64,000 nucleotides of DNA from contig OX359190.1 in the NCBI GenBank assembly GCA_947172415.1, positions 7,874,001-7,938,000 on the forward strand, written 5' to 3'. Shown in pieces: positions 1 to 64,000 of the stretch. The DNA is from Chondrosia reniformis (Eukaryota; Porifera; Demospongiae; Chondrillida; Chondrillidae). Below the pieces are notes generated by a model. The model saw nothing but the letters and a program-made list of their open reading frames with translations. It ran no database searches and was not told the DNA's origin. A program made the position numbers and the translations under genes. The number at the start of each line of letters is the position of its first letter. The first letter of the stretch is position 1.

Positions 1-27
1 TGTATTTTCATTCTCTCTTGTCTACAG

Positions 28-3000
28 ACGACTTGATTGAAGAATTGGCAGAGAAAATTGAAGCTCTCAATTGCGGTTTGTCAACCTTGAAAATCTTGGA
101 TTGCAAAGTAAAAAATGTATGTAGTTAACCTGTAATAAATTATAAGTATGACCATAAGATGTTAGTTGGTGGTTTTTGTTACATTGTATATATGAGCAGC
201 TGGTCTACAAATATAATTGTTGATTTAGTAATATTTGGTTGTTTGACACATACAGTAACTGTAAGAGATGAGGATTTTATCCAAGATGCACTGCAGTTGA
301 TTATGAGTTGCATATATACATTTGTGCACTACAAGAATGTATGTACTAGTAGAGATATGGGTACAATATACATATAGCAGCATGGCATATACGTAAATTG
401 CTTCTTCATCATACTCCTTTAGTATTCATGTCTGAGATGTTCATTTGATATTTTATCAACAATCTATAGGTTCTGGAACAGTTGCAAGATAGTGATTCTG
501 TTAGTGAAGTCCAAAGTATGGATTCTGAAGCCACAAATTCCAATATTGAAGATTATAATGAAGATTATAATGAAGATTCGGAAAGATCAAGTACTAGTTT
601 TGGGTCTTTTCTAGACCTTGCAGCTGATGAAGAGAGTGAAGAAGAGGACATGCATTCATTGACAAGTGAAAGCCTTACAGATGGTTTCTGTATTATTCAA
701 AATATTCTCCACCGTCATGAATTTATTAGCCAATTAGTTAGGTTGTCATTAAAACCAGGTTAGTGACACATATACTGTGTTATGTATGTAATCCTTGCAT
801 TAGCTACCTGTATATATGTATATTGTGAGTAGAAAGAGGACCTTAGAAACTTCATCTTATAAAGGTTGCTTTCTGGAGAAACTAAATTTTCAATAATTAA
901 GGACATGTACTATTAATCATTAAAACATTTATTAAATACTATAGCAGTCATTAAAATACTTCACATAATGGTGCTGATTTTAATTCTTAGAATTAGCCAC
1001 ATATTAGACGAGTTGCCTGTTAGTAATACTTTGAGAAGTACGTAGAAACACTGGATTTTAATATGTATACACACCTGTACGTAATTGTTAAATGGGGTAC
1101 AAAGGAAAAGTTGATACCCAAATGATGTGGTTGCATTCAGATTATTTTCTCTACACTTTAAAGAGTTCTGATTATCCAAAGTCCAATTATTGCTACATAC
1201 TTTTACTTGCAGTTTCGGTAAACCATTTATGTCAATATTTTTTTCATGTAGTTACCCCAGATATTGTAAGAATTTTGTCAAAATTGAATCAGCTAAAGTA
1301 TCTTTCACTTTCAAATGGAGAAAGTAAAATTCCAATTAATTATTTCTTTGATATTTGTAAGATCAAACTAGAAACACTGAAGCTCAAGTCAATTCAATTT
1401 GATTTACAGTTTTCAAATGAAGCAGTAAGTATATGGATTTGTTTTATTTTCCTATATCTTCACCATTCTTATTGTGTATTTTACATTGTATATATTTAAT
1501 GCTGAATCAGGTTGACATCGATCAAGTAACCCAATCTGCTAGCTGTCTATACAGTCTCAAGCATCTAACCCTGTCTGGTTGTGATACGTGTATATCTAAG
1601 GGCCTGTTAGAAGCTCCTATACCACTTAAAACACTGAAATTTACAATACGCAATCAAAGGGAACTTGAGTATGTTCTCAAACACAAGCAAAGAAACGCTT
1701 TATTAAGCAATATTGACATTAGCAATGTCAAACCAGGAAAGCAGCTGTGCCAGCTTCTTGATCATAACTGTATGAAAGGCATTGAAGTTCTAGACTTTGA
1801 AACGAAGGTAATTTCATAGACTATGCTATACATTATCAATCTTTAATTCACCTGTGACTTCTTCTATCTAGAGCTCAAAAGAGTCCGCTAAAACTAAAGA
1901 GTCCTTTCAAAAATTTATTGAAAATACTGGTTTCCTGAAACACGTAATATTTTGGAACTGTGATGAGCACATAACCAAAGGAATCATCAGTGGAATTATT
2001 GGAAACACTTCAATAGAAACCATTGAACTGAAAAATTGCAATTTTTCAGGTACGTACATATAATATCCTGCATGAGTATAGTTACAGTAACCATTGTCAA
2101 ATAACAATGTATTCCAACATGAGTCTCAGTATTTGGATTAGGTATACTTATAAATAGAATCTGCCTAATTTTAATACAGTCTCTCTATTGTCAATACTTT
2201 ATTTCTAATGAAAAGTATCAAAGCGAAGTAGTACAAGAAGTACAAGTGTACTTCAAGCTGTCTGTGTTTCTTTGATGATTTTTTTCGATCTTGGATGACT
2301 GGGAGGCAATCACTGGTTACCATTTTAATAGGACTTTGGTCCCCCAGCCAAGATTAGACTGCGGTCACTTGGCTGGTTTGGTGTAATATTTTCCAGTGAA
2401 TATATGCTTATCATCATAGCCTTGCACAGCTCAGCGTAATTAACTCCCTTACTTCAAGCTCTTAGTTAGATTCCTTATTTCCTTTTTATGCACTCATATT
2501 ACCTGCAGTATATATGTTAGAATAATTCTCTTCCTGATTCTAGTACCATTTTTCAGTTTTGTAATATCCAAGTTTAGATAATCAATCCTATCACTTCTAA
2601 TTCTAGAGATTAATACCATGTTACCATAAATCAATTTCACTCGAAATGTTCTACTCTGATCATGAGTGGGAAGTACCTATGATTGAACATTAGGTGAGAA
2701 TGAATAAATGAAGAACCATACTGTCTGATAATTGATGACTTTAGTCCAAAATCACTAGGATATTAATTGACATAAATTCTGAAATAATGATACAGCCAAG
2801 AGAAAGTGCCCAATTTTAGATAGTGTCTGAAAAAGATGCCACATCCTTTACATATGGCTTCTACAAGTTATTATGTATACCTGTGCATGTTGCTGATAAC
2901 TATAGGATGTGGCAGTCTTCTGGAACGTTTGGGACAGTGCTTGGAGAGGAAAGGCATAAGAAGGATTTCTCTTGCCTCAGATCAAGCATTTCCCGTTGTA

Positions 3001-3426
3001 ACGTTTTTAATACATGCACTTAATGGTCACAGAAATCTAATTAATGACCCTAAAGAGGAAAAGAAAGAGCTTACAGAAGTTGAGATTGAATGTACTAACA
3101 CTGAAGTATGTTTCAAGCCCTGTTATGTATACGTACACATATAATTACTTCTTTAATTTTATTGACAGGTGTGTGAAGATAACTATCAAGATCTTTGTCA
3201 GATGATTCCAAAGGTTGTAGCTGAAAATTCAACATTAGAGATCCTCATTGTACTTGCTGGTGAATGTTACAGTGACTTAGCTAAAAGTGTGCTACGTGGA
3301 GCATTGGAGAATAAAACATTAAAGTATCTGAAGCTCAAAATTCATGATAAAAGTCCTGAATTGATTGAGGAAGTCAGAACAAAGAGACCACAATTGCGAC
3401 TGGACATTGAAAACACATCATTTTAG
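28..3426 (+). CDS. Leucine-rich-repeat protein, 3' part (5' exons lie before the window)
   Basis: Seven exons join in phase: 28-116, 470-758, 1252-1424, 1511-1807, 1872-2049, 2906-3105 and 3169-3426 (stop TAG). The product has irregular leucine-rich repeats, for example LKYLSLSNGE, LKHLTLSGCD, IETIELKNCNF, RRISLASDQ and LEILIVLAGE, ending LKYLKLKIHD followed by a short charged tail. The second exon encodes an acidic Ser/Glu/Asp-rich insert (EDYNEDYNEDSER) before the repeats resume. There is no signal peptide or membrane segment in the visible part. The repeat style resembles the C-terminal LRR block of NLR-type innate sensors, which are numerous in sponges, but no NACHT or death-fold domain is inside the window, so the class is a guess. 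The LRR call is firm; the NLR idea is inference. The 856-bp intron 2050-2905 holds nothing I recognise. Confidence 0.75.
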
Positions 3427-4559
3427 TCCCAATCATATATGTTCCAAACAGCCATTTAAAAAACTTATCCTATATACGTATTATTATATTATGTTTGTAT
3501 ATAGACCTAAAAACTGTCTTTAAGTAGTGACTAGATAGCCTGTTGCAATCAGGTCTCTTACTGGAGCAATAATTGCATAAGAATAGGGTCTGATTTCATC
3601 AGACAAGTGACTAGCAGAATGCAATTACTGTTAATCGGATTTACGAAACAGATGCCCTGCAAGGTGTAATATAGTAATAGTAGTAAGTTATTGATGACTC
3701 AGCTGGGTGCTGCAGTATCTGGCATATATTGAGTCAAGTCAGTAATGATATCTAGTCACCTCTTGCACAATTAATCTGAGAGTGTGTAGTAGGAAGTAGT
3801 ATAGCTATTAGAAAATCTATAAATTGGATCTCCTTTTGCTTGCTATGTTGGTAGACAAACTTACTATCTTCAGTTATAAATTATAATAAGATCAAATAAA
3901 TGTATTCTTAAAGTCTTCAAAGCCACCAGACAGTCCTATAAGATGTTTAAATATTTCTTCTTGAAGCCAAGAACATCTCTTTGAAATTTTCATGGACAGA
4001 ATATTATTTAACCGAAAGAAAATGGATAATTCATCATTTACACACCTTTACTACAAGGCAATGCCACCCTCTGAAATTATACACATAAGTAGCTACAATA
4101 TAATAGTATCAATTATCACTCTTGTTAGATTAATGAGCTAGCCACACATGTACACTTGACACAAAACATTAATCTGACAATTGCAATGGAACCAGTCTTA
4201 TGTAGCATGGAACAGAAAGCATTTTAGATACATGCTGAGCACTGACTGTGTGGGTGAACTGACTAGATGTCAAGTGAAAGTGTGCAATTTGACAGTGAAG
4301 GTTCTTTGAGTATTGTAAGCCAGCTAAGCAAGGGGTTATAAACGGGTACCAGAACAGAGCTAAAGGTGTATTTAATAAGCCAAAAGCTTAGCGATCTGTA
4401 CATTGAGAGATAATGAAACTTATAATTAAAGACTTTATAATTATTGTAGGAGCATTGGGAATGGCTTGAGCAACTATATGTAGATGAGTTTATGTATGTA
4501 TATGACCTCCATGTTGTTATTATATTTCCTTTGAAGGACTTGTTCTTTGGATATATTAG
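3427..4559. other. Intergenic stretch holding the left edge of duplicated unit A
   Basis: Sequence from about 3503 onward is repeated from about 45493 (same strand, many substitutions and small indels); sequence before 3503 is not. This is the left breakpoint of the segmental duplication. It lies only about 75 bp after the LRR stop codon. I see no convincing exon here. Confidence 0.6.
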
Positions 4560-5670
4560 GTCTTTCTGCAACATTTGTCTCCTCTGTTAAAGTTGAAAAA
4601 CTTCCAAGAGTTGTGGCTTGGTATTTTGGATGTCATGGAGAAGTATTACTTTATTGAGGATTCAGAAAGTTTGGTGAGCGCTTTAGGTTCTGTAGTTGTG
4701 AACTGAGTTGAGGGATCTAATTGACCATTAACTTCTGAATGTATAGGAGTAAAGCCTTGTCTGATATGATAGGAAAATGGCCATTCAGCTGAATGTGGCT
4801 TTCAATTATGGCAGTTGTCATGGTAACGTATTGAGAAATTTCTTCCTAGCTGCAAAGCGAAATATTTCCCACTTCCAAGAGTTCTTCAGTCACACCTACT
4901 GACGTGACCACACCCACTGATGTGACCACGCCCACTGATGTGCCCACCTCCAGTGGTGGCATAACTACAGAACAAGCTGTAGAAAGAGAATCAGAAAATG
5001 GTAATTCGGAACAAGCCAACACTGAGAAAGTTAACACTCCACCTGGTAAGCACATCTCTGAACTTGTGCACACTCTAACAGTTTAATATGGATATGAGTC
5101 CGGTTGTACTGTTGATCTCCTAAATATGAATCACAGTGTGAACCTAAAATAGAATATTAACATGATAAGGCTTACCACTTGAAGATTACTTTTAAAACAC
5201 AGAGATTTGAGGATTAGTAACTCTTTTTGAAGGAAGCAATACGTACAGTACATAATGTGTACATATGTATATTAGGTCGTATGTACTGTTATTCGGTATG
5301 TCATCAATTTTAAAACAAATAAAATAGATACATACATGTATCATGTAATTTAAGGAAAACGATTAAGGGTATTGATTTATGGGTTGTTCATTTTACCAGC
5401 CTAACCTATTGTAATAACAACTGCAATATTAACATACATATGTAGCCTTTAGCATATGTCTTGTAATTGTTAACACCTTAACACTTAACTGCATGTAGTG
5501 CCCGTACAGTTATTCTGGTTCCCTTGCATCCTTACGCAGGTATGGTGGCAGTGACTGGGGAGGTCGTGATCCCAGGTCAGCCAGTACTGATATCACCTGT
5601 GACTGTTGTGAAGCTCAGTAAACCATTACCAGTAGTAAACAATGTTTCAAGCACTAATAACCAGTCATAG
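4560..5670 (+). pseudogene. GBF1-like Arf-GEF, C-terminal tail fragment, unit A
   Basis: Three exon pieces stay open and join in phase: 4560-4673, 4850-5045 and 5540-5670 (stop). The first encodes VFLQHLSPLL, FQELWLGILDVMEKY and DSESL, which I recognise as the conserved C-terminal HDS region of GBF1, the Golgi guanine-nucleotide exchange factor for Arf1. The tail is Thr/Ser/Pro-rich (TPTDV repeats) and ends near VIPGQPVLISPV. Relative to unit B, about 200 bp is missing between 4775 and 4798, removing the conserved EAIPESL exon start; the remaining part now begins behind an AG at 4848-4849 that could serve as a new acceptor. No upstream GBF1 exon (Sec7 domain) is present, so this is a captured 3' end, most likely without Arf-GEF function. 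It could still be transcribed. Confidence 0.65.
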
Positions 5671-6254
5671 TTGTGTTCTGGAGCTTTTATTATTCATGAT
5701 GTAAACATTCAATAAGTGAAATATATACTACTCCATTGTTAATTGTGTCAACAATGAAAGCGTATACATACAGTAACTCAGACATGTATTTACTTGCTAT
5801 ATACATACGTACATACATAGGTTATGTGGTCCGCTTTTGATCTGTCAGCTCAAATACATAATGTAATGACCTCATTTTCTAAATACAAAATTTACCAGCA
5901 GTATATAGAAATAAATTTTGTGTTACCAGGTATCAGGTATTTATGAGTACAAAATATTACATTGTAAAATATATTCCATTTGGACAAGCTTCTAGAAATC
6001 AAAACTGTTACATTGTGCATGTACACTGTATGTACAATTTTTAAGGGAAAATATGCTTATTTTATGGGTACTATTGGCTAATATCCACAGTTTGTGAATG
6101 TAAGCTGTAATAGCATATAAGTGTTTATATTTCTTATATTTTACTATAATTTTTTGAGAGTAAAATGTACTGTAATTTAGAAAGTGATGGATATTTGTAC
6201 ATATGCATGCGCAGTATATAATTCATTGTTATCATTCATTCTTGAACTGCTCTA
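5671..6254. other. AT-rich spacer between convergent gene ends
   Basis: Lies between the GBF1-tail stop (+) and the collagen stop (-). It is AT-rich with many TATATA and ACGTAC runs and AATAAA-like hexamers suited to poly(A) signals on both strands. No coding signal seen. Confidence 0.5.
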
Positions 6255-7646
6255 TTATTTTGTGCATACTGCACATGTCAGCAGTTTGTTTGACTGATAA
6301 GGAGGACATGGAATTCCATTACAGCTGGCCCTCATCATAACACCCGTAGAAGGATTGATATTTGCTGCACTTCCAGGAACTGCTTCAGCTGAGGTGTCTA
6401 CACAAATTGTTGTCTTTTGGCCACCACGACCACTGTGTTCAGCCTCAGTCATCATGTATCCATAGTACTCTCTACTCCAGCCAGAGGGACAGGTATAACG
6501 AGCTGGGACCATTAGCAGCTGTGATTGGCTGTTGGCATTACAGACCACACAAGGCATGTCTGCTTGATTTAGACTATTGTATGGTGAAGTGCTACCTCTC
6601 ATCTCATACTCTACTCCATACAGTTGTGCCACCCAAGTGTTAGCGGTATCCCGAGATAAGTACTGAGGACTATTAGGAAGACAATGATGGTCAGTGGTCC
6701 CACCTGTTTTACTATGCCTACCACCTGCTGCTCTTCCTGAATATACAACATCAGCTCCATTTGGACATGTAGTCCTCCCCCACCTGACATAGACAGCTCC
6801 ACTAGAGGCAGTGTCTCCCTTTGGACCTACTATACCTGGTGCACCTTTCTGTCCCTTAGCACCATTTACTCCTGGGTGACCAGGAGTGCCAGGAGTACCT
6901 GTCTCTCCATTTGGTCCTTCCATACCTGGTTCACCTTTTGGTCCCATAGCACCACTTACCCCTGGGAGACCAGGAGTGCCTGGTGAGCCTTTCTCTCCTT
7001 TCTCACCTGCTGTTTGCTGGGTAGAGCAAACAGCATCCCTGCCATCCCTTCCTGGAGGACCAGGTGGACCAGATGGACCAGATGGACCAGACGAACCATC
7101 TCTTCCATCTCTTCCTGGCAAACCAACTTTGAGTGTAGGTGTTTCACAGTTGTCATCAGTTTCCTGCCTTTTCCTCAAGACATGATTGACATAGATAGAG
7201 CCTTATAATAAATATGTAGAAAGAAAATGTGAAGTAATTTTTTATTGTTCATTTTCCTAGTAGTTTATCAAGACCTTTAAAGGTCTATATAGTCTACAAA
7301 ATGTTTCTATAAGAGTATTACTCAGTTATGTATCTGCAACATTTAAGGCTGCCAATACTGGGTTATAATTGAGCTATATATACACTTCCTTATATATACT
7401 ATTATGCACCTCTATACAATACTGATTGAAAGAAGGTGTATAATATATACCAGGTCCTGTAGTTAGAGATTCCACATTTGGCTTGTCCGTATTGATAACA
7501 GTCACTGGATCTTCCCTGTTGATGGTAGTCTTGATGTAGTTGATTTCTTGTTGCATCCAAAATATGAGTATTCCTTCAATGATAACAGCTCCTGTTAATA
7601 GTACAAGAGCTGTGAACAGAGCCACTTTAGAACTTGTTTTCTCCAT
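6255..7646 (-). CDS. Short-chain (C4-like) transmembrane collagen
   Basis: Two exons. Exon 1 (7646 down to about 7452) starts MEKTSSKVALF, followed by a hydrophobic stretch (about residues 8-30, ALVLLTGAVIIEGILIFW): a type II signal anchor. Exon 2 (about 7205 down to 6255) is joined in phase 1 after the residues GPG. It carries a basic LRKRQ sequence that looks like a furin-type site, then about 90 residues of Gly-X-Y triplets broken once by DAVCSTQQTAGEKG, then a C-terminal cysteine-rich domain beginning GAVYVRWGRTTCP and ending LLTCAVCTK. That C-terminal domain is the one known from sponge short-chain collagen C4/spongin and related invertebrate proteins. The likely role is an extracellular matrix or cell-surface filament protein that may be shed by cleavage. 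It lies between the GBF1 tail and the GPCR of the same unit. Family call firm; cleavage inferred. Confidence 0.85.
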
Positions 7647-8090
7647 CCTTCTGAGTTACGTAACAGCTTAAAGAGTCAAAATAGACAACCACTAATGTCT
7701 TTACAAGGATCCCACTAATTTGATATATATTCATACTCTTGACCACTTCTAATTGCTTTAAAATAGTATATACTCCATTGCCGGAGCAACCGCCTGTGTT
7801 TAAATTTCGTAACCGTGATATAACAGGATTTAAGAAGCTATTGTTATACTGCATCGGCTTCTTAAATCCTGTTATATCCCTGCATGACATAAAGCTATAC
7901 AAATACTACCTGACATGTGGTCATATTATGGATTCATGATCAACTTTTTCTTCCCTTACATTGATGGATATTCTTGGAGCCAAATATATATACAAAACAT
8001 ACTGGCATCTTAATATTGAAACTGTACTTTTGCAAAGAAGCTAAAGCATAAAATGCATATGCATGTCTCTGATAATAATTATGTATATAT
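7647..8090. other. Upstream region of the collagen gene with a perfect 22-bp hairpin
   Basis: Between the collagen start and the inverted-repeat transposon. It contains a perfect inverted repeat: arm 7818-7839 (GATATAACAGGATTTAAGAA plus GC) pairs with the arm ending at about 7878, around an 18-nt loop. Otherwise AT-rich. It may include the collagen promoter; I see no clear TATA position that I would defend. Confidence 0.5.
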
Positions 8091-9396
8091 ACAGTACAAG
8101 TTACAATATACTAAGGTAATCTAATATAAATAAATAATATAATATAATTAATTAAATAATTCAAATGGCTCCAAGAAAGGACCTAGAAACAAAATGGGCA
8201 TATCATCATAAAGTTTAGGGTATAAAACTCATTTTAAATTAAGGGATTTTTAATTTAGGCCTCCGTTTGTTAGAAAACAGAGGACAAAGTCTGCATATAA
8301 AAGGCCATAGGACTATAGAAAACCTATGGGAAATTTATATGCAAACAATGTGTTATATTGATAAAAAATTTCAATTTGTCAGATAACTGTGAAATCAACA
8401 TATATCATGGTACATGTGTATAAGAAACGTCTGACGAAGTTTTGCTTAATTAAATGAGCAAAATAATCAAGATATAATGAAGAATTCAAAGTTACGATTG
8501 CGCAAGCTGGTGATGTATTGTGATGTTCTTCTAATGCGTCACCAACACCTTCGTATGTCGCTCCGTACACACATTTAGTGAATCATGTGACGTTGCGTAA
8601 ACGTCACCGACTCGTTGCTAAAGAAGATCATCCTTCGAGAACGGCTATGACAAGTCGACGCTCTCCTACGAGAAGGAGCTACCGAACAGGCGAGTTGTAG
8701 CGAAGGTTAGATAAAGCGTTTTTGTATACGTTCCCGTCAAGTTTGAGGCAGAGTTGTTCCTATATTGATGCGAAAGACTGGATTCGTTTGGTCGACCGTA
8801 TTACTTTGGTAATTTAAGCTCTGTCTTCTCTTCTTACGTTATCTGTTAATATTTTTACTTGTCCATGTGTAGGAATTAGGAGTGTTTGTTGCGATCATTA
8901 CGAGAATAAAGCTTTGTTGAGTGTCAGCAACATGAATTTACTAATTTTCTATTTATACTGAATTGTATTCCCACTCCTCATATATTGCTGATGCATGAAG
9001 ACCTCTGGGTCGAAACGTCCAGAATTAGTAAATTCATATTGCTGACTTTCAACTATATATATATAATTACAATCAAGTACTACACAGTACAAGTTACAAA
9101 TTTAAGAGATCCAAGTGACTATGTAATATTAAAATTACAATCAAGTACTAGCTACACAGTGCAAGTTACAAATTTAAAGAGATCCAAGTGACCCCTAGGA
9201 TAATCAGTATTTTAAACAGTACAAGACTTTAGTCACACTAGTATTGTTGCAGGCTTTGAAATCCTCAACTACTGCATAGAGAGTAGTAGTTGATACAGAT
9301 CATCCAATTGCAAGGTAGAACACATGGCCTACCAATTACCTTTTCACACCTTAGTATAGACTGAAGATGATGCATCTGCATGCCATATATCATAGA

Positions 9397-9428
9397 GTAC
9401 GGTAGTACTCTATAAGTAGGGATGGCCG
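9397..9428 (+). repeat. End motif GAGTACGGTAGTACTCT...GTAGGGATGG, copy 1
   Basis: The motif GAGTACGGTAGTACTCT followed by GTAGGGATGG also occurs inverted at 39899-39937. It looks like the terminus of a dispersed element whose family also supplies the GTAGGGATGGCAC motif inside the hairpins at 10148 and 39198. Confidence 0.4.
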
Positions 9429-10147
9429 AAAAAAAACATGGCCGCCCTATTCAATGTATTATCAATTAACACCTCATAAATCAACAACGTTCAGATTTTC
9501 GGTTGCATTTGTGTGTTTGCAGTCGTTTTTGCATGCTTTTCTAAACGCCAAAACATGTTACGATGCTCTACAACCTTCGCAAAGTGGTTAAACCGAAATA
9601 GGCCAAATTCTGCAATTCCTCATTTTTTCTTCTTCTTCTTCTTCTTCTTCTTTTTTCAAATGAGCTAGCGCTAACATGCGAACTTACGCAGGTACATACA
9701 AATACTAAATCGTCATGAATGTTTCCGAACTAGGGAATAGGCTACCCTAGATTTCAACGCGCTCCAACCGAAGCGTGTTACTTTTGAAAGTGCCCAATTT
9801 AGGGCCTCTTTGAACGCCATTTTTTAATTAAGTTTCAAATTCTCTGTATATAAAATAAGTAACCCGAATGAGTAATATTTGTGGTACTGCCGTTACCCGC
9901 GATCGAATTTCTTAGTCGCTTTGCAGGGCCTATATACAGTCGTATTCTTAACGATTATGGACCCTTTAATATCCTAAACTGAATGTTAAAGTACGGTAGA
10001 AAACATCTTATCAAATTTGGGATCTTTTCGGACGCCATTTTTTAATTTAGAGCTCTCTATTATATCGTCTATTCTGCTACTTTATTTCGAGTTTTCGCCA
10101 AGAAAACTTTTAAAACAAATATTAACAAGAAAAAAGGAGCAATACAA

Positions 10148-10517
10148 GTTAAATAAAAACATTCAAAAATGAAGTTAAAAGTAGGGATGGCACTATAACA
10201 GTGATTGGCACATCTAGAAAAAGTAACGAAACAAGAAAGTGATCATATGGTAAGGCTAACATTGCAGAAGTGGCATACTGAAACTTAACTATACACATCA
10301 CTTCTATGTTTGGGCGCATCATGGATATACTAGAAGTAGGGATCGATGCGCCCAAATATAGAAGTGATGTGTATAGTTAAGTTTCAGTATGCCACTTCTG
10401 CAATGTTAGCCTTACCATATGATCACTTTCTTGTTTCGTTACTTTTTCTAGATGTGCCAATCACTGTTATAGTGCCATCCCTACTTTTAACTTCATTTTT
10501 GAATGTTTTTATTTAAC
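10148..10517. mobile_element. Foldback (hairpin) MITE, 173-bp arms
   Basis: Arms 10148-10320 and 10345-10517 are near-perfect reverse complements around a 24-nt loop. The outer ends read GTTAAATAAAAAC. Each arm contains GTAGGGATGGCAC, shared with the hairpin at 39198-39432. It sits inside the larger inverted-repeat element, so it is the younger insertion. No coding capacity. Confidence 0.75.
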
Positions 10518-11174
10518 TTCAACAAAGGCTTCAGTATTAAAGGGGTCTCAGCTAATAACCACAGCAGATTTGATTTGCCTTGTGAGGGAGCTAAGAACAC
10601 CGACGGTTGGTTGCATGCATTGGCATAATCAACAGGGTTAGAGACCATTTTGTAACTTGTACACAAGGGACATCATATACGTATATAAAGGCCTTGGCCT
10701 TTTATGTCCCTTGTTGGTGACGCATTAGAAGAACATCACAATACATCACCAGCTTGCGCAATCGTAACTTTGAATTCTTCATTATATCTTGATTATTTTG
10801 CTCATTTAATTAAGCAAAACTTCGTCAGACGTTTCTTATACACATGTACCATGATATATGTTGATTTCACAGTTATCTGACAAATTGAAATTTTTTATCA
10901 ATATAACACATTGTTTGCATATAAATTTCCCATAGGTTTTCTATAGTCCTATGGCCTTTTATATGCAGACTTTGTCCTCTGTTTTCTAACAAACGGAGGC
11001 CTAAATTAAAAATCCCTTAATTTAAAATGAGTTTTATACCCTAAACTTTATGATGATATGCCCATTTTGTTTCTAGGTCCTTTCTTAGAGCCATATGAAT
11101 TATTTAATTAATTAATTATTTATTTATATTAGATTACCTTTGTATATTGTAACTTGTACTGTATATAGTATTAC

Positions 11175-11659
11175 ACAGTGCAAGTTACAAATTTATACAC
11201 GGATGCAAGTGACTCCCAAGATAATCACACTGAGGTATATAATATAATACGGATGCAAATGACTCCCAAAATAATCACAATCAGGTATATTAAACGCTAC
11301 AAGACTTTAGCCACACTGAAATTCTCAACTGCTGCATACAGAGTAGTAGTCTCTACAGATCATATAAGATTAAATACATGGCCTTCCAATTACCTTTTCA
11401 CACCTAAGTATAGACTGAAGATGATGCATCTGAATGCCATTATCAGCAAAAATTCCAGTCTCATGCAGGGGATCTCAGCCAATAATCACCGCAGATTTGA
11501 CTTGCCTTGAGTGTCAGCTAGGAGTACCATTGGTTGCTTGCATGCATTCACATAAACAACAGGGTTAGAGACGATTTGGTAACTTGCACACAGGGACATA
11601 AAGGCTGGGGCCTTTAATTTATTTCATGAACAATGTCCCTTGTGTGCAACTTGCACTGT
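11175..11659. mobile_element. Short TIR element, ACAGTGCAAGTT family
   Basis: Begins ACAGTGCAAGTTACAAATTT and ends with the inverse, CAACTTGCACTGT. About 485 bp and non-coding. The interior matches pieces at 9100-9400, 10520-10690, 21299-21545 and 57233-57490, so this is a dispersed non-autonomous DNA-transposon family. Superfamily not assigned; target duplication unclear because flanks are TA-rich. Confidence 0.6.
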
Positions 11660-12303
11660 ATATATACGAACATGGACATGTACGTAGATTTATGTATATA
11701 TGTATGCACACATCTATCACAGTTATATAATATACAGAATACAATAACTATACTAGCACACATGCAGGTCATTTCCCAATTGATCTAAATGAAGTGTCAT
11801 TCCTTGAAAGAATGTTAAAGTGCAGTTTTGATTTAAGCAATCCATTTGAAAAGGGCCCTGGAAATTATATAATGATAGAAACTATATTTTAAAGTAAAAT
11901 ATTCCATGTGATGAGGTGAAACAATTATATATACGCATATATTACATATACAGAGTCAAAACTAGAAATTATAATACAAGAGATGCGAGATGGTTTGGTT
12001 ATTATTTTGCAATTGCCATGGCAACTACAAACTAAAATTGAGAGCTCGAGAGGACTTGCTATATTGCCCCCATAGCACCCCTTGAATCCACCACTATATC
12101 ATAAGTATGACATATACCGTATATCCAGAAATAATTTGAATTCCTTCATTAATATTTCAACCTTAATTACTCTTGGTCCTAGTTTGTGTTTCACAAATTA
12201 TGCCTTTCTCTGCTACTAATTCCTAGTGAAAAAAGCTAACTCTAAATCATACAATTTGGCAAAAATTGAATTGTTGACTCAAAACAAACACTTTTTTCTC
12301 TTT
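11660..12303. other. Spacer after the element, before the GPCR-A 3' end
   Basis: AT-rich and non-coding. Sequence from about 11785 onward is shared with unit B (from about 48405). Expected to hold the GPCR-A 3' UTR and poly(A) site. Confidence 0.4.
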
Positions 12304-15116
12304 TCATATTTCTATCTGCTTCTTAGGATCCGTACTAGGGAGCTGAGGATCACCTATACCAAAGGTAGTCACTGATGGGGTGGATGGAGGATCTTCGGTG
12401 GAACCATATTTTCCCTTATTATCTGTTTTATCACTATCTTTGGACTCCTCTTTCCCCAGACTTTTCTTCTCCATTTCCGATTCTCCATTAGTGATACCAA
12501 ATGATGTTGTGGCCACATTATCTGGCTCTCCATTCTTAGCTTCCGGATCGCTAGATATAGGGTTCATCTGAACATCTTCGTCCTTGATGCTCTCCGCATC
12601 ATCATCCTGCTTTACACCAAGTCCCATTCCTTCAGTGCCACCAAGAGAGGATTTGACTGAGGTAGTAGCATAGAAGTTTGATTTAGCGGTTGAACGGGAA
12701 CCAAATGAAGCTAAAAGGAATCATAAAGTAAGAAGACTAAAGAGATATATGTAAACACTATACTATTAAAATAAAGAATACCTTTTCCTGTTGAACTTGT
12801 AGAGAGGATACCCTTAAAAGGAAGGAGGGATGTTAAAATAATATATACACATTTACACTATATATATGTTACATATGCTTTTATACGTAGCACAAATATC
12901 CAGTTGTTATAAATAGGATTAATTTTACCTTGTCACATTTGCACCAAGCCTTTATCTTTCCCCAAACCTTTTCATGCCTCAAGACATGAAGCACAAAGAT
13001 AAGGAAACCCTTTGATGCACAAAAATAGAAACTGTATAAGATAACTATCATGCAAGCTGACAGAAATGAAATGCACTGAAATGACAGCTGCATGGGATGA
13101 AAACTGATTATATATATACTATACCTGTAGTGAGTTAGCAACTATAAAGAGTATAGCAAATATTTGTCCTGCTTGACCTGGAGCTACAGCAAACAATCCA
13201 AGGACCCAAGTGAAACAGAATAACGGCAGCAAAATGATGATAGTCTTCAGTAGTTGTCTAATGAATATAGTAAAGGTTATCAAAGATTATTATTTACTTA
13301 ATTGTATGAACCACAGTGCTTTATGGGCAGGAAAGTGTGTTTGGTAATGAGGTGATCTTCTAATTCACAGACAAATGTTTTAATATGTAGATGTAGCATA
13401 CATTATCTCATTATGAAATGTATGTACTTACTTTCCAATAGCCTTCATGTTCGAACTATCTCCTTTTTTGAAATCTGCTTTCTTTCTACATTGATTCTTA
13501 GCTAATGAAGCCATACTTAGAAACAGCAGTACTGCATTCACCTACAAAGTGATACAATTGCATATGGGTGTACCATTTATGGACTGTAGACGTCTCACTG
13601 TAGCCTTACCACTACTATCAGTATCATAGGTCCAATGAAGGCCCAAATCACTCCAAGATGAGGAGGAAGCCAACAACTGTGTATATATAAGACATCCAGT
13701 TAATAGAGGAATACCATTATATAAATTAAGTATATTGTAGGATTGCATAGCTCACGCATGAATGTGTTCATAAAATGGATCACTTGTGTCAAAGGATGCT
13801 CTCCTGAAATAGACCTCGTGTCTAATGGCAACTGACACAACTACTGCTGGAATAGGCAGACCTTTGCAATAATGAGCCGGAATAGAAAAGATTGTTATAC
13901 ATATACATACATTCAAACATTTTTATAAACATTACCCCATCCAAGTGCAGTGTAAATGTAGATCCACTTCTTTTTATTAACTCCAAACACTTTAACAAGA
14001 AGGTTGTAGATGAGAACTCCTTCACAGAGTGACCAAGTGAACACTGATAGGAAGAAGTAGTGCATCAGAGCAGTCACTACTTTACAGACAGTCTAAACAG
14101 GCAGAAAAAGAATAGTTAACCCTTTATGCGCGAGATAATTACGTGGGCGTAATAATCACCAGAAGCGATATTTAATTGTCACGAGGACACCATGAGGCAG
14201 GAATTAAAATTCGTCACCTCGATAGGAATGTGGCAACTCTTTATGACGGTAAAACTTTGATGCCGATTTTTAGCCATATTTTGTTGCTCTATTGGCTTCT
14301 AAGATGCTCTTATTTTCGAGATATTACCTCTTTTAGTGAAGAAAGTAAGCACGGCTATGTTTTCTAAGTTTCTTCGGGTAAGAAGCTTTCTCTGACTATC
14401 TACGGAAGCCAATTCGGTCAGGAAGATCCCTGGTTATCCTTTTGTAACGGTATATTTTTATGTAGTCTTTTCAAAGCCCTAGAACATTGGAGAAGCGTCG
14501 TAGCCTCAAACAAATTGTTTACCAAACCGTCAAGTGAAGCGTGGCAAGCAGAATAAGGCGCACAAATAAACCACCGCCTTTAGTCTTTGTATCGCCAACA
14601 TTTCGGCTGCAGCAGTGTTATGTAGCTCTGTAAATTTTACTACAAAACGTCCATGGTATCTTTGACGCAAATATGCGTCTCTCGCTATTGAAGATACCTA
14701 ATTAATTGACGCAAATATGCGTCACTCGCGCATAAAGGGTTAATTAATCATCGCATCATAGAGATCATTTGTGTTCTTACTGGAACAGATGTAGCTGTGT
14801 CTACACCAGCCAGAAACACAACGAGACCCAGTGTCAATGCAATACACAAGTTTAAGTGTACATAATTGTGAACCTTTGTGATTAGTTCTTTCCTGAAAAT
14901 ACGATAAAGTATATGGATAACTTGGACGCCTGTTGAACATATAATATATTAAACAGATAGTAGGCAGTGTGTACAGTGCAATTTGTATAATATGTATATA
15001 TACACGAAATCTCACTTTAAACACAAGAAGAATATGATTGAGATTATCAAGAACAAAATAGATATTCCACATCCAATGTACGTCAGAATATCAAATGCTA
15101 ATGGTTCACCTAAAGT
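12304..15116 (-). other. GPCR-A seven-transmembrane block and cytoplasmic tail (exons 35-44)
   Basis: Exons: 15116-15016, 14892-14781, 14092-13936, 13861-13756, 13676-13610, 13541-13432, 13257-13125, 13009-12929, 12812-12782, 12710-12304. TM1 is in [20 protein letters not shown]2 in [19 protein letters not shown]3 in [22 protein letters not shown]4 in [21 protein letters not shown]5 in [22 protein letters not shown]6 in [21 protein letters not shown]7 in [20 protein letters not shown]. The TM3 cysteine (TVCK) and loop-2 cysteine (CWLPPHLG) form the usual pair. NSLQGFLIFV is the standard adhesion-GPCR TM7 signature. The tail is Ser/Asp/Glu/Lys-rich and ends KKQIEI. The intron between exons 36 and 37 holds a MITE absent from copy B. 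Confidence 0.9.
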
Positions 15117-18100
15117 CTACATGAATATAATATGTAAACATTTAAAATTGTCATAACTGATTGAAAATTAATTATCATACCAATTATATAATATATGTAC
15201 ACGTATATAGTATACGTATACTTACTGTATCCACCAGAGAAACTAGTACTACAAAACTGGTCAAATGAACAGTTTCACATGTAACTTGTGTTCCATTTTC
15301 AGTTTCAGTGAAGTTTAGTCTTGCTACTCCACTTCTAGACCATCCTCCAGTTCCCTTGTTAGCATCGGGATTCCAAAACACACAAGTGTACTCTCTCCTT
15401 TTACCAGAAGGCACTGGACCATTCAGTACCTCATCCTATACGGGTAAATATATGTACACCATATGTACATAATTATTATATGTAATTATGGTACTCTATG
15501 GTATACGTATATACCTTAACATTAAATTCAATGATGACTTTATCCGTAAAGTTTTCAGGTACACTTGGGAATTCTATGTCACCAATCTGACTGGAGACTA
15601 CAGGAGTACCTGGTACTATATTATCACCTTCTATCTCTTCTTCACCATCTCTATAGTAAATAACAATTTGATACATATAAATGTTGTGCTGTTTTAAGGA
15701 ACATTTTTCATTTCAACAACAAGTACTTACTGAAATTTTATTGGTAAATAATCCTCCATATTGTTCATTACAAAGTTGACTACAGTAGTAGTGTCTACAT
15801 CTTCTGAGGAAACAGACGGTGTTTCAGTTGTGGGTGCCACTGTAGAACCATCAGTTGGGGATGTAGTTGTAGGTTGATCCATTGGAAGGGACTCTTCTGA
15901 GAATTACATAACATACAAAGACGTAGTATGTATGTAATACTAAAGTTTAAACTAGAGCAGACAAATTACTACATAAATGACTAATGATAACCAAATACAG
16001 ACCTTGTTTTATTGCCATTTTGATGAAACTTGAGGGAATATTCAACTTTGGTATGAATTTTTGGTTATTAAAGTTAGATCTAAGAAGACTACCTGGAAAT
16101 AATATACCACCTGGACGTCTCAAATTAACCCTACTACCTTGAAAACCTGAAATAGAATATAACAGAAGTGGTAGTATTAAATGCAAAGGACATGAGAGAA
16201 TGTCATATCAAACATTCCTATCTTACCAAAATTAGGTCTAGTGAGTGTAATGGTTGGCTTTGAAGGTGTAAGAGCTCTACCAACACCATTAGCTATCCCC
16301 TCAGTTGTCCTCAGTATGGCTGCTGATTCAGTTGTCTGGTTAGCAACTGGTACTTCATTGGTAGCTGTAAAGGCTGCCTTATTATTTTCATCCAGTATAT
16401 TGCTCACAATATCAGCAATATTCTGTAGAAAATGTATAATATATTTTACTGTTTAATTAAATGTAAGTACATATGTTCATGAAATAAGGATATATCACGT
16501 AATTAAGGCATGCAATAGCCACAATTACCTCAATAGTTGCATTAGTTGCATTGCTGTCCGGATCAAAAAGGTTGTTGCTTTCACCCAATCTATATATTCA
16601 GAATAATATACAGAACATCCATATGTACATACGTAATACTTATCAATTGAAAAAGTCAAGCAAATGTATTTTTAATACAAATGCAAGTATTATAATATAC
16701 ATATGTATATATACTTGAGCATTCAAGCATAAATGTATCTACACAGTTATAGTGTTTTGTAATGTACTTGAAGCTAACTTCTCTATTTGTTGTAGTACAA
16801 AAGTAGTAGTTTTCAATTCACTTGGTAGGATAGTCTCATTTTCAACTGGTTCAGTAACAGTACTAAGTTGTGCTGTAATATCATCAACAACCTCCTTAGC
16901 TGTTTCAGTCAAAGGCTCATTGGTAGCATTAGATACATTCAGTGTGTTTACCAGAGATTCGGCCTATTTCATATGGAGAGATAACGGTACAGTATATGTA
17001 CGGTAGGCGTCAAAAAAAGTTAACGTTTCGTTTCGTTTATACGGTGTTTTGTTCCTACGAAAACTGTGTGAAGACGATACACAACGATTGATCGTCTTCA
17101 AAAAATGATCATCTGTACTTTCGAAAGCATGCGGAACGTTCTTGCGTAGGAACGCATGCATGTGAGAAACGCTTCGTGTTAATTATAGTACAATTGTCCA
17201 AGTATTTCACAAGTAAGCTAAACAAGTATCCACGTGTTTAACAGTAATTTACAACTTACGTCGGAATGCAAGCGATAGACGATTGATCGTTTTTATTCAT
17301 TTCGTAGGCCTATAATTAGGACGATCTAAAACGAATTGAAGACTAAGCCGAAACAAAACAGTACGCCGTTCTGGCTTAGTCTTAATGAACGAAACGTTAG
17401 CTTTTTTTGACGTCTACCGTATATGCATTTATTGAGAATATATATACATATACACAACTAATTGATTCTGCTTGCTAAACTGGTACAGTTGTACATGTAC
17501 CTCTAATATTATATTGTTGAATTCTTGAGAAGTACATGCAGTAACATCTACTTCACCCCAAGTCCTATCAGAATTGCACCTCCTTTCAGCAAGACCTATG
17601 TATGTAATAATAATTGGTTACATTTATATTTATACATACTATATATATTACGTACATTAATTGCTAAAGAACTGTATATGTACAGTACAATAGTATGTTA
17701 TTGCATACCAGTAACAGTTCTGCCTTCCCTTTGTGGACAACGCAGATGAGCTACTTCACCAGCAAACACTTCTGGCCACTCTAACTGCCATTCTTGATCA
17801 GTATTTGGTGGACATGTAATTTGACCTTCTTCAGCTATAGTTATCAAGAGTGCTTAATTGTCAAAATAATATTTTGTAATATGTACATAAAAGTAAATGC
17901 TCTTCAGACCAGAGTGTATGGATATAAACTTACGCTTATCACAGATTCCTGGCTTATTTTTACATTCATCCTACATTAAACGAACAAATACGGAATGATC
18001 ATTTTAAAGAAACTGCATTCAGCAGATTAGACATACAGACTACACAGGTGCATGTGCATACATATATATTTAGGTCAGTCATAAAGCATACATATTCATC

Positions 18101-21100
18101 CAACAGTAAATAACACAGATGTAAATATATGTACATACGTACGTACATACATACATTGCTATGTATAATAGGAGACTATGTACTAACTTCAGAGTCTGGT
18201 TTGCCATCTCCATCACTGTCAATTTCACAATTACCATGGCGGTTCCTCACAAATGGTGTTACACACTGTACATATGTTATATTCAATGTGTAAGTTATTC
18301 AGTCTTACTTGAACTCCTGTTATATACAACTCACCATACATCCTCGTTGCCCTGAACAGGTACATGATATACCAGTACCAATACATAAGCTCTGTCTACC
18401 TCCTAACGTCACTGGTGTACTTTCATTGCATGAGCAATCATCTATAAATAGTGTATCAATAATCTAAAATCCTATTAAGCTAAAGTAGATTATGTACGCA
18501 TACTCCACTGATTTTTCAAAGTTAGAATTATTGGAATTAGTCAATACTTCATACACATACATACATACATATATATAGTGATGCAAGCTAACAGATATAC
18601 TGCTATGTATGCAGCTGAGTCCATATATATATATACATACACCTTAGATCAGAACATGGAGTATTGCTCACTTGATGATGTGTATACAGTGGTATCCTCA
18701 GCTGGTTGAAATACTGCTGCTGTCACATTTTGAGTGAGAAATGTGACAATTGCAACAAAACTTGTGTTGTCTGGTGTTACAATTTTAATTGTATAATTCT
18801 GCTTGGTTACATTCTGGATTTGAAATAAAGGTAGGTCACATTGCGGGCTGATATTACATTTTTGTCATTGGGACCTATTTGTGACTCTATTAATAGTATA
18901 TTGCATGCATTCCAACTATATAACATGTATCTACTTGTATCAGTATTATTATAAACAATATATATAACTAGTGCATGTATTAGGTACTTTTAGAGATGTT
19001 TCAACTTCAACTTCAAAACTCTCTACATCTTTTCTACCACTCTCTGACACAACTACTACAATTTCATTCTCCTCCGTTCCATTCTTAAATGTACATCTGC
19101 TTATATCCACTGACTCCCACAGTCCTGGGACATTACATCTTCTAGTTGCTAGGGAACTTGAGAAGGAACTGTGGATCTCAGAACACTGTAAAGAGGCACT
19201 TTGACCAATAGCTGTTACAGGCCATGTAATATTTCCAATAGTCTCCTTCCGGCAGCATCCAATACAAGGATCCTATACGTATATGCATTTTATAAGTATA
19301 TATATATATATAGCAGAAATAGAAATATAATAATACTCCAATGATAATATATATGAATGATTTGCTAACTTTATAGTCTGCAATCTTATCACCATCGGTG
19401 TCCAAAGTGCATTCATCATCATCCATTAAATATCTCTCATTACACTAAAATCATATTGTATACACATATATTATATCAAAGAAAACTTCTATGGTATTAT
19501 AGAGAGCAACTATAGCATTCCAATATGGAGAATAGCCTAGCTATGTGTAGTAGATAAATATGATCATAAACACAGTACTAACTACATCTGTTTTTTCAAC
19601 TGAGCATTTGCAGGCTGATGTTGCTCCAGGTGATCCGACACAAAATGTTAAGGGACTAACTGATGATGTCACATTTATAATATTTTCACAACAACCACAT
19701 GAATCTAAGTAGTACAGCAGGAGCAATGAAAACCGATAATGCATTGCGTCCAGACAAAAATGAATATTTACACTAATTGTGTGATATATATATATAAACC
19801 AACCATTTGCTGATATAGCAACTACAATTCCAACTTCAGCTACTGGGGACATTGTATCTTCAATTACAATTACAGAATACACTCTGCCATTTTTGAGCTG
19901 TGAGGGCTACAGAGAATGTAAAGCATATATAGATACTTACAGCATAAGGATGATAACTGTATATATATATACTTCATCTTCACTAGGCACTGGATTTATA
20001 CTATAAAGCATCAGCTACCCTTGCTAATTATATATAAATCAAGGGATGTGATGGTTAAGCTAGTTTTAAACATCTTGCTATTTCACAGATGAAGACCTTT
20101 ATGTTTGAAATAAGTAAATTATTGACTCAGCTAAGTATAGCTATTAAATAAATTGACCAATAAATTCATATCACAATGAATACAACAAGTACACAACACT
20201 CCCTATACGTTTAGATACAATTTCATTGGGTTGGATTAAGTATTGACTCAGTCAAACTTACATATTTCCTAATGTTAGTATCTGTTGCTTCCAATAAGAT
20301 AATCTTGTTTGGAAACTCTCTGAATGTACATTGTGACAGGTCCAGTGACCCCCACTCTCCATCACTTCCACACCTTGCTGATATGATACCACTGTAGAGA
20401 AGATCACTGAGTGTGGAGCACCTCACAGTGCGAGTCTCACCAACCGGGGTGGAAGTGAAGATGAGAGTATTGGGGCAAGCTGCAATGTAAATGAAACATA
20501 TATGATTAGAATTTAATTGATACATTACCATACACACATTTAAAATGTAGGTAATTCTAAAATGTATTAATGTATTTTAAAATGTATTATCTGAGGAAAT
20601 TCTCATCAGTTACATGACAATATAGTTCAAACGTTAACATTATACTGTATATATACACCAATGTGTTGCCTAGTGACCATGTTCTTCTTCTGACCATATC
20701 ATGTCCTTCTGCAAACCACCAAATTATAGAAATACAAATGATTGATATAGTTACATTCTAACAATTCACAAAAGAGTTTACTAACAAAACATATTTCTAA
20801 GCATTGTTAATAATATTACATATCATACTGGTCAGGTAGTTTTAGATTATTCTTACTTCTAGGAAGAGGACTAGGAGTGAGTACTGCACTGCTTGATGGA
20901 ATAGAACTGCTTTCTGAGCTTGGAACTTCACTAGTTGTTACAACACTACTTCCATAACTCTCACTGCTTGTTGTATCTTGTGATATCTCAGAGGACGTGG
21001 GTTGCACAAAAGATGATGAAGGAGTTTCATTAGTCCCCAAGTTATCACTGGTTGTAGTTCCAATTACTACATACGAAAATACAGTTTCAAAATATTATGT

Positions 21101-24100
21101 ACACGTACATGTGATTAATATTTGACTGATTTATATAGTATTCTGAATAGAAGCATATATATACTATTGTGTTTAAAGAGAGTGAGTACTAGTTGACATA
21201 TGACCTATTGTATAAAGTACTAAAATAAAGTAGGTACGTACGTATATAAAACAGTATATATATACTTATACACAATATATAGCATATACACACATGATAC
21301 AGTGCAAGTTACAATATACTAAGGTAATATAAAATCAAGTATTACACAGTGCAATTTACTAAACAAGTGACCCCTATAAACAGTACAAGACTTTAGTCAC
21401 ACTGTTGCAGGCTTTGAAATCCTCAACTACTGCATAGAGAGTAGTAGTTGATACAGATCATCCAAGGTAGAACACATGGCCTACCAATTACCTTTTCACA
21501 TCTTAGCATAGAATGAAGATGATGCATCTGCATGCCATATATCAACAAAGGTATATAATATATATATAATTGTATAGGGGCATAGACTATACATATATAT
21601 AACAAAATCAAGCTAACAAGTTACTAAATAAAATGTGTGATAGTATACATACACACACAATTACAATGATGGAGGAATTGTTAATTAGATATCTTACTGT
21701 CAGGAATTGTTGTAAACATCACCATGACAGCATCAGGTCCAGTTCCATTACTATTAATAGCAGCTACAGTAAAACTGTATGTCACCCCAGCCATCAAATT
21801 ATCCAATGATATTTGAATTACTGCTCCAACTGTTCTTGTCATCTGACTTGATGGATCACTACTTAACTGGTACTTTATCAAATATCCAGTAATTACTCCA
21901 TTTTGGTCCTTCTCAGCTGGTGGGTTCCATGTTAAAATGGCTGCGTCTCGGGCTGGAACTGCTCTTAGATCAAGTGGAGGACCACTGGGAACTTGAAAAT
22001 GTATTGGAAACTTAAATATTAAACAAGATTTTAGTGAAATACCATATAAATTATAATTATGGTTTATCTTTACTGGCATTCTAATTTTAAACTGTAGCAT
22101 TTATGGAACAAGAACATATACAGTGTCACTTGAGAGAAGGTAGTACAATATACATATATATAAGCATTTAAAATACTCACCTGCTGAAGGCATTCTTATA
22201 GCATCCATGTTAGAATTACAGGAATCTTCTCCATTTGAAGATGTACATTCAACAGTGTAATTAACATAAGGACTTAAACCATCCACTGTATACTGTAACA
22301 CTGTGCCAGTTACAGTCTTTGGAGACAGACCACTCACAGTTGTAGATATAATACACTTGTAAGTAAGAGAAGATGATCTAGCTGGTGCAGTGAGTGTGAT
22401 GAGGAGTTGTGTTGAGGAACTGGCTGACAGTGAAGATATTGAAGGAGCTATACGTATATATTAGGAGATAGAAACAGTAGATATTCAGAATTCATAACAC
22501 CTGTTCTGACCATATTCAGGTGATGATTTTATACATTGAGCCTATATACATACCTATAGTACAGGTATATACATAGATAGATAAATAGCAGCTAATTCAT
22601 CTATATAGGCTTGTACTATAGGTATAACCGTATGCTATGAGTATACTTCTAAATCTCTTAGGCATTATATATATTTTTACAAACACCTACGTACGTACGT
22701 ATGTATATATTTTATGACAATACAGTGAAAATATTGTAGTAGTACCCATTTCATCACGTCTTCACTATGCATACAGTGATACTGTATATATATCCAAAAA
22801 TGATATTTTTTGTACAGTCTATAAAGTCAGACATTTTACTGAAGAAAATCCCTATATACGTATATACGTAGGTAAAGACTGATCCACAACACTCCATCAA
22901 AGAGGCTAAAAGGTCAATTATATTAAAATCATAATTCTAATTAAATCTTATTTTCATTAATACTACGTATTTTTCATAAACACTCATCCTATAAAAACCT
23001 TGTGGTCTAGTTCTTCCTGTTCCTGTCACTTCTCCTCCATCTCCCAAGTCATTGAAAGCTACTACTCTCACTGTGTACTGTGTGTTTACTGTTAGACTAC
23101 TCAATGTAGTAGTCGTAGTAGTTCTAATGGAATGTATTAATGTACCATCTCTATACACTTTATACTTGACTGGTAGTCCTCCAGTATTAGATGGTGCTGT
23201 CCAAGTAACCATCAGTTGGTCACATGATCCAGATGGAGGAGATATCATGAGGTTAGTGGGAACACCTGGAACTTGATATACAATATCATGAAAAGAGAAT
23301 GTCAGCCATTTAATAAACATTAAATATTAATACCTGTAAACGTTGTCACGCTGACAGTATTACTCCATGCTCCGTTTCCCAAATCAGACACAGCTCTCAC
23401 TCTCACTTGATACAGTGTGCCAAGTTGGAGATTCTCTATAGTAACCATTCTTGTGTTACCAGTTGAGGTCCTCTCCATCCATCTACCTCTAGTTCCATTC
23501 CTGTACTGTATCTTATAACTAGTGATGGGACGATCACTTGATGGAGCATTCCAAGTTACTTGAAGAGATGGTTTGTTTGAAGTGACTGTCCTAGTTACTT
23601 GATTGGTAGTCAGCGATACCTTATTTGGAACTACAAAAAGAATATTCAAATTGTTTTTCATGATCACTTCAAATTAACTTGCTTATATACATACATAACA
23701 GAGATCTTTGTTCATCGAAATATATATATATAGTTGTATGCATACCATTTAACGTTGTTCTGCTAATAGTATCACTCCATGCTCCATCTCCTAAATCAGA
23801 CACAGCTCTCACTCTCACTTGATACATTGTCCCAAGTTGGAGATTCTCTATAGTAACCATTCTAGTGTTACCAGTTGAGGTCCTCTCCATCCATCTACCT
23901 CTAGTTCCATTCCTGTACTGTATCTTATAACTAGTGATGGTACGATCACTTGATGGAGCACTCCAAGTTACTTGAAGAGATGGTTTGTTTGAAGTGACTG
24001 TCCTAGTTACTTGATTGGTAGTCAATGATACCTTATTTGGAACTACAGACAGAATAGTATAGAGTATACCAATATCTAATACCTAAAAATGTTGTTTTTA

Positions 24101-27100
24101 AGAAGCAATGACTGAATGTAGAAGAATGTCTGTATACTTTGCTGTAGATATATACAGTATATCTACACACTTTACATGCAAATCAATTTCTGAAATGTAA
24201 CACTTATCAATAAATAATTTTACCTGAACTTATATTTACCTGTAAATGTAGTCTCTGACACTCTTATACTGTAAGGTCCTTGTCCATTGGATAAAACAGC
24301 TGCTACCCAAATGTAGTACATTTTACCTTGTGTAAGTCCACTCAGTGTAATTGATGTACCAGTGATTCCTGACACTGTCAATGCCCCAGATGGTGGTTCT
24401 GTTGCAGTACCACTACTTGTTGAATACCTCACAGTGTAGGTTATTCCAGATCCAGATACTGCAGTCCATAAAACTGTCAAAGATGGAGATCCACCTGATA
24501 CACCTCTTGTAACAGTGACACCTTGGACTTGAGGTGGAGGTGGTGTTGGAGATGGCATTGCTGATGTCACTACAATGTATAGAGGAAGAATGCAAAAAGC
24601 TTGTAACATCAATTATTTATTTAAAAAATTGAGCAGAATGTATAAATGTTTGGTATCAAGCTAATTAATACTCTTTTTATTTCATAGAAGTTACGTATAT
24701 ACCTAGGTAGGTATATAAGTGCCTAAATCAGCTCCATACATCATGCGTATGTATTTCAAACTTAATTTTATAAACAAATTGGAGATATAAAAATGCTAGT
24801 ATACAAAATGAATACAGTCATACAGAAGTTTTCCATACATGTTTAGATAGGCACATATATGTACGTATACGGTACGAAAAAATCTTTACACTTTGAGGTA
24901 GTTTCTCAAAAATGCCTAGGAAGTTTTTTAAAAGTTCCTGAAGTTGTATAGGAAGAAATTTACCTTATAGAGGAACTTTTTGAGGAACTATTTTAAGACA
25001 GATTTAGAGGTAATAAGCTTTGAAAATTAACATGTAATAAGCTGCGACATTCTTTGAGGAAGTTTCCAGGCACAAATGAGGTAAAAATAAAATATACCCA
25101 TCATTATAAATTATAACAAGTCAAGTGGAGGTTAATTTTATCACGGATAGTGTGTCATATCAATAACAATGTCAAAGTATACTGAATACAAGCGAATACT
25201 GTCCGATACACGTACTTCCAGAATTTATAACTGTTATAATTTGTATATTTTACTCTTGCTATATAATTTCTGAATCAGTTGATTATGAACAATATAATAA
25301 TAATATTGACGTTCTAGCCAACTGAGATTTTATGATCGAGGTAAGTCCTTCTTCCTCCCAAAACATGGGTATATGCTTTAGCTGCAGCCATAATTCGTTG
25401 TCAATAATTGCTTGTTTCAATATTCGTAACTGCCGTCTGTTTAAGCTCAGTTGTCTAATGTGTAAACATCGATTCACACCTAGTGCTTACCAAATTCCAA
25501 TCCGTATGTGGAGGGTGTAGCTGAGGATATGGAGGGTGTAGCTGAGGATATGGAGGGTGCAGCTGAGGATATGGAGGGTGCAGCTGAGGATATGGAGGGT
25601 GTAGCTGAGGATATGGAGGGTGTAGCTGAGGATGTGGAGGGTGTAGCTGAGGATATGGAGGGTGTAGCTGAGGATGTGGAGGGTGTAGCTGAGGATGTGG
25701 AGGGTGTAGCTGAGGATATGGAGGGTGCAGCTGAGGATATGGAGGGTGCAGCTGAGGATATGGAGGGTGTAGCTGAGGATGTGGAGGGTGTAGCTGAGGA
25801 TATGGAGGGTGCAGCTGAGGATATGGAGGGTGCAGCTGAGGATATGGAGGGTGCAGCTGAGGATATGGAGGGTGTAGCTGAGGATGTGGAGGGTGTAGCT
25901 GAGGATATGGAGGGTGTAGCTGAGGATGTGGAGGGTGTAGCTGAGGATGTGGAGGGTGTAGCTGAGGATGTGGAGGGTGTAGCTGAGGATGTGGAGGGTG
26001 TAGCTGAGGATATGGAGGGTGTAGCTGAGGATGTGGAGGGTGTAGCTGAGGATGTGGAGGGTGTAGCTGAGGATGTGGAGGGTGTAGCTGAGGATATGGA
26101 GGGTGCAGCTGAGGATGTGAGAGTTCCAACAGGTGGCAACGTAGGCATATCACAATACATGTAGATCTTAGTCAAAGGTAACAGAGCATTTTCCAATGCT
26201 AAAACCTAGAGTAACAAATGGAAATAATTCTGATTTTCTGATTTTCTTTGAGATTTGTAAAATAAGCCGCAAAATGAGTATCTTGTTGGAAAAGTAATTT
26301 ATGTATTCCATTACTTTTATGGTTATTTGATACATTGTTCATCTTATAGTACATGGTATACGTATTTAAATATACCATGTACTGTAAGATGAACAATATA
26401 TCTTAGACACATATACATGTATACTCACAGATATATCCACTCCATAAGTTCTTTGAATTAAGATTATAGTTGCTGTTATTGGTAAGCCTTGAAACTGAAC
26501 TGTTGCATTTCCAGTATATTTATCATTAATCTGTATATTAAAAGCAGTAACATCCACCAGAACTCCAACTGCATAAGGGTCTTCACATGGGTAGAGTGTG
26601 ATGTTTAGATTTATGGGTATACGACCAAAAGTAACAGCAATTAAACTACAATGTAGAGTGATGCAGTCTTCAGATATATCGCAATCTCCAGAAATTTCAC
26701 TAGCTTCGCTAAATCTATTAGAAATACTCTCCAATGAATCACACATGTCCTCTTTCGGGTCAGGAGTAGGAGATGGTGCGACGGATGTATCTAAATACAA
26801 ACAATAAGAGTAGCTGAGGAGGTGGAGGGTGTAGCTGAGGATGTGATGGGCTTACCTGAGGAAGTGGAGGGTGCAGCTGAGGATGTGGTGGGCTTACCTG
26901 AGGATGCGATGGGCATTTCACAAAACATGAAAATTCTTGAAGATGGCAAAACAGTAAGTTCCAGGTTTAATAATGGTACTCTCACTGTAACCTGAAGTAC
27001 AATATAATGAAAAATGTTGAATAAATTGTACTGATAAATAATAAGTAGGAGTTTCATTAAAGGTAACATATAAAACCACAAGTATTTCGGGTTTAAAAAA

Positions 27101-30100
27101 CTCATGGGGCACCTGGTGCCCCCAAACTCGAACTACTTGCTGGTTCTTAGATGTCCGGTTAACTGATTCAGAACGTCGCTTGAATGCCATCAATTTCTCA
27201 TAAAAACGTTTTTGCTCAAGCTTTACGTTACATAGTATTTGTAAAGGTGGTTTCTAAATCCTTTACATTGGTTCAATGTTTGACGTAAAGGAAGAGAAAG
27301 CTAATTTTAAGCTAGTGTAATCGTGTGCACAGTCTCGACTTCTATCAGCTGTCACGATTAGAAATAGTACGAAAGTTGTCACGAACGCCACACAGATCGA
27401 CTCAAGATCACTTTTTTGCAATCATAATAAGAGCAACTACAATACAGGGTACAAGCACTCTATATACATTATAGAATGTTCTAGACTGGCCACATAGATA
27501 ATTGGTTACAGTTCCATTATAGCTTAATCTAGGGCTGACTTAATCACCCCCTCTTTTCTGAGAATACGTATTGGGTACCAAGTTTCCTGAATCCCTATAT
27601 TGACTCGGTGGCCGTCTAATCCTGGTAGGGTACCTTGGACTTGACAGAGCTCCATTGGCAAGTTCTGTAACTACTTCAGCAGCTTGTATTTGAGAGGTAA
27701 GTTCCGTATCCTGTGATTCTACTAGATGTAAATCTGTCCCAATAGCCTTAAGCTTAGTAGGTGGGGAATTGTTCGTGTTCTCGCAATCCTCACCTGGAGT
27801 TTGTGGTATAACTTCAGACATCGATGTTGGTTGCTTACAGGACTTTAAACGGTTGAAATGTACCACTTTACGTTTTCCACGTCTCTCAATATCATGAATC
27901 CTATAGGTAGTTTCTGCCAGCCTTTTGATGACCTCATAAGGCCCTGTACAGGGATAATGGAGTTTCTTTCCCTCATGACCCTTGCACACTGTGGAATGTA
28001 GCCATACTAGGTTTCCCGGCTGGTAGGGCTCTCCATGCACTTTCTGGTTATATAACTGATGTTGTAATTCTTGCTTAGTTTGTAGCGTCTTAGTGACATG
28101 ACTGTAAGCTTGTCAAAGTCTATCCTTCAGTTGGATCACATAACCTGCGGGGGAACGAGCTGTCTCTCTATCAGTCCCTAGGACAAGATCTAGCGGCATT
28201 CTGGCTAGCCTCCCAAACATCAGCTCAAATGGTGAATATCCTGTGGAGGCATGCACACTGGTATTGTATGCAAAGTACACCTTTTTCAAGTGGTTTTCCC
28301 AATCAAACGGGTGTTCCTTACAAGTAGCTGACAGCATGTCCACAAGAGTTCTGTTAAATCTCTCAACCTGACGGTCAAATTGCGGGTGATACGGTGTAGT
28401 CCTTGTCTTCTCTATCTGCAGCAACTTGCACACCTCTGTCATAACACTGCTCTCGAACTGTCTGCCCTGATCAGAATGGATTTGGTCAGGTATAGCAAAT
28501 CTGCAAAAGAATTCATCTACTAATCTCTGAGCAATCGTTTTAGCTTCCTGGTCCGGAATAGCAAAACACTCCACCCACTTGGTATAATAGTCCGCCACAA
28601 CAAGTATGTAGCAATTTTTCTGTTCGCTCTCAGGGAATGGCTCAGTAATATCCATTGCTACCATTTCTAGAGGATAGCCCACTCAGATGGACTGCAAGGG
28701 GGCCCTCCTTTTGGGTAGTGGGCCTTTCCGAGTAGAGCAATTGTTGCAGGCCTGGCAGTAGTTATAGAATCTTTCCAGTAACCAGGCCAGTAGAACCTTT
28801 CTTTGATACGACTGTGAGTCTTCTCTGCACCAAGATGACCCCCAAGTGCTCCGCTGTGAAACTTCGCAACTATCTTGCACCTATGAGAGAAGGGCACCAC
28901 TAGTTGCAAGCCATAATGCTTTCCATCCTTGTCTTCGTACTGTCTCCAGAGTAGGCCATCTTTCACCACCAACTGATCCCAAAGTTGGACAAGTCTTTTA
29001 GCTTCAAGGCACTTACCCTTAATATTTTTAGCTGGCGGGTTCTCTCCTCTCTCCTTGGCCTGCAGCACGTGACCGATCCCTACGTCCCTTAATTGACTCT
29101 GCCTCAACTCCTCTCTAGAGATTCTGGGCAAAACAGTGGCTATGTCCCCTTCCCCTTGAATCAGCAATGCTTGCGATCAGAGTGGATTTGGCTCTCCCTC
29201 CCGATTCGCTGTGAGATTCCTCAGGCATTCTTGACAAGGCGTCTGTGTTTCCATGCTTCTTACCTGCTCTGTGAACAATCTGGAAGTTGTACTCATCCAA
29301 TCATTCCAACCACCTAGCGAGTTGGCCCTCAGGATTTTGGAAGTTCTTTAACCAAGTGTGAGATCCATGATCCGTTCGCACAGTGAATTTCTTCCCTAGT
29401 AGATAGGGTCTGAAGTGGTGAAGAAACGTGACCACAGCCAAGAGTTCCTTCCTAGTAACTGAATACTTCCTCTCAGGTTTATTAAGGACACGACTAGCAT
29501 AAGCAACAACTGATTCTCCCCTCTCCCCTACTTGTGAGAGCACTGCATCTATACCCACATTGCTGGCATCCGTGTCAAGAATGAATTCCTTTGAAAAGTA
29601 CGGAAAGGCCAAAACTGGAGCGGTCGCTAGCTTATTCTTAAGCTCTGTGAAAGCCTCCTCGCAGCTTTCTGTCCATCTAAATTCTTTATTCTTCTCTGTC
29701 AGCTGGTAGAGGGGTTTGGCAACAGAAGCATAGCTCTGGATAAACCTACGATAATAGTTACAGAGACCCAAAAACTGCTGCACTTCACGGCTATTCCTTG
29801 GAGTAGGCCAGTTTTTAACTGCTTCAGGGTTTGTGGCAATTCCCTTCTGTGATACTATGTGACCCAAGAAATGAACCTCCTCCTGAAAAAGAAAGCACTT
29901 TAATGGTTTCAACTTCAATCCCGCTTCTTGCAGTCTCTGGAATACTTCTCGCATATTATTGAGATGTTCCTGAACAGTCCTCCCTACAATGATGACATCA
30001 TCCAGATAGACAAGACAACTCTTCCAGTGCAGGCCTGGTAAAACACACTCAATTAACCTCTGGAAGGTTGCTGGTGTGTTACATAAGCCAAAAGGCATGA

Positions 30101-33100
30101 TGCTAAACTCAAATAATCCTTCTGGTGTGCACACTGCTGTCTTTTCCTTGTCATCAGGGTGGACTTCAACTTGCCAATAGCCGGTCTGAAGAAAAGATTG
30201 AAGAACCTGCCAACGTATCCAGCAATTCGTCTATCCTAGTAATAGGGTAGGCATCTTTCCTGGTGATTGCGTTCACTTTCCTGTAGTCAATGCAAAATCT
30301 CATCTTTCTTCCTGACAAGCACCAGAGGTGAGGCCCAGGGACTAGTGGACGGTTGAATTACACCTCTTTTAAGCATGTCTTGTACTTCTTTCCTGACTGC
30401 TCCCCTTCGCTCCACTGGTACTCTCCTAACTGGCTGGCGGATACGGGGATGGCTCCCAGTGTCAATTCTGTGTTTGACCTTGGTGGTCCTGCCCATGTCT
30501 TTATTTGAACTGGCAAAGACAGCTCGGTGCTCCTTCAGTAGAGTGAGAGCTTGTCCCTTCTCATCTGGTGTCATCCTCTCAAGGCATCCCTTGAGAATTT
30601 CCTCCAAATCCAGGTCCTCTCCTGACCCTGTCGCCATTTGACTGGTGGATGCTTGGCCATACATAGCTGGCAATATGTCCTGTTTTCCCACATCGATGGC
30701 AACGGATACTGGACTTGCTTGCACTTGGTTTCCCCTACTCTTTGTTCTCAGTAGCCACTCTGCTGTCCTTTCTTGAGAGGGAATCCAACTTCTTCTCCAC
30801 TGTGTCCAGCCTGGTCATCAGACTTTGGAGTAGGCTGAGCATAGCATCCTGGTGAGCATTATCAGTTCCAGCGGTTCCCTCCCCATTACTGGGGCAACTC
30901 TGGGCGCTTTTGGGCAGCAAATATGATTCCATTTCTAGAGTTGAACTAACTGCTTCATCTAATGTCTTTGGCCTTCTCTGTTTCACGCCAAATGCCAGCT
31001 GTTGATTATCCAATTGGCCCAGGTAATGTGTCAGTGAAAGTTGCTCCTTCGCATCCTCTTGCAGATCTGGGTAGGCTTTGTTGACTAAAAACTTGAGATC
31101 CTCGGCGAATGTGGCCCAATCCTAACCTCGCTTCTTCTTCCTGGCCAACAGTTCTGCAAGATAAAGTTCCCGTTTGCTACTGGGATCAAAACATTCTTTA
31201 GTGCATCCAACCAACGGCTAAAATCGTCCTTGGCTCCCTCAGGCACTCGCCTCAACGCTGTGGCAGTTCTGCCTACCAGGCGAACCCGTAGCCAAAGTTG
31301 CTCTTGTTTGCTCCAGTGGTTAACGGCAGCGACACTAAAGAAGTGCTTGACCCAATCTCCCCAGTTCCCTTCACCGTTGAAGGTCTCCGGCAACACAACA
31401 GGCCTCACAGGAGGATTGTCCTGTCTCCTAGGTGCAACGTGTTCTGCTGCTTCCTCTGCCATCGTTTCGACTCAGCTGATCCTGCCGACTACGCCAATGT
31501 AATCGTGTGCACAGTCTCGACTTCTATCAGCTGTCACGATTAGAAATAGTACGAAAGTAGTCACGAACGCCACACAGATCGACTCAAGATCACTTTTTTG
31601 CAATCATAATAAGAGCAACTACAATACAGGGTACAAGCACTCTATATACATTATAGAATGTTCTAGACTGGCCACATAGATAATTGGTTACAGTTTCATT
31701 ATAGCTTAATCTAGGGCTGACTACACTAGGAAACGAGCATCCACCATTTTGTTGATATAAATATATGCATGGTTACGAACAGGAAGCCATACTTAACCTA
31801 ATTTCTGAAAACAATATAAAGGCACCTTTGACGCCCAAATACGTAATTTAATGTTTAATAAATACTTCAAGTGTCAAGAAAACAACATCAAAAACAGACT
31901 GTACCCAAGACTTCTTATATGCTCTTTACTTCTTATCAATTAAAGGGTCACCTATTTAGTAAACTATAGTCAGTACTACTGCAGTTCCAGTCCAATTAAA
32001 GCCCATCATACTAGTTTCCACTAACCTCCTCATCTATGAAACTATTTCCTTGTGAAATGGAAATGTCAGCTATAGCTTGCTGTCCAACAACTGTTAGGCT
32101 CAAAGTTGTGTCATTCTTAAAGACACCATCAATTATTGTACCAAGTGTATTACCACGAACAAAGATAGCTATCCCATAAGGCTCCTCACATGGCAACAAG
32201 ATCATTGTCATGGATATAGGAAAGCTGAAATAGGTCATATTACATTCTAGTATAGTACAATTGTCACTTTTGGTACATCTTCCACTGAGTTCAGAGTCGG
32301 CAAGTTTGTCAGAAATGTCGTCTAAGGAATTACACATGTCTTCTTTTGATACTGAAATTGGATAAGACGTTGGTAAGATGGTTCCAGATGGCGAAGGCTG
32401 TGTTGCAGCTAGAGTAAGAGAGGGCATGGGTGAGGTTGGGGAGTGTGAGGTTGGGGAGGGTGAGGTTGGGGAGGGTGGTACAGCAGTCAGTCCTGTCAGA
32501 TGATGGTTGAGGCATTTCTGAAGCTGAGGATATGGAGGGTGTAGCATATGAAATACTGCCAGAAAGTATATTGTAAAAGGCCTCTTTATGTTGCAAAACA
32601 CCTCTGATACACTAGTAGTAAATATATAGTAAATAAACACATATAAAAGAAATTAGACCAATTACGTGATCATTTTCTACGTATATATTCTGTCAGTTTA
32701 GGTGAGCTTTACGAACACTTTGCCATTTTATCTTTCTCTGCTGTGGTTAGGAGGGTGACCCGGAAAGGACCACCTTCACGCCTGCAGTAGTAACAGTCTA
32801 ATGTATGGCTGTACATAAATATCATTTTTCACACACTATATATGTAGAACCTATGTGGGTACTATTACTGCTGAGATAGAGTATAATTTAATCATATACT
32901 TATAACCACACACAATGGATACACATACAAATCACTTTTACATATATAGGATATACCTATGTAGATGATTATTTACTAATGAAGTGATAATCAAACCACA
33001 AGTAATCATTAAGTAAAGAGGAAAAACAGAAAAGAAGCAATTGCTGGGAATGTTATGACAACCAGAGCTCCGCTACTGAGCTACAAGTACACAGCAATAC

Positions 33101-36100
33101 TCTGTTCAAGATGAAATGATACATCAGTTTGTATAGCATTTTCTCTAAACAGTGCAGTAAACGTTAGGGCTACAAGGAGCCCACGAGTGCAATTGTTATG
33201 ACTAAAGATCTAATTAAAGAGAAAATGGAATGTTTAATTTAAAAATTAAATGCATAAGCTTCAATTAGTAATTTATTATATACGTAAGGAAAACTGATGT
33301 ATATGTAAATACATTGAAAGTGGTCAAATTATGTAATGACTGTCATTGATTATCTAATTCTTAGATTAGCAGATAACAGATGAAATACGTTATCAATTGC
33401 CAATTAAACAGAGAACTAATTGTACAATTACTGTGCCATTAAATTATACATTTAAAGACTATATGCCTTCCATATAAGGATATATTGACTTGCTAGATTA
33501 CATATGAAATTACTCAGCAGATAAATTTATATATCAACTCTTGACACTCAACTACAGTACATGTATATATAAAAATTAAACTGTGAAACATCAATAGATG
33601 ATGCTCTCCATATCAATTTCACCACCCTCTAACCACTTGAGCGGTATATTGTTATTTAATGACTAAACAACCAAATTGTGTACCGATATATAGAAACCAC
33701 TGAAAGTGAAAGTGACAGTGACATTCAGATGTACAATAATATTATGTAGTTGACTGTTTATGGTTTACAGGCAGCTTCAGGAAATGGAAGGAATGGTAAC
33801 TACCATTACCATAGAAACCCAATGTAGATTACAAGATACACCATTAGTCAACAAGGGCAAATAAAAGATATATAAAGGTATGTTTATCACTTTTCAGTTA
33901 TTTCAATAGCAATCCCTGCTTTATAACTAAATATTGATAAAAGTAACCCATTTAATGCATGGATATTCATAGAAACATTAAGCCAATAAGTGTACTGCAA
34001 ATTGATTTGAATCCAGTGTCCAAGGTGTTTGGATAAGTGATCATGAAATAGTCCAGAAAAGTGAAGGAACCTGTGAACATCAATCAATCAATCAATTCAT
34101 CATGCAGCTCATCTCCTCAGTAGGAGGTTGCTGTTACATACAGTAAAAATACTTAAAATTTTATCTAATTCAGTTACTATAGGAATATAGACTGTTCTCC
34201 ATAATAATATAAGTGTGTTCTCTCCATCTCTTCCTTGGCCATCCTCTTGGTCATTTACCACACACCTCTTCCTCAAACCCTCTTCTCACCAACCTCTCCT
34301 GCGGCATTTCCTCAATCTTCTTCCTCCACTCCTTCTTCTTCCTATCTGCCACTTCTAAAACTGCTTCAACCCCTAGCCTTCTTCTAATGTCTTCATTTGC
34401 TAATCTGTCCATTCTGGTCACACCTTCTACTCTCCTAAGGTACCTCATCTCCATTGCCTGGATCTTACTTCTGTGTCTTCTCTGTAGGGTCCACGTCTCA
34501 CTCCCATACAGCAAAGTTGGTACAACCATGGCATTGATAACTCTTAGCTTTGTAGCTTTGCTCAACTCTTTGTGTTCAATAACTTCACTTCTTAATGCCC
34601 CCACTATTCTCGCTGCTGCCCCCTATTCTGTTCTCAATCTCATGATCGCATGATCCTTCCTCATTAAACATGGCCCCCAAATATTTTGCTGTCTGCACTC
34701 CTTCCACCTCTACTCCATCTACGACTATGTGACATGTGCCACCTCCCCTCTGCACTATTGGTATTCTCCCAGTTTATCTTCATCTTCCACTTTGTCGTTA
34801 CTTCATTGAGCACTTCAACATTTCTTTTCATGTCCTTGTCCTTTTCGGTCACTAACGCTAGGTCATCTACAAACATCAGAAAATGCTTCCAACTGCACAC
34901 CACCCTGGTAACTCTCCCTTGCCTTCCTCACTATGTTGTCCAAAAATAGGTTAAAAGGCCAAGGAGATAATGTACACCCCTGTCTCACCCCTCTCTCTAC
35001 GCCAAACCAGTCTGAATTTTACCCTGTATCCGTACACATGCTTCACTTCTTAAGTACAGAGACTTCACTGCTTCTTTCAGCCTTCCCTTGACACCATATC
35101 TCTCTACCACCAGCCATAGCAACTCCCTATTCACTCTGTCAAAGGCCTTTTCTAGGTCTACACATACCATGATCATTGTTTTGTTTTACTCAATTATCTC
35201 CTCCCCGAGTTGTCTCACTATAAAAAACTGATCAATGCAGCTTCTTTGCCTCCGGAATGTACCCTGTTCTTCTATACTATCTCTTCAATGATGGCTCGTA
35301 TCCTCTTATCTAATACAGTAGTGTACACCTTCCTCGAACACTTAGGAGGCTAATCCAATATTTCAGTTTACCCTCTTTAGTAGTTAACCTTTCACTCCTC
35401 AGTCTACTCTCCTAGAGCTTAGAGCACTCACAAAACATTACATGTTCCTAGCCTATATATTGTTCTTTCGTTTCCAAAGCACGCTGGCATCCTTGCTGCT
35501 CCATGCAGTGGGCTGTCAAATGGTAGACAATTTACCCGACACGGAGGACTACTGCTCCACCATTTTTTCACACTTTTTACTTTGCACAAATGCTCCTGTG
35601 AACATACTAATTAATACACAAATACAAACAGTACTAATTTGCCACCAAGCTAATTACATCACTGACTTAGCCAAGTACGACATAACAAAATGGCTGCTGT
35701 TATGATAATTGAGGGTCAGGTTAATTGAGGTAAAGATAATTGAGGAAACACTGTACTGACAAACTATACTAGTTGTATTCTCATTCGTATGTACGTACGT
35801 AGCCCTACAATTAATAAGTCACACAGGAATAACATCAAGTTGCACTCCTACGTAACTACTGTAGCAGTTAATAAATGAAGTCTTTGCATAATATACAATT
35901 AATGTTTCAGTTAATTGGTACATATTGAAGGAGCAAGTTGCCTAGGGTAACAGAATGAAGAGGAAATGTTTTACTTGATATCTGTTAAACAGTAACAAAT
36001 GACTATTAGGTTCAAAAGATTGAAAGAAAATGTGCTAAGGTTCACTTGGACAGAATACAGATATACGTAGGATAACTAGTCTGTTAAAAAGAGGTTCCAA

Positions 36101-38634
36101 ACATCATTCAGAAGCTATTTACATATGAAGGATATGCAAAAAGCTTTTCATATCACTAAAGTTAACAAACCTGTGACAGTCTGACAGAGGTAGTCTCCAT
36201 ATCCAAATGGACATGTACACACTCCATCATTACAGGTTCCTCCATTTTGACACACAATGTCATCACAGGTCACTAAAAGGATAAGTTAAGTAATATATAT
36301 GTATATGTATGTATGTATGTATTACTTGTGATGTGCAACAGCTTGCAATTACAACATATACAGTTTCTGAAGCCCCTCAGCTTTAAAATGGAGGGGCTTC
36401 AGAAGCATAAAAGTAGGTACAAAGTATAGGTGTGGTTTGATTATCACTTTAATTACTTATTCATTTTTATGTGATATATGGTGGCCAGTGACTAATTGGT
36501 TAAGATGGCCCCTCACATGTACTAGAATGGGCTGGGTCTCTCATAATCAGCTTGTTCTGATAAATAAAATCACCACTGATCAGTGTGAATGGCAACTACG
36601 TAATTATCTACTTTGTAGTTAGTATGAATGGAACATTGCTGTGGTAATTATAGCTCAGTGGCAGAGCACTAGTGGTCATAATCATATGTCCTGAATTTGA
36701 TTCCCCGCAATTGGTTTTTCCCTTTTTATTACTTGTGGTTTGATTATCACTTTAATTATTCATAGGAAGGGCCTTATGACTGGTATGTTCATGAAATGCT
36801 GTAAATTGGTCAGTTGGATTCAGATTTGGTAGTTTGCAAAACAGTTACTACAGTGTTGTGACAGTATCAAGGAACGATAAATCTAAAACACTTTTCATTA
36901 TTGAGGTGAGATGCATAGGACATGACTACAAATACCTACTTACCGACACACTCCACTCCAGCATCATCAGAGTGATCACAATTCTCAATACCCACTCCTG
37001 GATGAGTACAGTTAAATAGATCTGGCTCACTTCCATCACACTTGAGATTATCCAACCAGATAGGACCTGATCCTTCTCCAAAATAGGCTAATTTGTGTGC
37101 AGTGACAGCTCCACTGCTGAATCCAAGTTGTCTGCAGACTACATCTGCATCTGCAAGACTCCAAAAGTCATCACATACTGTGCCCCATGTTGAGTTGTGG
37201 TACACTTCCACACGACCAGTAGAATAACCATTACCATCAACAAGACGAACTGGAACTGTTACATGTATAAAGTTCGTAATCACTGAATATAAATAAACTT
37301 TTGTTTCTACAAACCTGTTACAATCTGGCACAGAAATCCATCATAGCCAAATGTACAATTACAATGTCCTTCAATACATACCGCTCCATTCTGACAGACA
37401 ATGTCATCACAGGTCACTGCAATAAGGAAATTTCCCATTTCTACTTCAATATATAATCTTCTATCAAAGTCCTTATGTATTGTCTTTTGAAAATGCTAAA
37501 GACCCATGGAGTTGAAATGTCATAACCAAAGGTTTTAACAAACTGTATCTTTTTGCAAAGAATCAAAGATGAACTTCCAAGAAGATACAAGCTGAAGACA
37601 TCCATCCTTACATAATATAGCCTTGTTGGATTTTTATTCCAAAAGGGGTTAAATAAAAGAAATATTGAGAAGCCTTCCAAATAATGCAAATGTGATATTT
37701 ACATACAGTACTATGCCATTATTATTATTATGAAAATCTTAGTCAATATAGTTATCATTGCTCTTAGTTATAAACAAACAAAAGAATCATATGCTGAGTG
37801 CAAGATGAGATATTGGTCACAATATGTATTGAATCACATTATGTTTGTAGTTAGGCAGAATAGGGACAATGCAGGACTTACCGACACACTCCACTCCAGC
37901 ATCATCAGAGTGATCACAATTCTCAATACCCACTCCTGGATGAGTACAGTTAAATAAATCTGGCTCACTTCCATCACACATGAGGTTATCCAACCAGATA
38001 GGACCTGATCCTTCTCCAAAATAGGCTGACTTGTGTGCAGTGACAGCTCCACTGCTGAATCCAAGTTGTCTGCAGACTACATCTGCATCTGCAAGACTCC
38101 AAAAGTCATCACACACTGTGCCCCATGTTGAGTTATGGTACACTTCCACACGACCAGTAGAATAACCATTACCATCAACAAGACGAACTGGAACTGTGGA
38201 AAAATTGAATAGAATAGAATTGAATTGAATTGAATTGTATAAAATTGAAATGAATTTGATTTTTAACTACTTTGTATATGTGTCTTAATAGTAGCCATTG
38301 AACTTTCCCAATGAAATTAAGAAGCATTTAATTCACTTAATTCACTTCAATTCATGATTCAATTCAAGACGTATTGGTTGTTTCGAGGAAAAACAAGAAC
38401 GGAAACATAGCCTCCTGCAAGTAGTGTTGCATACGAATACAGGAATATTCGTAAAATAAAATTGCTAGCTTTACGAACGGCTTGTTAGTAACCACATATT
38501 TGAAACGTTAGTTGTTGAAAAGCATAATATTTTGTAATACATACACGCTCACCATCTCCGACAGCTTGGTGTAGTCCCATTCCTGCAAGATACCCCACAA
38601 TAATTGACAAGAGTAAGCACTTCGAATTCATCAT
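12304..38634 (-). CDS. Giant adhesion G-protein-coupled receptor, copy A (complete, 44 exons)
   Basis: Reading 38634 down to 12304, 44 exons join in phase to about 8.38 kb of coding sequence (about 2,793 residues). Order: signal peptide, SRCR, EGF, SRCR, EGF, two copies of an unrecognised Cys/beta module each followed by a Ser/Thr/Pro linker, six FN3 domains, a Ser/Thr linker, three hormone-receptor-motif-like segments with Cys-rich and DxDGD segments, GAIN with GPS (HL/T cleavage site), seven TM helices and an acidic cytoplasmic tail. Adhesion GPCRs self-cleave at the GPS and signal through a tethered agonist after adhesion or force; that is family knowledge. Most extracellular exons are symmetrical phase 1-1, typical of exon shuffling. 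Intron 6 carries an LTR retroelement. I know no named orthologue. The block entries below give the exons. The gene call is firm; single splice sites are by eye. Confidence 0.88.
14120..14739. mobile_element. piggyBac-type MITE in a GPCR-A intron
   Basis: A 620-bp insertion flanked by TTAA on both sides (14116-14119 and 14740-14743). Terminal inverted repeats: CCCTTTATGCGCGAG at the left and its reverse complement at the right. The subterminal motif GACGCAAATATGCGTC occurs twice near the right end. Unit B has the empty site with a single TTAA (50729-50732). TTAA targeting with CCC-start ends is the piggyBac pattern. There is no transposase frame, so it was moved in trans. Confidence 0.85.
15226..16963 (-). 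other. GPCR-A GAIN domain with GPS cleavage motif (exons 28-34)
   Basis: Exons: 16963-16743, 16589-16529, 16422-16227, 16146-16003, 15896-15731, 15650-15515, 15435-15226. The N-terminal part is helical and Thr-rich ([32 protein letters not shown]). A Thr/Ser/Pro insert ([18 protein letters not shown]) follows. The last exon has the [11 protein letters not shown], then [13 protein letters not shown], then [16 protein letters not shown]. The HL/T scissile site is intact. Two of the four usual GPS cysteines are replaced (SGV instead of GC; CET instead of CxC). Confidence 0.85.
16997..17421. mobile_element. TA-flanked MITE in a GPCR-A intron
   Basis: About 425 bp. Ends CGGTAGGCGTCAAAAAAAG and the inverse CTTTTTTTGACGTCTACCG, with TA on both sides, as in Tc1/mariner-type insertions. 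An internal inverted repeat includes the CGATTGATCGT motif. The same element sits at the same place in unit B (52989-53421), so it predates the duplication. No transposase frame. Confidence 0.65.
17501..21066 (-). other. GPCR-A Ser/Thr linker and HRM / Cys-rich / DxDGD modules (exons 16-27)
   Basis: Exons: 21066-20857, 20479-20262, 19906-19804, 19704-19586, 19444-19370, 19272-18988, 18813-18672, 18441-18335, 18265-18188, 17970-17934, 17834-17709, 17595-17501. Exon 16 is a Ser/Thr-rich stalk. Three hormone-receptor-motif-like segments follow: one with [23 protein letters not shown]; one with [22 protein letters not shown]; one with [22 protein letters not shown]. Between them a composite unit occurs twice: a Cys-rich segment (DSCGCC... 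/ NDCSCN...), then an acidic calcium-type segment ([14 protein letters not shown] / [14 protein letters not shown], thrombospondin type-3-like), then a short DPCIGC / [10 protein letters not shown] segment, then the HRM. The internal duplication is clear from exon order. The HRM assignment is by pattern. Confidence 0.75.
21299..21545. repeat. Partial ACAGTGCAAGTT-family element in a GPCR-A intron
   Basis: Starts ACAGTGCAAGTTACAATATA and includes the family's TTTGAAATCCTCAACTACTG segment. The right end is missing. Its duplicate in unit B lies at 57233-57490. Confidence 0.55.
21698..24569 (-). other. GPCR-A six fibronectin type III domains (exons 10-15)
   Basis: Exons: 24569-24240, 24042-23746, 23630-23334, 23271-22999, 22447-22181, 21991-21698. 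Each domain is one phase 1-1 exon. Typical FN3 landmarks: [40 protein letters not shown] for strand B-C tryptophans, and [36 protein letters not shown] for strand F. Exons 11 and 12 (both 297 nt) are nearly identical, marking a recent tandem exon duplication. Exon 14 is a shorter FN3-like domain with cysteines (KCII, ECTSS, DSC). Confidence 0.9.
25491..26205 (-). other. GPCR-A exon 9: end of Cys/beta module 2 plus mucin-like linker
   Basis: A 715-nt exon with phase 0 in and phase 1 out. It starts [20 protein letters not shown], the last strands of the Cys/beta module, then 29 perfect 7-residue repeats SSATPST / SSATPSI / SSAAPSI, then YGLEF before the donor at 25490. The linker is Ser/Thr/Pro-rich and should be heavily O-glycosylated and extended. 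The same DNA reads open in other frames on both strands because its unit is 21 bp; those frames are not genes. Confidence 0.8.
25507..26117 (-). repeat. 21-bp coding minisatellite, about 29 units (unit A)
   Basis: The plus strand repeats GGAGGGTGTAGCTGAGGATA plus one base, with C/T and A/G variants. It encodes the 7-residue Ser/Thr/Pro repeat of GPCR exon 9 on the minus strand. The equivalent array in unit B has about 9 units. Confidence 0.9.
26336..26396. repeat. Short palindrome in GPCR-A intron 8
   Basis: TGTTCATCTTATAGTACATG pairs with CATGTACTGTAAGATGAACA across an AT-rich loop (one or two mismatches). The same palindrome is at 62303-62363 in unit B. Probably a tiny hairpin element. Confidence 0.6.
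26429..26991 (-). other. GPCR-A exons 7-8: end of Cys/beta module 1 with linker, start of module 2
   Basis: Exon 7 (26991 to 26856, or to 26898) starts [20 protein letters not shown] and FMFCEMP, then Ser/Thr/Pro repeats. The repeats contain two in-phase CAG/GTAAGC donors, after 26898 and after 26856, which differ by exactly two 21-bp units. Exon 8 (26790-26429) starts [17 protein letters not shown] and carries module 2: [11 protein letters not shown], then [28 protein letters not shown] and [11 protein letters not shown]. It ends in phase 0. The intron using the 26856 donor is 65 nt. Confidence 0.75.
27316..31725 (-). mobile_element. LTR retroelement, Ty3/gypsy type, broken, in GPCR-A intron 6
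   Basis: A fossil LTR element in minus orientation. The LTRs are 31498-31725 and 27316-27546 (about 230 bp, TG...CA), flanked by the 4-bp target duplication CTAG. A primer-binding-like site beginning TGG adjoins the right LTR and a purine-rich tract adjoins the left LTR. Recognisable parts, in order: a gag-like region, reverse transcriptase, RNase H and integrase; that order places it in Ty3/gypsy. It is broken in several places. The two LTRs differ by only a couple of substitutions plus a small terminal difference, so insertion was fairly recent. Unit B has the same element at the same site. Confidence 0.85.
32026..32492 (-). other. GPCR-A exon 6: Ser/Thr/Pro stalk and Cys/beta module 1
   Basis: A 467-nt exon joined in phase 1 to the EGF exon at 36171 and in phase 0 to exon 7 beyond the LTR element. 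It starts [20 protein letters not shown] and continues to [44 protein letters not shown] and ADISI. This is the first copy of the same module as in exon 8. The phase match shows that the LTR element lies within one gene, not between two. Confidence 0.8.
32976..33100 (-). mobile_element. tRNA-derived SINE, copy 1
   Basis: The minus strand reads GTAGCTCAGTAGCGGAGC (A-box-like) and later ends ACTTGTGGTTTGATTATCAC. It matches the element at 36635-36764 through most of its length. In GPCR-A intron 5. Confidence 0.6.
34200..35400 (-). mobile_element. Non-LTR retrotransposon (LINE) reverse-transcriptase fragment
   Basis: Read on the minus strand, pieces of a LINE polymerase appear in order: [30 protein letters not shown], the catalytic box [12 protein letters not shown] near 34870, then [15 protein letters not shown] and [15 protein letters not shown] near 34450-34530. 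The 5' half with the endonuclease is missing, and the frame is interrupted by stops and shifts, so it is dead. It lies in GPCR-A intron 5. Clade not assigned; the YGSETW-type C-terminus is common to several LINE clades. Confidence 0.75.
36365..36402. repeat. Short hairpin in GPCR-A intron 4-5 flank
   Basis: CTGAAGCCCCTC pairs with GAGGGGCTTCAG around a short AT-rich loop. It lies upstream of the EGF exon on the plus-strand map. No function assigned. Confidence 0.5.
36635..36764 (+). mobile_element. tRNA-derived SINE, copy 2
   Basis: TATAGCTCAGTGGCAGAGCA resembles a tRNA A box and TTTGATTCCCCGC a B box, followed by a short body and a tail ACTTGTGGTTTGATTATCAC. Matches the inverted copy at 32976-33100. 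Not a functional tRNA: there is no acceptor stem. Confidence 0.6.
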
Positions 38635-38815
38635 ATATTAGTCTAGTATCGCGTACCAAATATATGCGACAAGAGCGCTAGCAGCTTCGAAACCCTTGAA
38701 CAGCAAGACCACTCCATGATGTTGAGGAAGGAATAAACGGAAACTATTAGGTATAGTCTGCGGAAACACTTTTATGTGTCTGTACTAAATGATCGATTCG
38801 TGATTTGTGAATGAT
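38635..38815. promoter_or_regulatory. Candidate bidirectional promoter region
   Basis: 181 bp separate the GPCR-A start codon (-) from the start codon of a small plus-strand gene candidate. The stretch is less AT-rich than its surroundings and has no clear TATA box. The divergent arrangement suggests a shared promoter; this is inference. Confidence 0.35.
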
Positions 38816-39093
38816 ATGGCGGATGATGTGATATGCTTAAATTATAGCTCTGAAGTCATAGGAAACGAAATGAACAGCCTTTTCAATGTTGTATTGAGGT
38901 AAAAATATTTAGCAATATTATCTACTTCTTCTATGTTCTATTCATTACTTTGTCCAGTAGCACTGGTGACAAACTATGGTCTAAGAAGGTTGACTTTTGG
39001 CACTCGACTACACATGAATCGTTACTGTACCCCGTATGCATCTTGTTTGATACAGCAAAAGCCGCCATTATCCGTTTCAGAGCATGTCTATAT
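38816..39093 (+). CDS. Small divergent gene candidate, two exons
   Basis: Starts MADDVICLNYSSEVIGNEMN. Exon 1 ends at 38898 (phase 2, donor GTAAAAAT) and exon 2 starts at 38958 after CTTTGTCCAG, giving ...STGDKLWSKKVDFWHSTTHE... and a stop at 39093, about 75 residues. Composition and splice sites look coding, but I do not recognise the protein. A hairpin element begins about 100 bp downstream and could have cut off further exons. It could also be a chance frame. Confidence 0.4.
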
Positions 39094-39197
39094 TGAAGAT
39101 CATTTAACTGTTCCATATTGGGAATACCAGCCTAATGTACATTGTTATTCAACTCCTGTAAATACGTATATAAATAATCATACAAGTTTATATATAA

Positions 39198-39432
39198 AAT
39201 AATAAAAATTTTCTACAAAAATAGTAGAAGATGTAGGGATGGCACAAAAAGCACAGAAATAAGAAAGGGATGTTACACAGTGAAGAATTATTTATGCATG
39301 AATCATACAACACCCTTGCTTGTAGGATTCGTGCATAAATAATTCTTCACTGTGTAACATCCCTTTCTTGTTTCTATGCTTTTTGTGCCATCCCTACATC
39401 TTCTACTATTTTTGTAGAAAATTTTTATTATT
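39198..39432. mobile_element. Foldback (hairpin) MITE, about 111-bp arms
   Basis: Arms about 39198-39308 and 39321-39432 are near-perfect reverse complements around a 12-nt loop. The outer ends read AATAATAAAAATTTTCTACA, and each arm holds GTAGGGATGGCAC. A half copy lies at 41834-41943. Confidence 0.75.
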
Positions 39433-39937
39433 CTCTAGTTTCTGTACTTTTTATGGAGCATAAGCTAGGAATTATATAATAGACCATTTTGGTTTCGCAA
39501 TCTTCGACTGAATATGACGTCATTAAAATGGCGAATTTATTGAAGCCTTGACTCTTGGGCCACGAAAACCGTCATGCTCAATAATAACGTTATCGCTCTC
39601 GCTTCTACAAAAGAATACAGCGCGGAAAATTTGGAGTATTTTCGCTTCAGAAGTAGCCCGAAAACTTATTTCCTTGTTTAGTTACAGCGGGCGAATAAGA
39701 TGAAGAAGAAGAAAACGAAAACGGGATATTTCAAAGTTCGCTCATTTGCTAGCGGAACACGGTCGCTTGCCTTTAAGGCCAGTTTATAGCATGGCTGGTG
39801 TATTTTTAACGATACATAGCTTTTTTTGGGCGATTTTCAGCCTATTTCGGATTTTCGCTCCTATACCAATGTATGGGGAAAACGAAACAACCCGTACCAT
39901 CCCTACATAGAGAGTACTACCGTACTCTCTGATACGT
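39433..39937. repeat. Unclassified repeat-rich stretch ending in the GTAGGGATGG terminus
   Basis: Less AT-rich, non-coding. At 39899-39937 it ends with the inverse of the terminus seen at 9397-9428 (CCATCCCTAC...AGAGAGTACTACCGTACTCT). Probably part of the same element family that hosts the hairpin. Confidence 0.4.
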
Positions 39938-40741
39938 AGGTTCATATTAACCTTTCACTATGTTTACAGCACTCCTCCTATAAACTGTTATAGAGCAATG
40001 CTTTCTGAACTTAACCAGTAATGCAGGCTAATTCAGAGAGAATGTTTTACATCTATAATACCGAATGCATCCTATATATACGTACGTACGTACCAGATAA
40101 CCTATGTACTAGAAAGTTACAGACAAGCTAGGAATGCTGAATCAGACTATACTGTACTTTGTTCTGAGCTTCCAATGAAGTGTTAGGGAGTGTTTCCAAT
40201 TGCGTTCATACTAGTCTTCAGTTGAGCAATCAGCAATAAAATTCAATGAACAGAAAATACGGACCAGTAAGACATTAATATTCACTGTCGCTTTTCATGA
40301 CAACACATTAATATATTCACTGTCCCTTTCCACAACAACATCAATAACACATGTCAAAACTTTTCTATTTAAAGTGGCCCCTTTAGTAAACTCTACACCA
40401 TTTAGCTGATGAAGGCCTACTGGTTGAAATGGTCCATTTTGTTGTTATGAATATCATTTAGCACCTCATATAGTAAATACAGTTAAAAACCTCAAGATTG
40501 ATTGATTTTTCTGTAAGACTTCTATTTTAGTAGCCTCATGAAACATAAATATTAAATTACACATTCACACAGAAACGTTTCACATAAAAAATGGTCAAAA
40601 ATGTACGTAATCACATTCTACAAAGTGTAGAATAATCCAATTATATTTTTAGATGATGCAAACCATCTAATTAGAATACAGGAGGCGTGGTTATCAGACG
40701 TATGGTACCATCTGACTTAGGAAGTCTGGCTTAATGCCACC

Positions 40742-41280
40742 GATCAAGCTGGTGTATTAACGACAATGCCATCTCACATGATCAAGCTGGTGTATTAACG
40801 AGAATACCACCTCACATGATCAAGCTGGTGTATTAACGAGAATGCCACCTCACATGATCAAGCTGGTGTATTAACAAGAATGCCACCTCACATGATCAAG
40901 CTGGTGTATTAACGACAATGCCACCTCAGATGATCAAGCTGGTGTATTAACGAGAATGCCACCTCACATGATCAAGTTGGTGTATTAACGAGAATGCCAC
41001 CTCACATGATCAAGCTGGTGTATTAACGAGAATGCCACCTCACATGATCAAGTTGGTGTATTAACGAGAATGCCACCTCACATGATCAAGCTGGTGTATT
41101 AACGAGAATGCAACCTCACATGATCAAGCTGGTGTATTAATGAGAATGTCACCTCACATGATCAAGCTGGTGTATTAACGAGAATGCCACCTCACATGAT
41201 CAAGCTGGTGTATTAACGAGAATGCCACCTCACATGATCAAGCTGGTGTATTAACGAGAATGTCACCTCACATGATCAAG
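40742..41280 (+). repeat. 38-bp minisatellite, 14 units
   Basis: The unit contains GATCAAGCTGGTGTATTAAC followed by GAGAATGCCACCTCACAT. Fourteen copies with single-base variants lie head to tail. No coding frame is conserved. Confidence 0.9.
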
Positions 41281-41516
41281 GCATGAAGACACTCAAGAGC
41301 ACTCAACTTAAGGCAAAACCGTGATACTCCTAACAATTCATGAGGGCAGGATCCATGGCAAATAGGTTGCTGCTATATGTTAAGTATGGTTTGATATACA
41401 GTCTACTAATGACATCCATATTAGTACAGAGTGTATACAAGGGTCCACACCTCTTAGCCAAAACACAATTATGTAACCCCATTTTGCTTTTAGGGGGCTT
41501 CCCCTTAATAATATTT

Positions 41517-41757
41517 TGCCCCTCCCCCTTCCACCTTGAAGACAGTTTGCCCCTCCCCCTTCTACCTTGAGACAGTTTGCCCCTCCCCTTCCACCTTGAG
41601 ACAGTTTGCCCCTCCCCCTTCCACCTTGAGACAGTTTGCCCCTCCCCCTTCCACCTTGAGACAGTTTGCCCCTCCCCCTTCCACCTTGAGACAGTTTGCC
41701 CCTCCCCTTCCACCTTGAAGACAGTTTGCCCCTCCCCCTTCCACCTTGAAAAAAGTC
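41517..41757 (+). repeat. 30-bp C-rich minisatellite, 8 units
   Basis: The unit CAGTTTGCCCCTCCCCCTTC CACCTTGAGA is repeated eight times with 29-31 bp spacing. The minus strand is correspondingly G-rich (GGGGGAGGGG in each unit), so G-quadruplex formation is possible. All frames stay open because the unit is near a multiple of three; not a gene. Confidence 0.88.
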
Positions 41758-41833
41758 AAATCGTTAATTTTTAATTAGCAAACAAACATATTTAACTAGG
41801 TAGCCCCTCTATATTATTACTATATTGTATAAA

Positions 41834-41943
41834 CATTTTCTACAAAAATAGTGAAGATGTAGGGATGGCACAAAAAGTACAGAAACAAGAAATGATGTTA
41901 CACAGTGAAGCATTAGCTGTGTGTGAATCATACAACCAGGGGT
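41834..41943 (+). repeat. Half copy of the 39198 hairpin element
   Basis: Matches the left arm of the 39198-39432 hairpin (CTACAAAAATAGTGAAGATG, GTAGGGATGGCAC, GTTACACAGTGAAG) but has no second arm. Confidence 0.6.
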
Positions 41944-42776
41944 GTTGCAACATATCCCTACATCTGGTAACATTGGCATAGGAACTGGGGCAGATGAAGC
42001 TGCAGTCCCCCTAACATTTATGCTCCACATAGAGACCTTTTTAAACTAGACCACAGCCATCAGATGCACTCTGCTTTGCAGATTTCAGTAATTAAGTATA
42101 GCCACTATTTAATAATGCTAAAAGAAAGGTCATAGTCGATGATGTAAAGGATACCCAGCTACCAAGCCTTACAATTGTTAGTGGTTGATCTGTAATATGT
42201 AAACATAGTGTATCTACGTACCTCAAGAACCAATGACCTTTCAGAATAAGGTAAAGCGGGGTTATTTGGAACAGAGCTTATTTAACTAGACCTATAGCTG
42301 AACACAAGGGCCTAGGTAGCATACCTCAGAATGAACACTTGCTTGCCTTTAAATAGGCTGCATCAACAGCGCTCGTCTTGCTGTTAGAAGGTAAAGGAAA
42401 GCTTTGTTCCAAGTTACCCTCCTGTCGTTCCACTTCACCCTACACCTTTAATCACTCTTTTCGAACGTTACAGGCATAGAACAAATGCTCAGGCACAGAT
42501 ATCGCTTATTATGTTGCTGCTACAAGAAGCCCAAGGTATTCATGGAAGTACTATAACATTATCTATTCCAAATTGTTAATTAGCTAAGGGAAAGTTAGCT
42601 CAACAAAAACAGGACTTGGATATAAACCTCTTCTCAATATGGTCGGTGTGTGTAGTCATAAATTATCTCGTAGTCTAGACTGTCTATGGTTTAACAAATA
42701 AGTAGTAGATACAACAGCTGCGAGAATACACGTACTGGTCTAGCAATGCATACATAATACATTACTACCAACTTAC
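41944..42776. other. Non-coding stretch
   Basis: No convincing exon or repeat seen. It separates the half hairpin from the orphan signal-peptide exon. Confidence 0.4.
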
Positions 42777-42837
42777 GTGTAACGTGAAGGAGATTAAACG
42801 CGGCCAGGAATAATAGAACTAGCGTTGCGCACGGCAT
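42777..42837 (-). CDS. Orphan signal-peptide exon (possible alternative first exon of GPCR-A)
   Basis: Starts MPCATLVLLFLAAFNLLHVT, a classic signal peptide, then a GTAAGT donor at 42776. It ends in phase 1, the same phase as GPCR-A exon 1, so it could splice directly onto the SRCR exon at 38193. No other phase-compatible exon on this strand lies between them. It could instead be a relic of another gene. An in-frame upstream extension exists, but the hydrophobic segment makes this methionine the likely start. Confidence 0.45.
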
Positions 42838-44049
42838 TACTTTCCCTAAGGACAATCTGCGATCGCCAGAACTTGTTGGGATTGTGTAGCTAAAACCTTG
42901 TGCACGTATTTTTACTACCGCAATTCGGGAAATTTTCGTGGGAAACATTTTCGTGTTAAAATATTTTGTTTAGGGGCAACCACGAAAAAATATATTATAC
43001 ACTACGAAAATACGTTGAGAAAATGGAGGCTTACGAAAGGGATCTCTGTGTTCGTCCTTGCGCTGCAGATATCGCAGTAGAGCCATTTCAGCTGTTTGTG
43101 TGGCCGTATGTTATATATACGTAGATCGTACAACGTGTTATTATTTCGTTGTTAAAAATATTTCGGTCCACAGAGGCTATTATAATTATAATACTCAGCC
43201 ACACACTGAACATCCTATTGTACTTACTACATATTGATATAAATGTTTCTATCATGTGAGAAATTTTCGTGGTTTGGGCCATATCCTGCTATTGAGCTTT
43301 AACCCTAAATATTGAAGAGGGGAATTTTAAGATCTTAAGTTGATCTTAAACTTTGACTTTATATCATCAATATAGATTGATACCATCATAAACCTTTGAC
43401 AATATATGGTTCCACTATACATTAACTTATATATAGTGTTTCAATCTTGAAGCTGTCTCCTGCAAGCAGTACCTGCCCTCCGCATACTTCTTTCTACATT
43501 TTTAATGTTTATAAGAATGTTTCGAATCAGAAAGACCGGTACTCATGATCATATAAAAATGAAACTTGGTGCAGCTGAAAATGTTTCAGGCATATATAGA
43601 CCAGACATATATGAATCAGTGACTCCATTCCAGACATATTTTACTTTACCTAACTATATATATACATTAATTTTGTTATAATGACTAATTGGCCAATTTC
43701 CTTTTAGTTTATAGTATAAATAATTAATAAACAATTATTATTATTATTATATATGATTGATTTATCATCAGATATATATGCATATACGTACATATGTGTA
43801 TCATATTTTTGATTAATATGTGTGTCAATGTATAAAGCAATTAAAAAAAATTGTTAGTCACATTTTAGTTAGTTTTCAGACTTGCAAGTGTCTGTAACAT
43901 AATACTCATATACCTTACACAAGATTGTGTTAATTTTGTTCAAAGGCTGCAAGATTAGTTATGCATGGATCTTGGATATTGAGCTGCATAGATGCCTATA
44001 ACATTAAACCAATGAGGAAAATGAATCAAAGCTCTATTGTGTATATTAT
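42838..44049. other. AT-rich intergenic stretch
   Basis: 42900-43020 has several TTTTCGTG / CACGAAAA motifs suggesting an old hairpin element. The rest is AT-rich with TA microsatellites. No exon seen. Confidence 0.4.
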
Positions 44050-45100
44050 ATATAATATATAACGTATTTTCCACATGTAGCAGGCTCCATGTCAACTTTA
44101 ATTACAATTGTGAATGTGTGGATTGTCTTAGAAATCATGCCAGAATAACTTCATTAGCCAGTTCAGTAGTTCTATAGTGTAATAGGATCATCATGCAGAT
44201 TCAAAAGTAAGCATTAACAATATAGATACTTACCCAAGAATTGAAGTAAAATTACCATATAGGTATATATATTCCCCCAGGTTGATCTCCAGTTGGTTTT
44301 ACTATACGTGTAGAAAAGTAACCTCTGCCCAAAGCTGATCCAACAGCACAAGATATTCCAATGCAATCTGTTTCAATAGTACATGTGGCAGAATTTAAAT
44401 TCTCAGAAGCTTTAAATGCTTTCTCGATAGCCTTCATTAGAGAGCATGTGTTACAATCACAAAGGATGGGGAATGGAGAGGTTAAAGGTGATCTTGTCTT
44501 GTCGACATTATCAAGGTTATAGGTTATTTTGAAATCATTGTGCTTGTCGTATATATTTCCAGTAATGTAGTACATATATGTACGTATGTAAAACCCTGTA
44601 ATTAACTACTGCATATAGCAACTTACAGCAACGTTTATTCCACAATTTGCGGGTTCAATGATGATATTAATGGCGATTGTTATAGTATTAAAGAAAAAAC
44701 TCTTAGTAACCATTTCAGAGTTGGTGACAATTTTATCAATCAGAGTTATAGTTCTAGCGTAAAAAGAGGATCATGTAGATTAATTCAGAAATGTATTTCA
44801 AAAGTAATTAAGCCTATACATACCCAAGTGCAGTGGCATAAATATATATTCCCCCTGGTTGATCTCCGATTGGCTTTACTAAGCGCATAGTAAAAGAACC
44901 ACTGCCTAGAAAAAGTCCAATATTATAAGAAATTCCAACACAGCCTGTTTCAATGGTATACATGGCAGAAGTCACTTGCAATGGCATAAAGATATATTCC
45001 CCCTGGTTGATCCCCAATTGGCTTTACTAAGCACGGTAGTAAAGGAACCAGAAGCATTAATTGCATTCTTGATTAGAGGACACGTGTTACGAGTAAATGA
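44050..45100 (-). pseudogene. Decayed array of the Cys/beta module
   Basis: Reading down the minus strand: NTCPLIKNAINASG near 45080; CVGISYNIGLFLGSG...VKPIGDQPGGIYI near 44980-44830 with a partial internal repeat; RTITLIDKIVTNSE...NTITIAINIIIEP near 44750-44640 with a GTAAGT donor; FPILCDCNTCSLMKAIEKAF, TCTIETDCIGISC and VKPTGDQPGGIYI near 44470-44265; and TIHTFTIVIKVDMEPATCG near 44130-44065, whose first half is out of frame by one base. These align with the modules in GPCR-A exons 6 and 8: helix with CxxL, CxxxxDCxxxC, a PxG turn, then beta strands. Here the module is split by an extra intron. The frameshift and internal duplication suggest a dead or partial relative. Confidence 0.55.
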
Positions 45101-45489
45101 ATTCAGCATGAGCTTTCCTAGCCACTCCGGACTTTATAGTTATGATAATTATTTATCATATATATGTACATGTACATATATATATACACTTTATTCAATT
45201 AGAATAAAGTATACATATTAAAATTTCAAAATTTATATAATATTTTATTTATACTGTATACTCCACACTGACATTGTTAAACATTTAATTTAGTAAGATT
45301 TCAGATTGAATATATGCAGCTGTATATATACACTTGATATATATATATGTACACAAATAGGGATCAGTAGGGATATTGACTATGTACACTTATAACAGGA
45401 GAGGATGAGAACAACAACTTCTATGATTTCGAGAATATTAATCTCTACGGAGATGGAGGAGTGCTAGTGTTGAAATTCTCTACTTCCCC
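45101..45489. other. AT-rich end of unit A
   Basis: TA-rich, no exon. Unit B begins at about 45490, where sequence matching 3503 onward starts. Confidence 0.5.
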
Positions 45490-46484
45490 ATATAGACCTA
45501 AAAACTGTCTTTAAGTAGTGACTAGGTAGCCTGTTGAAATCAGGCCTCTTACTGGAGCAATAATTGCATAAGAATAGGGTCTGATTTCATTAGACAAGTG
45601 ACCAGCAGGATGCAATTACTGTTAATCGGATTTACAAAATGAAATATAACAGATGTCCTGCAAGGTATAATATAGTAATAGTAGTACGTTAATGATGACT
45701 CAGCTGGGTGCTGCAGTATCTGGTATATAATGAGTCAAATCAGTAATGATATCTGGTCACCTCTTGCACAATTAATCTGAGAGTGTGTACTAGGAAGTAG
45801 TATAGCTATTAGAAAATCTATAAATTGGATCTCCTTTTGCTTGCTATGTTGGTAGACAAACTTAATGGATTTGCAATCTTCAGTTGTATTCTTAAAGTCT
45901 TCAAAGCCACCAGACAGTCCTATAAGATGTTTAAATATTTCTTCTTGAAGCCAAGAACATCTCTTTGAAATCTTCATGGACATGCAGCATATTTAACTGA
46001 AAGAAAATGGATCATTTAATACAAGGCAATGCCATGCTCTGAAATTATACACATAAGTAGCTACGTACAATATAATAGTATCAATTATCACTCTTATTAG
46101 GTTAAGAGCTATATATAGTCACACACTTGACACAAAACATTAATCTGACAATTGCAATGGAACCAGTCCTATGTAGCATGAAACAGAAAGGAGTTTAGAT
46201 ACATGCTGAGCACTGACTGTATGGGTGAACTGACTAGATGTCAAGTAAAAGTGTACAATCTGACAGTGAAGGTTCTTTGAGTATTGTAAGCCAGCTAAGG
46301 AAGGGGTTAAACGAGTACCAGAACAGAGCTAAAGGTGTAGTTAATAAGCCAAAAGTTTAGCAATCTGTACATTGAGAGATAATGAAACTTAAAGACTTCA
46401 TTGAAGGACCATTGGGAATGGCTTGAGCAACTATACGTATGTAGATGAGTTTATGTATGTATATGACCTCCATGTTATTATTAG
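45490..46484. other. Unit B spacer before the GBF1 tail
   Basis: Matches 3503-4559. A minus-strand frame at 45735-45983 is open here but interrupted in unit A, so I do not call it a gene. Confidence 0.4.
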
Positions 46485-47375
46485 GTCTTTCTGCAACATT
46501 TGTCTCCTCTGTTAAAGTTGAAAAACTTCCAAGAGTTGTGGCTTGGTATTTTGGATGTCATGGAGAAGTATTACTTTATTGAAAATTCAGAAAGTTTGGT
46601 GAGCGCTTTAGGTTCTGTAGTTGTGAACTGAGATTTTATCTTAGGTTAATAATATTTAATTGACCATTAACTTGTGAATGTATAGGAGTAAAGCCCTATC
46701 TGATGTGATAGGAAAATGGTCATTCAGTTGAATGTGTTTTCCATAGTATAACTTAGTAAGCTTACGTAGGATGCAGTGTAAAGGAATGAGCTCCGTGTCA
46801 GAGTGATCCCTTTTTTCTAACAGACAGAAGCTATACCAGAATCTCTGAAGTACATGCTGCTAGTAATGTCCACAGCTGGGCTTTTCGGTAACATTACAGA
46901 GATAATTTCCTTGGAAAGTAAAGGAGACCAATCATCTCTTAAAGAGGACCATGGCTTTCAATTATGGCAGTTGTCAAGGCAACGTATTGAAAAATTTCTT
47001 CCTAAGCTGCAAAGTGAAATATTTCCCACTTCCAAGAGTTCTTCAGTCACACCCACTGACGTGACCACGCCCACTGATGTGCCCACCTCCAGTGGTGGCA
47101 TAACTACAGAACAAGCTGTAGAAAGAGAATCAGAAAATGATAATTCAGAACAAGCCAACACTGAGAAAGTTAACACTCCACCTAGTAAGCACATCTCTGA
47201 ACTTGTGCACACTCTAACAGTTTAATATGGGTATCCTTACGCAGGTATGGTGGCAACAACTGGGGAGGTCGTGATCCCAGGTCAGCCAGTACTGATATCA
47301 CCTGTGACTTTTGTGAAGCTCAGTAAACCATTACCAGTAGTAAACAATGTTTCAAGCACTAATAACCAGTCATAG
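46485..47375 (+). pseudogene. GBF1-like Arf-GEF, C-terminal tail fragment, unit B
   Basis: Exons 46485-46598, 46824-47184 and 47245-47375 join in phase. The encoded order is VFLQHLSPLLKLKNFQELWL, MEKYYFIENSESL, then TEAIPESLKYMLLVMSTAGL, WQLSRQRIEKFLPKLQSEIF, then a TPTDV Thr/Pro tail ending VNNVSSTNNQS. VFLQHLSPLL and EAIPESLKxMLLVM are signature stretches of the GBF1 C-terminus. B keeps the part that unit A lost. No upstream Sec7 or earlier HDS exons are present; the upstream neighbour is the decayed Cys/beta array on the other strand. It is therefore an orphan 3' end, probably non-functional despite being open. Confidence 0.7.
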
Positions 47376-47693
47376 TTGTGTGTTCTGGAGCTTTTATTAT
47401 TTATGATGTAAACATTCAATAAGTGAAATATATACTGCTCCATTATTGATTGTGTCAAAATGAACGAGTATACATACAGTAACTCAGACCTGTATTTACT
47501 TGCTATATACATACATACATTATGGTACTATTGGCTATATAATATCCACAGTTTGTGAATGTAAGCTGTAATAATTGTTTGAGAGTAAAATGGTGGATTA
47601 ACAGTTACTGTACTGTAATTTAGAAAGTGATGGATATTTGTACATATGCAGTAATTCATTGTTATCATTCATTCTTGAACTGCTCTATTACTT
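47376..47693. other. Spacer between convergent ends, unit B
   Basis: Matches part of 5671-6254 with a large internal deletion relative to unit A. AT-rich, non-coding. Confidence 0.45.
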
Positions 47694-48391
47694 TGTGCAC
47701 ATGTCAGCAGTTTGTTTGACTGATTAGGAGGACCTGGAATTCCATTACAGCTGGCCCCTCATCATAACACCCGTAGAAGGATTGATATTTGCTCCACTTC
47801 CAGGAACAGCTTCAGCTGTCTACACAAATTGCATTGTTGTCTTTGGCCACCACAACCACTGTGTTCAGCCTCAGTCATCATGTATCCATAGTACTCTCTA
47901 CTCCAGCCAGAGGGACAGGTATAACAAGCTAGGACCATTAACAGCTGTGATTGGCTGTTGGCATTACAGACTACACAAGGCATGCATATGTCTGCTTCAC
48001 GTACTGCCCTATCTCTCACCATACATTTGTATGCAAGAATCTAATGTACATTTAGTGCCCCAAACTCTGTCAATTGGAAAGATGTGAAGCTGACACTGTC
48101 AGCATTCACAGACATCCATAAAACATATCAAGAGAGTTTTGCAAATTTTGATGTTCGCTCATATTGTATGGTGAAGTGCTACTCATCTCATACTCCACTC
48201 CATGCAGTTGTGCCACCCAAGTGTTAGCGGTATCCTGAGATAAGTACTGAGGACTATTAGGAAGACAATGATTGTCAGTGGTCCCACTTGTTTTACTATG
48301 CCTACCACCTGCTGCTCTTCCTGAATATACAACATCAGCTCCATTTGGACATGTAGTCCTCCCCCATCTGACATAGACAGCTCCACTAGAG
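47694..48391 (-). pseudogene. Truncated copy of the C4-like collagen gene, unit B
   Basis: Only the C-terminal cysteine-rich domain remains, as pieces in different frames: CNANSQSQLLMVLACYTCPS and WSREYYGYMMTEAEHSG are readable, but a small indel near 47835 breaks the frame. About 150 bp of unrelated sequence (about 47990-48160) interrupts it, replacing a short segment of the A copy. The signal anchor, the furin-like site and all Gly-X-Y triplets are gone; homology stops at 48391 and resumes with sequence matching 11785 of unit A. A clear pseudogene made by a roughly 5-kb deletion after duplication. Confidence 0.85.
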
Positions 48392-48946
48392 TGTATTGTA
48401 TATATTATCTAAATGAAGTGTCATTCCTTGAAAGAATGTCAATATACAGTTTTGATTTAAGCAATCCATTTGAAAAGGTCCCTGGAAATTATATAATGAT
48501 ATATAGGAACTAGTAAAGTATTCCATATAATGAGGTAAAACAATTATATATATGCACATATTATGTACAGAGTCAAAGCTAGAAATTATAATACAAGAGA
48601 TGTGAGACGGTTTGGTTATTATTTTGCAATTGCCATGGCTACTACAAACTCAAATTGAGAGCTCGAGAGGACTTGCTATATTGCCCCCAGAGCACCCCTT
48701 GAATCCACCACTATAGCATAAGTACGTATGACATATACGTATATGTACACTACGTATATCCAGAAATAATTTGAATTCCTTCATTAATATTTCAACCTTA
48801 TTACTCTTGGTCCTAGTTTGTGTTTTCACGAATCATGCCTTTCTCTGCTACTAATTCCTAGTGAAAAGTTACTCTTATTAACCCTAAATCATTAAATTTG
48901 GCAAAAATTCAATTGTTAACTCAAAACAAACACTTTTTTTTCTTTT
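48392..48946. other. Unit B spacer before GPCR-B 3' end
   Basis: Matches 11785-12303. Expected to contain the GPCR-B 3' UTR. No coding signal. Confidence 0.4.
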
Positions 48947-51111
48947 TCATATTTCTATCTGCTTCTCAGGATCCGTACTAGGGGGCTGAGGATCACCTAT
49001 ACCAAAGGTAGTCACTGATGGGATGGATGGAGGATCTTCGGTGGAACCATATTTTCCCTTATTATCTGTTTTATCACTATCTTTGGACTCCTCTTTCCCC
49101 AGACTTTTCTTCTCCATTTCCGATTCTCCATTAGTGATACCAAATGATGTTGCGGTCACATTATCTGGCTCTCCATTCTTAGCTTCCGGACCACCAGATA
49201 TAGGGTTCATCTGAACATCTTCGTCCTTGATGCTCTCTGCATCATCATCCTGCTTTACAGCAAGTCCCATTCCTTCAGTGCCACCAACAGAGGATTTGAC
49301 TGAGGTAGTAGCATAGAAGTTTGATTTAGCAGTTGAACGGGAACCAAATGAAGCTAAACGGAATCGTAAAGATTAGTAATGATAAAACACTATACTATTA
49401 AAATAAAGAATACCTTTTCCTGTTGAACTTGTAGAGAGGATACCCTTAAAGGAAGGAGGGATGTTAAAATAATATATACACATTTACATTATATATATGT
49501 TACATATGCTTTCAACTATATACATAGCACAAATATCCAGTTGTTATATATAGGATTAGTTTACCTTGTCACATTTGCACCAAGCCTTTATCTTTCCCCA
49601 AATCTTTTCATGTCTCAATACGTGAAGCACAAAGATAAGGAAACCCTTTGATGCATAAAAATAGTAACTGTATAAGATAACTATCATGCAAGCTGACAGA
49701 AATGAAATGCACTGAAATGACAGCTGCATGGAGTGAAACTGATTATATACGTATATACCTGTAGTGAGTTGGCAACTATAAAGAGTATAGCAAATACTTG
49801 TCCTGCTTGACCTGGAGCTATAGCAAACAATCCAATGACCCAAGTGAAACAGAACAACGGCAGCAGAATGATGATAGTCTTCAGTAGTTGTCTAATGAAC
49901 ATAGTAAAGGTTACCAAAGATTATTATTTACTTAATTGTATGAACCACAGTGCTTTATGGGCAGGAAAGTGTGTTTGGTAATGAGGTGATCTTCTAATTC
50001 ACAACACTGTATATGTAGTATACATTATCTCATTATGAAATGTATGTACTTACTTTCCAATAGCCTTCATGTTCGAACTATCTCCTTTTTTGAAATTTGC
50101 TTTATTTCTACATTGATTCTTAGCTAATGAAGCCATACTTAGAAACAGCAGTACTGCATTCACCTACAAAGTGATACAATTGCATATGGGTGTACCATTT
50201 ATGGACTGTGGATGTCTCACTGTAGCCTTACCACTACTATCAGTATCATAGGTCCAATGAAGGCCCAAATCACTCCAAGATGAGGAGGAAGCCAACATCT
50301 GTGTATATATAAGACATCAAGTTAATAGAGGAATACCTTTATATAAATTAAGGATATTGTAGGATTGCATAGCTCACGCATGAATGTGTTCATAAAATGG
50401 ATCACTTGTGTCAAAGGATGCTCTCCTGAAATAGACCTCGTGTCTAATGGCAACTGACACAACTACTGCTGGAATAGGCAGACCTTGAGTCGGAATAGAA
50501 AAGATTGTTATACATATACGTACATTCAAACATTTTTATAAATGTTACCCCATCCAAGTGCAGTGTAAATGTAAAGCCACTTCTTTTTATTAACTCCAAA
50601 CACTTTAACAAGAAGGTTGTAGATGAGAACTCCTTCACAGAGTGACCAAGTGAACACTGATAGGAAGAAGTAGTGCATCAGAGCAGTCACTACTTTACAG
50701 GCAGTCTAAACAGGTAGAAAAAGAATAGTTAATTAATCACCGCACCATAGAGATCATTTGTGTTCTTACTGGAACAGATGTAGCTGTGTCTATGCCAGTC
50801 AGAAACACAATGAGACCCAGTGTCAATGCAATACACAAGTTCAAGTGTACATAATTGTGAACCTTTGTGATTAGTTCTTTCCTGAAAATACAATAAAGTA
50901 TATGGATAACTTGGACGCCTGTTGAACATATAACATATTAAACAGATAATAGGCAGTGTGTACAGTGCAATTTGTATAATATGTACGTATATATATACAC
51001 GAAATCTCACTTTAAACACAAGAAGAATATGATTGAGATTATCAAGAACAAAATAGATATTCCACATCCAATATACGTCAGAACATCAAATGCTAATGGT
51101 TCACCTAAAGT
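48947..51111 (-). other. GPCR-B seven-TM block and tail
   Basis: Same exon order and boundaries as copy A (TM1 exon starts at 51111). Landmarks: CFTWVIGLFAIAPGQAG in TM6, [18 protein letters not shown] in TM7. Substitutions are mostly conservative (V/I, A/V). The intron between the TM2 and TM3 exons has a single TTAA at 50729 where copy A has the MITE. Confidence 0.88.
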
Positions 51112-54100
51112 CTACATGAACATAATATGTAAACATTTAAAATTGTCATAAGTGATTGAAAATTAATTATCATACCAATTATATATATATGTATACGTAT
51201 ATAATATACGTATACTTACTGTATCCACCAGAGAAACTAGTACTACAAAACTGGTCAAATGAACAGTTTCACATGTAACTTGTGTTCCATTCTCAGTTTC
51301 AGTGAAGTTTAGTCTTGCTACTCCACTTCTAGACCATCCTCCAGTTCCCTTGTTAGCATCGGGATTCCAAAACACACAAGTGTACTCTCTCCTTTTACCA
51401 GAAGGCACTGGACCATTCAGTACCTCATCCTATACAGGTAAATATACACCATATGTACTTAATTATTTATATGTAATTATGGTACTCTATGGTATATATA
51501 CCTTAACATTAAATTCAATGATGACTTTATCCGTAAAGTTTTCAGGAACACTTGGGACTTCTATGTCACCAATCTGACTGGAGACTACAGGAGTACCTGG
51601 TACTATATTATCACCTTCTATTTCTTCTTCACCATCTCTATATATAGTAAATAACAATTTGATACATATAAATGTTGTGCTGTTTTAAGGAACATTTTTC
51701 ATTTCAACAACAAGTACTTACTCAAATTTTATTGGTAAATAATCCTCCATATTGTTCATTACAAAGTTGACTACAGTAGTAGTGTCTTCATCTTCTGAGG
51801 AAACAGACGGTGTTTCAGTTGTGGGTGCCACTGTAGAGCCATCAATTGGGGATGTAGTTGTGGGTTGATCCATTGGAAGGGACACTTCAGAGAGTTACGT
51901 AACATAAAGAGATATAGTATGTATGTAATACTAAAGTTTAAACTGGAGCAGACAAATTACTACATAAATGACTAATGATAATCAAATACAGACCTGGTTT
52001 TACTGCCATTTTGATGAAACTTGAGGGAATATTCAACTTTGGTATGAATTTTTGGTTATTAAAGTTAGATCTAAGAAGACTACCTGGAAATAATATACCA
52101 CCTGGACGTCTCAAATTGACCCTACTACCTTGAAAACCTGAAATAGAATATAACAGAAGTGGTAACTTTAAATGCAAAGGACATGAGAGAATGTCATATC
52201 AAACATTCCTATCTTACCAAAATTAGGTCTAGTGAGTGTAATGGTTGGCTTTGAAGGTGTAAGAGCTCTACCAACACCATTAGCTATCCCCTCAGTTGTC
52301 CTCAGTATGGCTGCTGATTCAGTTGTCTGATTTGCAACTGGTACTTTATTGGTAGCTGTAAAGGCTGCCTTGTTATTTTCATCCAGTATATTGCTCACAA
52401 TATCAGCAATATTCTGTAGAAAATGTATAATATATTTTACTGTTTAATTAAATGTAAGTACATATGTTCATGAAATAAGGATATATCACGTAATTAAGGC
52501 ATGAAATAGCCACAATTACCTCAATAGTTGCATTAGTTGCATTGCTGTCCGGATCAAAAAGGTTGTTGCTTTCACCCAATCTATATATTCAGAATAATAT
52601 ACAGAACATCCATATGTACATACGTAATACTTATCAATTGAAAAAGTCAAGCAAATGTATTTTTAATACAAATGCAAGTATTATAATATACATATGTATA
52701 TATACTTGAGCATTCAAGCATAAATGTATCTACACAGTTATAGTGTTTTGTAATGTACTTGAAGCTAACTTCTCTATTTGTTGTAGTACAAAAGTAGTAG
52801 TTTTCAATTCACTTGGTAGGATAGTCTCATTTTCAACTGGTTCAGTAACAGTACTAAGTTGTGCTGTAATATCATCAACAACCTCCTTAGCTGTTTCAGT
52901 CAAAGGCTCATTGGTAGCATTAGATACATTCAGTGTGTTTACCAGAGATTCGGCCTATTTCATATGGAGAGATAACGGTACAGTATATGTACGGTAGGCG
53001 TCAAAAAAAGTTAACGTTTCGTTTCGTTTATACGGTGTTTTGTTCCTACGAAAACTGTGTGAAGACGATACACAACGATTGATCGTCTTCAAAAAACGAT
53101 CATCTGTACTTTCGAAAGCATGCGGAACGTTCTTGCGTAGGAACGCATGCATGTGAGAAACGCTTCGTGTTAATTATAGTACAATTGTCCAAGTATTTCA
53201 CAAGTAAGCTAAACAAGTATCCACGTGTTTAACAGTAATTTACAACTTACGTCGGAACGCAAGCGATAGACGATTGATCGTTTTTATTCATTTCGTAGGC
53301 CTATAATTAGGACGATCTAAAACGCTTTGGGATGAATTGAAGACTAAGCCGAAACAAAACGGTACGCCGTTCTGGCTTAGTCTTAATGAACGAAACGTTA
53401 ACTTTTTTTGACGTCTACCGTATATGCATTTATTGAGAATATATATACATATACACAACTAATTGATTCTGCTTGCTAAACTGGTACAGTTGTACATGTA
53501 CCTCTAATATTATATTGTTGAATTCTTGAGAAGTACATGCAGTAACATCTACTTCACCCCAAGTCCTATCAGAATTGCACCTCCTTTCAGCAAGACCTAT
53601 GTATGTAATAATAATTGGTTACATTTATATTTATACATACTATATATATTACGTACATTAATTGCTAAAGAACTGTATATGTACAGTACAATAGTATGTT
53701 ATTGCATACCAGTAACAGTTCTGCCTTCCCTTTGTGGACAACGCAGATGAGCTACTTCACCAGCAAACACTTCTGACCACTCTAACTGCCATTCTTGATC
53801 AGTATTTGGTGGACATGTAATTTGACCTTCTTCAGCTATAGTTATCAAGAGTGCTTAATTGTCAAAATAATATTTTGTAATATGTACATAAAAGTAAATG
53901 CTCTTCAGACCAGAGTGTATGGATATAAACTTACGCTTATCACAGATTCCTGGCTTATTTTTACATTCATCCTACATTAAACGAACAAATACGGAATGAT
54001 CATTTTAAAGAAACTGCATTCAGCAGATTAGACATACAGACTACACAGGTGCATGTGCATATATATATATTTAGGTCAGTCATAAAGCATACATATTCAT

Positions 54101-57100
54101 CCAACAGTAAATAACACAGATGTAAATATATATACATACTGTATGTACGTACATACATTGCTATGTGTAATAGGAGACTATGTACTAACTTCAGAGTCTG
54201 GTATGCCATCTCCATCACTGTCAATTTCACAATTACCATGGCGGTTCCTCACAAATGGTGTTACACACTGTACATATGTTATATTCAATATGTAAGTTAT
54301 TAAGTCTTACTTGAACTCCTGTTATATGCAACTCACCATACATCCTCGTTGCCCTGAACAGGTACAAGATATACCAGTACCAATACATAAGCTCTGTCTA
54401 CCTCCTAATGTCACTGGTGTACTTTCATTGCATGAGCAATCATCTATAAATAGTGTATCAATAATCTAAAATCCTATTAAGCTAAAGTAGATTATGTACG
54501 CATACTCCACTGATTTTTCAAAGTTAGAATTATTGGAATTAGTCAATACTTCATACACATACATACATACATATATATAGTGATGCAAGCTAACAGATAT
54601 ACTGCTATGTATGCAGCTGAGTCCATATATATACATACACCTTAGATCAGAACATGGAGTATTGCTCACTTGATGATGTGTATACAGTGGTATCCTCAGC
54701 TGGTTGAAATACTACTGCTGTCACATTTTGAGTGAGAAATGTGACAATTGCAACAAAACTTGTGTTGTCTGGTGTTACAATTTTAATTGTATAATTCTGC
54801 TTGGTTACATTCTGGATCTGAAATAAAGGTAGGTCACATTGCGGGCTGATATTACATTTTTGTCATTGGGACCTATTTGTGACTCTATTAATAGTATATT
54901 GCATGCATTCCAACTATATAACATGTATCTACTTGTATCAGTATTATTATAAACAATATATATAACTAGTGCATGTATTAGGTACTTTTAGAGATGTTTC
55001 AACTTCAATTTCAAAACTCTCTACTGTAACATCACTACTACCACTCTCTGACACAACTACTACAATTTCATTCTCCTCAGTTCCATTCTTAAATGTACAT
55101 CTGCTTATATCCACTGACTCCCACAGTCCTGGGACATTACATCTTCTAGTTGCTAGGGAACTTGAGAAGGAACTGTGGATCTCAGAACACTGTAAAGAGG
55201 CACTTTGACCAATAGCTGTTACAGGCCATGTAATATTTCCAATAGTCTCCTTCCGGCAGCATCCAATACAAGGATCCTATACGTATATGCATTTTATAAG
55301 TACGTATATATATATATATATAGCAGTAAAATACAGAAATATACAGAAATAGAAAATATAATTATACTCCAATGATAATATATATGAATGATTTGCTAAC
55401 TTTATAGTCTGCAATCTTATCACCATCGGTGTCCAAAGTGCATTCATCATCATCCATTAAATATCTCTCATTACACTAAAAGCGTATTGTATACACATAT
55501 ATTATATCAAAGAAAACTTCTATGGTATTATAGAGAGCAACTATATAGCATTCCAATATGGAGAATAGCCTAGCTATGCTTATATATACTGTAGTAGATA
55601 AATATGATCATAAACACAGTACTAACTACATCTGTTTTTTCATCTGAGCATTTGCAGGCTGATGTTGCTCCAGGTGATCCGACACAAAATGTTAAGGGAC
55701 TAACTGATGACGTCACATTTATAATATTTTCACAACAACCACATGAATCTGAGTATAGTGCAGCAATGAAAACTGATAATGCATTGCGTCCAGACAAAAA
55801 TGAATATTTACACTAATTGTGTGATATATATATATATATATATAAACCAACCATTTGCTGACATAGCGACTGCAATTCCAACTTCAGCTACTGGGGACAT
55901 TGTATCTTCAATTACAATTACAGAATACACTCTGCCATGTTTGAGCTGTGAGGGCTATAGAGAGTGTAAAGCATATATAGATACACAGCATAAGGAGGAT
56001 AACTGTATATATATACTTCATCTTCACTAGGCACTGGATTTATACTATAAAGCATCAGCTACCCTTGCTAATTATAAATCAAGGGATGTGATGGTTAAGC
56101 TAGTTTTCAACATCAATGTAATTGCTATATCACAGATGAAGACCTTTATGTTTGAAATAACTAAATTGTTGACTCAGCTACGTATAGCTATTAAGTAAAT
56201 TGACCAATAAATTCATATCACAATGAATACAACAAGTACACAACACTCCCTATACGTTTAGATACAATTTCATTGGGTTGGATTAAGTATTGACTCAGTC
56301 AAACTTACATATTTCCTAATGTTATTTTTTGTTGCTTCCAATAAGAGAATCCTGTTTGGAAGCTCCCTAAATGTACATTGTGACAGGTCCAGTGACTCCC
56401 ACTCTTCGTCACCTCCACACCTTGCTGATATGATACCACTGTAGAGAAGGTTACTGAGTGTGGAGCACCTCACAGTGCGAGTCTCACCAACCGGGGTGGA
56501 AGTGAAGATGAGAGTATTGGGGCAAGCTGCAATGTAATTTAATTGATACATTACCATACACCACATTTAAAATGTATTGTCTGAGGAAATTCTCATCAGA
56601 TACATGACAATATAGTTCAAACGTTAACTGTATATACACCAATGTGTTGCTTAGTGACCATGTTCTTCTGCAAACCACCAAAATACAAATGATTGATATA
56701 GTTACATTCTAACAATTCACAAAAGAGTTTACTAACAAAACATATTTCTAAGCATTATTAATAATATTACATATCATACTGGTCAGGTAATTTTAGATTA
56801 TTCTTACGTACTTCTAGGAAGAGGACTAGGAGTGAGTACTGCACTGCTTGATGGAATAGAACTGCTTTCTGAGCTTAGAACTTCACTAGTTTTTACAACA
56901 CTACTTCCATAACTCTCACTACTTGTTGTCTCTTGTGATATCTCAGAGGACGTGGGTTGCACAAAAGATGATGAAGGAGTTTCATTAGTCCCCAAGTTAT
57001 CGCTGGTTGTAGTTCCAATTACTACATACGAAAATACAGTTTCAAAATATTATGTACATAATATTTGACTGATTTATATAGTATTCTGAATAGAAGCATA

Positions 57101-60100
57101 TATATACTACTGTGTTTAAAGAGAGTGAGTACTACTTGACATATGACCTGTTGTATAAAGTACTAAAATAAAGTAGGTACGTACGTATATAAAACAGTAT
57201 ATACTTATACACAATACACACATGCTTAGATACAGTGCAAGTTACAATATACTAAGGTAATATAAAATCAAGTATTACACAGTGCAAGTTACTAAACAAG
57301 TGACCCCTAGAATAATCAGTATTTTAAACAGTACAAGACTTTAGTCACACTGTTGCAGGCTTTGAAATCCTCAACTACTGCATAGAGAGTAGTAGTTGAT
57401 ACAGATCATCCAAGGTAGAACACATGGCCTACCAATTACCTGTTCACATCTTAGTATAGACTGAAGATGATGCATTTGCATGCCATATATCAACAAAGGT
57501 ATATAATATATATATAATTGTATAGAGGCATAGACTATACATATATATATAACAAAATCAAGTTAACAAGTTACTAAATAAAATGTGTGATAGTATACAT
57601 TCACACACAATTACAATGATGGAGGAATTGTTAATTAGATATCTTACTGTCAGGAATTGTTGTAAACGTCACCATGCCAGCACCAGGTCCAGTTCCATTA
57701 CTATTAATAGCAGCAACAGTAAAACTGTATGTCACTCCAGTCATCAGATTATCCAATAATAATTGAGTTACTGCTCCAACTGTTCTTGTCATCTGACTTG
57801 ATGGATCACTACTTAACTGGTACTTTATCAAATATCCAGTAATTACTCCATTTTGGTCCTTCTCAGTTGGTGGGTCCCATGTTAAAATGGCTGAGTCTCT
57901 GGCTGGAATTGTTCTTAGATCAAGTGGAGGACCACTGGGAACTTGACAATGTATTGGAAACTTAAATATTAAACAAGATTTTAGTGAAATACCATATGCA
58001 TTATAATTATGGTTTATCTTTACTGGCATTCTAATTTTAAACTGAAGTATTTATAGAACAAGAACATATACAGTGTCACTTGAGAGAAGGTATATATATA
58101 TATAAACATTTAAAATACTCACCTGCTGAAGGCATTCTTATAGTCTCCATGTTAAAATTACAGGAATCTTCTCCATTTGAAGATGTACATTCAACAGTGT
58201 AAGTAACATAAGGACTTAAACCATTCACTGTATACTGTAACACTGTATCAGTTACAGTCTTTGGAGACAGACCACTCACAGTTGTAGATATAGTACACTT
58301 GTAAGTAAGAAAAGATGATCTAGCTGGTGCAGTGAGTGTGATGAGGAGTTGTGTTGAGGAACTGGCTGACAGTGAAGATATTGAAGGAGCTATACGTATA
58401 TATTAGAAGATAGAAACAGTAGATATTCAGAATTCATAACACCTGTTCTGACCATATTTAGGTGATGATTTTATACATTGAGCCTATATACATACCTATA
58501 GTACAGGTCTATACATAGATAGATAAATAGCAGCTAATTCATCTATATAGGCTTGTACTATAGGTACGTATATATGCTATAAGTATATTTCTAAATCTCT
58601 GAGGCATTATATAATTTTTTTACAAACACCTACGTACGTATATATTTTATGACAATACAGTGAAAATATTGTAGTAGTATCCATTTCATCACGTCTTCAC
58701 TATGCATACAGTGATACTGTATATATATCCAAAAATGATATTTTTTGTGCAGTCTATAAAGTCAGACATTTTACTGAAGAAAATCCCTATATATATAGGT
58801 AAAGATTGATCCACAACACTCCATCAAAGAGGCTAAAAGGTCAATTATATTAAAATCATAATTCTAATTAAATCTTATTTTCATTAATACTACGTATTTT
58901 TCATAAACACTCATCCTATAACAACCTTGTGGTCTAGTTCTTCCTGTTCCTGTCACTTCTCCTCCATCTCCCAAGTCATTGAAAGCTACTACTCTCACTG
59001 TGTACTGTGTGTTTACTGTTAGACTACTCAATGTAGTAGTCGTAGTAGTTCTAATGGAATGTATTAATGTACCATCTCTATACACTTTATACTTGACTGG
59101 TAGTCCTCCAGTATTAGATGGTGCTGTCCAAGTAACCATCAGTTGGTCACATGATCCAGATGGAGGAGATATCATGAGGTTAGTGGGAACACCTGGAACT
59201 TGATATACAATATCATGAAAAGAGAATGTCAGCCATTTAATAAACATTAAATTTTAATACCTGTAAACGTTGTCACGCTGACAGTATTACTCCATGCTCC
59301 GTTTCCCAAATCAGACACAGCTCTCACTCTCACTTGATACAGTGTCCCAAGTTGGAGATTCTCTATAGTGACCATTCTTGTGTTACCAGTTGAGGTCCTC
59401 TCCATCCAACTACCACTAGTTCCACTCCTGTACTGTATCTTATAACTAGTGATGGTACGATCACTTGATGGAGCATTCCAAGTTACTTGAAGAGATGGTT
59501 TGTTTGAAGTGACTGTCCTAGTTACTTGATTGGTAGTCAGCGATACCTTATTTGGAACTACAAAAAGAATATTCAAATAGTTTTTCATGATCACTTCAAA
59601 TTAACTTGCTTATATACATACATAACAGAGATCTTTGTTCATCGAAATATATATATAGTTGTATGCATACCATTTAACGTTGTTCTGCTAATAGTATCAC
59701 TCCATGCTCCATCTCCTAAATCAGACACAGCTCTCACTCTCACTTGATACATTGTCCCAAGTTGGAGATTCTCTATAGTAACCATTCTAGTGTTACCAGT
59801 TGAGGTCCTCTCCATCCAACTACCTCTAGTTCCATTCCTGTACTGTATCTTATAACTAGTGATGGTACGATCACTTGATGGAGCACTCCAAGTTACTTGA
59901 AGTGATGGTTTGTTTGAAGTGACTGTCCTAGTTACTTGATTGGTAGTCAATGATACCTTATTTGGAACTACAAAAAGAATATTCAAATTGTTTTTCATGA
60001 TCACTTCAAATTAACTTGCTTACATACATAACAGAGATCTTTGTTCATCGAAATATATATATACGTAGTTGTATGCATACCATTAAAAGTTGTCTTGCTG

Positions 60101-63004
60101 ACAATATTGCTCCATGCTCCATCTCCTAAATCAGACACAGCTCTCACTCTCACTTGATAGAGTGTCCCAAGTTTGAGATTCTCTAAAGTAACCATTCTTG
60201 TGTTACCAGTTGAAGTCCTCTTCATCCAACTACCACTAGTTCCATTCCTGTACTGTATCTTATAACTAGTGATGGTACGATCACTTGATGGAGCATTCCA
60301 AGTTACTTGAAGAGATGGTTTGTTTGAAGTGACTGTCCTAGTTACTTGATTGGTAGTCAATGATACCTTATTTGGAACTACAGACAGAATAGTATAGAGT
60401 ATACCAATATCAAATACCTAAAAATGTTGTTCTTAAGAAGCAATGACTGAATGTAGAAGAATGTCTGTATACTTTGCTGTAGATATATACAGTATATCTA
60501 CACACTTTACATGCAAATCAATTTCTGAAATGTAACACTTATCAATAAATAATTTTACCTGAACTTATATTTACCTGTAAATGTAGTCTCTGACACTCTT
60601 GTACTGTAAGGTCCTTGTCCATTGGATAAAACAGCTGCTACCCAAATGTAGTACATTTTACCTTGTGTAAGTCCACTCAGTGTAATTGATGTACCAGTGA
60701 TTCCTGACACTGTCAATGCCCCAGATGGTGGTTCTGTTGTAGTACCACTACTTGTTGAATACCTCACAGTGTAGGTTATTCCAGATCCAGATACTGCAGT
60801 CCATGAAACTGTCAAAGATGGAGATCCACCTGATACACCTCTTGTAACAGTGACACCTTGGACTTGCGGTGGAGGTGGTGTTGGAGATGGCATTGCTGAT
60901 GTTGCTACAATGTATAGAGGAAGAATGCAAAAAGCTTGTAACATCAATTATTTATTTAAAAAATTGAGCAGAATGTATAAATGTTTGGTATCAAGCTAAT
61001 TAATACTCTTTTTATTTCATAGAAGTTACGTATATACCTAGGTAGGTATATAAGTGCCTAAACCAGCTCCATACATCATACGTATTTCAAACTTAATTTT
61101 ATAAACAAATTGGAGATATAAAAATGCTAGTATACAAAATGAATACAGTCATACGGAAGTTTTCCATATATGTTTAGATAGGCACATATATGTACGTATA
61201 CGGTACATCTAGAAAAAATCTTTACAAAAACTTCCTCTTTGAGGTAGTTTCTCAAAAATGCCTAGGAAATTTTTTAAAAGTTCCTGAAGTTGTATAGGAA
61301 GAAATTTACCTTATAGAGGAACTTTTTGAGGAACTATTTTAAGACAGATTTAGAGGTAATAAGCTTTGAAAATTAACATGTAATAAGCTGCGACATTCTT
61401 TGAGGAAGTTTCCAGGCACAAATGAGGCAAAAATAAAATATACCCATCATTATAAATTATAACAAGTCAAGTGGAGGTTAATTTTATCACGGATAGTGTG
61501 TCATATCAATAACAATGTCAAAGTATACTAAATACAAGCGAATACTGTCCGATACACGTACTTCCAGAATTTATAACTGTTATAATTTGTATATTTTACT
61601 CTTGCTATATAATTTCTGAATCAGTTGATTATGAACAATATAATAATAACGTTGACATTCTAGCCAACTGAGATTTTATGATCGAGGTAAGTCCTTCTTC
61701 CTCCCAAAACACGGGTATATGCTTTAGCTGCAGCCATAATTCGTTGTCAATAATTGCTTGTTTCTATATTCGTAACTGCCGTCTGTTTAAGCTCAGTTGT
61801 CTAATGTGTAAACATCGATTCACACCTAGTGCTTACCAAATTCCAATCCGTACGTGGAGGGTGTAGCTGAGGATGTGTGGGCTTACCTGAGGATGTGGAG
61901 GGTGTAGCTGAGGATATGGAGGGTGTAGCTGAGGATATGGAGGGTGTAGCTGAGGATATGGAGGGTGTAGCTGAGGATGTGGAGGGTGTAGCTGAGGATA
62001 TGGAGGGTGTAGCTGAGGATATGGAGGGTGTAGCTGAGGATATGGAGGGTGTAGCTGAGGATATGGAGGGTGCAGCTGAGGATGTGAGAGTTCCAACAGG
62101 TGGCAATGGAGGCATATCACAATACATGTAGATCTTAGTCAAAGGTAACAGAGCATTTCCCAATGCTAAAACCTAGAGTAACAAATGGAAATAATTCTGA
62201 TTTTCTGATTTTCTTTGAGATTTGCTAAAATAAGCCGCAAAATGAGTATCTTGTTGGAAAAGTAATTTATGTATTCCATTACTTTTATTGTTATTTGATA
62301 CATTGTTCATCTTATAGTACATGGTATACGTATTTAAATATACCATGTACTGTAAGATGAACAATATATCTTAGACACATATACATGTATACTCACAGAT
62401 ATATCCACTCCATAAGTTCTTTGAATTAAGATTATAGTTGCTGTTATTGGTAAGCCTTGAAACTGAACTGTTGCATTTCCAGTATACTTATCATTAATCT
62501 GTATATTAAAAGCAGTAATATCCACCAGAACTCCAACTGCATAAGGGTCTTCACATGGGTAGAGTGTGATGTTTAGATTTATGGGTATACGACCAAATTG
62601 AGTAACAGCAATTAAATTACAAAGTAGAGTGATGCAGTCTTCAGATATATCACAATCTCCAGAAATTTCACTAGCTTCGCTAAATCTATTAGAAATACTC
62701 TCCAATGAATCACACATGTCCTCTTTCGGGTCAGGAGTAGGAGATGGTGCGACGGATGTATCTAAATACAAACAATAAGAGTACCTGAGGAAGTGGAGGG
62801 TGTAGCTGAGGATGTGATGGGCTTACCTGAGGATGTGGAGGGTGTAGCAGAGGATGTGGAGGGTGCAGCTGAGGATGTGGAGGGTGTAGCTGAGGAAGTG
62901 GAGAGTGTAGCTGAGGATGCGATGGGCATTTCACAAAACATGAAAATTCTTGAAGATGGCAAAACAGTAAGTTCCAGGTTTAATAATGGTACTCTCACTG
63001 TAAC
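48947..63004 (-). CDS. Giant adhesion GPCR, copy B (exon 7 to stop; 5' exons beyond the window)
   Basis: Collinear with copy A from exon 7 to the stop. Preserved: Cys/beta module 2, Ser/Thr/Pro linker, FN3 domains, HRM/Cys-rich/DxDGD modules, GAIN-GPS (exon 51429-51220, HL/T site intact, same two GPS cysteines absent), seven TM helices (from 51111) and tail ending KQIEI. Differences: seven FN3 exons instead of six; a linker of about 9 repeats instead of 29; TTAA MITE absent. I saw no disabling change in the exons examined, so both copies look functional. The missing exons 1-6 should lie beyond 64000, on the far side of the LTR element, if the duplication covers the whole gene. The N-terminal SRCR/EGF part is inferred from copy A only. 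Confidence 0.85.
52989..53421. mobile_element. TA-flanked MITE in GPCR-B (duplicate of 16997-17421)
   Basis: Nearly identical to the unit A copy at the same intron position, with an extra 8-bp segment near 53326. It therefore inserted before the segmental duplication. Confidence 0.65.
57233..57490. repeat. Partial ACAGTGCAAGTT-family element in GPCR-B
   Basis: The duplicate of 21299-21545 with small differences. It keeps a short GACCCCTAGAATAATCAGTA segment that the A copy lost. Confidence 0.5.
57655..60904 (-). other. GPCR-B FN3 block with an extra tandem FN3 exon
   Basis: FN3 exons: 60904-60575, then three 297-nt near-identical exons 60377-60081, 59967-59671 and 59557-59261, then the YKVYRDG domain (about 59198-58926), the Cys-containing domain (about 58387-58122) and the last domain (about 57932-57655). 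Copy A has only two of the 297-nt type. All are phase 1-1, so adding or losing one keeps the frame. Confidence 0.88.
61855..62088 (-). repeat. 21-bp coding minisatellite, about 9-10 units (unit B)
   Basis: The same unit as 25507-26117. One unit reads CCTCAG/GTAAGC on the minus strand (donor at 61886) and is 20 bp rather than 21, so sequence after it is out of frame. The exon is expected to end at 61887 instead of at the terminal donor used in copy A. Exon 9 of copy B then runs 62172-61887. Confidence 0.8.
62303..62363. repeat. Short palindrome in GPCR-B intron 8
   Basis: The duplicate of the palindrome at 26336-26396, with arms CATCTTATAGTACATGGTAT and the inverse. Confidence 0.55.
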
Positions 63005-63328
63005 CTGAAGTACAATATAATGAAAAATGTTGAATAAATTGTACTGATAAATAATAAGTAGGAGTTTCATTAAAGGTAACATATAAAACCACAAGTATTT
63101 CGGGTTTAAAAAACTCATGGGGCACCTGGTGCCCCCAAACTCGAACTACTTGCTGGTTCTTAGATGTCCGGTTAACTGATTCAGAACGTTGCTTGAATGC
63201 CATCAATTTCTCATAAAAACGTTTTTGCTCAAGCTTTACGTTACATAGTATTTGTAAAGGTGGTTTCTAAATCCTTTACATTGGTTCAATGTTCGACGTA
63301 AAGGAAGAGAAAGCTAATTTTAAGCTAG

Positions 63329-64000
63329 TGTAATCATGTGCACAGTCTCGACTTCTATCAGCTGTCACGATTAGAAATAGTACGAAAGTTGTCACGAACG
63401 CCACACAGATCGACTCAAGATCACTTTTTTGCAATCATAATAAGAGCAACTACAATACAGGGTACAAGCACTCTATATACATTATAGAATGTTCTAGACT
63501 GGCCACATAGTTAATTGGTTACAGTTCCATTATAGCTTAATCTAGGGCTGACTTAATCATCCCCTCTTTTCTGAGAATACGTATTGGGTACCAAGTTTCC
63601 TGAATCCCTATATTGACTCGGTGGCCGTCTAATCCTGGTAGGGTACCTTGGACTTGACAGAGCTCCATTGGCAAGTTCTGTAACTACTTCAGCAGCTTGT
63701 ATTTGAGAGGTAAGTTCCGTATCCTGTGATTCTACTAGATGTAAATCTGTCCCAATAGCCTTAAGCTTAGTAGGTGGGGAATTGTTCGTGTTCTCGCAAT
63801 CCTCACCTGGAGTTTGTGGTATAACTTCAGACATCGATGTTGGTTGCTTACAGGACTTTAAACGGTTGAAATGTACCACTTTACGTTTTCCACGTCTCTC
63901 AATATCATGAATCCTATAGGTAGTTTCTGCCAGCCTTTTGATGACCTCATAAGGCCCTGTACAGGGATAATGGAGTTTCTTTCCCTCATGACCCTTGCAC
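63329..64000 (-). mobile_element. LTR retroelement, Ty3/gypsy type, left part (unit B, runs off the window)
   Basis: The same fossil element as 27316-31725 at the identical position after CTAG. The LTR spans about 63329-63559, followed by the 3' end of the pol region up to the window edge. It differs from the unit A copy at only a few bases here. Parts beyond 64000 cannot be judged. Confidence 0.85.

Follow-up and report, generated by a model that had tools for sequence, protein, structure and literature searches.

The window, a stretch of 64,000 nucleotides from the demosponge Chondrosia reniformis (assembly GCA_947172415.1, contig OX359190.1, positions 7,874,001 to 7,938,000), carries on its minus strand a curated model of 44 GT-AG exons running from 38634 to 12304, which encodes 2,788 amino acids with a single terminal stop and none internal. 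The receptor exons were settled by eye after gene-finder runs gave three genes or extra tiny exons. The extent (12304-38634), minus strand and 44 exons given in a preliminary description were reproduced, and its identification of an adhesion GPCR and of the domain order was correct, as the Pfam search of the conceptual protein agrees. A second copy of the gene (copy B) enters the window upstream of the complete one (copy A); the preliminary description mentioned neither this copy nor the intronic transposons. In the order of transcription, the features are as follows.

48407-64000, minus strand: copy B, from exon M1b (63004) to the stop (48947), running off the window
38553-38634, minus strand: exon 1, start and signal peptide (27 residues; has a hydrophobic core)
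37882-38193, minus strand: SRCR1 exon (Pfam SRCR; PDB matches CD163 (M130) and others)
37315-37416, minus strand: EGF-like 1 exon (under all Pfam EGF cut-offs)
36944-37255, minus strand: SRCR2 exon (Pfam SRCR; 7/312 bases differ from SRCR1)
36171-36272, minus strand: EGF-like 2 exon (EGF_2 24.7 bits, cut-off 22.1)
34251-34927, minus strand: reverse-transcriptase fragment in the EGF2-M1 intron (RVT_1 2e-11; 33.0-36.1 kb scanned)
32026-32492, minus strand: exon a of module M1 with a P/S/T linker (34% identity with its M2 equivalent)
27308-31722, minus strand: Gypsy-type LTR element in the internal intron of M1 (RT, RNase H and integrase domains)
26856-26991, minus strand: exon b of module M1 with an S/T linker (of 1,966 ORFs in the window, joint best match to M2b apart from M2b itself)
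26429-26790, minus strand: module M2 exon a (similarity to M1a; fold model)
25491-26205, minus strand: module M2 exon b and mucin-like array of 29 units of 21 bp (S+T+P 68%)
24240-24569, 23746-24042, 23334-23630, 22999-23271, 22181-22447 and 21698-21991, minus strand: six FN3 exons, phase 1-1
20857-21066, minus strand: S/T-rich linker exon (gene model)
20262-20479, minus strand: HRM1 exon (HRM 27.5 bits)
19370-19906, minus strand: cassette 1, with beta (19804-19906), Cys-rich (19583-19704) and DxDGD (19370-19444) exons
18988-19272, minus strand: HRM2 exon (HRM 35.4 bits)
17934-18813, minus strand: cassette 2, with beta (18672-18813), Cys-rich (18335-18441) and DxDGD (18188-18265 and 17934-17970) exons
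17501-17852, minus strand: HRM3, two exons, adjoining GAIN (HRM 31.4 bits)
15515-16963, minus strand: GAIN domain, exons G1-G6 (GAIN 8.9e-08)
15226-15435, minus strand: GPS exon with HL^TSFVVLVSL, that is, the HLT triad and predicted tethered agonist (GPS 3.9e-10)
12929-15116, minus strand: seven-transmembrane domain, eight exons (7tm_2 1.5e-48)
14116-14739, no strand assigned: inverted-repeat element of about 620 bp, flanked by TTAA, in the TM2-TM3 intron, copy A only
12304-12812, minus strand: cytoplasmic tail, two exons, 145 residues, ending in KQIEI and the stop

The features of an adhesion GPCR (class B2) are found in the 7tm_2 domain (1.5e-48) and in the GAIN domain (8.9e-08) with its GPS (3.9e-10), and about 2,350 residues with adhesion modules lie ahead of TM1; the presence of GAIN and GPS places the protein outside the secretin receptor family. 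The closest solved relatives of the GAIN-7TM part were ADGRL3 (1.4e-43) and ADGRD1 (3.4e-43). The predicted tethered agonist is present as sequence after the HXS/T site (HL^TSFVVLVSL), and the GPS, which reads C-VFW ... GWSRSGV, keeps the HLT together with the nearby Phe and Gly when aligned to ADGRL3, while the Cys of the Gly-Cys pair and the second Cys of CxC in ADGRL3 are replaced by Val and Thr in both copies. Autoproteolysis at the GPS is common but not universal among adhesion GPCRs. The joint loss of the two cysteines suggests residues that normally pair with each other. In the available text of one study, the Gly-Cys bridge was reported in all human GAIN domains and, in its discussion, in most adhesion GPCR GAIN domains; HXS/T alone was reported to be insufficient for efficient cleavage, and some uncleaved adhesion GPCRs still signal (PMC13062082). 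Because two cysteines are lost and HXS/T alone is insufficient, cleavage at this GPS may fail.

At the other end of the protein, the two SRCR domains (3.3e-63) make it a member of the SRCR superfamily. Of the SRCR-EGF-SRCR-EGF order described previously, both SRCR domains and the second EGF pass Pfam, but the first EGF stays under every EGF cut-off. In the region 36944-38193, the two SRCR exons differ at 7/312 bases and their EGF partners at 26/102, and the near identity of the SRCR exons suggests gene conversion or recent exon copying.

The stalk between the tip and the core is built from repeated exons. Pfam recovered fn3 six times (4.3e-67), as the preliminary description had it, but FN3-5 taken alone reached 24.2 bits against 25, just under the cut-off, in single-domain tests that left out FN3-2, -3 and -4. 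The three segments previously called HRM-like have become HRMs proper, each alone exceeding the Pfam cut-off of 26.2 bits. The DxDGD stretches stay short of thrombospondin type 3 repeats, the better of the two scoring 16.3 bits with TSP_3 against 25. From the HRM1 exon through beta and Cys-rich to DxDGD, the phases at the exon ends run 0, 1, 0, 0, the next four exons repeat them identically, and the two cassette units outside HRM align better than 1,000 of 1,000 shuffles (z 4.2); we read the HRM/beta/Cys-rich/DxDGD exons as a duplicated cassette followed by a third HRM. The position of HRM3 directly before GAIN is the usual one (PMC12716839, in the part available), while its distance to TM1, about 380 residues, compares with the 280-330 given there. 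The protein contains 33 N-glycosylation sequons. Gain and loss of whole FN3 exons (phase 1-1) and of 21-bp units in the array would alter the length of the stalk, with unequal exchange as the probable mechanism. As a separate observation on the array (25491-26205), the splice donor CAG|GTAAGC can arise from its unit TCCTCAG...; a donor of this kind within the array is apparently the one used by copy B, and changes in the array can shift the exon end in frame.

Module M, a cysteine module previously noted as an unrecognised module in two copies, was borne out as such, since neither Pfam (nothing up to E 1), NCBIfam (nothing up to 0.1) nor the PDB sequences (best E 0.21, with M2) yielded a significant match. 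Among the 1,966 window ORFs compared with M2b, M1b scored 60, tied with its copy-B counterpart, while the best unrelated ORFs, two copies of one inverted repeat, reached 47 and, between M2a and EGF2, the next-best minus-strand ORF reached 32; the 47-scoring match (ORFs at 8450 and 10705) was judged on inspection to be chance. Similarly, a minus-strand ORF at 44252-44605 with M-like cysteine spacing (hmmsearch E 0.07) was not accepted as a third module. Searches of viral contigs with the module M alignment, the doubtful 44252 row included, gave 20 pattern matches and no relative, and searches of bacterial and archaeal contigs with M1a and both M2a sequences gave 18 and no relative. The fold model of M2 exon a (pLDDT 74.8; four other models 53-60) had 303 Foldseek matches listed at E 10 or better, none of the 303 at 0.001; as the input to this model was 3 sequences and it is limited to exon a, we make no claim of a new fold.

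Mobile elements have entered the gene at several points. The terminal repeats of the Gypsy element (27308-27540 and 31490-31722) differ at 5/233 bases, and the 3' LTR is common to both copies with 2 differences between them, so the element was probably present before A and B parted. The element at 14116-14739, with inverted ends CCCTTTATGCG and a TTAA duplication, has an empty site in copy B; we take it to resemble a piggyBac-type MITE. Elsewhere in the window there are a minus-strand collagen gene at 6255-7655 (Pfam collagen 7e-15), whose truncated counterpart is seen in pieces at 47762-48408, and a plus-strand ORF at 46821-47225 with weak likeness to a GBF1 TPR region (E 0.0019, under cut-off), the surroundings of which are duplicated at 3499-5095. 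As well, an inverted repeat (8086-8547 and 10712-11167, 98% alike) contains no recognised gene, and two tandem arrays lie upstream of the receptor, at 40742-41280 (38 bp x 14) and 41515-41749 (30 bp x 7.8).

Whether the tip belongs to the same gene as the core was weighed on several kinds of evidence. The preliminary description had considered 44 in-phase joins very improbable by chance; the joins are indeed in phase, but the splice sites were chosen, so compatibility is partly built in, and phase-compatible joining alone is weak evidence for a single gene. A trained gene finder that was free to split returned one 44-exon chain to 12304 with a score of 668; the plus strand scored 141, the reversed sequence 20 and block shuffles (n=5) 25.5-54.6. 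In this control the parameters were trained on these same exons, and transposon stretches were masked in the real run only. Compared with the curated model, 40/44 exons were identical, the TM7 exon was missed, an exon at 21403-21429 was extra, and the start and the TM4 and TM5 edges were placed differently. In a run with generic splice matrices, one gene reached from the signal peptide and the SRCR side through M1 and M2 as far as FN3-4, with EGF1 missed, and the rest was divided into two more genes. By the trained matrices, weak sites include the M1a acceptor (0.0), which makes the SRCR-side link, and the donors of HRM2 (-0.9) and TM4 (-0.1); the TM7 exon has a coding score of -4.9.

Across the Gypsy element the link is firmer. 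A phase-0 intron divides both M1 and M2 at matching points, and the halves of M1 flank the element; because M1 and M2 share this internal intron and M1b resembles M2b, the element is read as having interrupted module M1, and the flanking exons as belonging together in one gene. The link from EGF2 to M1a appears less secure. The alternative here is that SRCR-EGF-SRCR-EGF forms a separate gene for a secreted or truncated protein, with the receptor starting at or after M1. It would be compatible with the 3.7 kb length of the EGF2-M1a intron and the reverse-transcriptase fragment within it, with the weak M1a acceptor, and with the 5' part of copy B falling outside the window; moreover, read-through of the EGF2 donor meets a stop within a dozen codons, so that a short secreted form could arise via intron retention. 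On the other side, the EGF2 exon end and the M1a exon start are both in phase 1, the gene finders able to split made no split between EGF2 and M1a, and a receptor starting at M1 would be left without a good signal peptide, as one weak candidate with a phase-1 donor is the sole one between 32.5 and 36.2 kb. Separate genes for the SRCR/EGF and the FN3-7TM exons are thus considered unlikely, and a secreted or truncated SRCR-EGF gene improbable; the exons are probably best explained, with fairly good confidence, by a single gene for a giant SRCR-tipped adhesion GPCR with tethered-agonist signalling.

Copy B (48407-64000) aligned to 11783-27987 in several pieces at 93-96% and holds 38/38 overlapping exons, with projected lengths equal modulo three in 36/38 and an AG acceptor in 37/38. 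It is open for 2,301 aa after three choices made by hand, namely an earlier donor in the array, inclusion of the additional FN3 unit, and moving the G5 acceptor, which is TG as projected, by 3 bases. Copy B has seven FN3s, owing to a repeated exon-plus-intron unit of 410 bp, against six in copy A, and 11 of the 21-bp array units against 29. With the array and FN3-2 stretches left out, divergence between the copies is 2.3% for exonic and 2.4% for intronic sequence. In sums that leave out M1b, M2b with the VNTR, FN3-2 and G5, dN/dS was 0.62 over 1,872 codons (41 synonymous and 79 nonsynonymous changes, which are small counts), with 0.18 for GAIN plus GPS, 0.38 for 7TM, 0.80 for HRM1, 0.90 for the tail, and 1.21 across five FN3s, of which one is unchanged. 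The core had 17 synonymous and 16 nonsynonymous changes against 19 and 51 in the ectodomain (Fisher p = 0.026), a contrast picked after the counts were seen and leaving out M2a (2 synonymous, 3 nonsynonymous) and the tail (3 and 9). In a separate observation, 592 aligned bases at 16514-17106 are identical in A and B while the surrounding 500-base windows differ by 0.4% to 3.8%, and this stretch is possibly a conversion tract.

It has to be considered that A and B are two haplotypes of one gene put in tandem by the assembler and not paralogues. The levels of divergence in exons and introns would fit two haplotypes, and the differences are of an allele-like kind (a single transposon insertion, the length of the array, and an FN3 unit more or less). 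Evidence pointing to paralogues is indecisive: divergence is uneven, from 0 to 6.6% per 500-base window, and the flank outside the gene aligns in only five gapped pieces at 84-96%, which include the truncated collagen counterpart near copy B. Misassembled haplotypes therefore have a sizeable chance of being the explanation, somewhat short of even.

The receptor shares the GAIN-GPS-7TM core with ADGRL3, ADGRD1 and ADGRE5, and with ADGRL3 the HLT motif and CWL, IW.FIGP, TW..GL and NSLQG; it differs from all three in its ectodomain, and ADGRL3's two GPS cysteines are Val and Thr here. CD163 (M130), CD5L and DMBT1 resemble it in SRCR domain sequence and are not known to have a 7TM signalling core. 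The preliminary description's surprise at an SRCR-bearing adhesion GPCR was overstated, as the Amphimedon receptors Aq712029 and Aq715659, also adhesion-type 7TM proteins, were described in 2014 as carrying multiple SRCR repeats, which the authors believed to be the first such report (Krishnan et al. 2014, PMC4302439). In the part of that paper available, HRM is given for at least eight Amphimedon adhesion receptors, and EGF, fn3 and GPS are among the Figure 4 domains, and this part mentions neither multiple HRMs per receptor nor SRCR, EGF, FN3 and HRM combined (PMC4302439). Moreover, 7tm_2 is among the top five SRCR-accompanying domains of A. planci (PMC10855680, Table 1, in the part available). 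Choanoflagellate and filasterean HRM-GAIN-7TM receptors likewise have HRM directly before GAIN, but here the HRMs are repeated upstream in the cassette and SRCR is present, a domain with no mention in the available main text of that source (PMC12716839). In the paper texts searched, figures and supplements being outside the scope, no adhesion GPCR with several HRMs was found, and none of the literature searched named a receptor with both several HRMs and SRCR. SRCR on an adhesion GPCR was thus already known from sponges, while the combination, the HRM cassette and module M appear, within the texts searched, to be additions.

From its parts, the protein is likely an SRCR-tipped contact sensor signalling via a tethered agonist. 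The SRCR tip would bind a surface or particle, be it a microbe, matrix or a neighbouring cell, and the long glycosylated FN3 stalk would carry force to GAIN. Force or binding would then change the GAIN domain, releasing or exposing the tethered agonist TSFVVLVSL, upon which the 7TM core would signal through G proteins.

What the tip recognises may be argued in more than one way. Recognition of sponge cells (aggregation factor or self) and not of microbes is suggested by the putative Geodia aggregation receptor, which is an SRCR/SCR protein (PMC4557014, as partly available), and by FN3 and HRM1 changing faster than the core, with FN3 number varying. Against this, the available parts of two studies show sponge SRCR genes responding to microbes too (PMC6208332, PMC11229196), and one adhesion GPCR of A. 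aerophoba was up after microbial elicitors, unlike in D. avara, where GPCRs went down (PMC6208332); in H. panicea, no GPCR was among the LPS-changed genes reported in the part available (PMC8242945). Cell recognition in place of microbial recognition is possible, if on balance doubtful. A receptor mainly for peptide hormones, with HRMs binding peptides as in secretin receptors, would agree with three HRMs above the cut-off and with the peptide binding reported for the secretin receptor HRM (PMC12716839, as partly available), but GAIN and GPS set the protein apart from secretin receptors, and HRM is common in adhesion GPCRs, where its function was described as unclear in the available texts (PMC4302439, PMC12716839); such a hormone receptor has very little probability. 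Returning to the SRCR-tipped contact sensor, a class of sponge pattern- or self-recognition adhesion GPCRs may be proposed very tentatively, and with low confidence, in which an SRCR tip and module M would sit on a length-tunable FN3/mucin stalk, with an HRM-multiplying cassette, a constrained GAIN-7TM core, and a GPS working or held uncleaved without the disulfide.

The gene offers a testable case of repeated HRMs, an unnamed module and variable stalk length, and the missing GPS cysteines are a natural test of the need for them in cleavage. If this reading is true, the joining of immune-type recognition to a tethered-agonist GPCR would let an early-branching animal couple recognition at its surface directly to signalling by G proteins.
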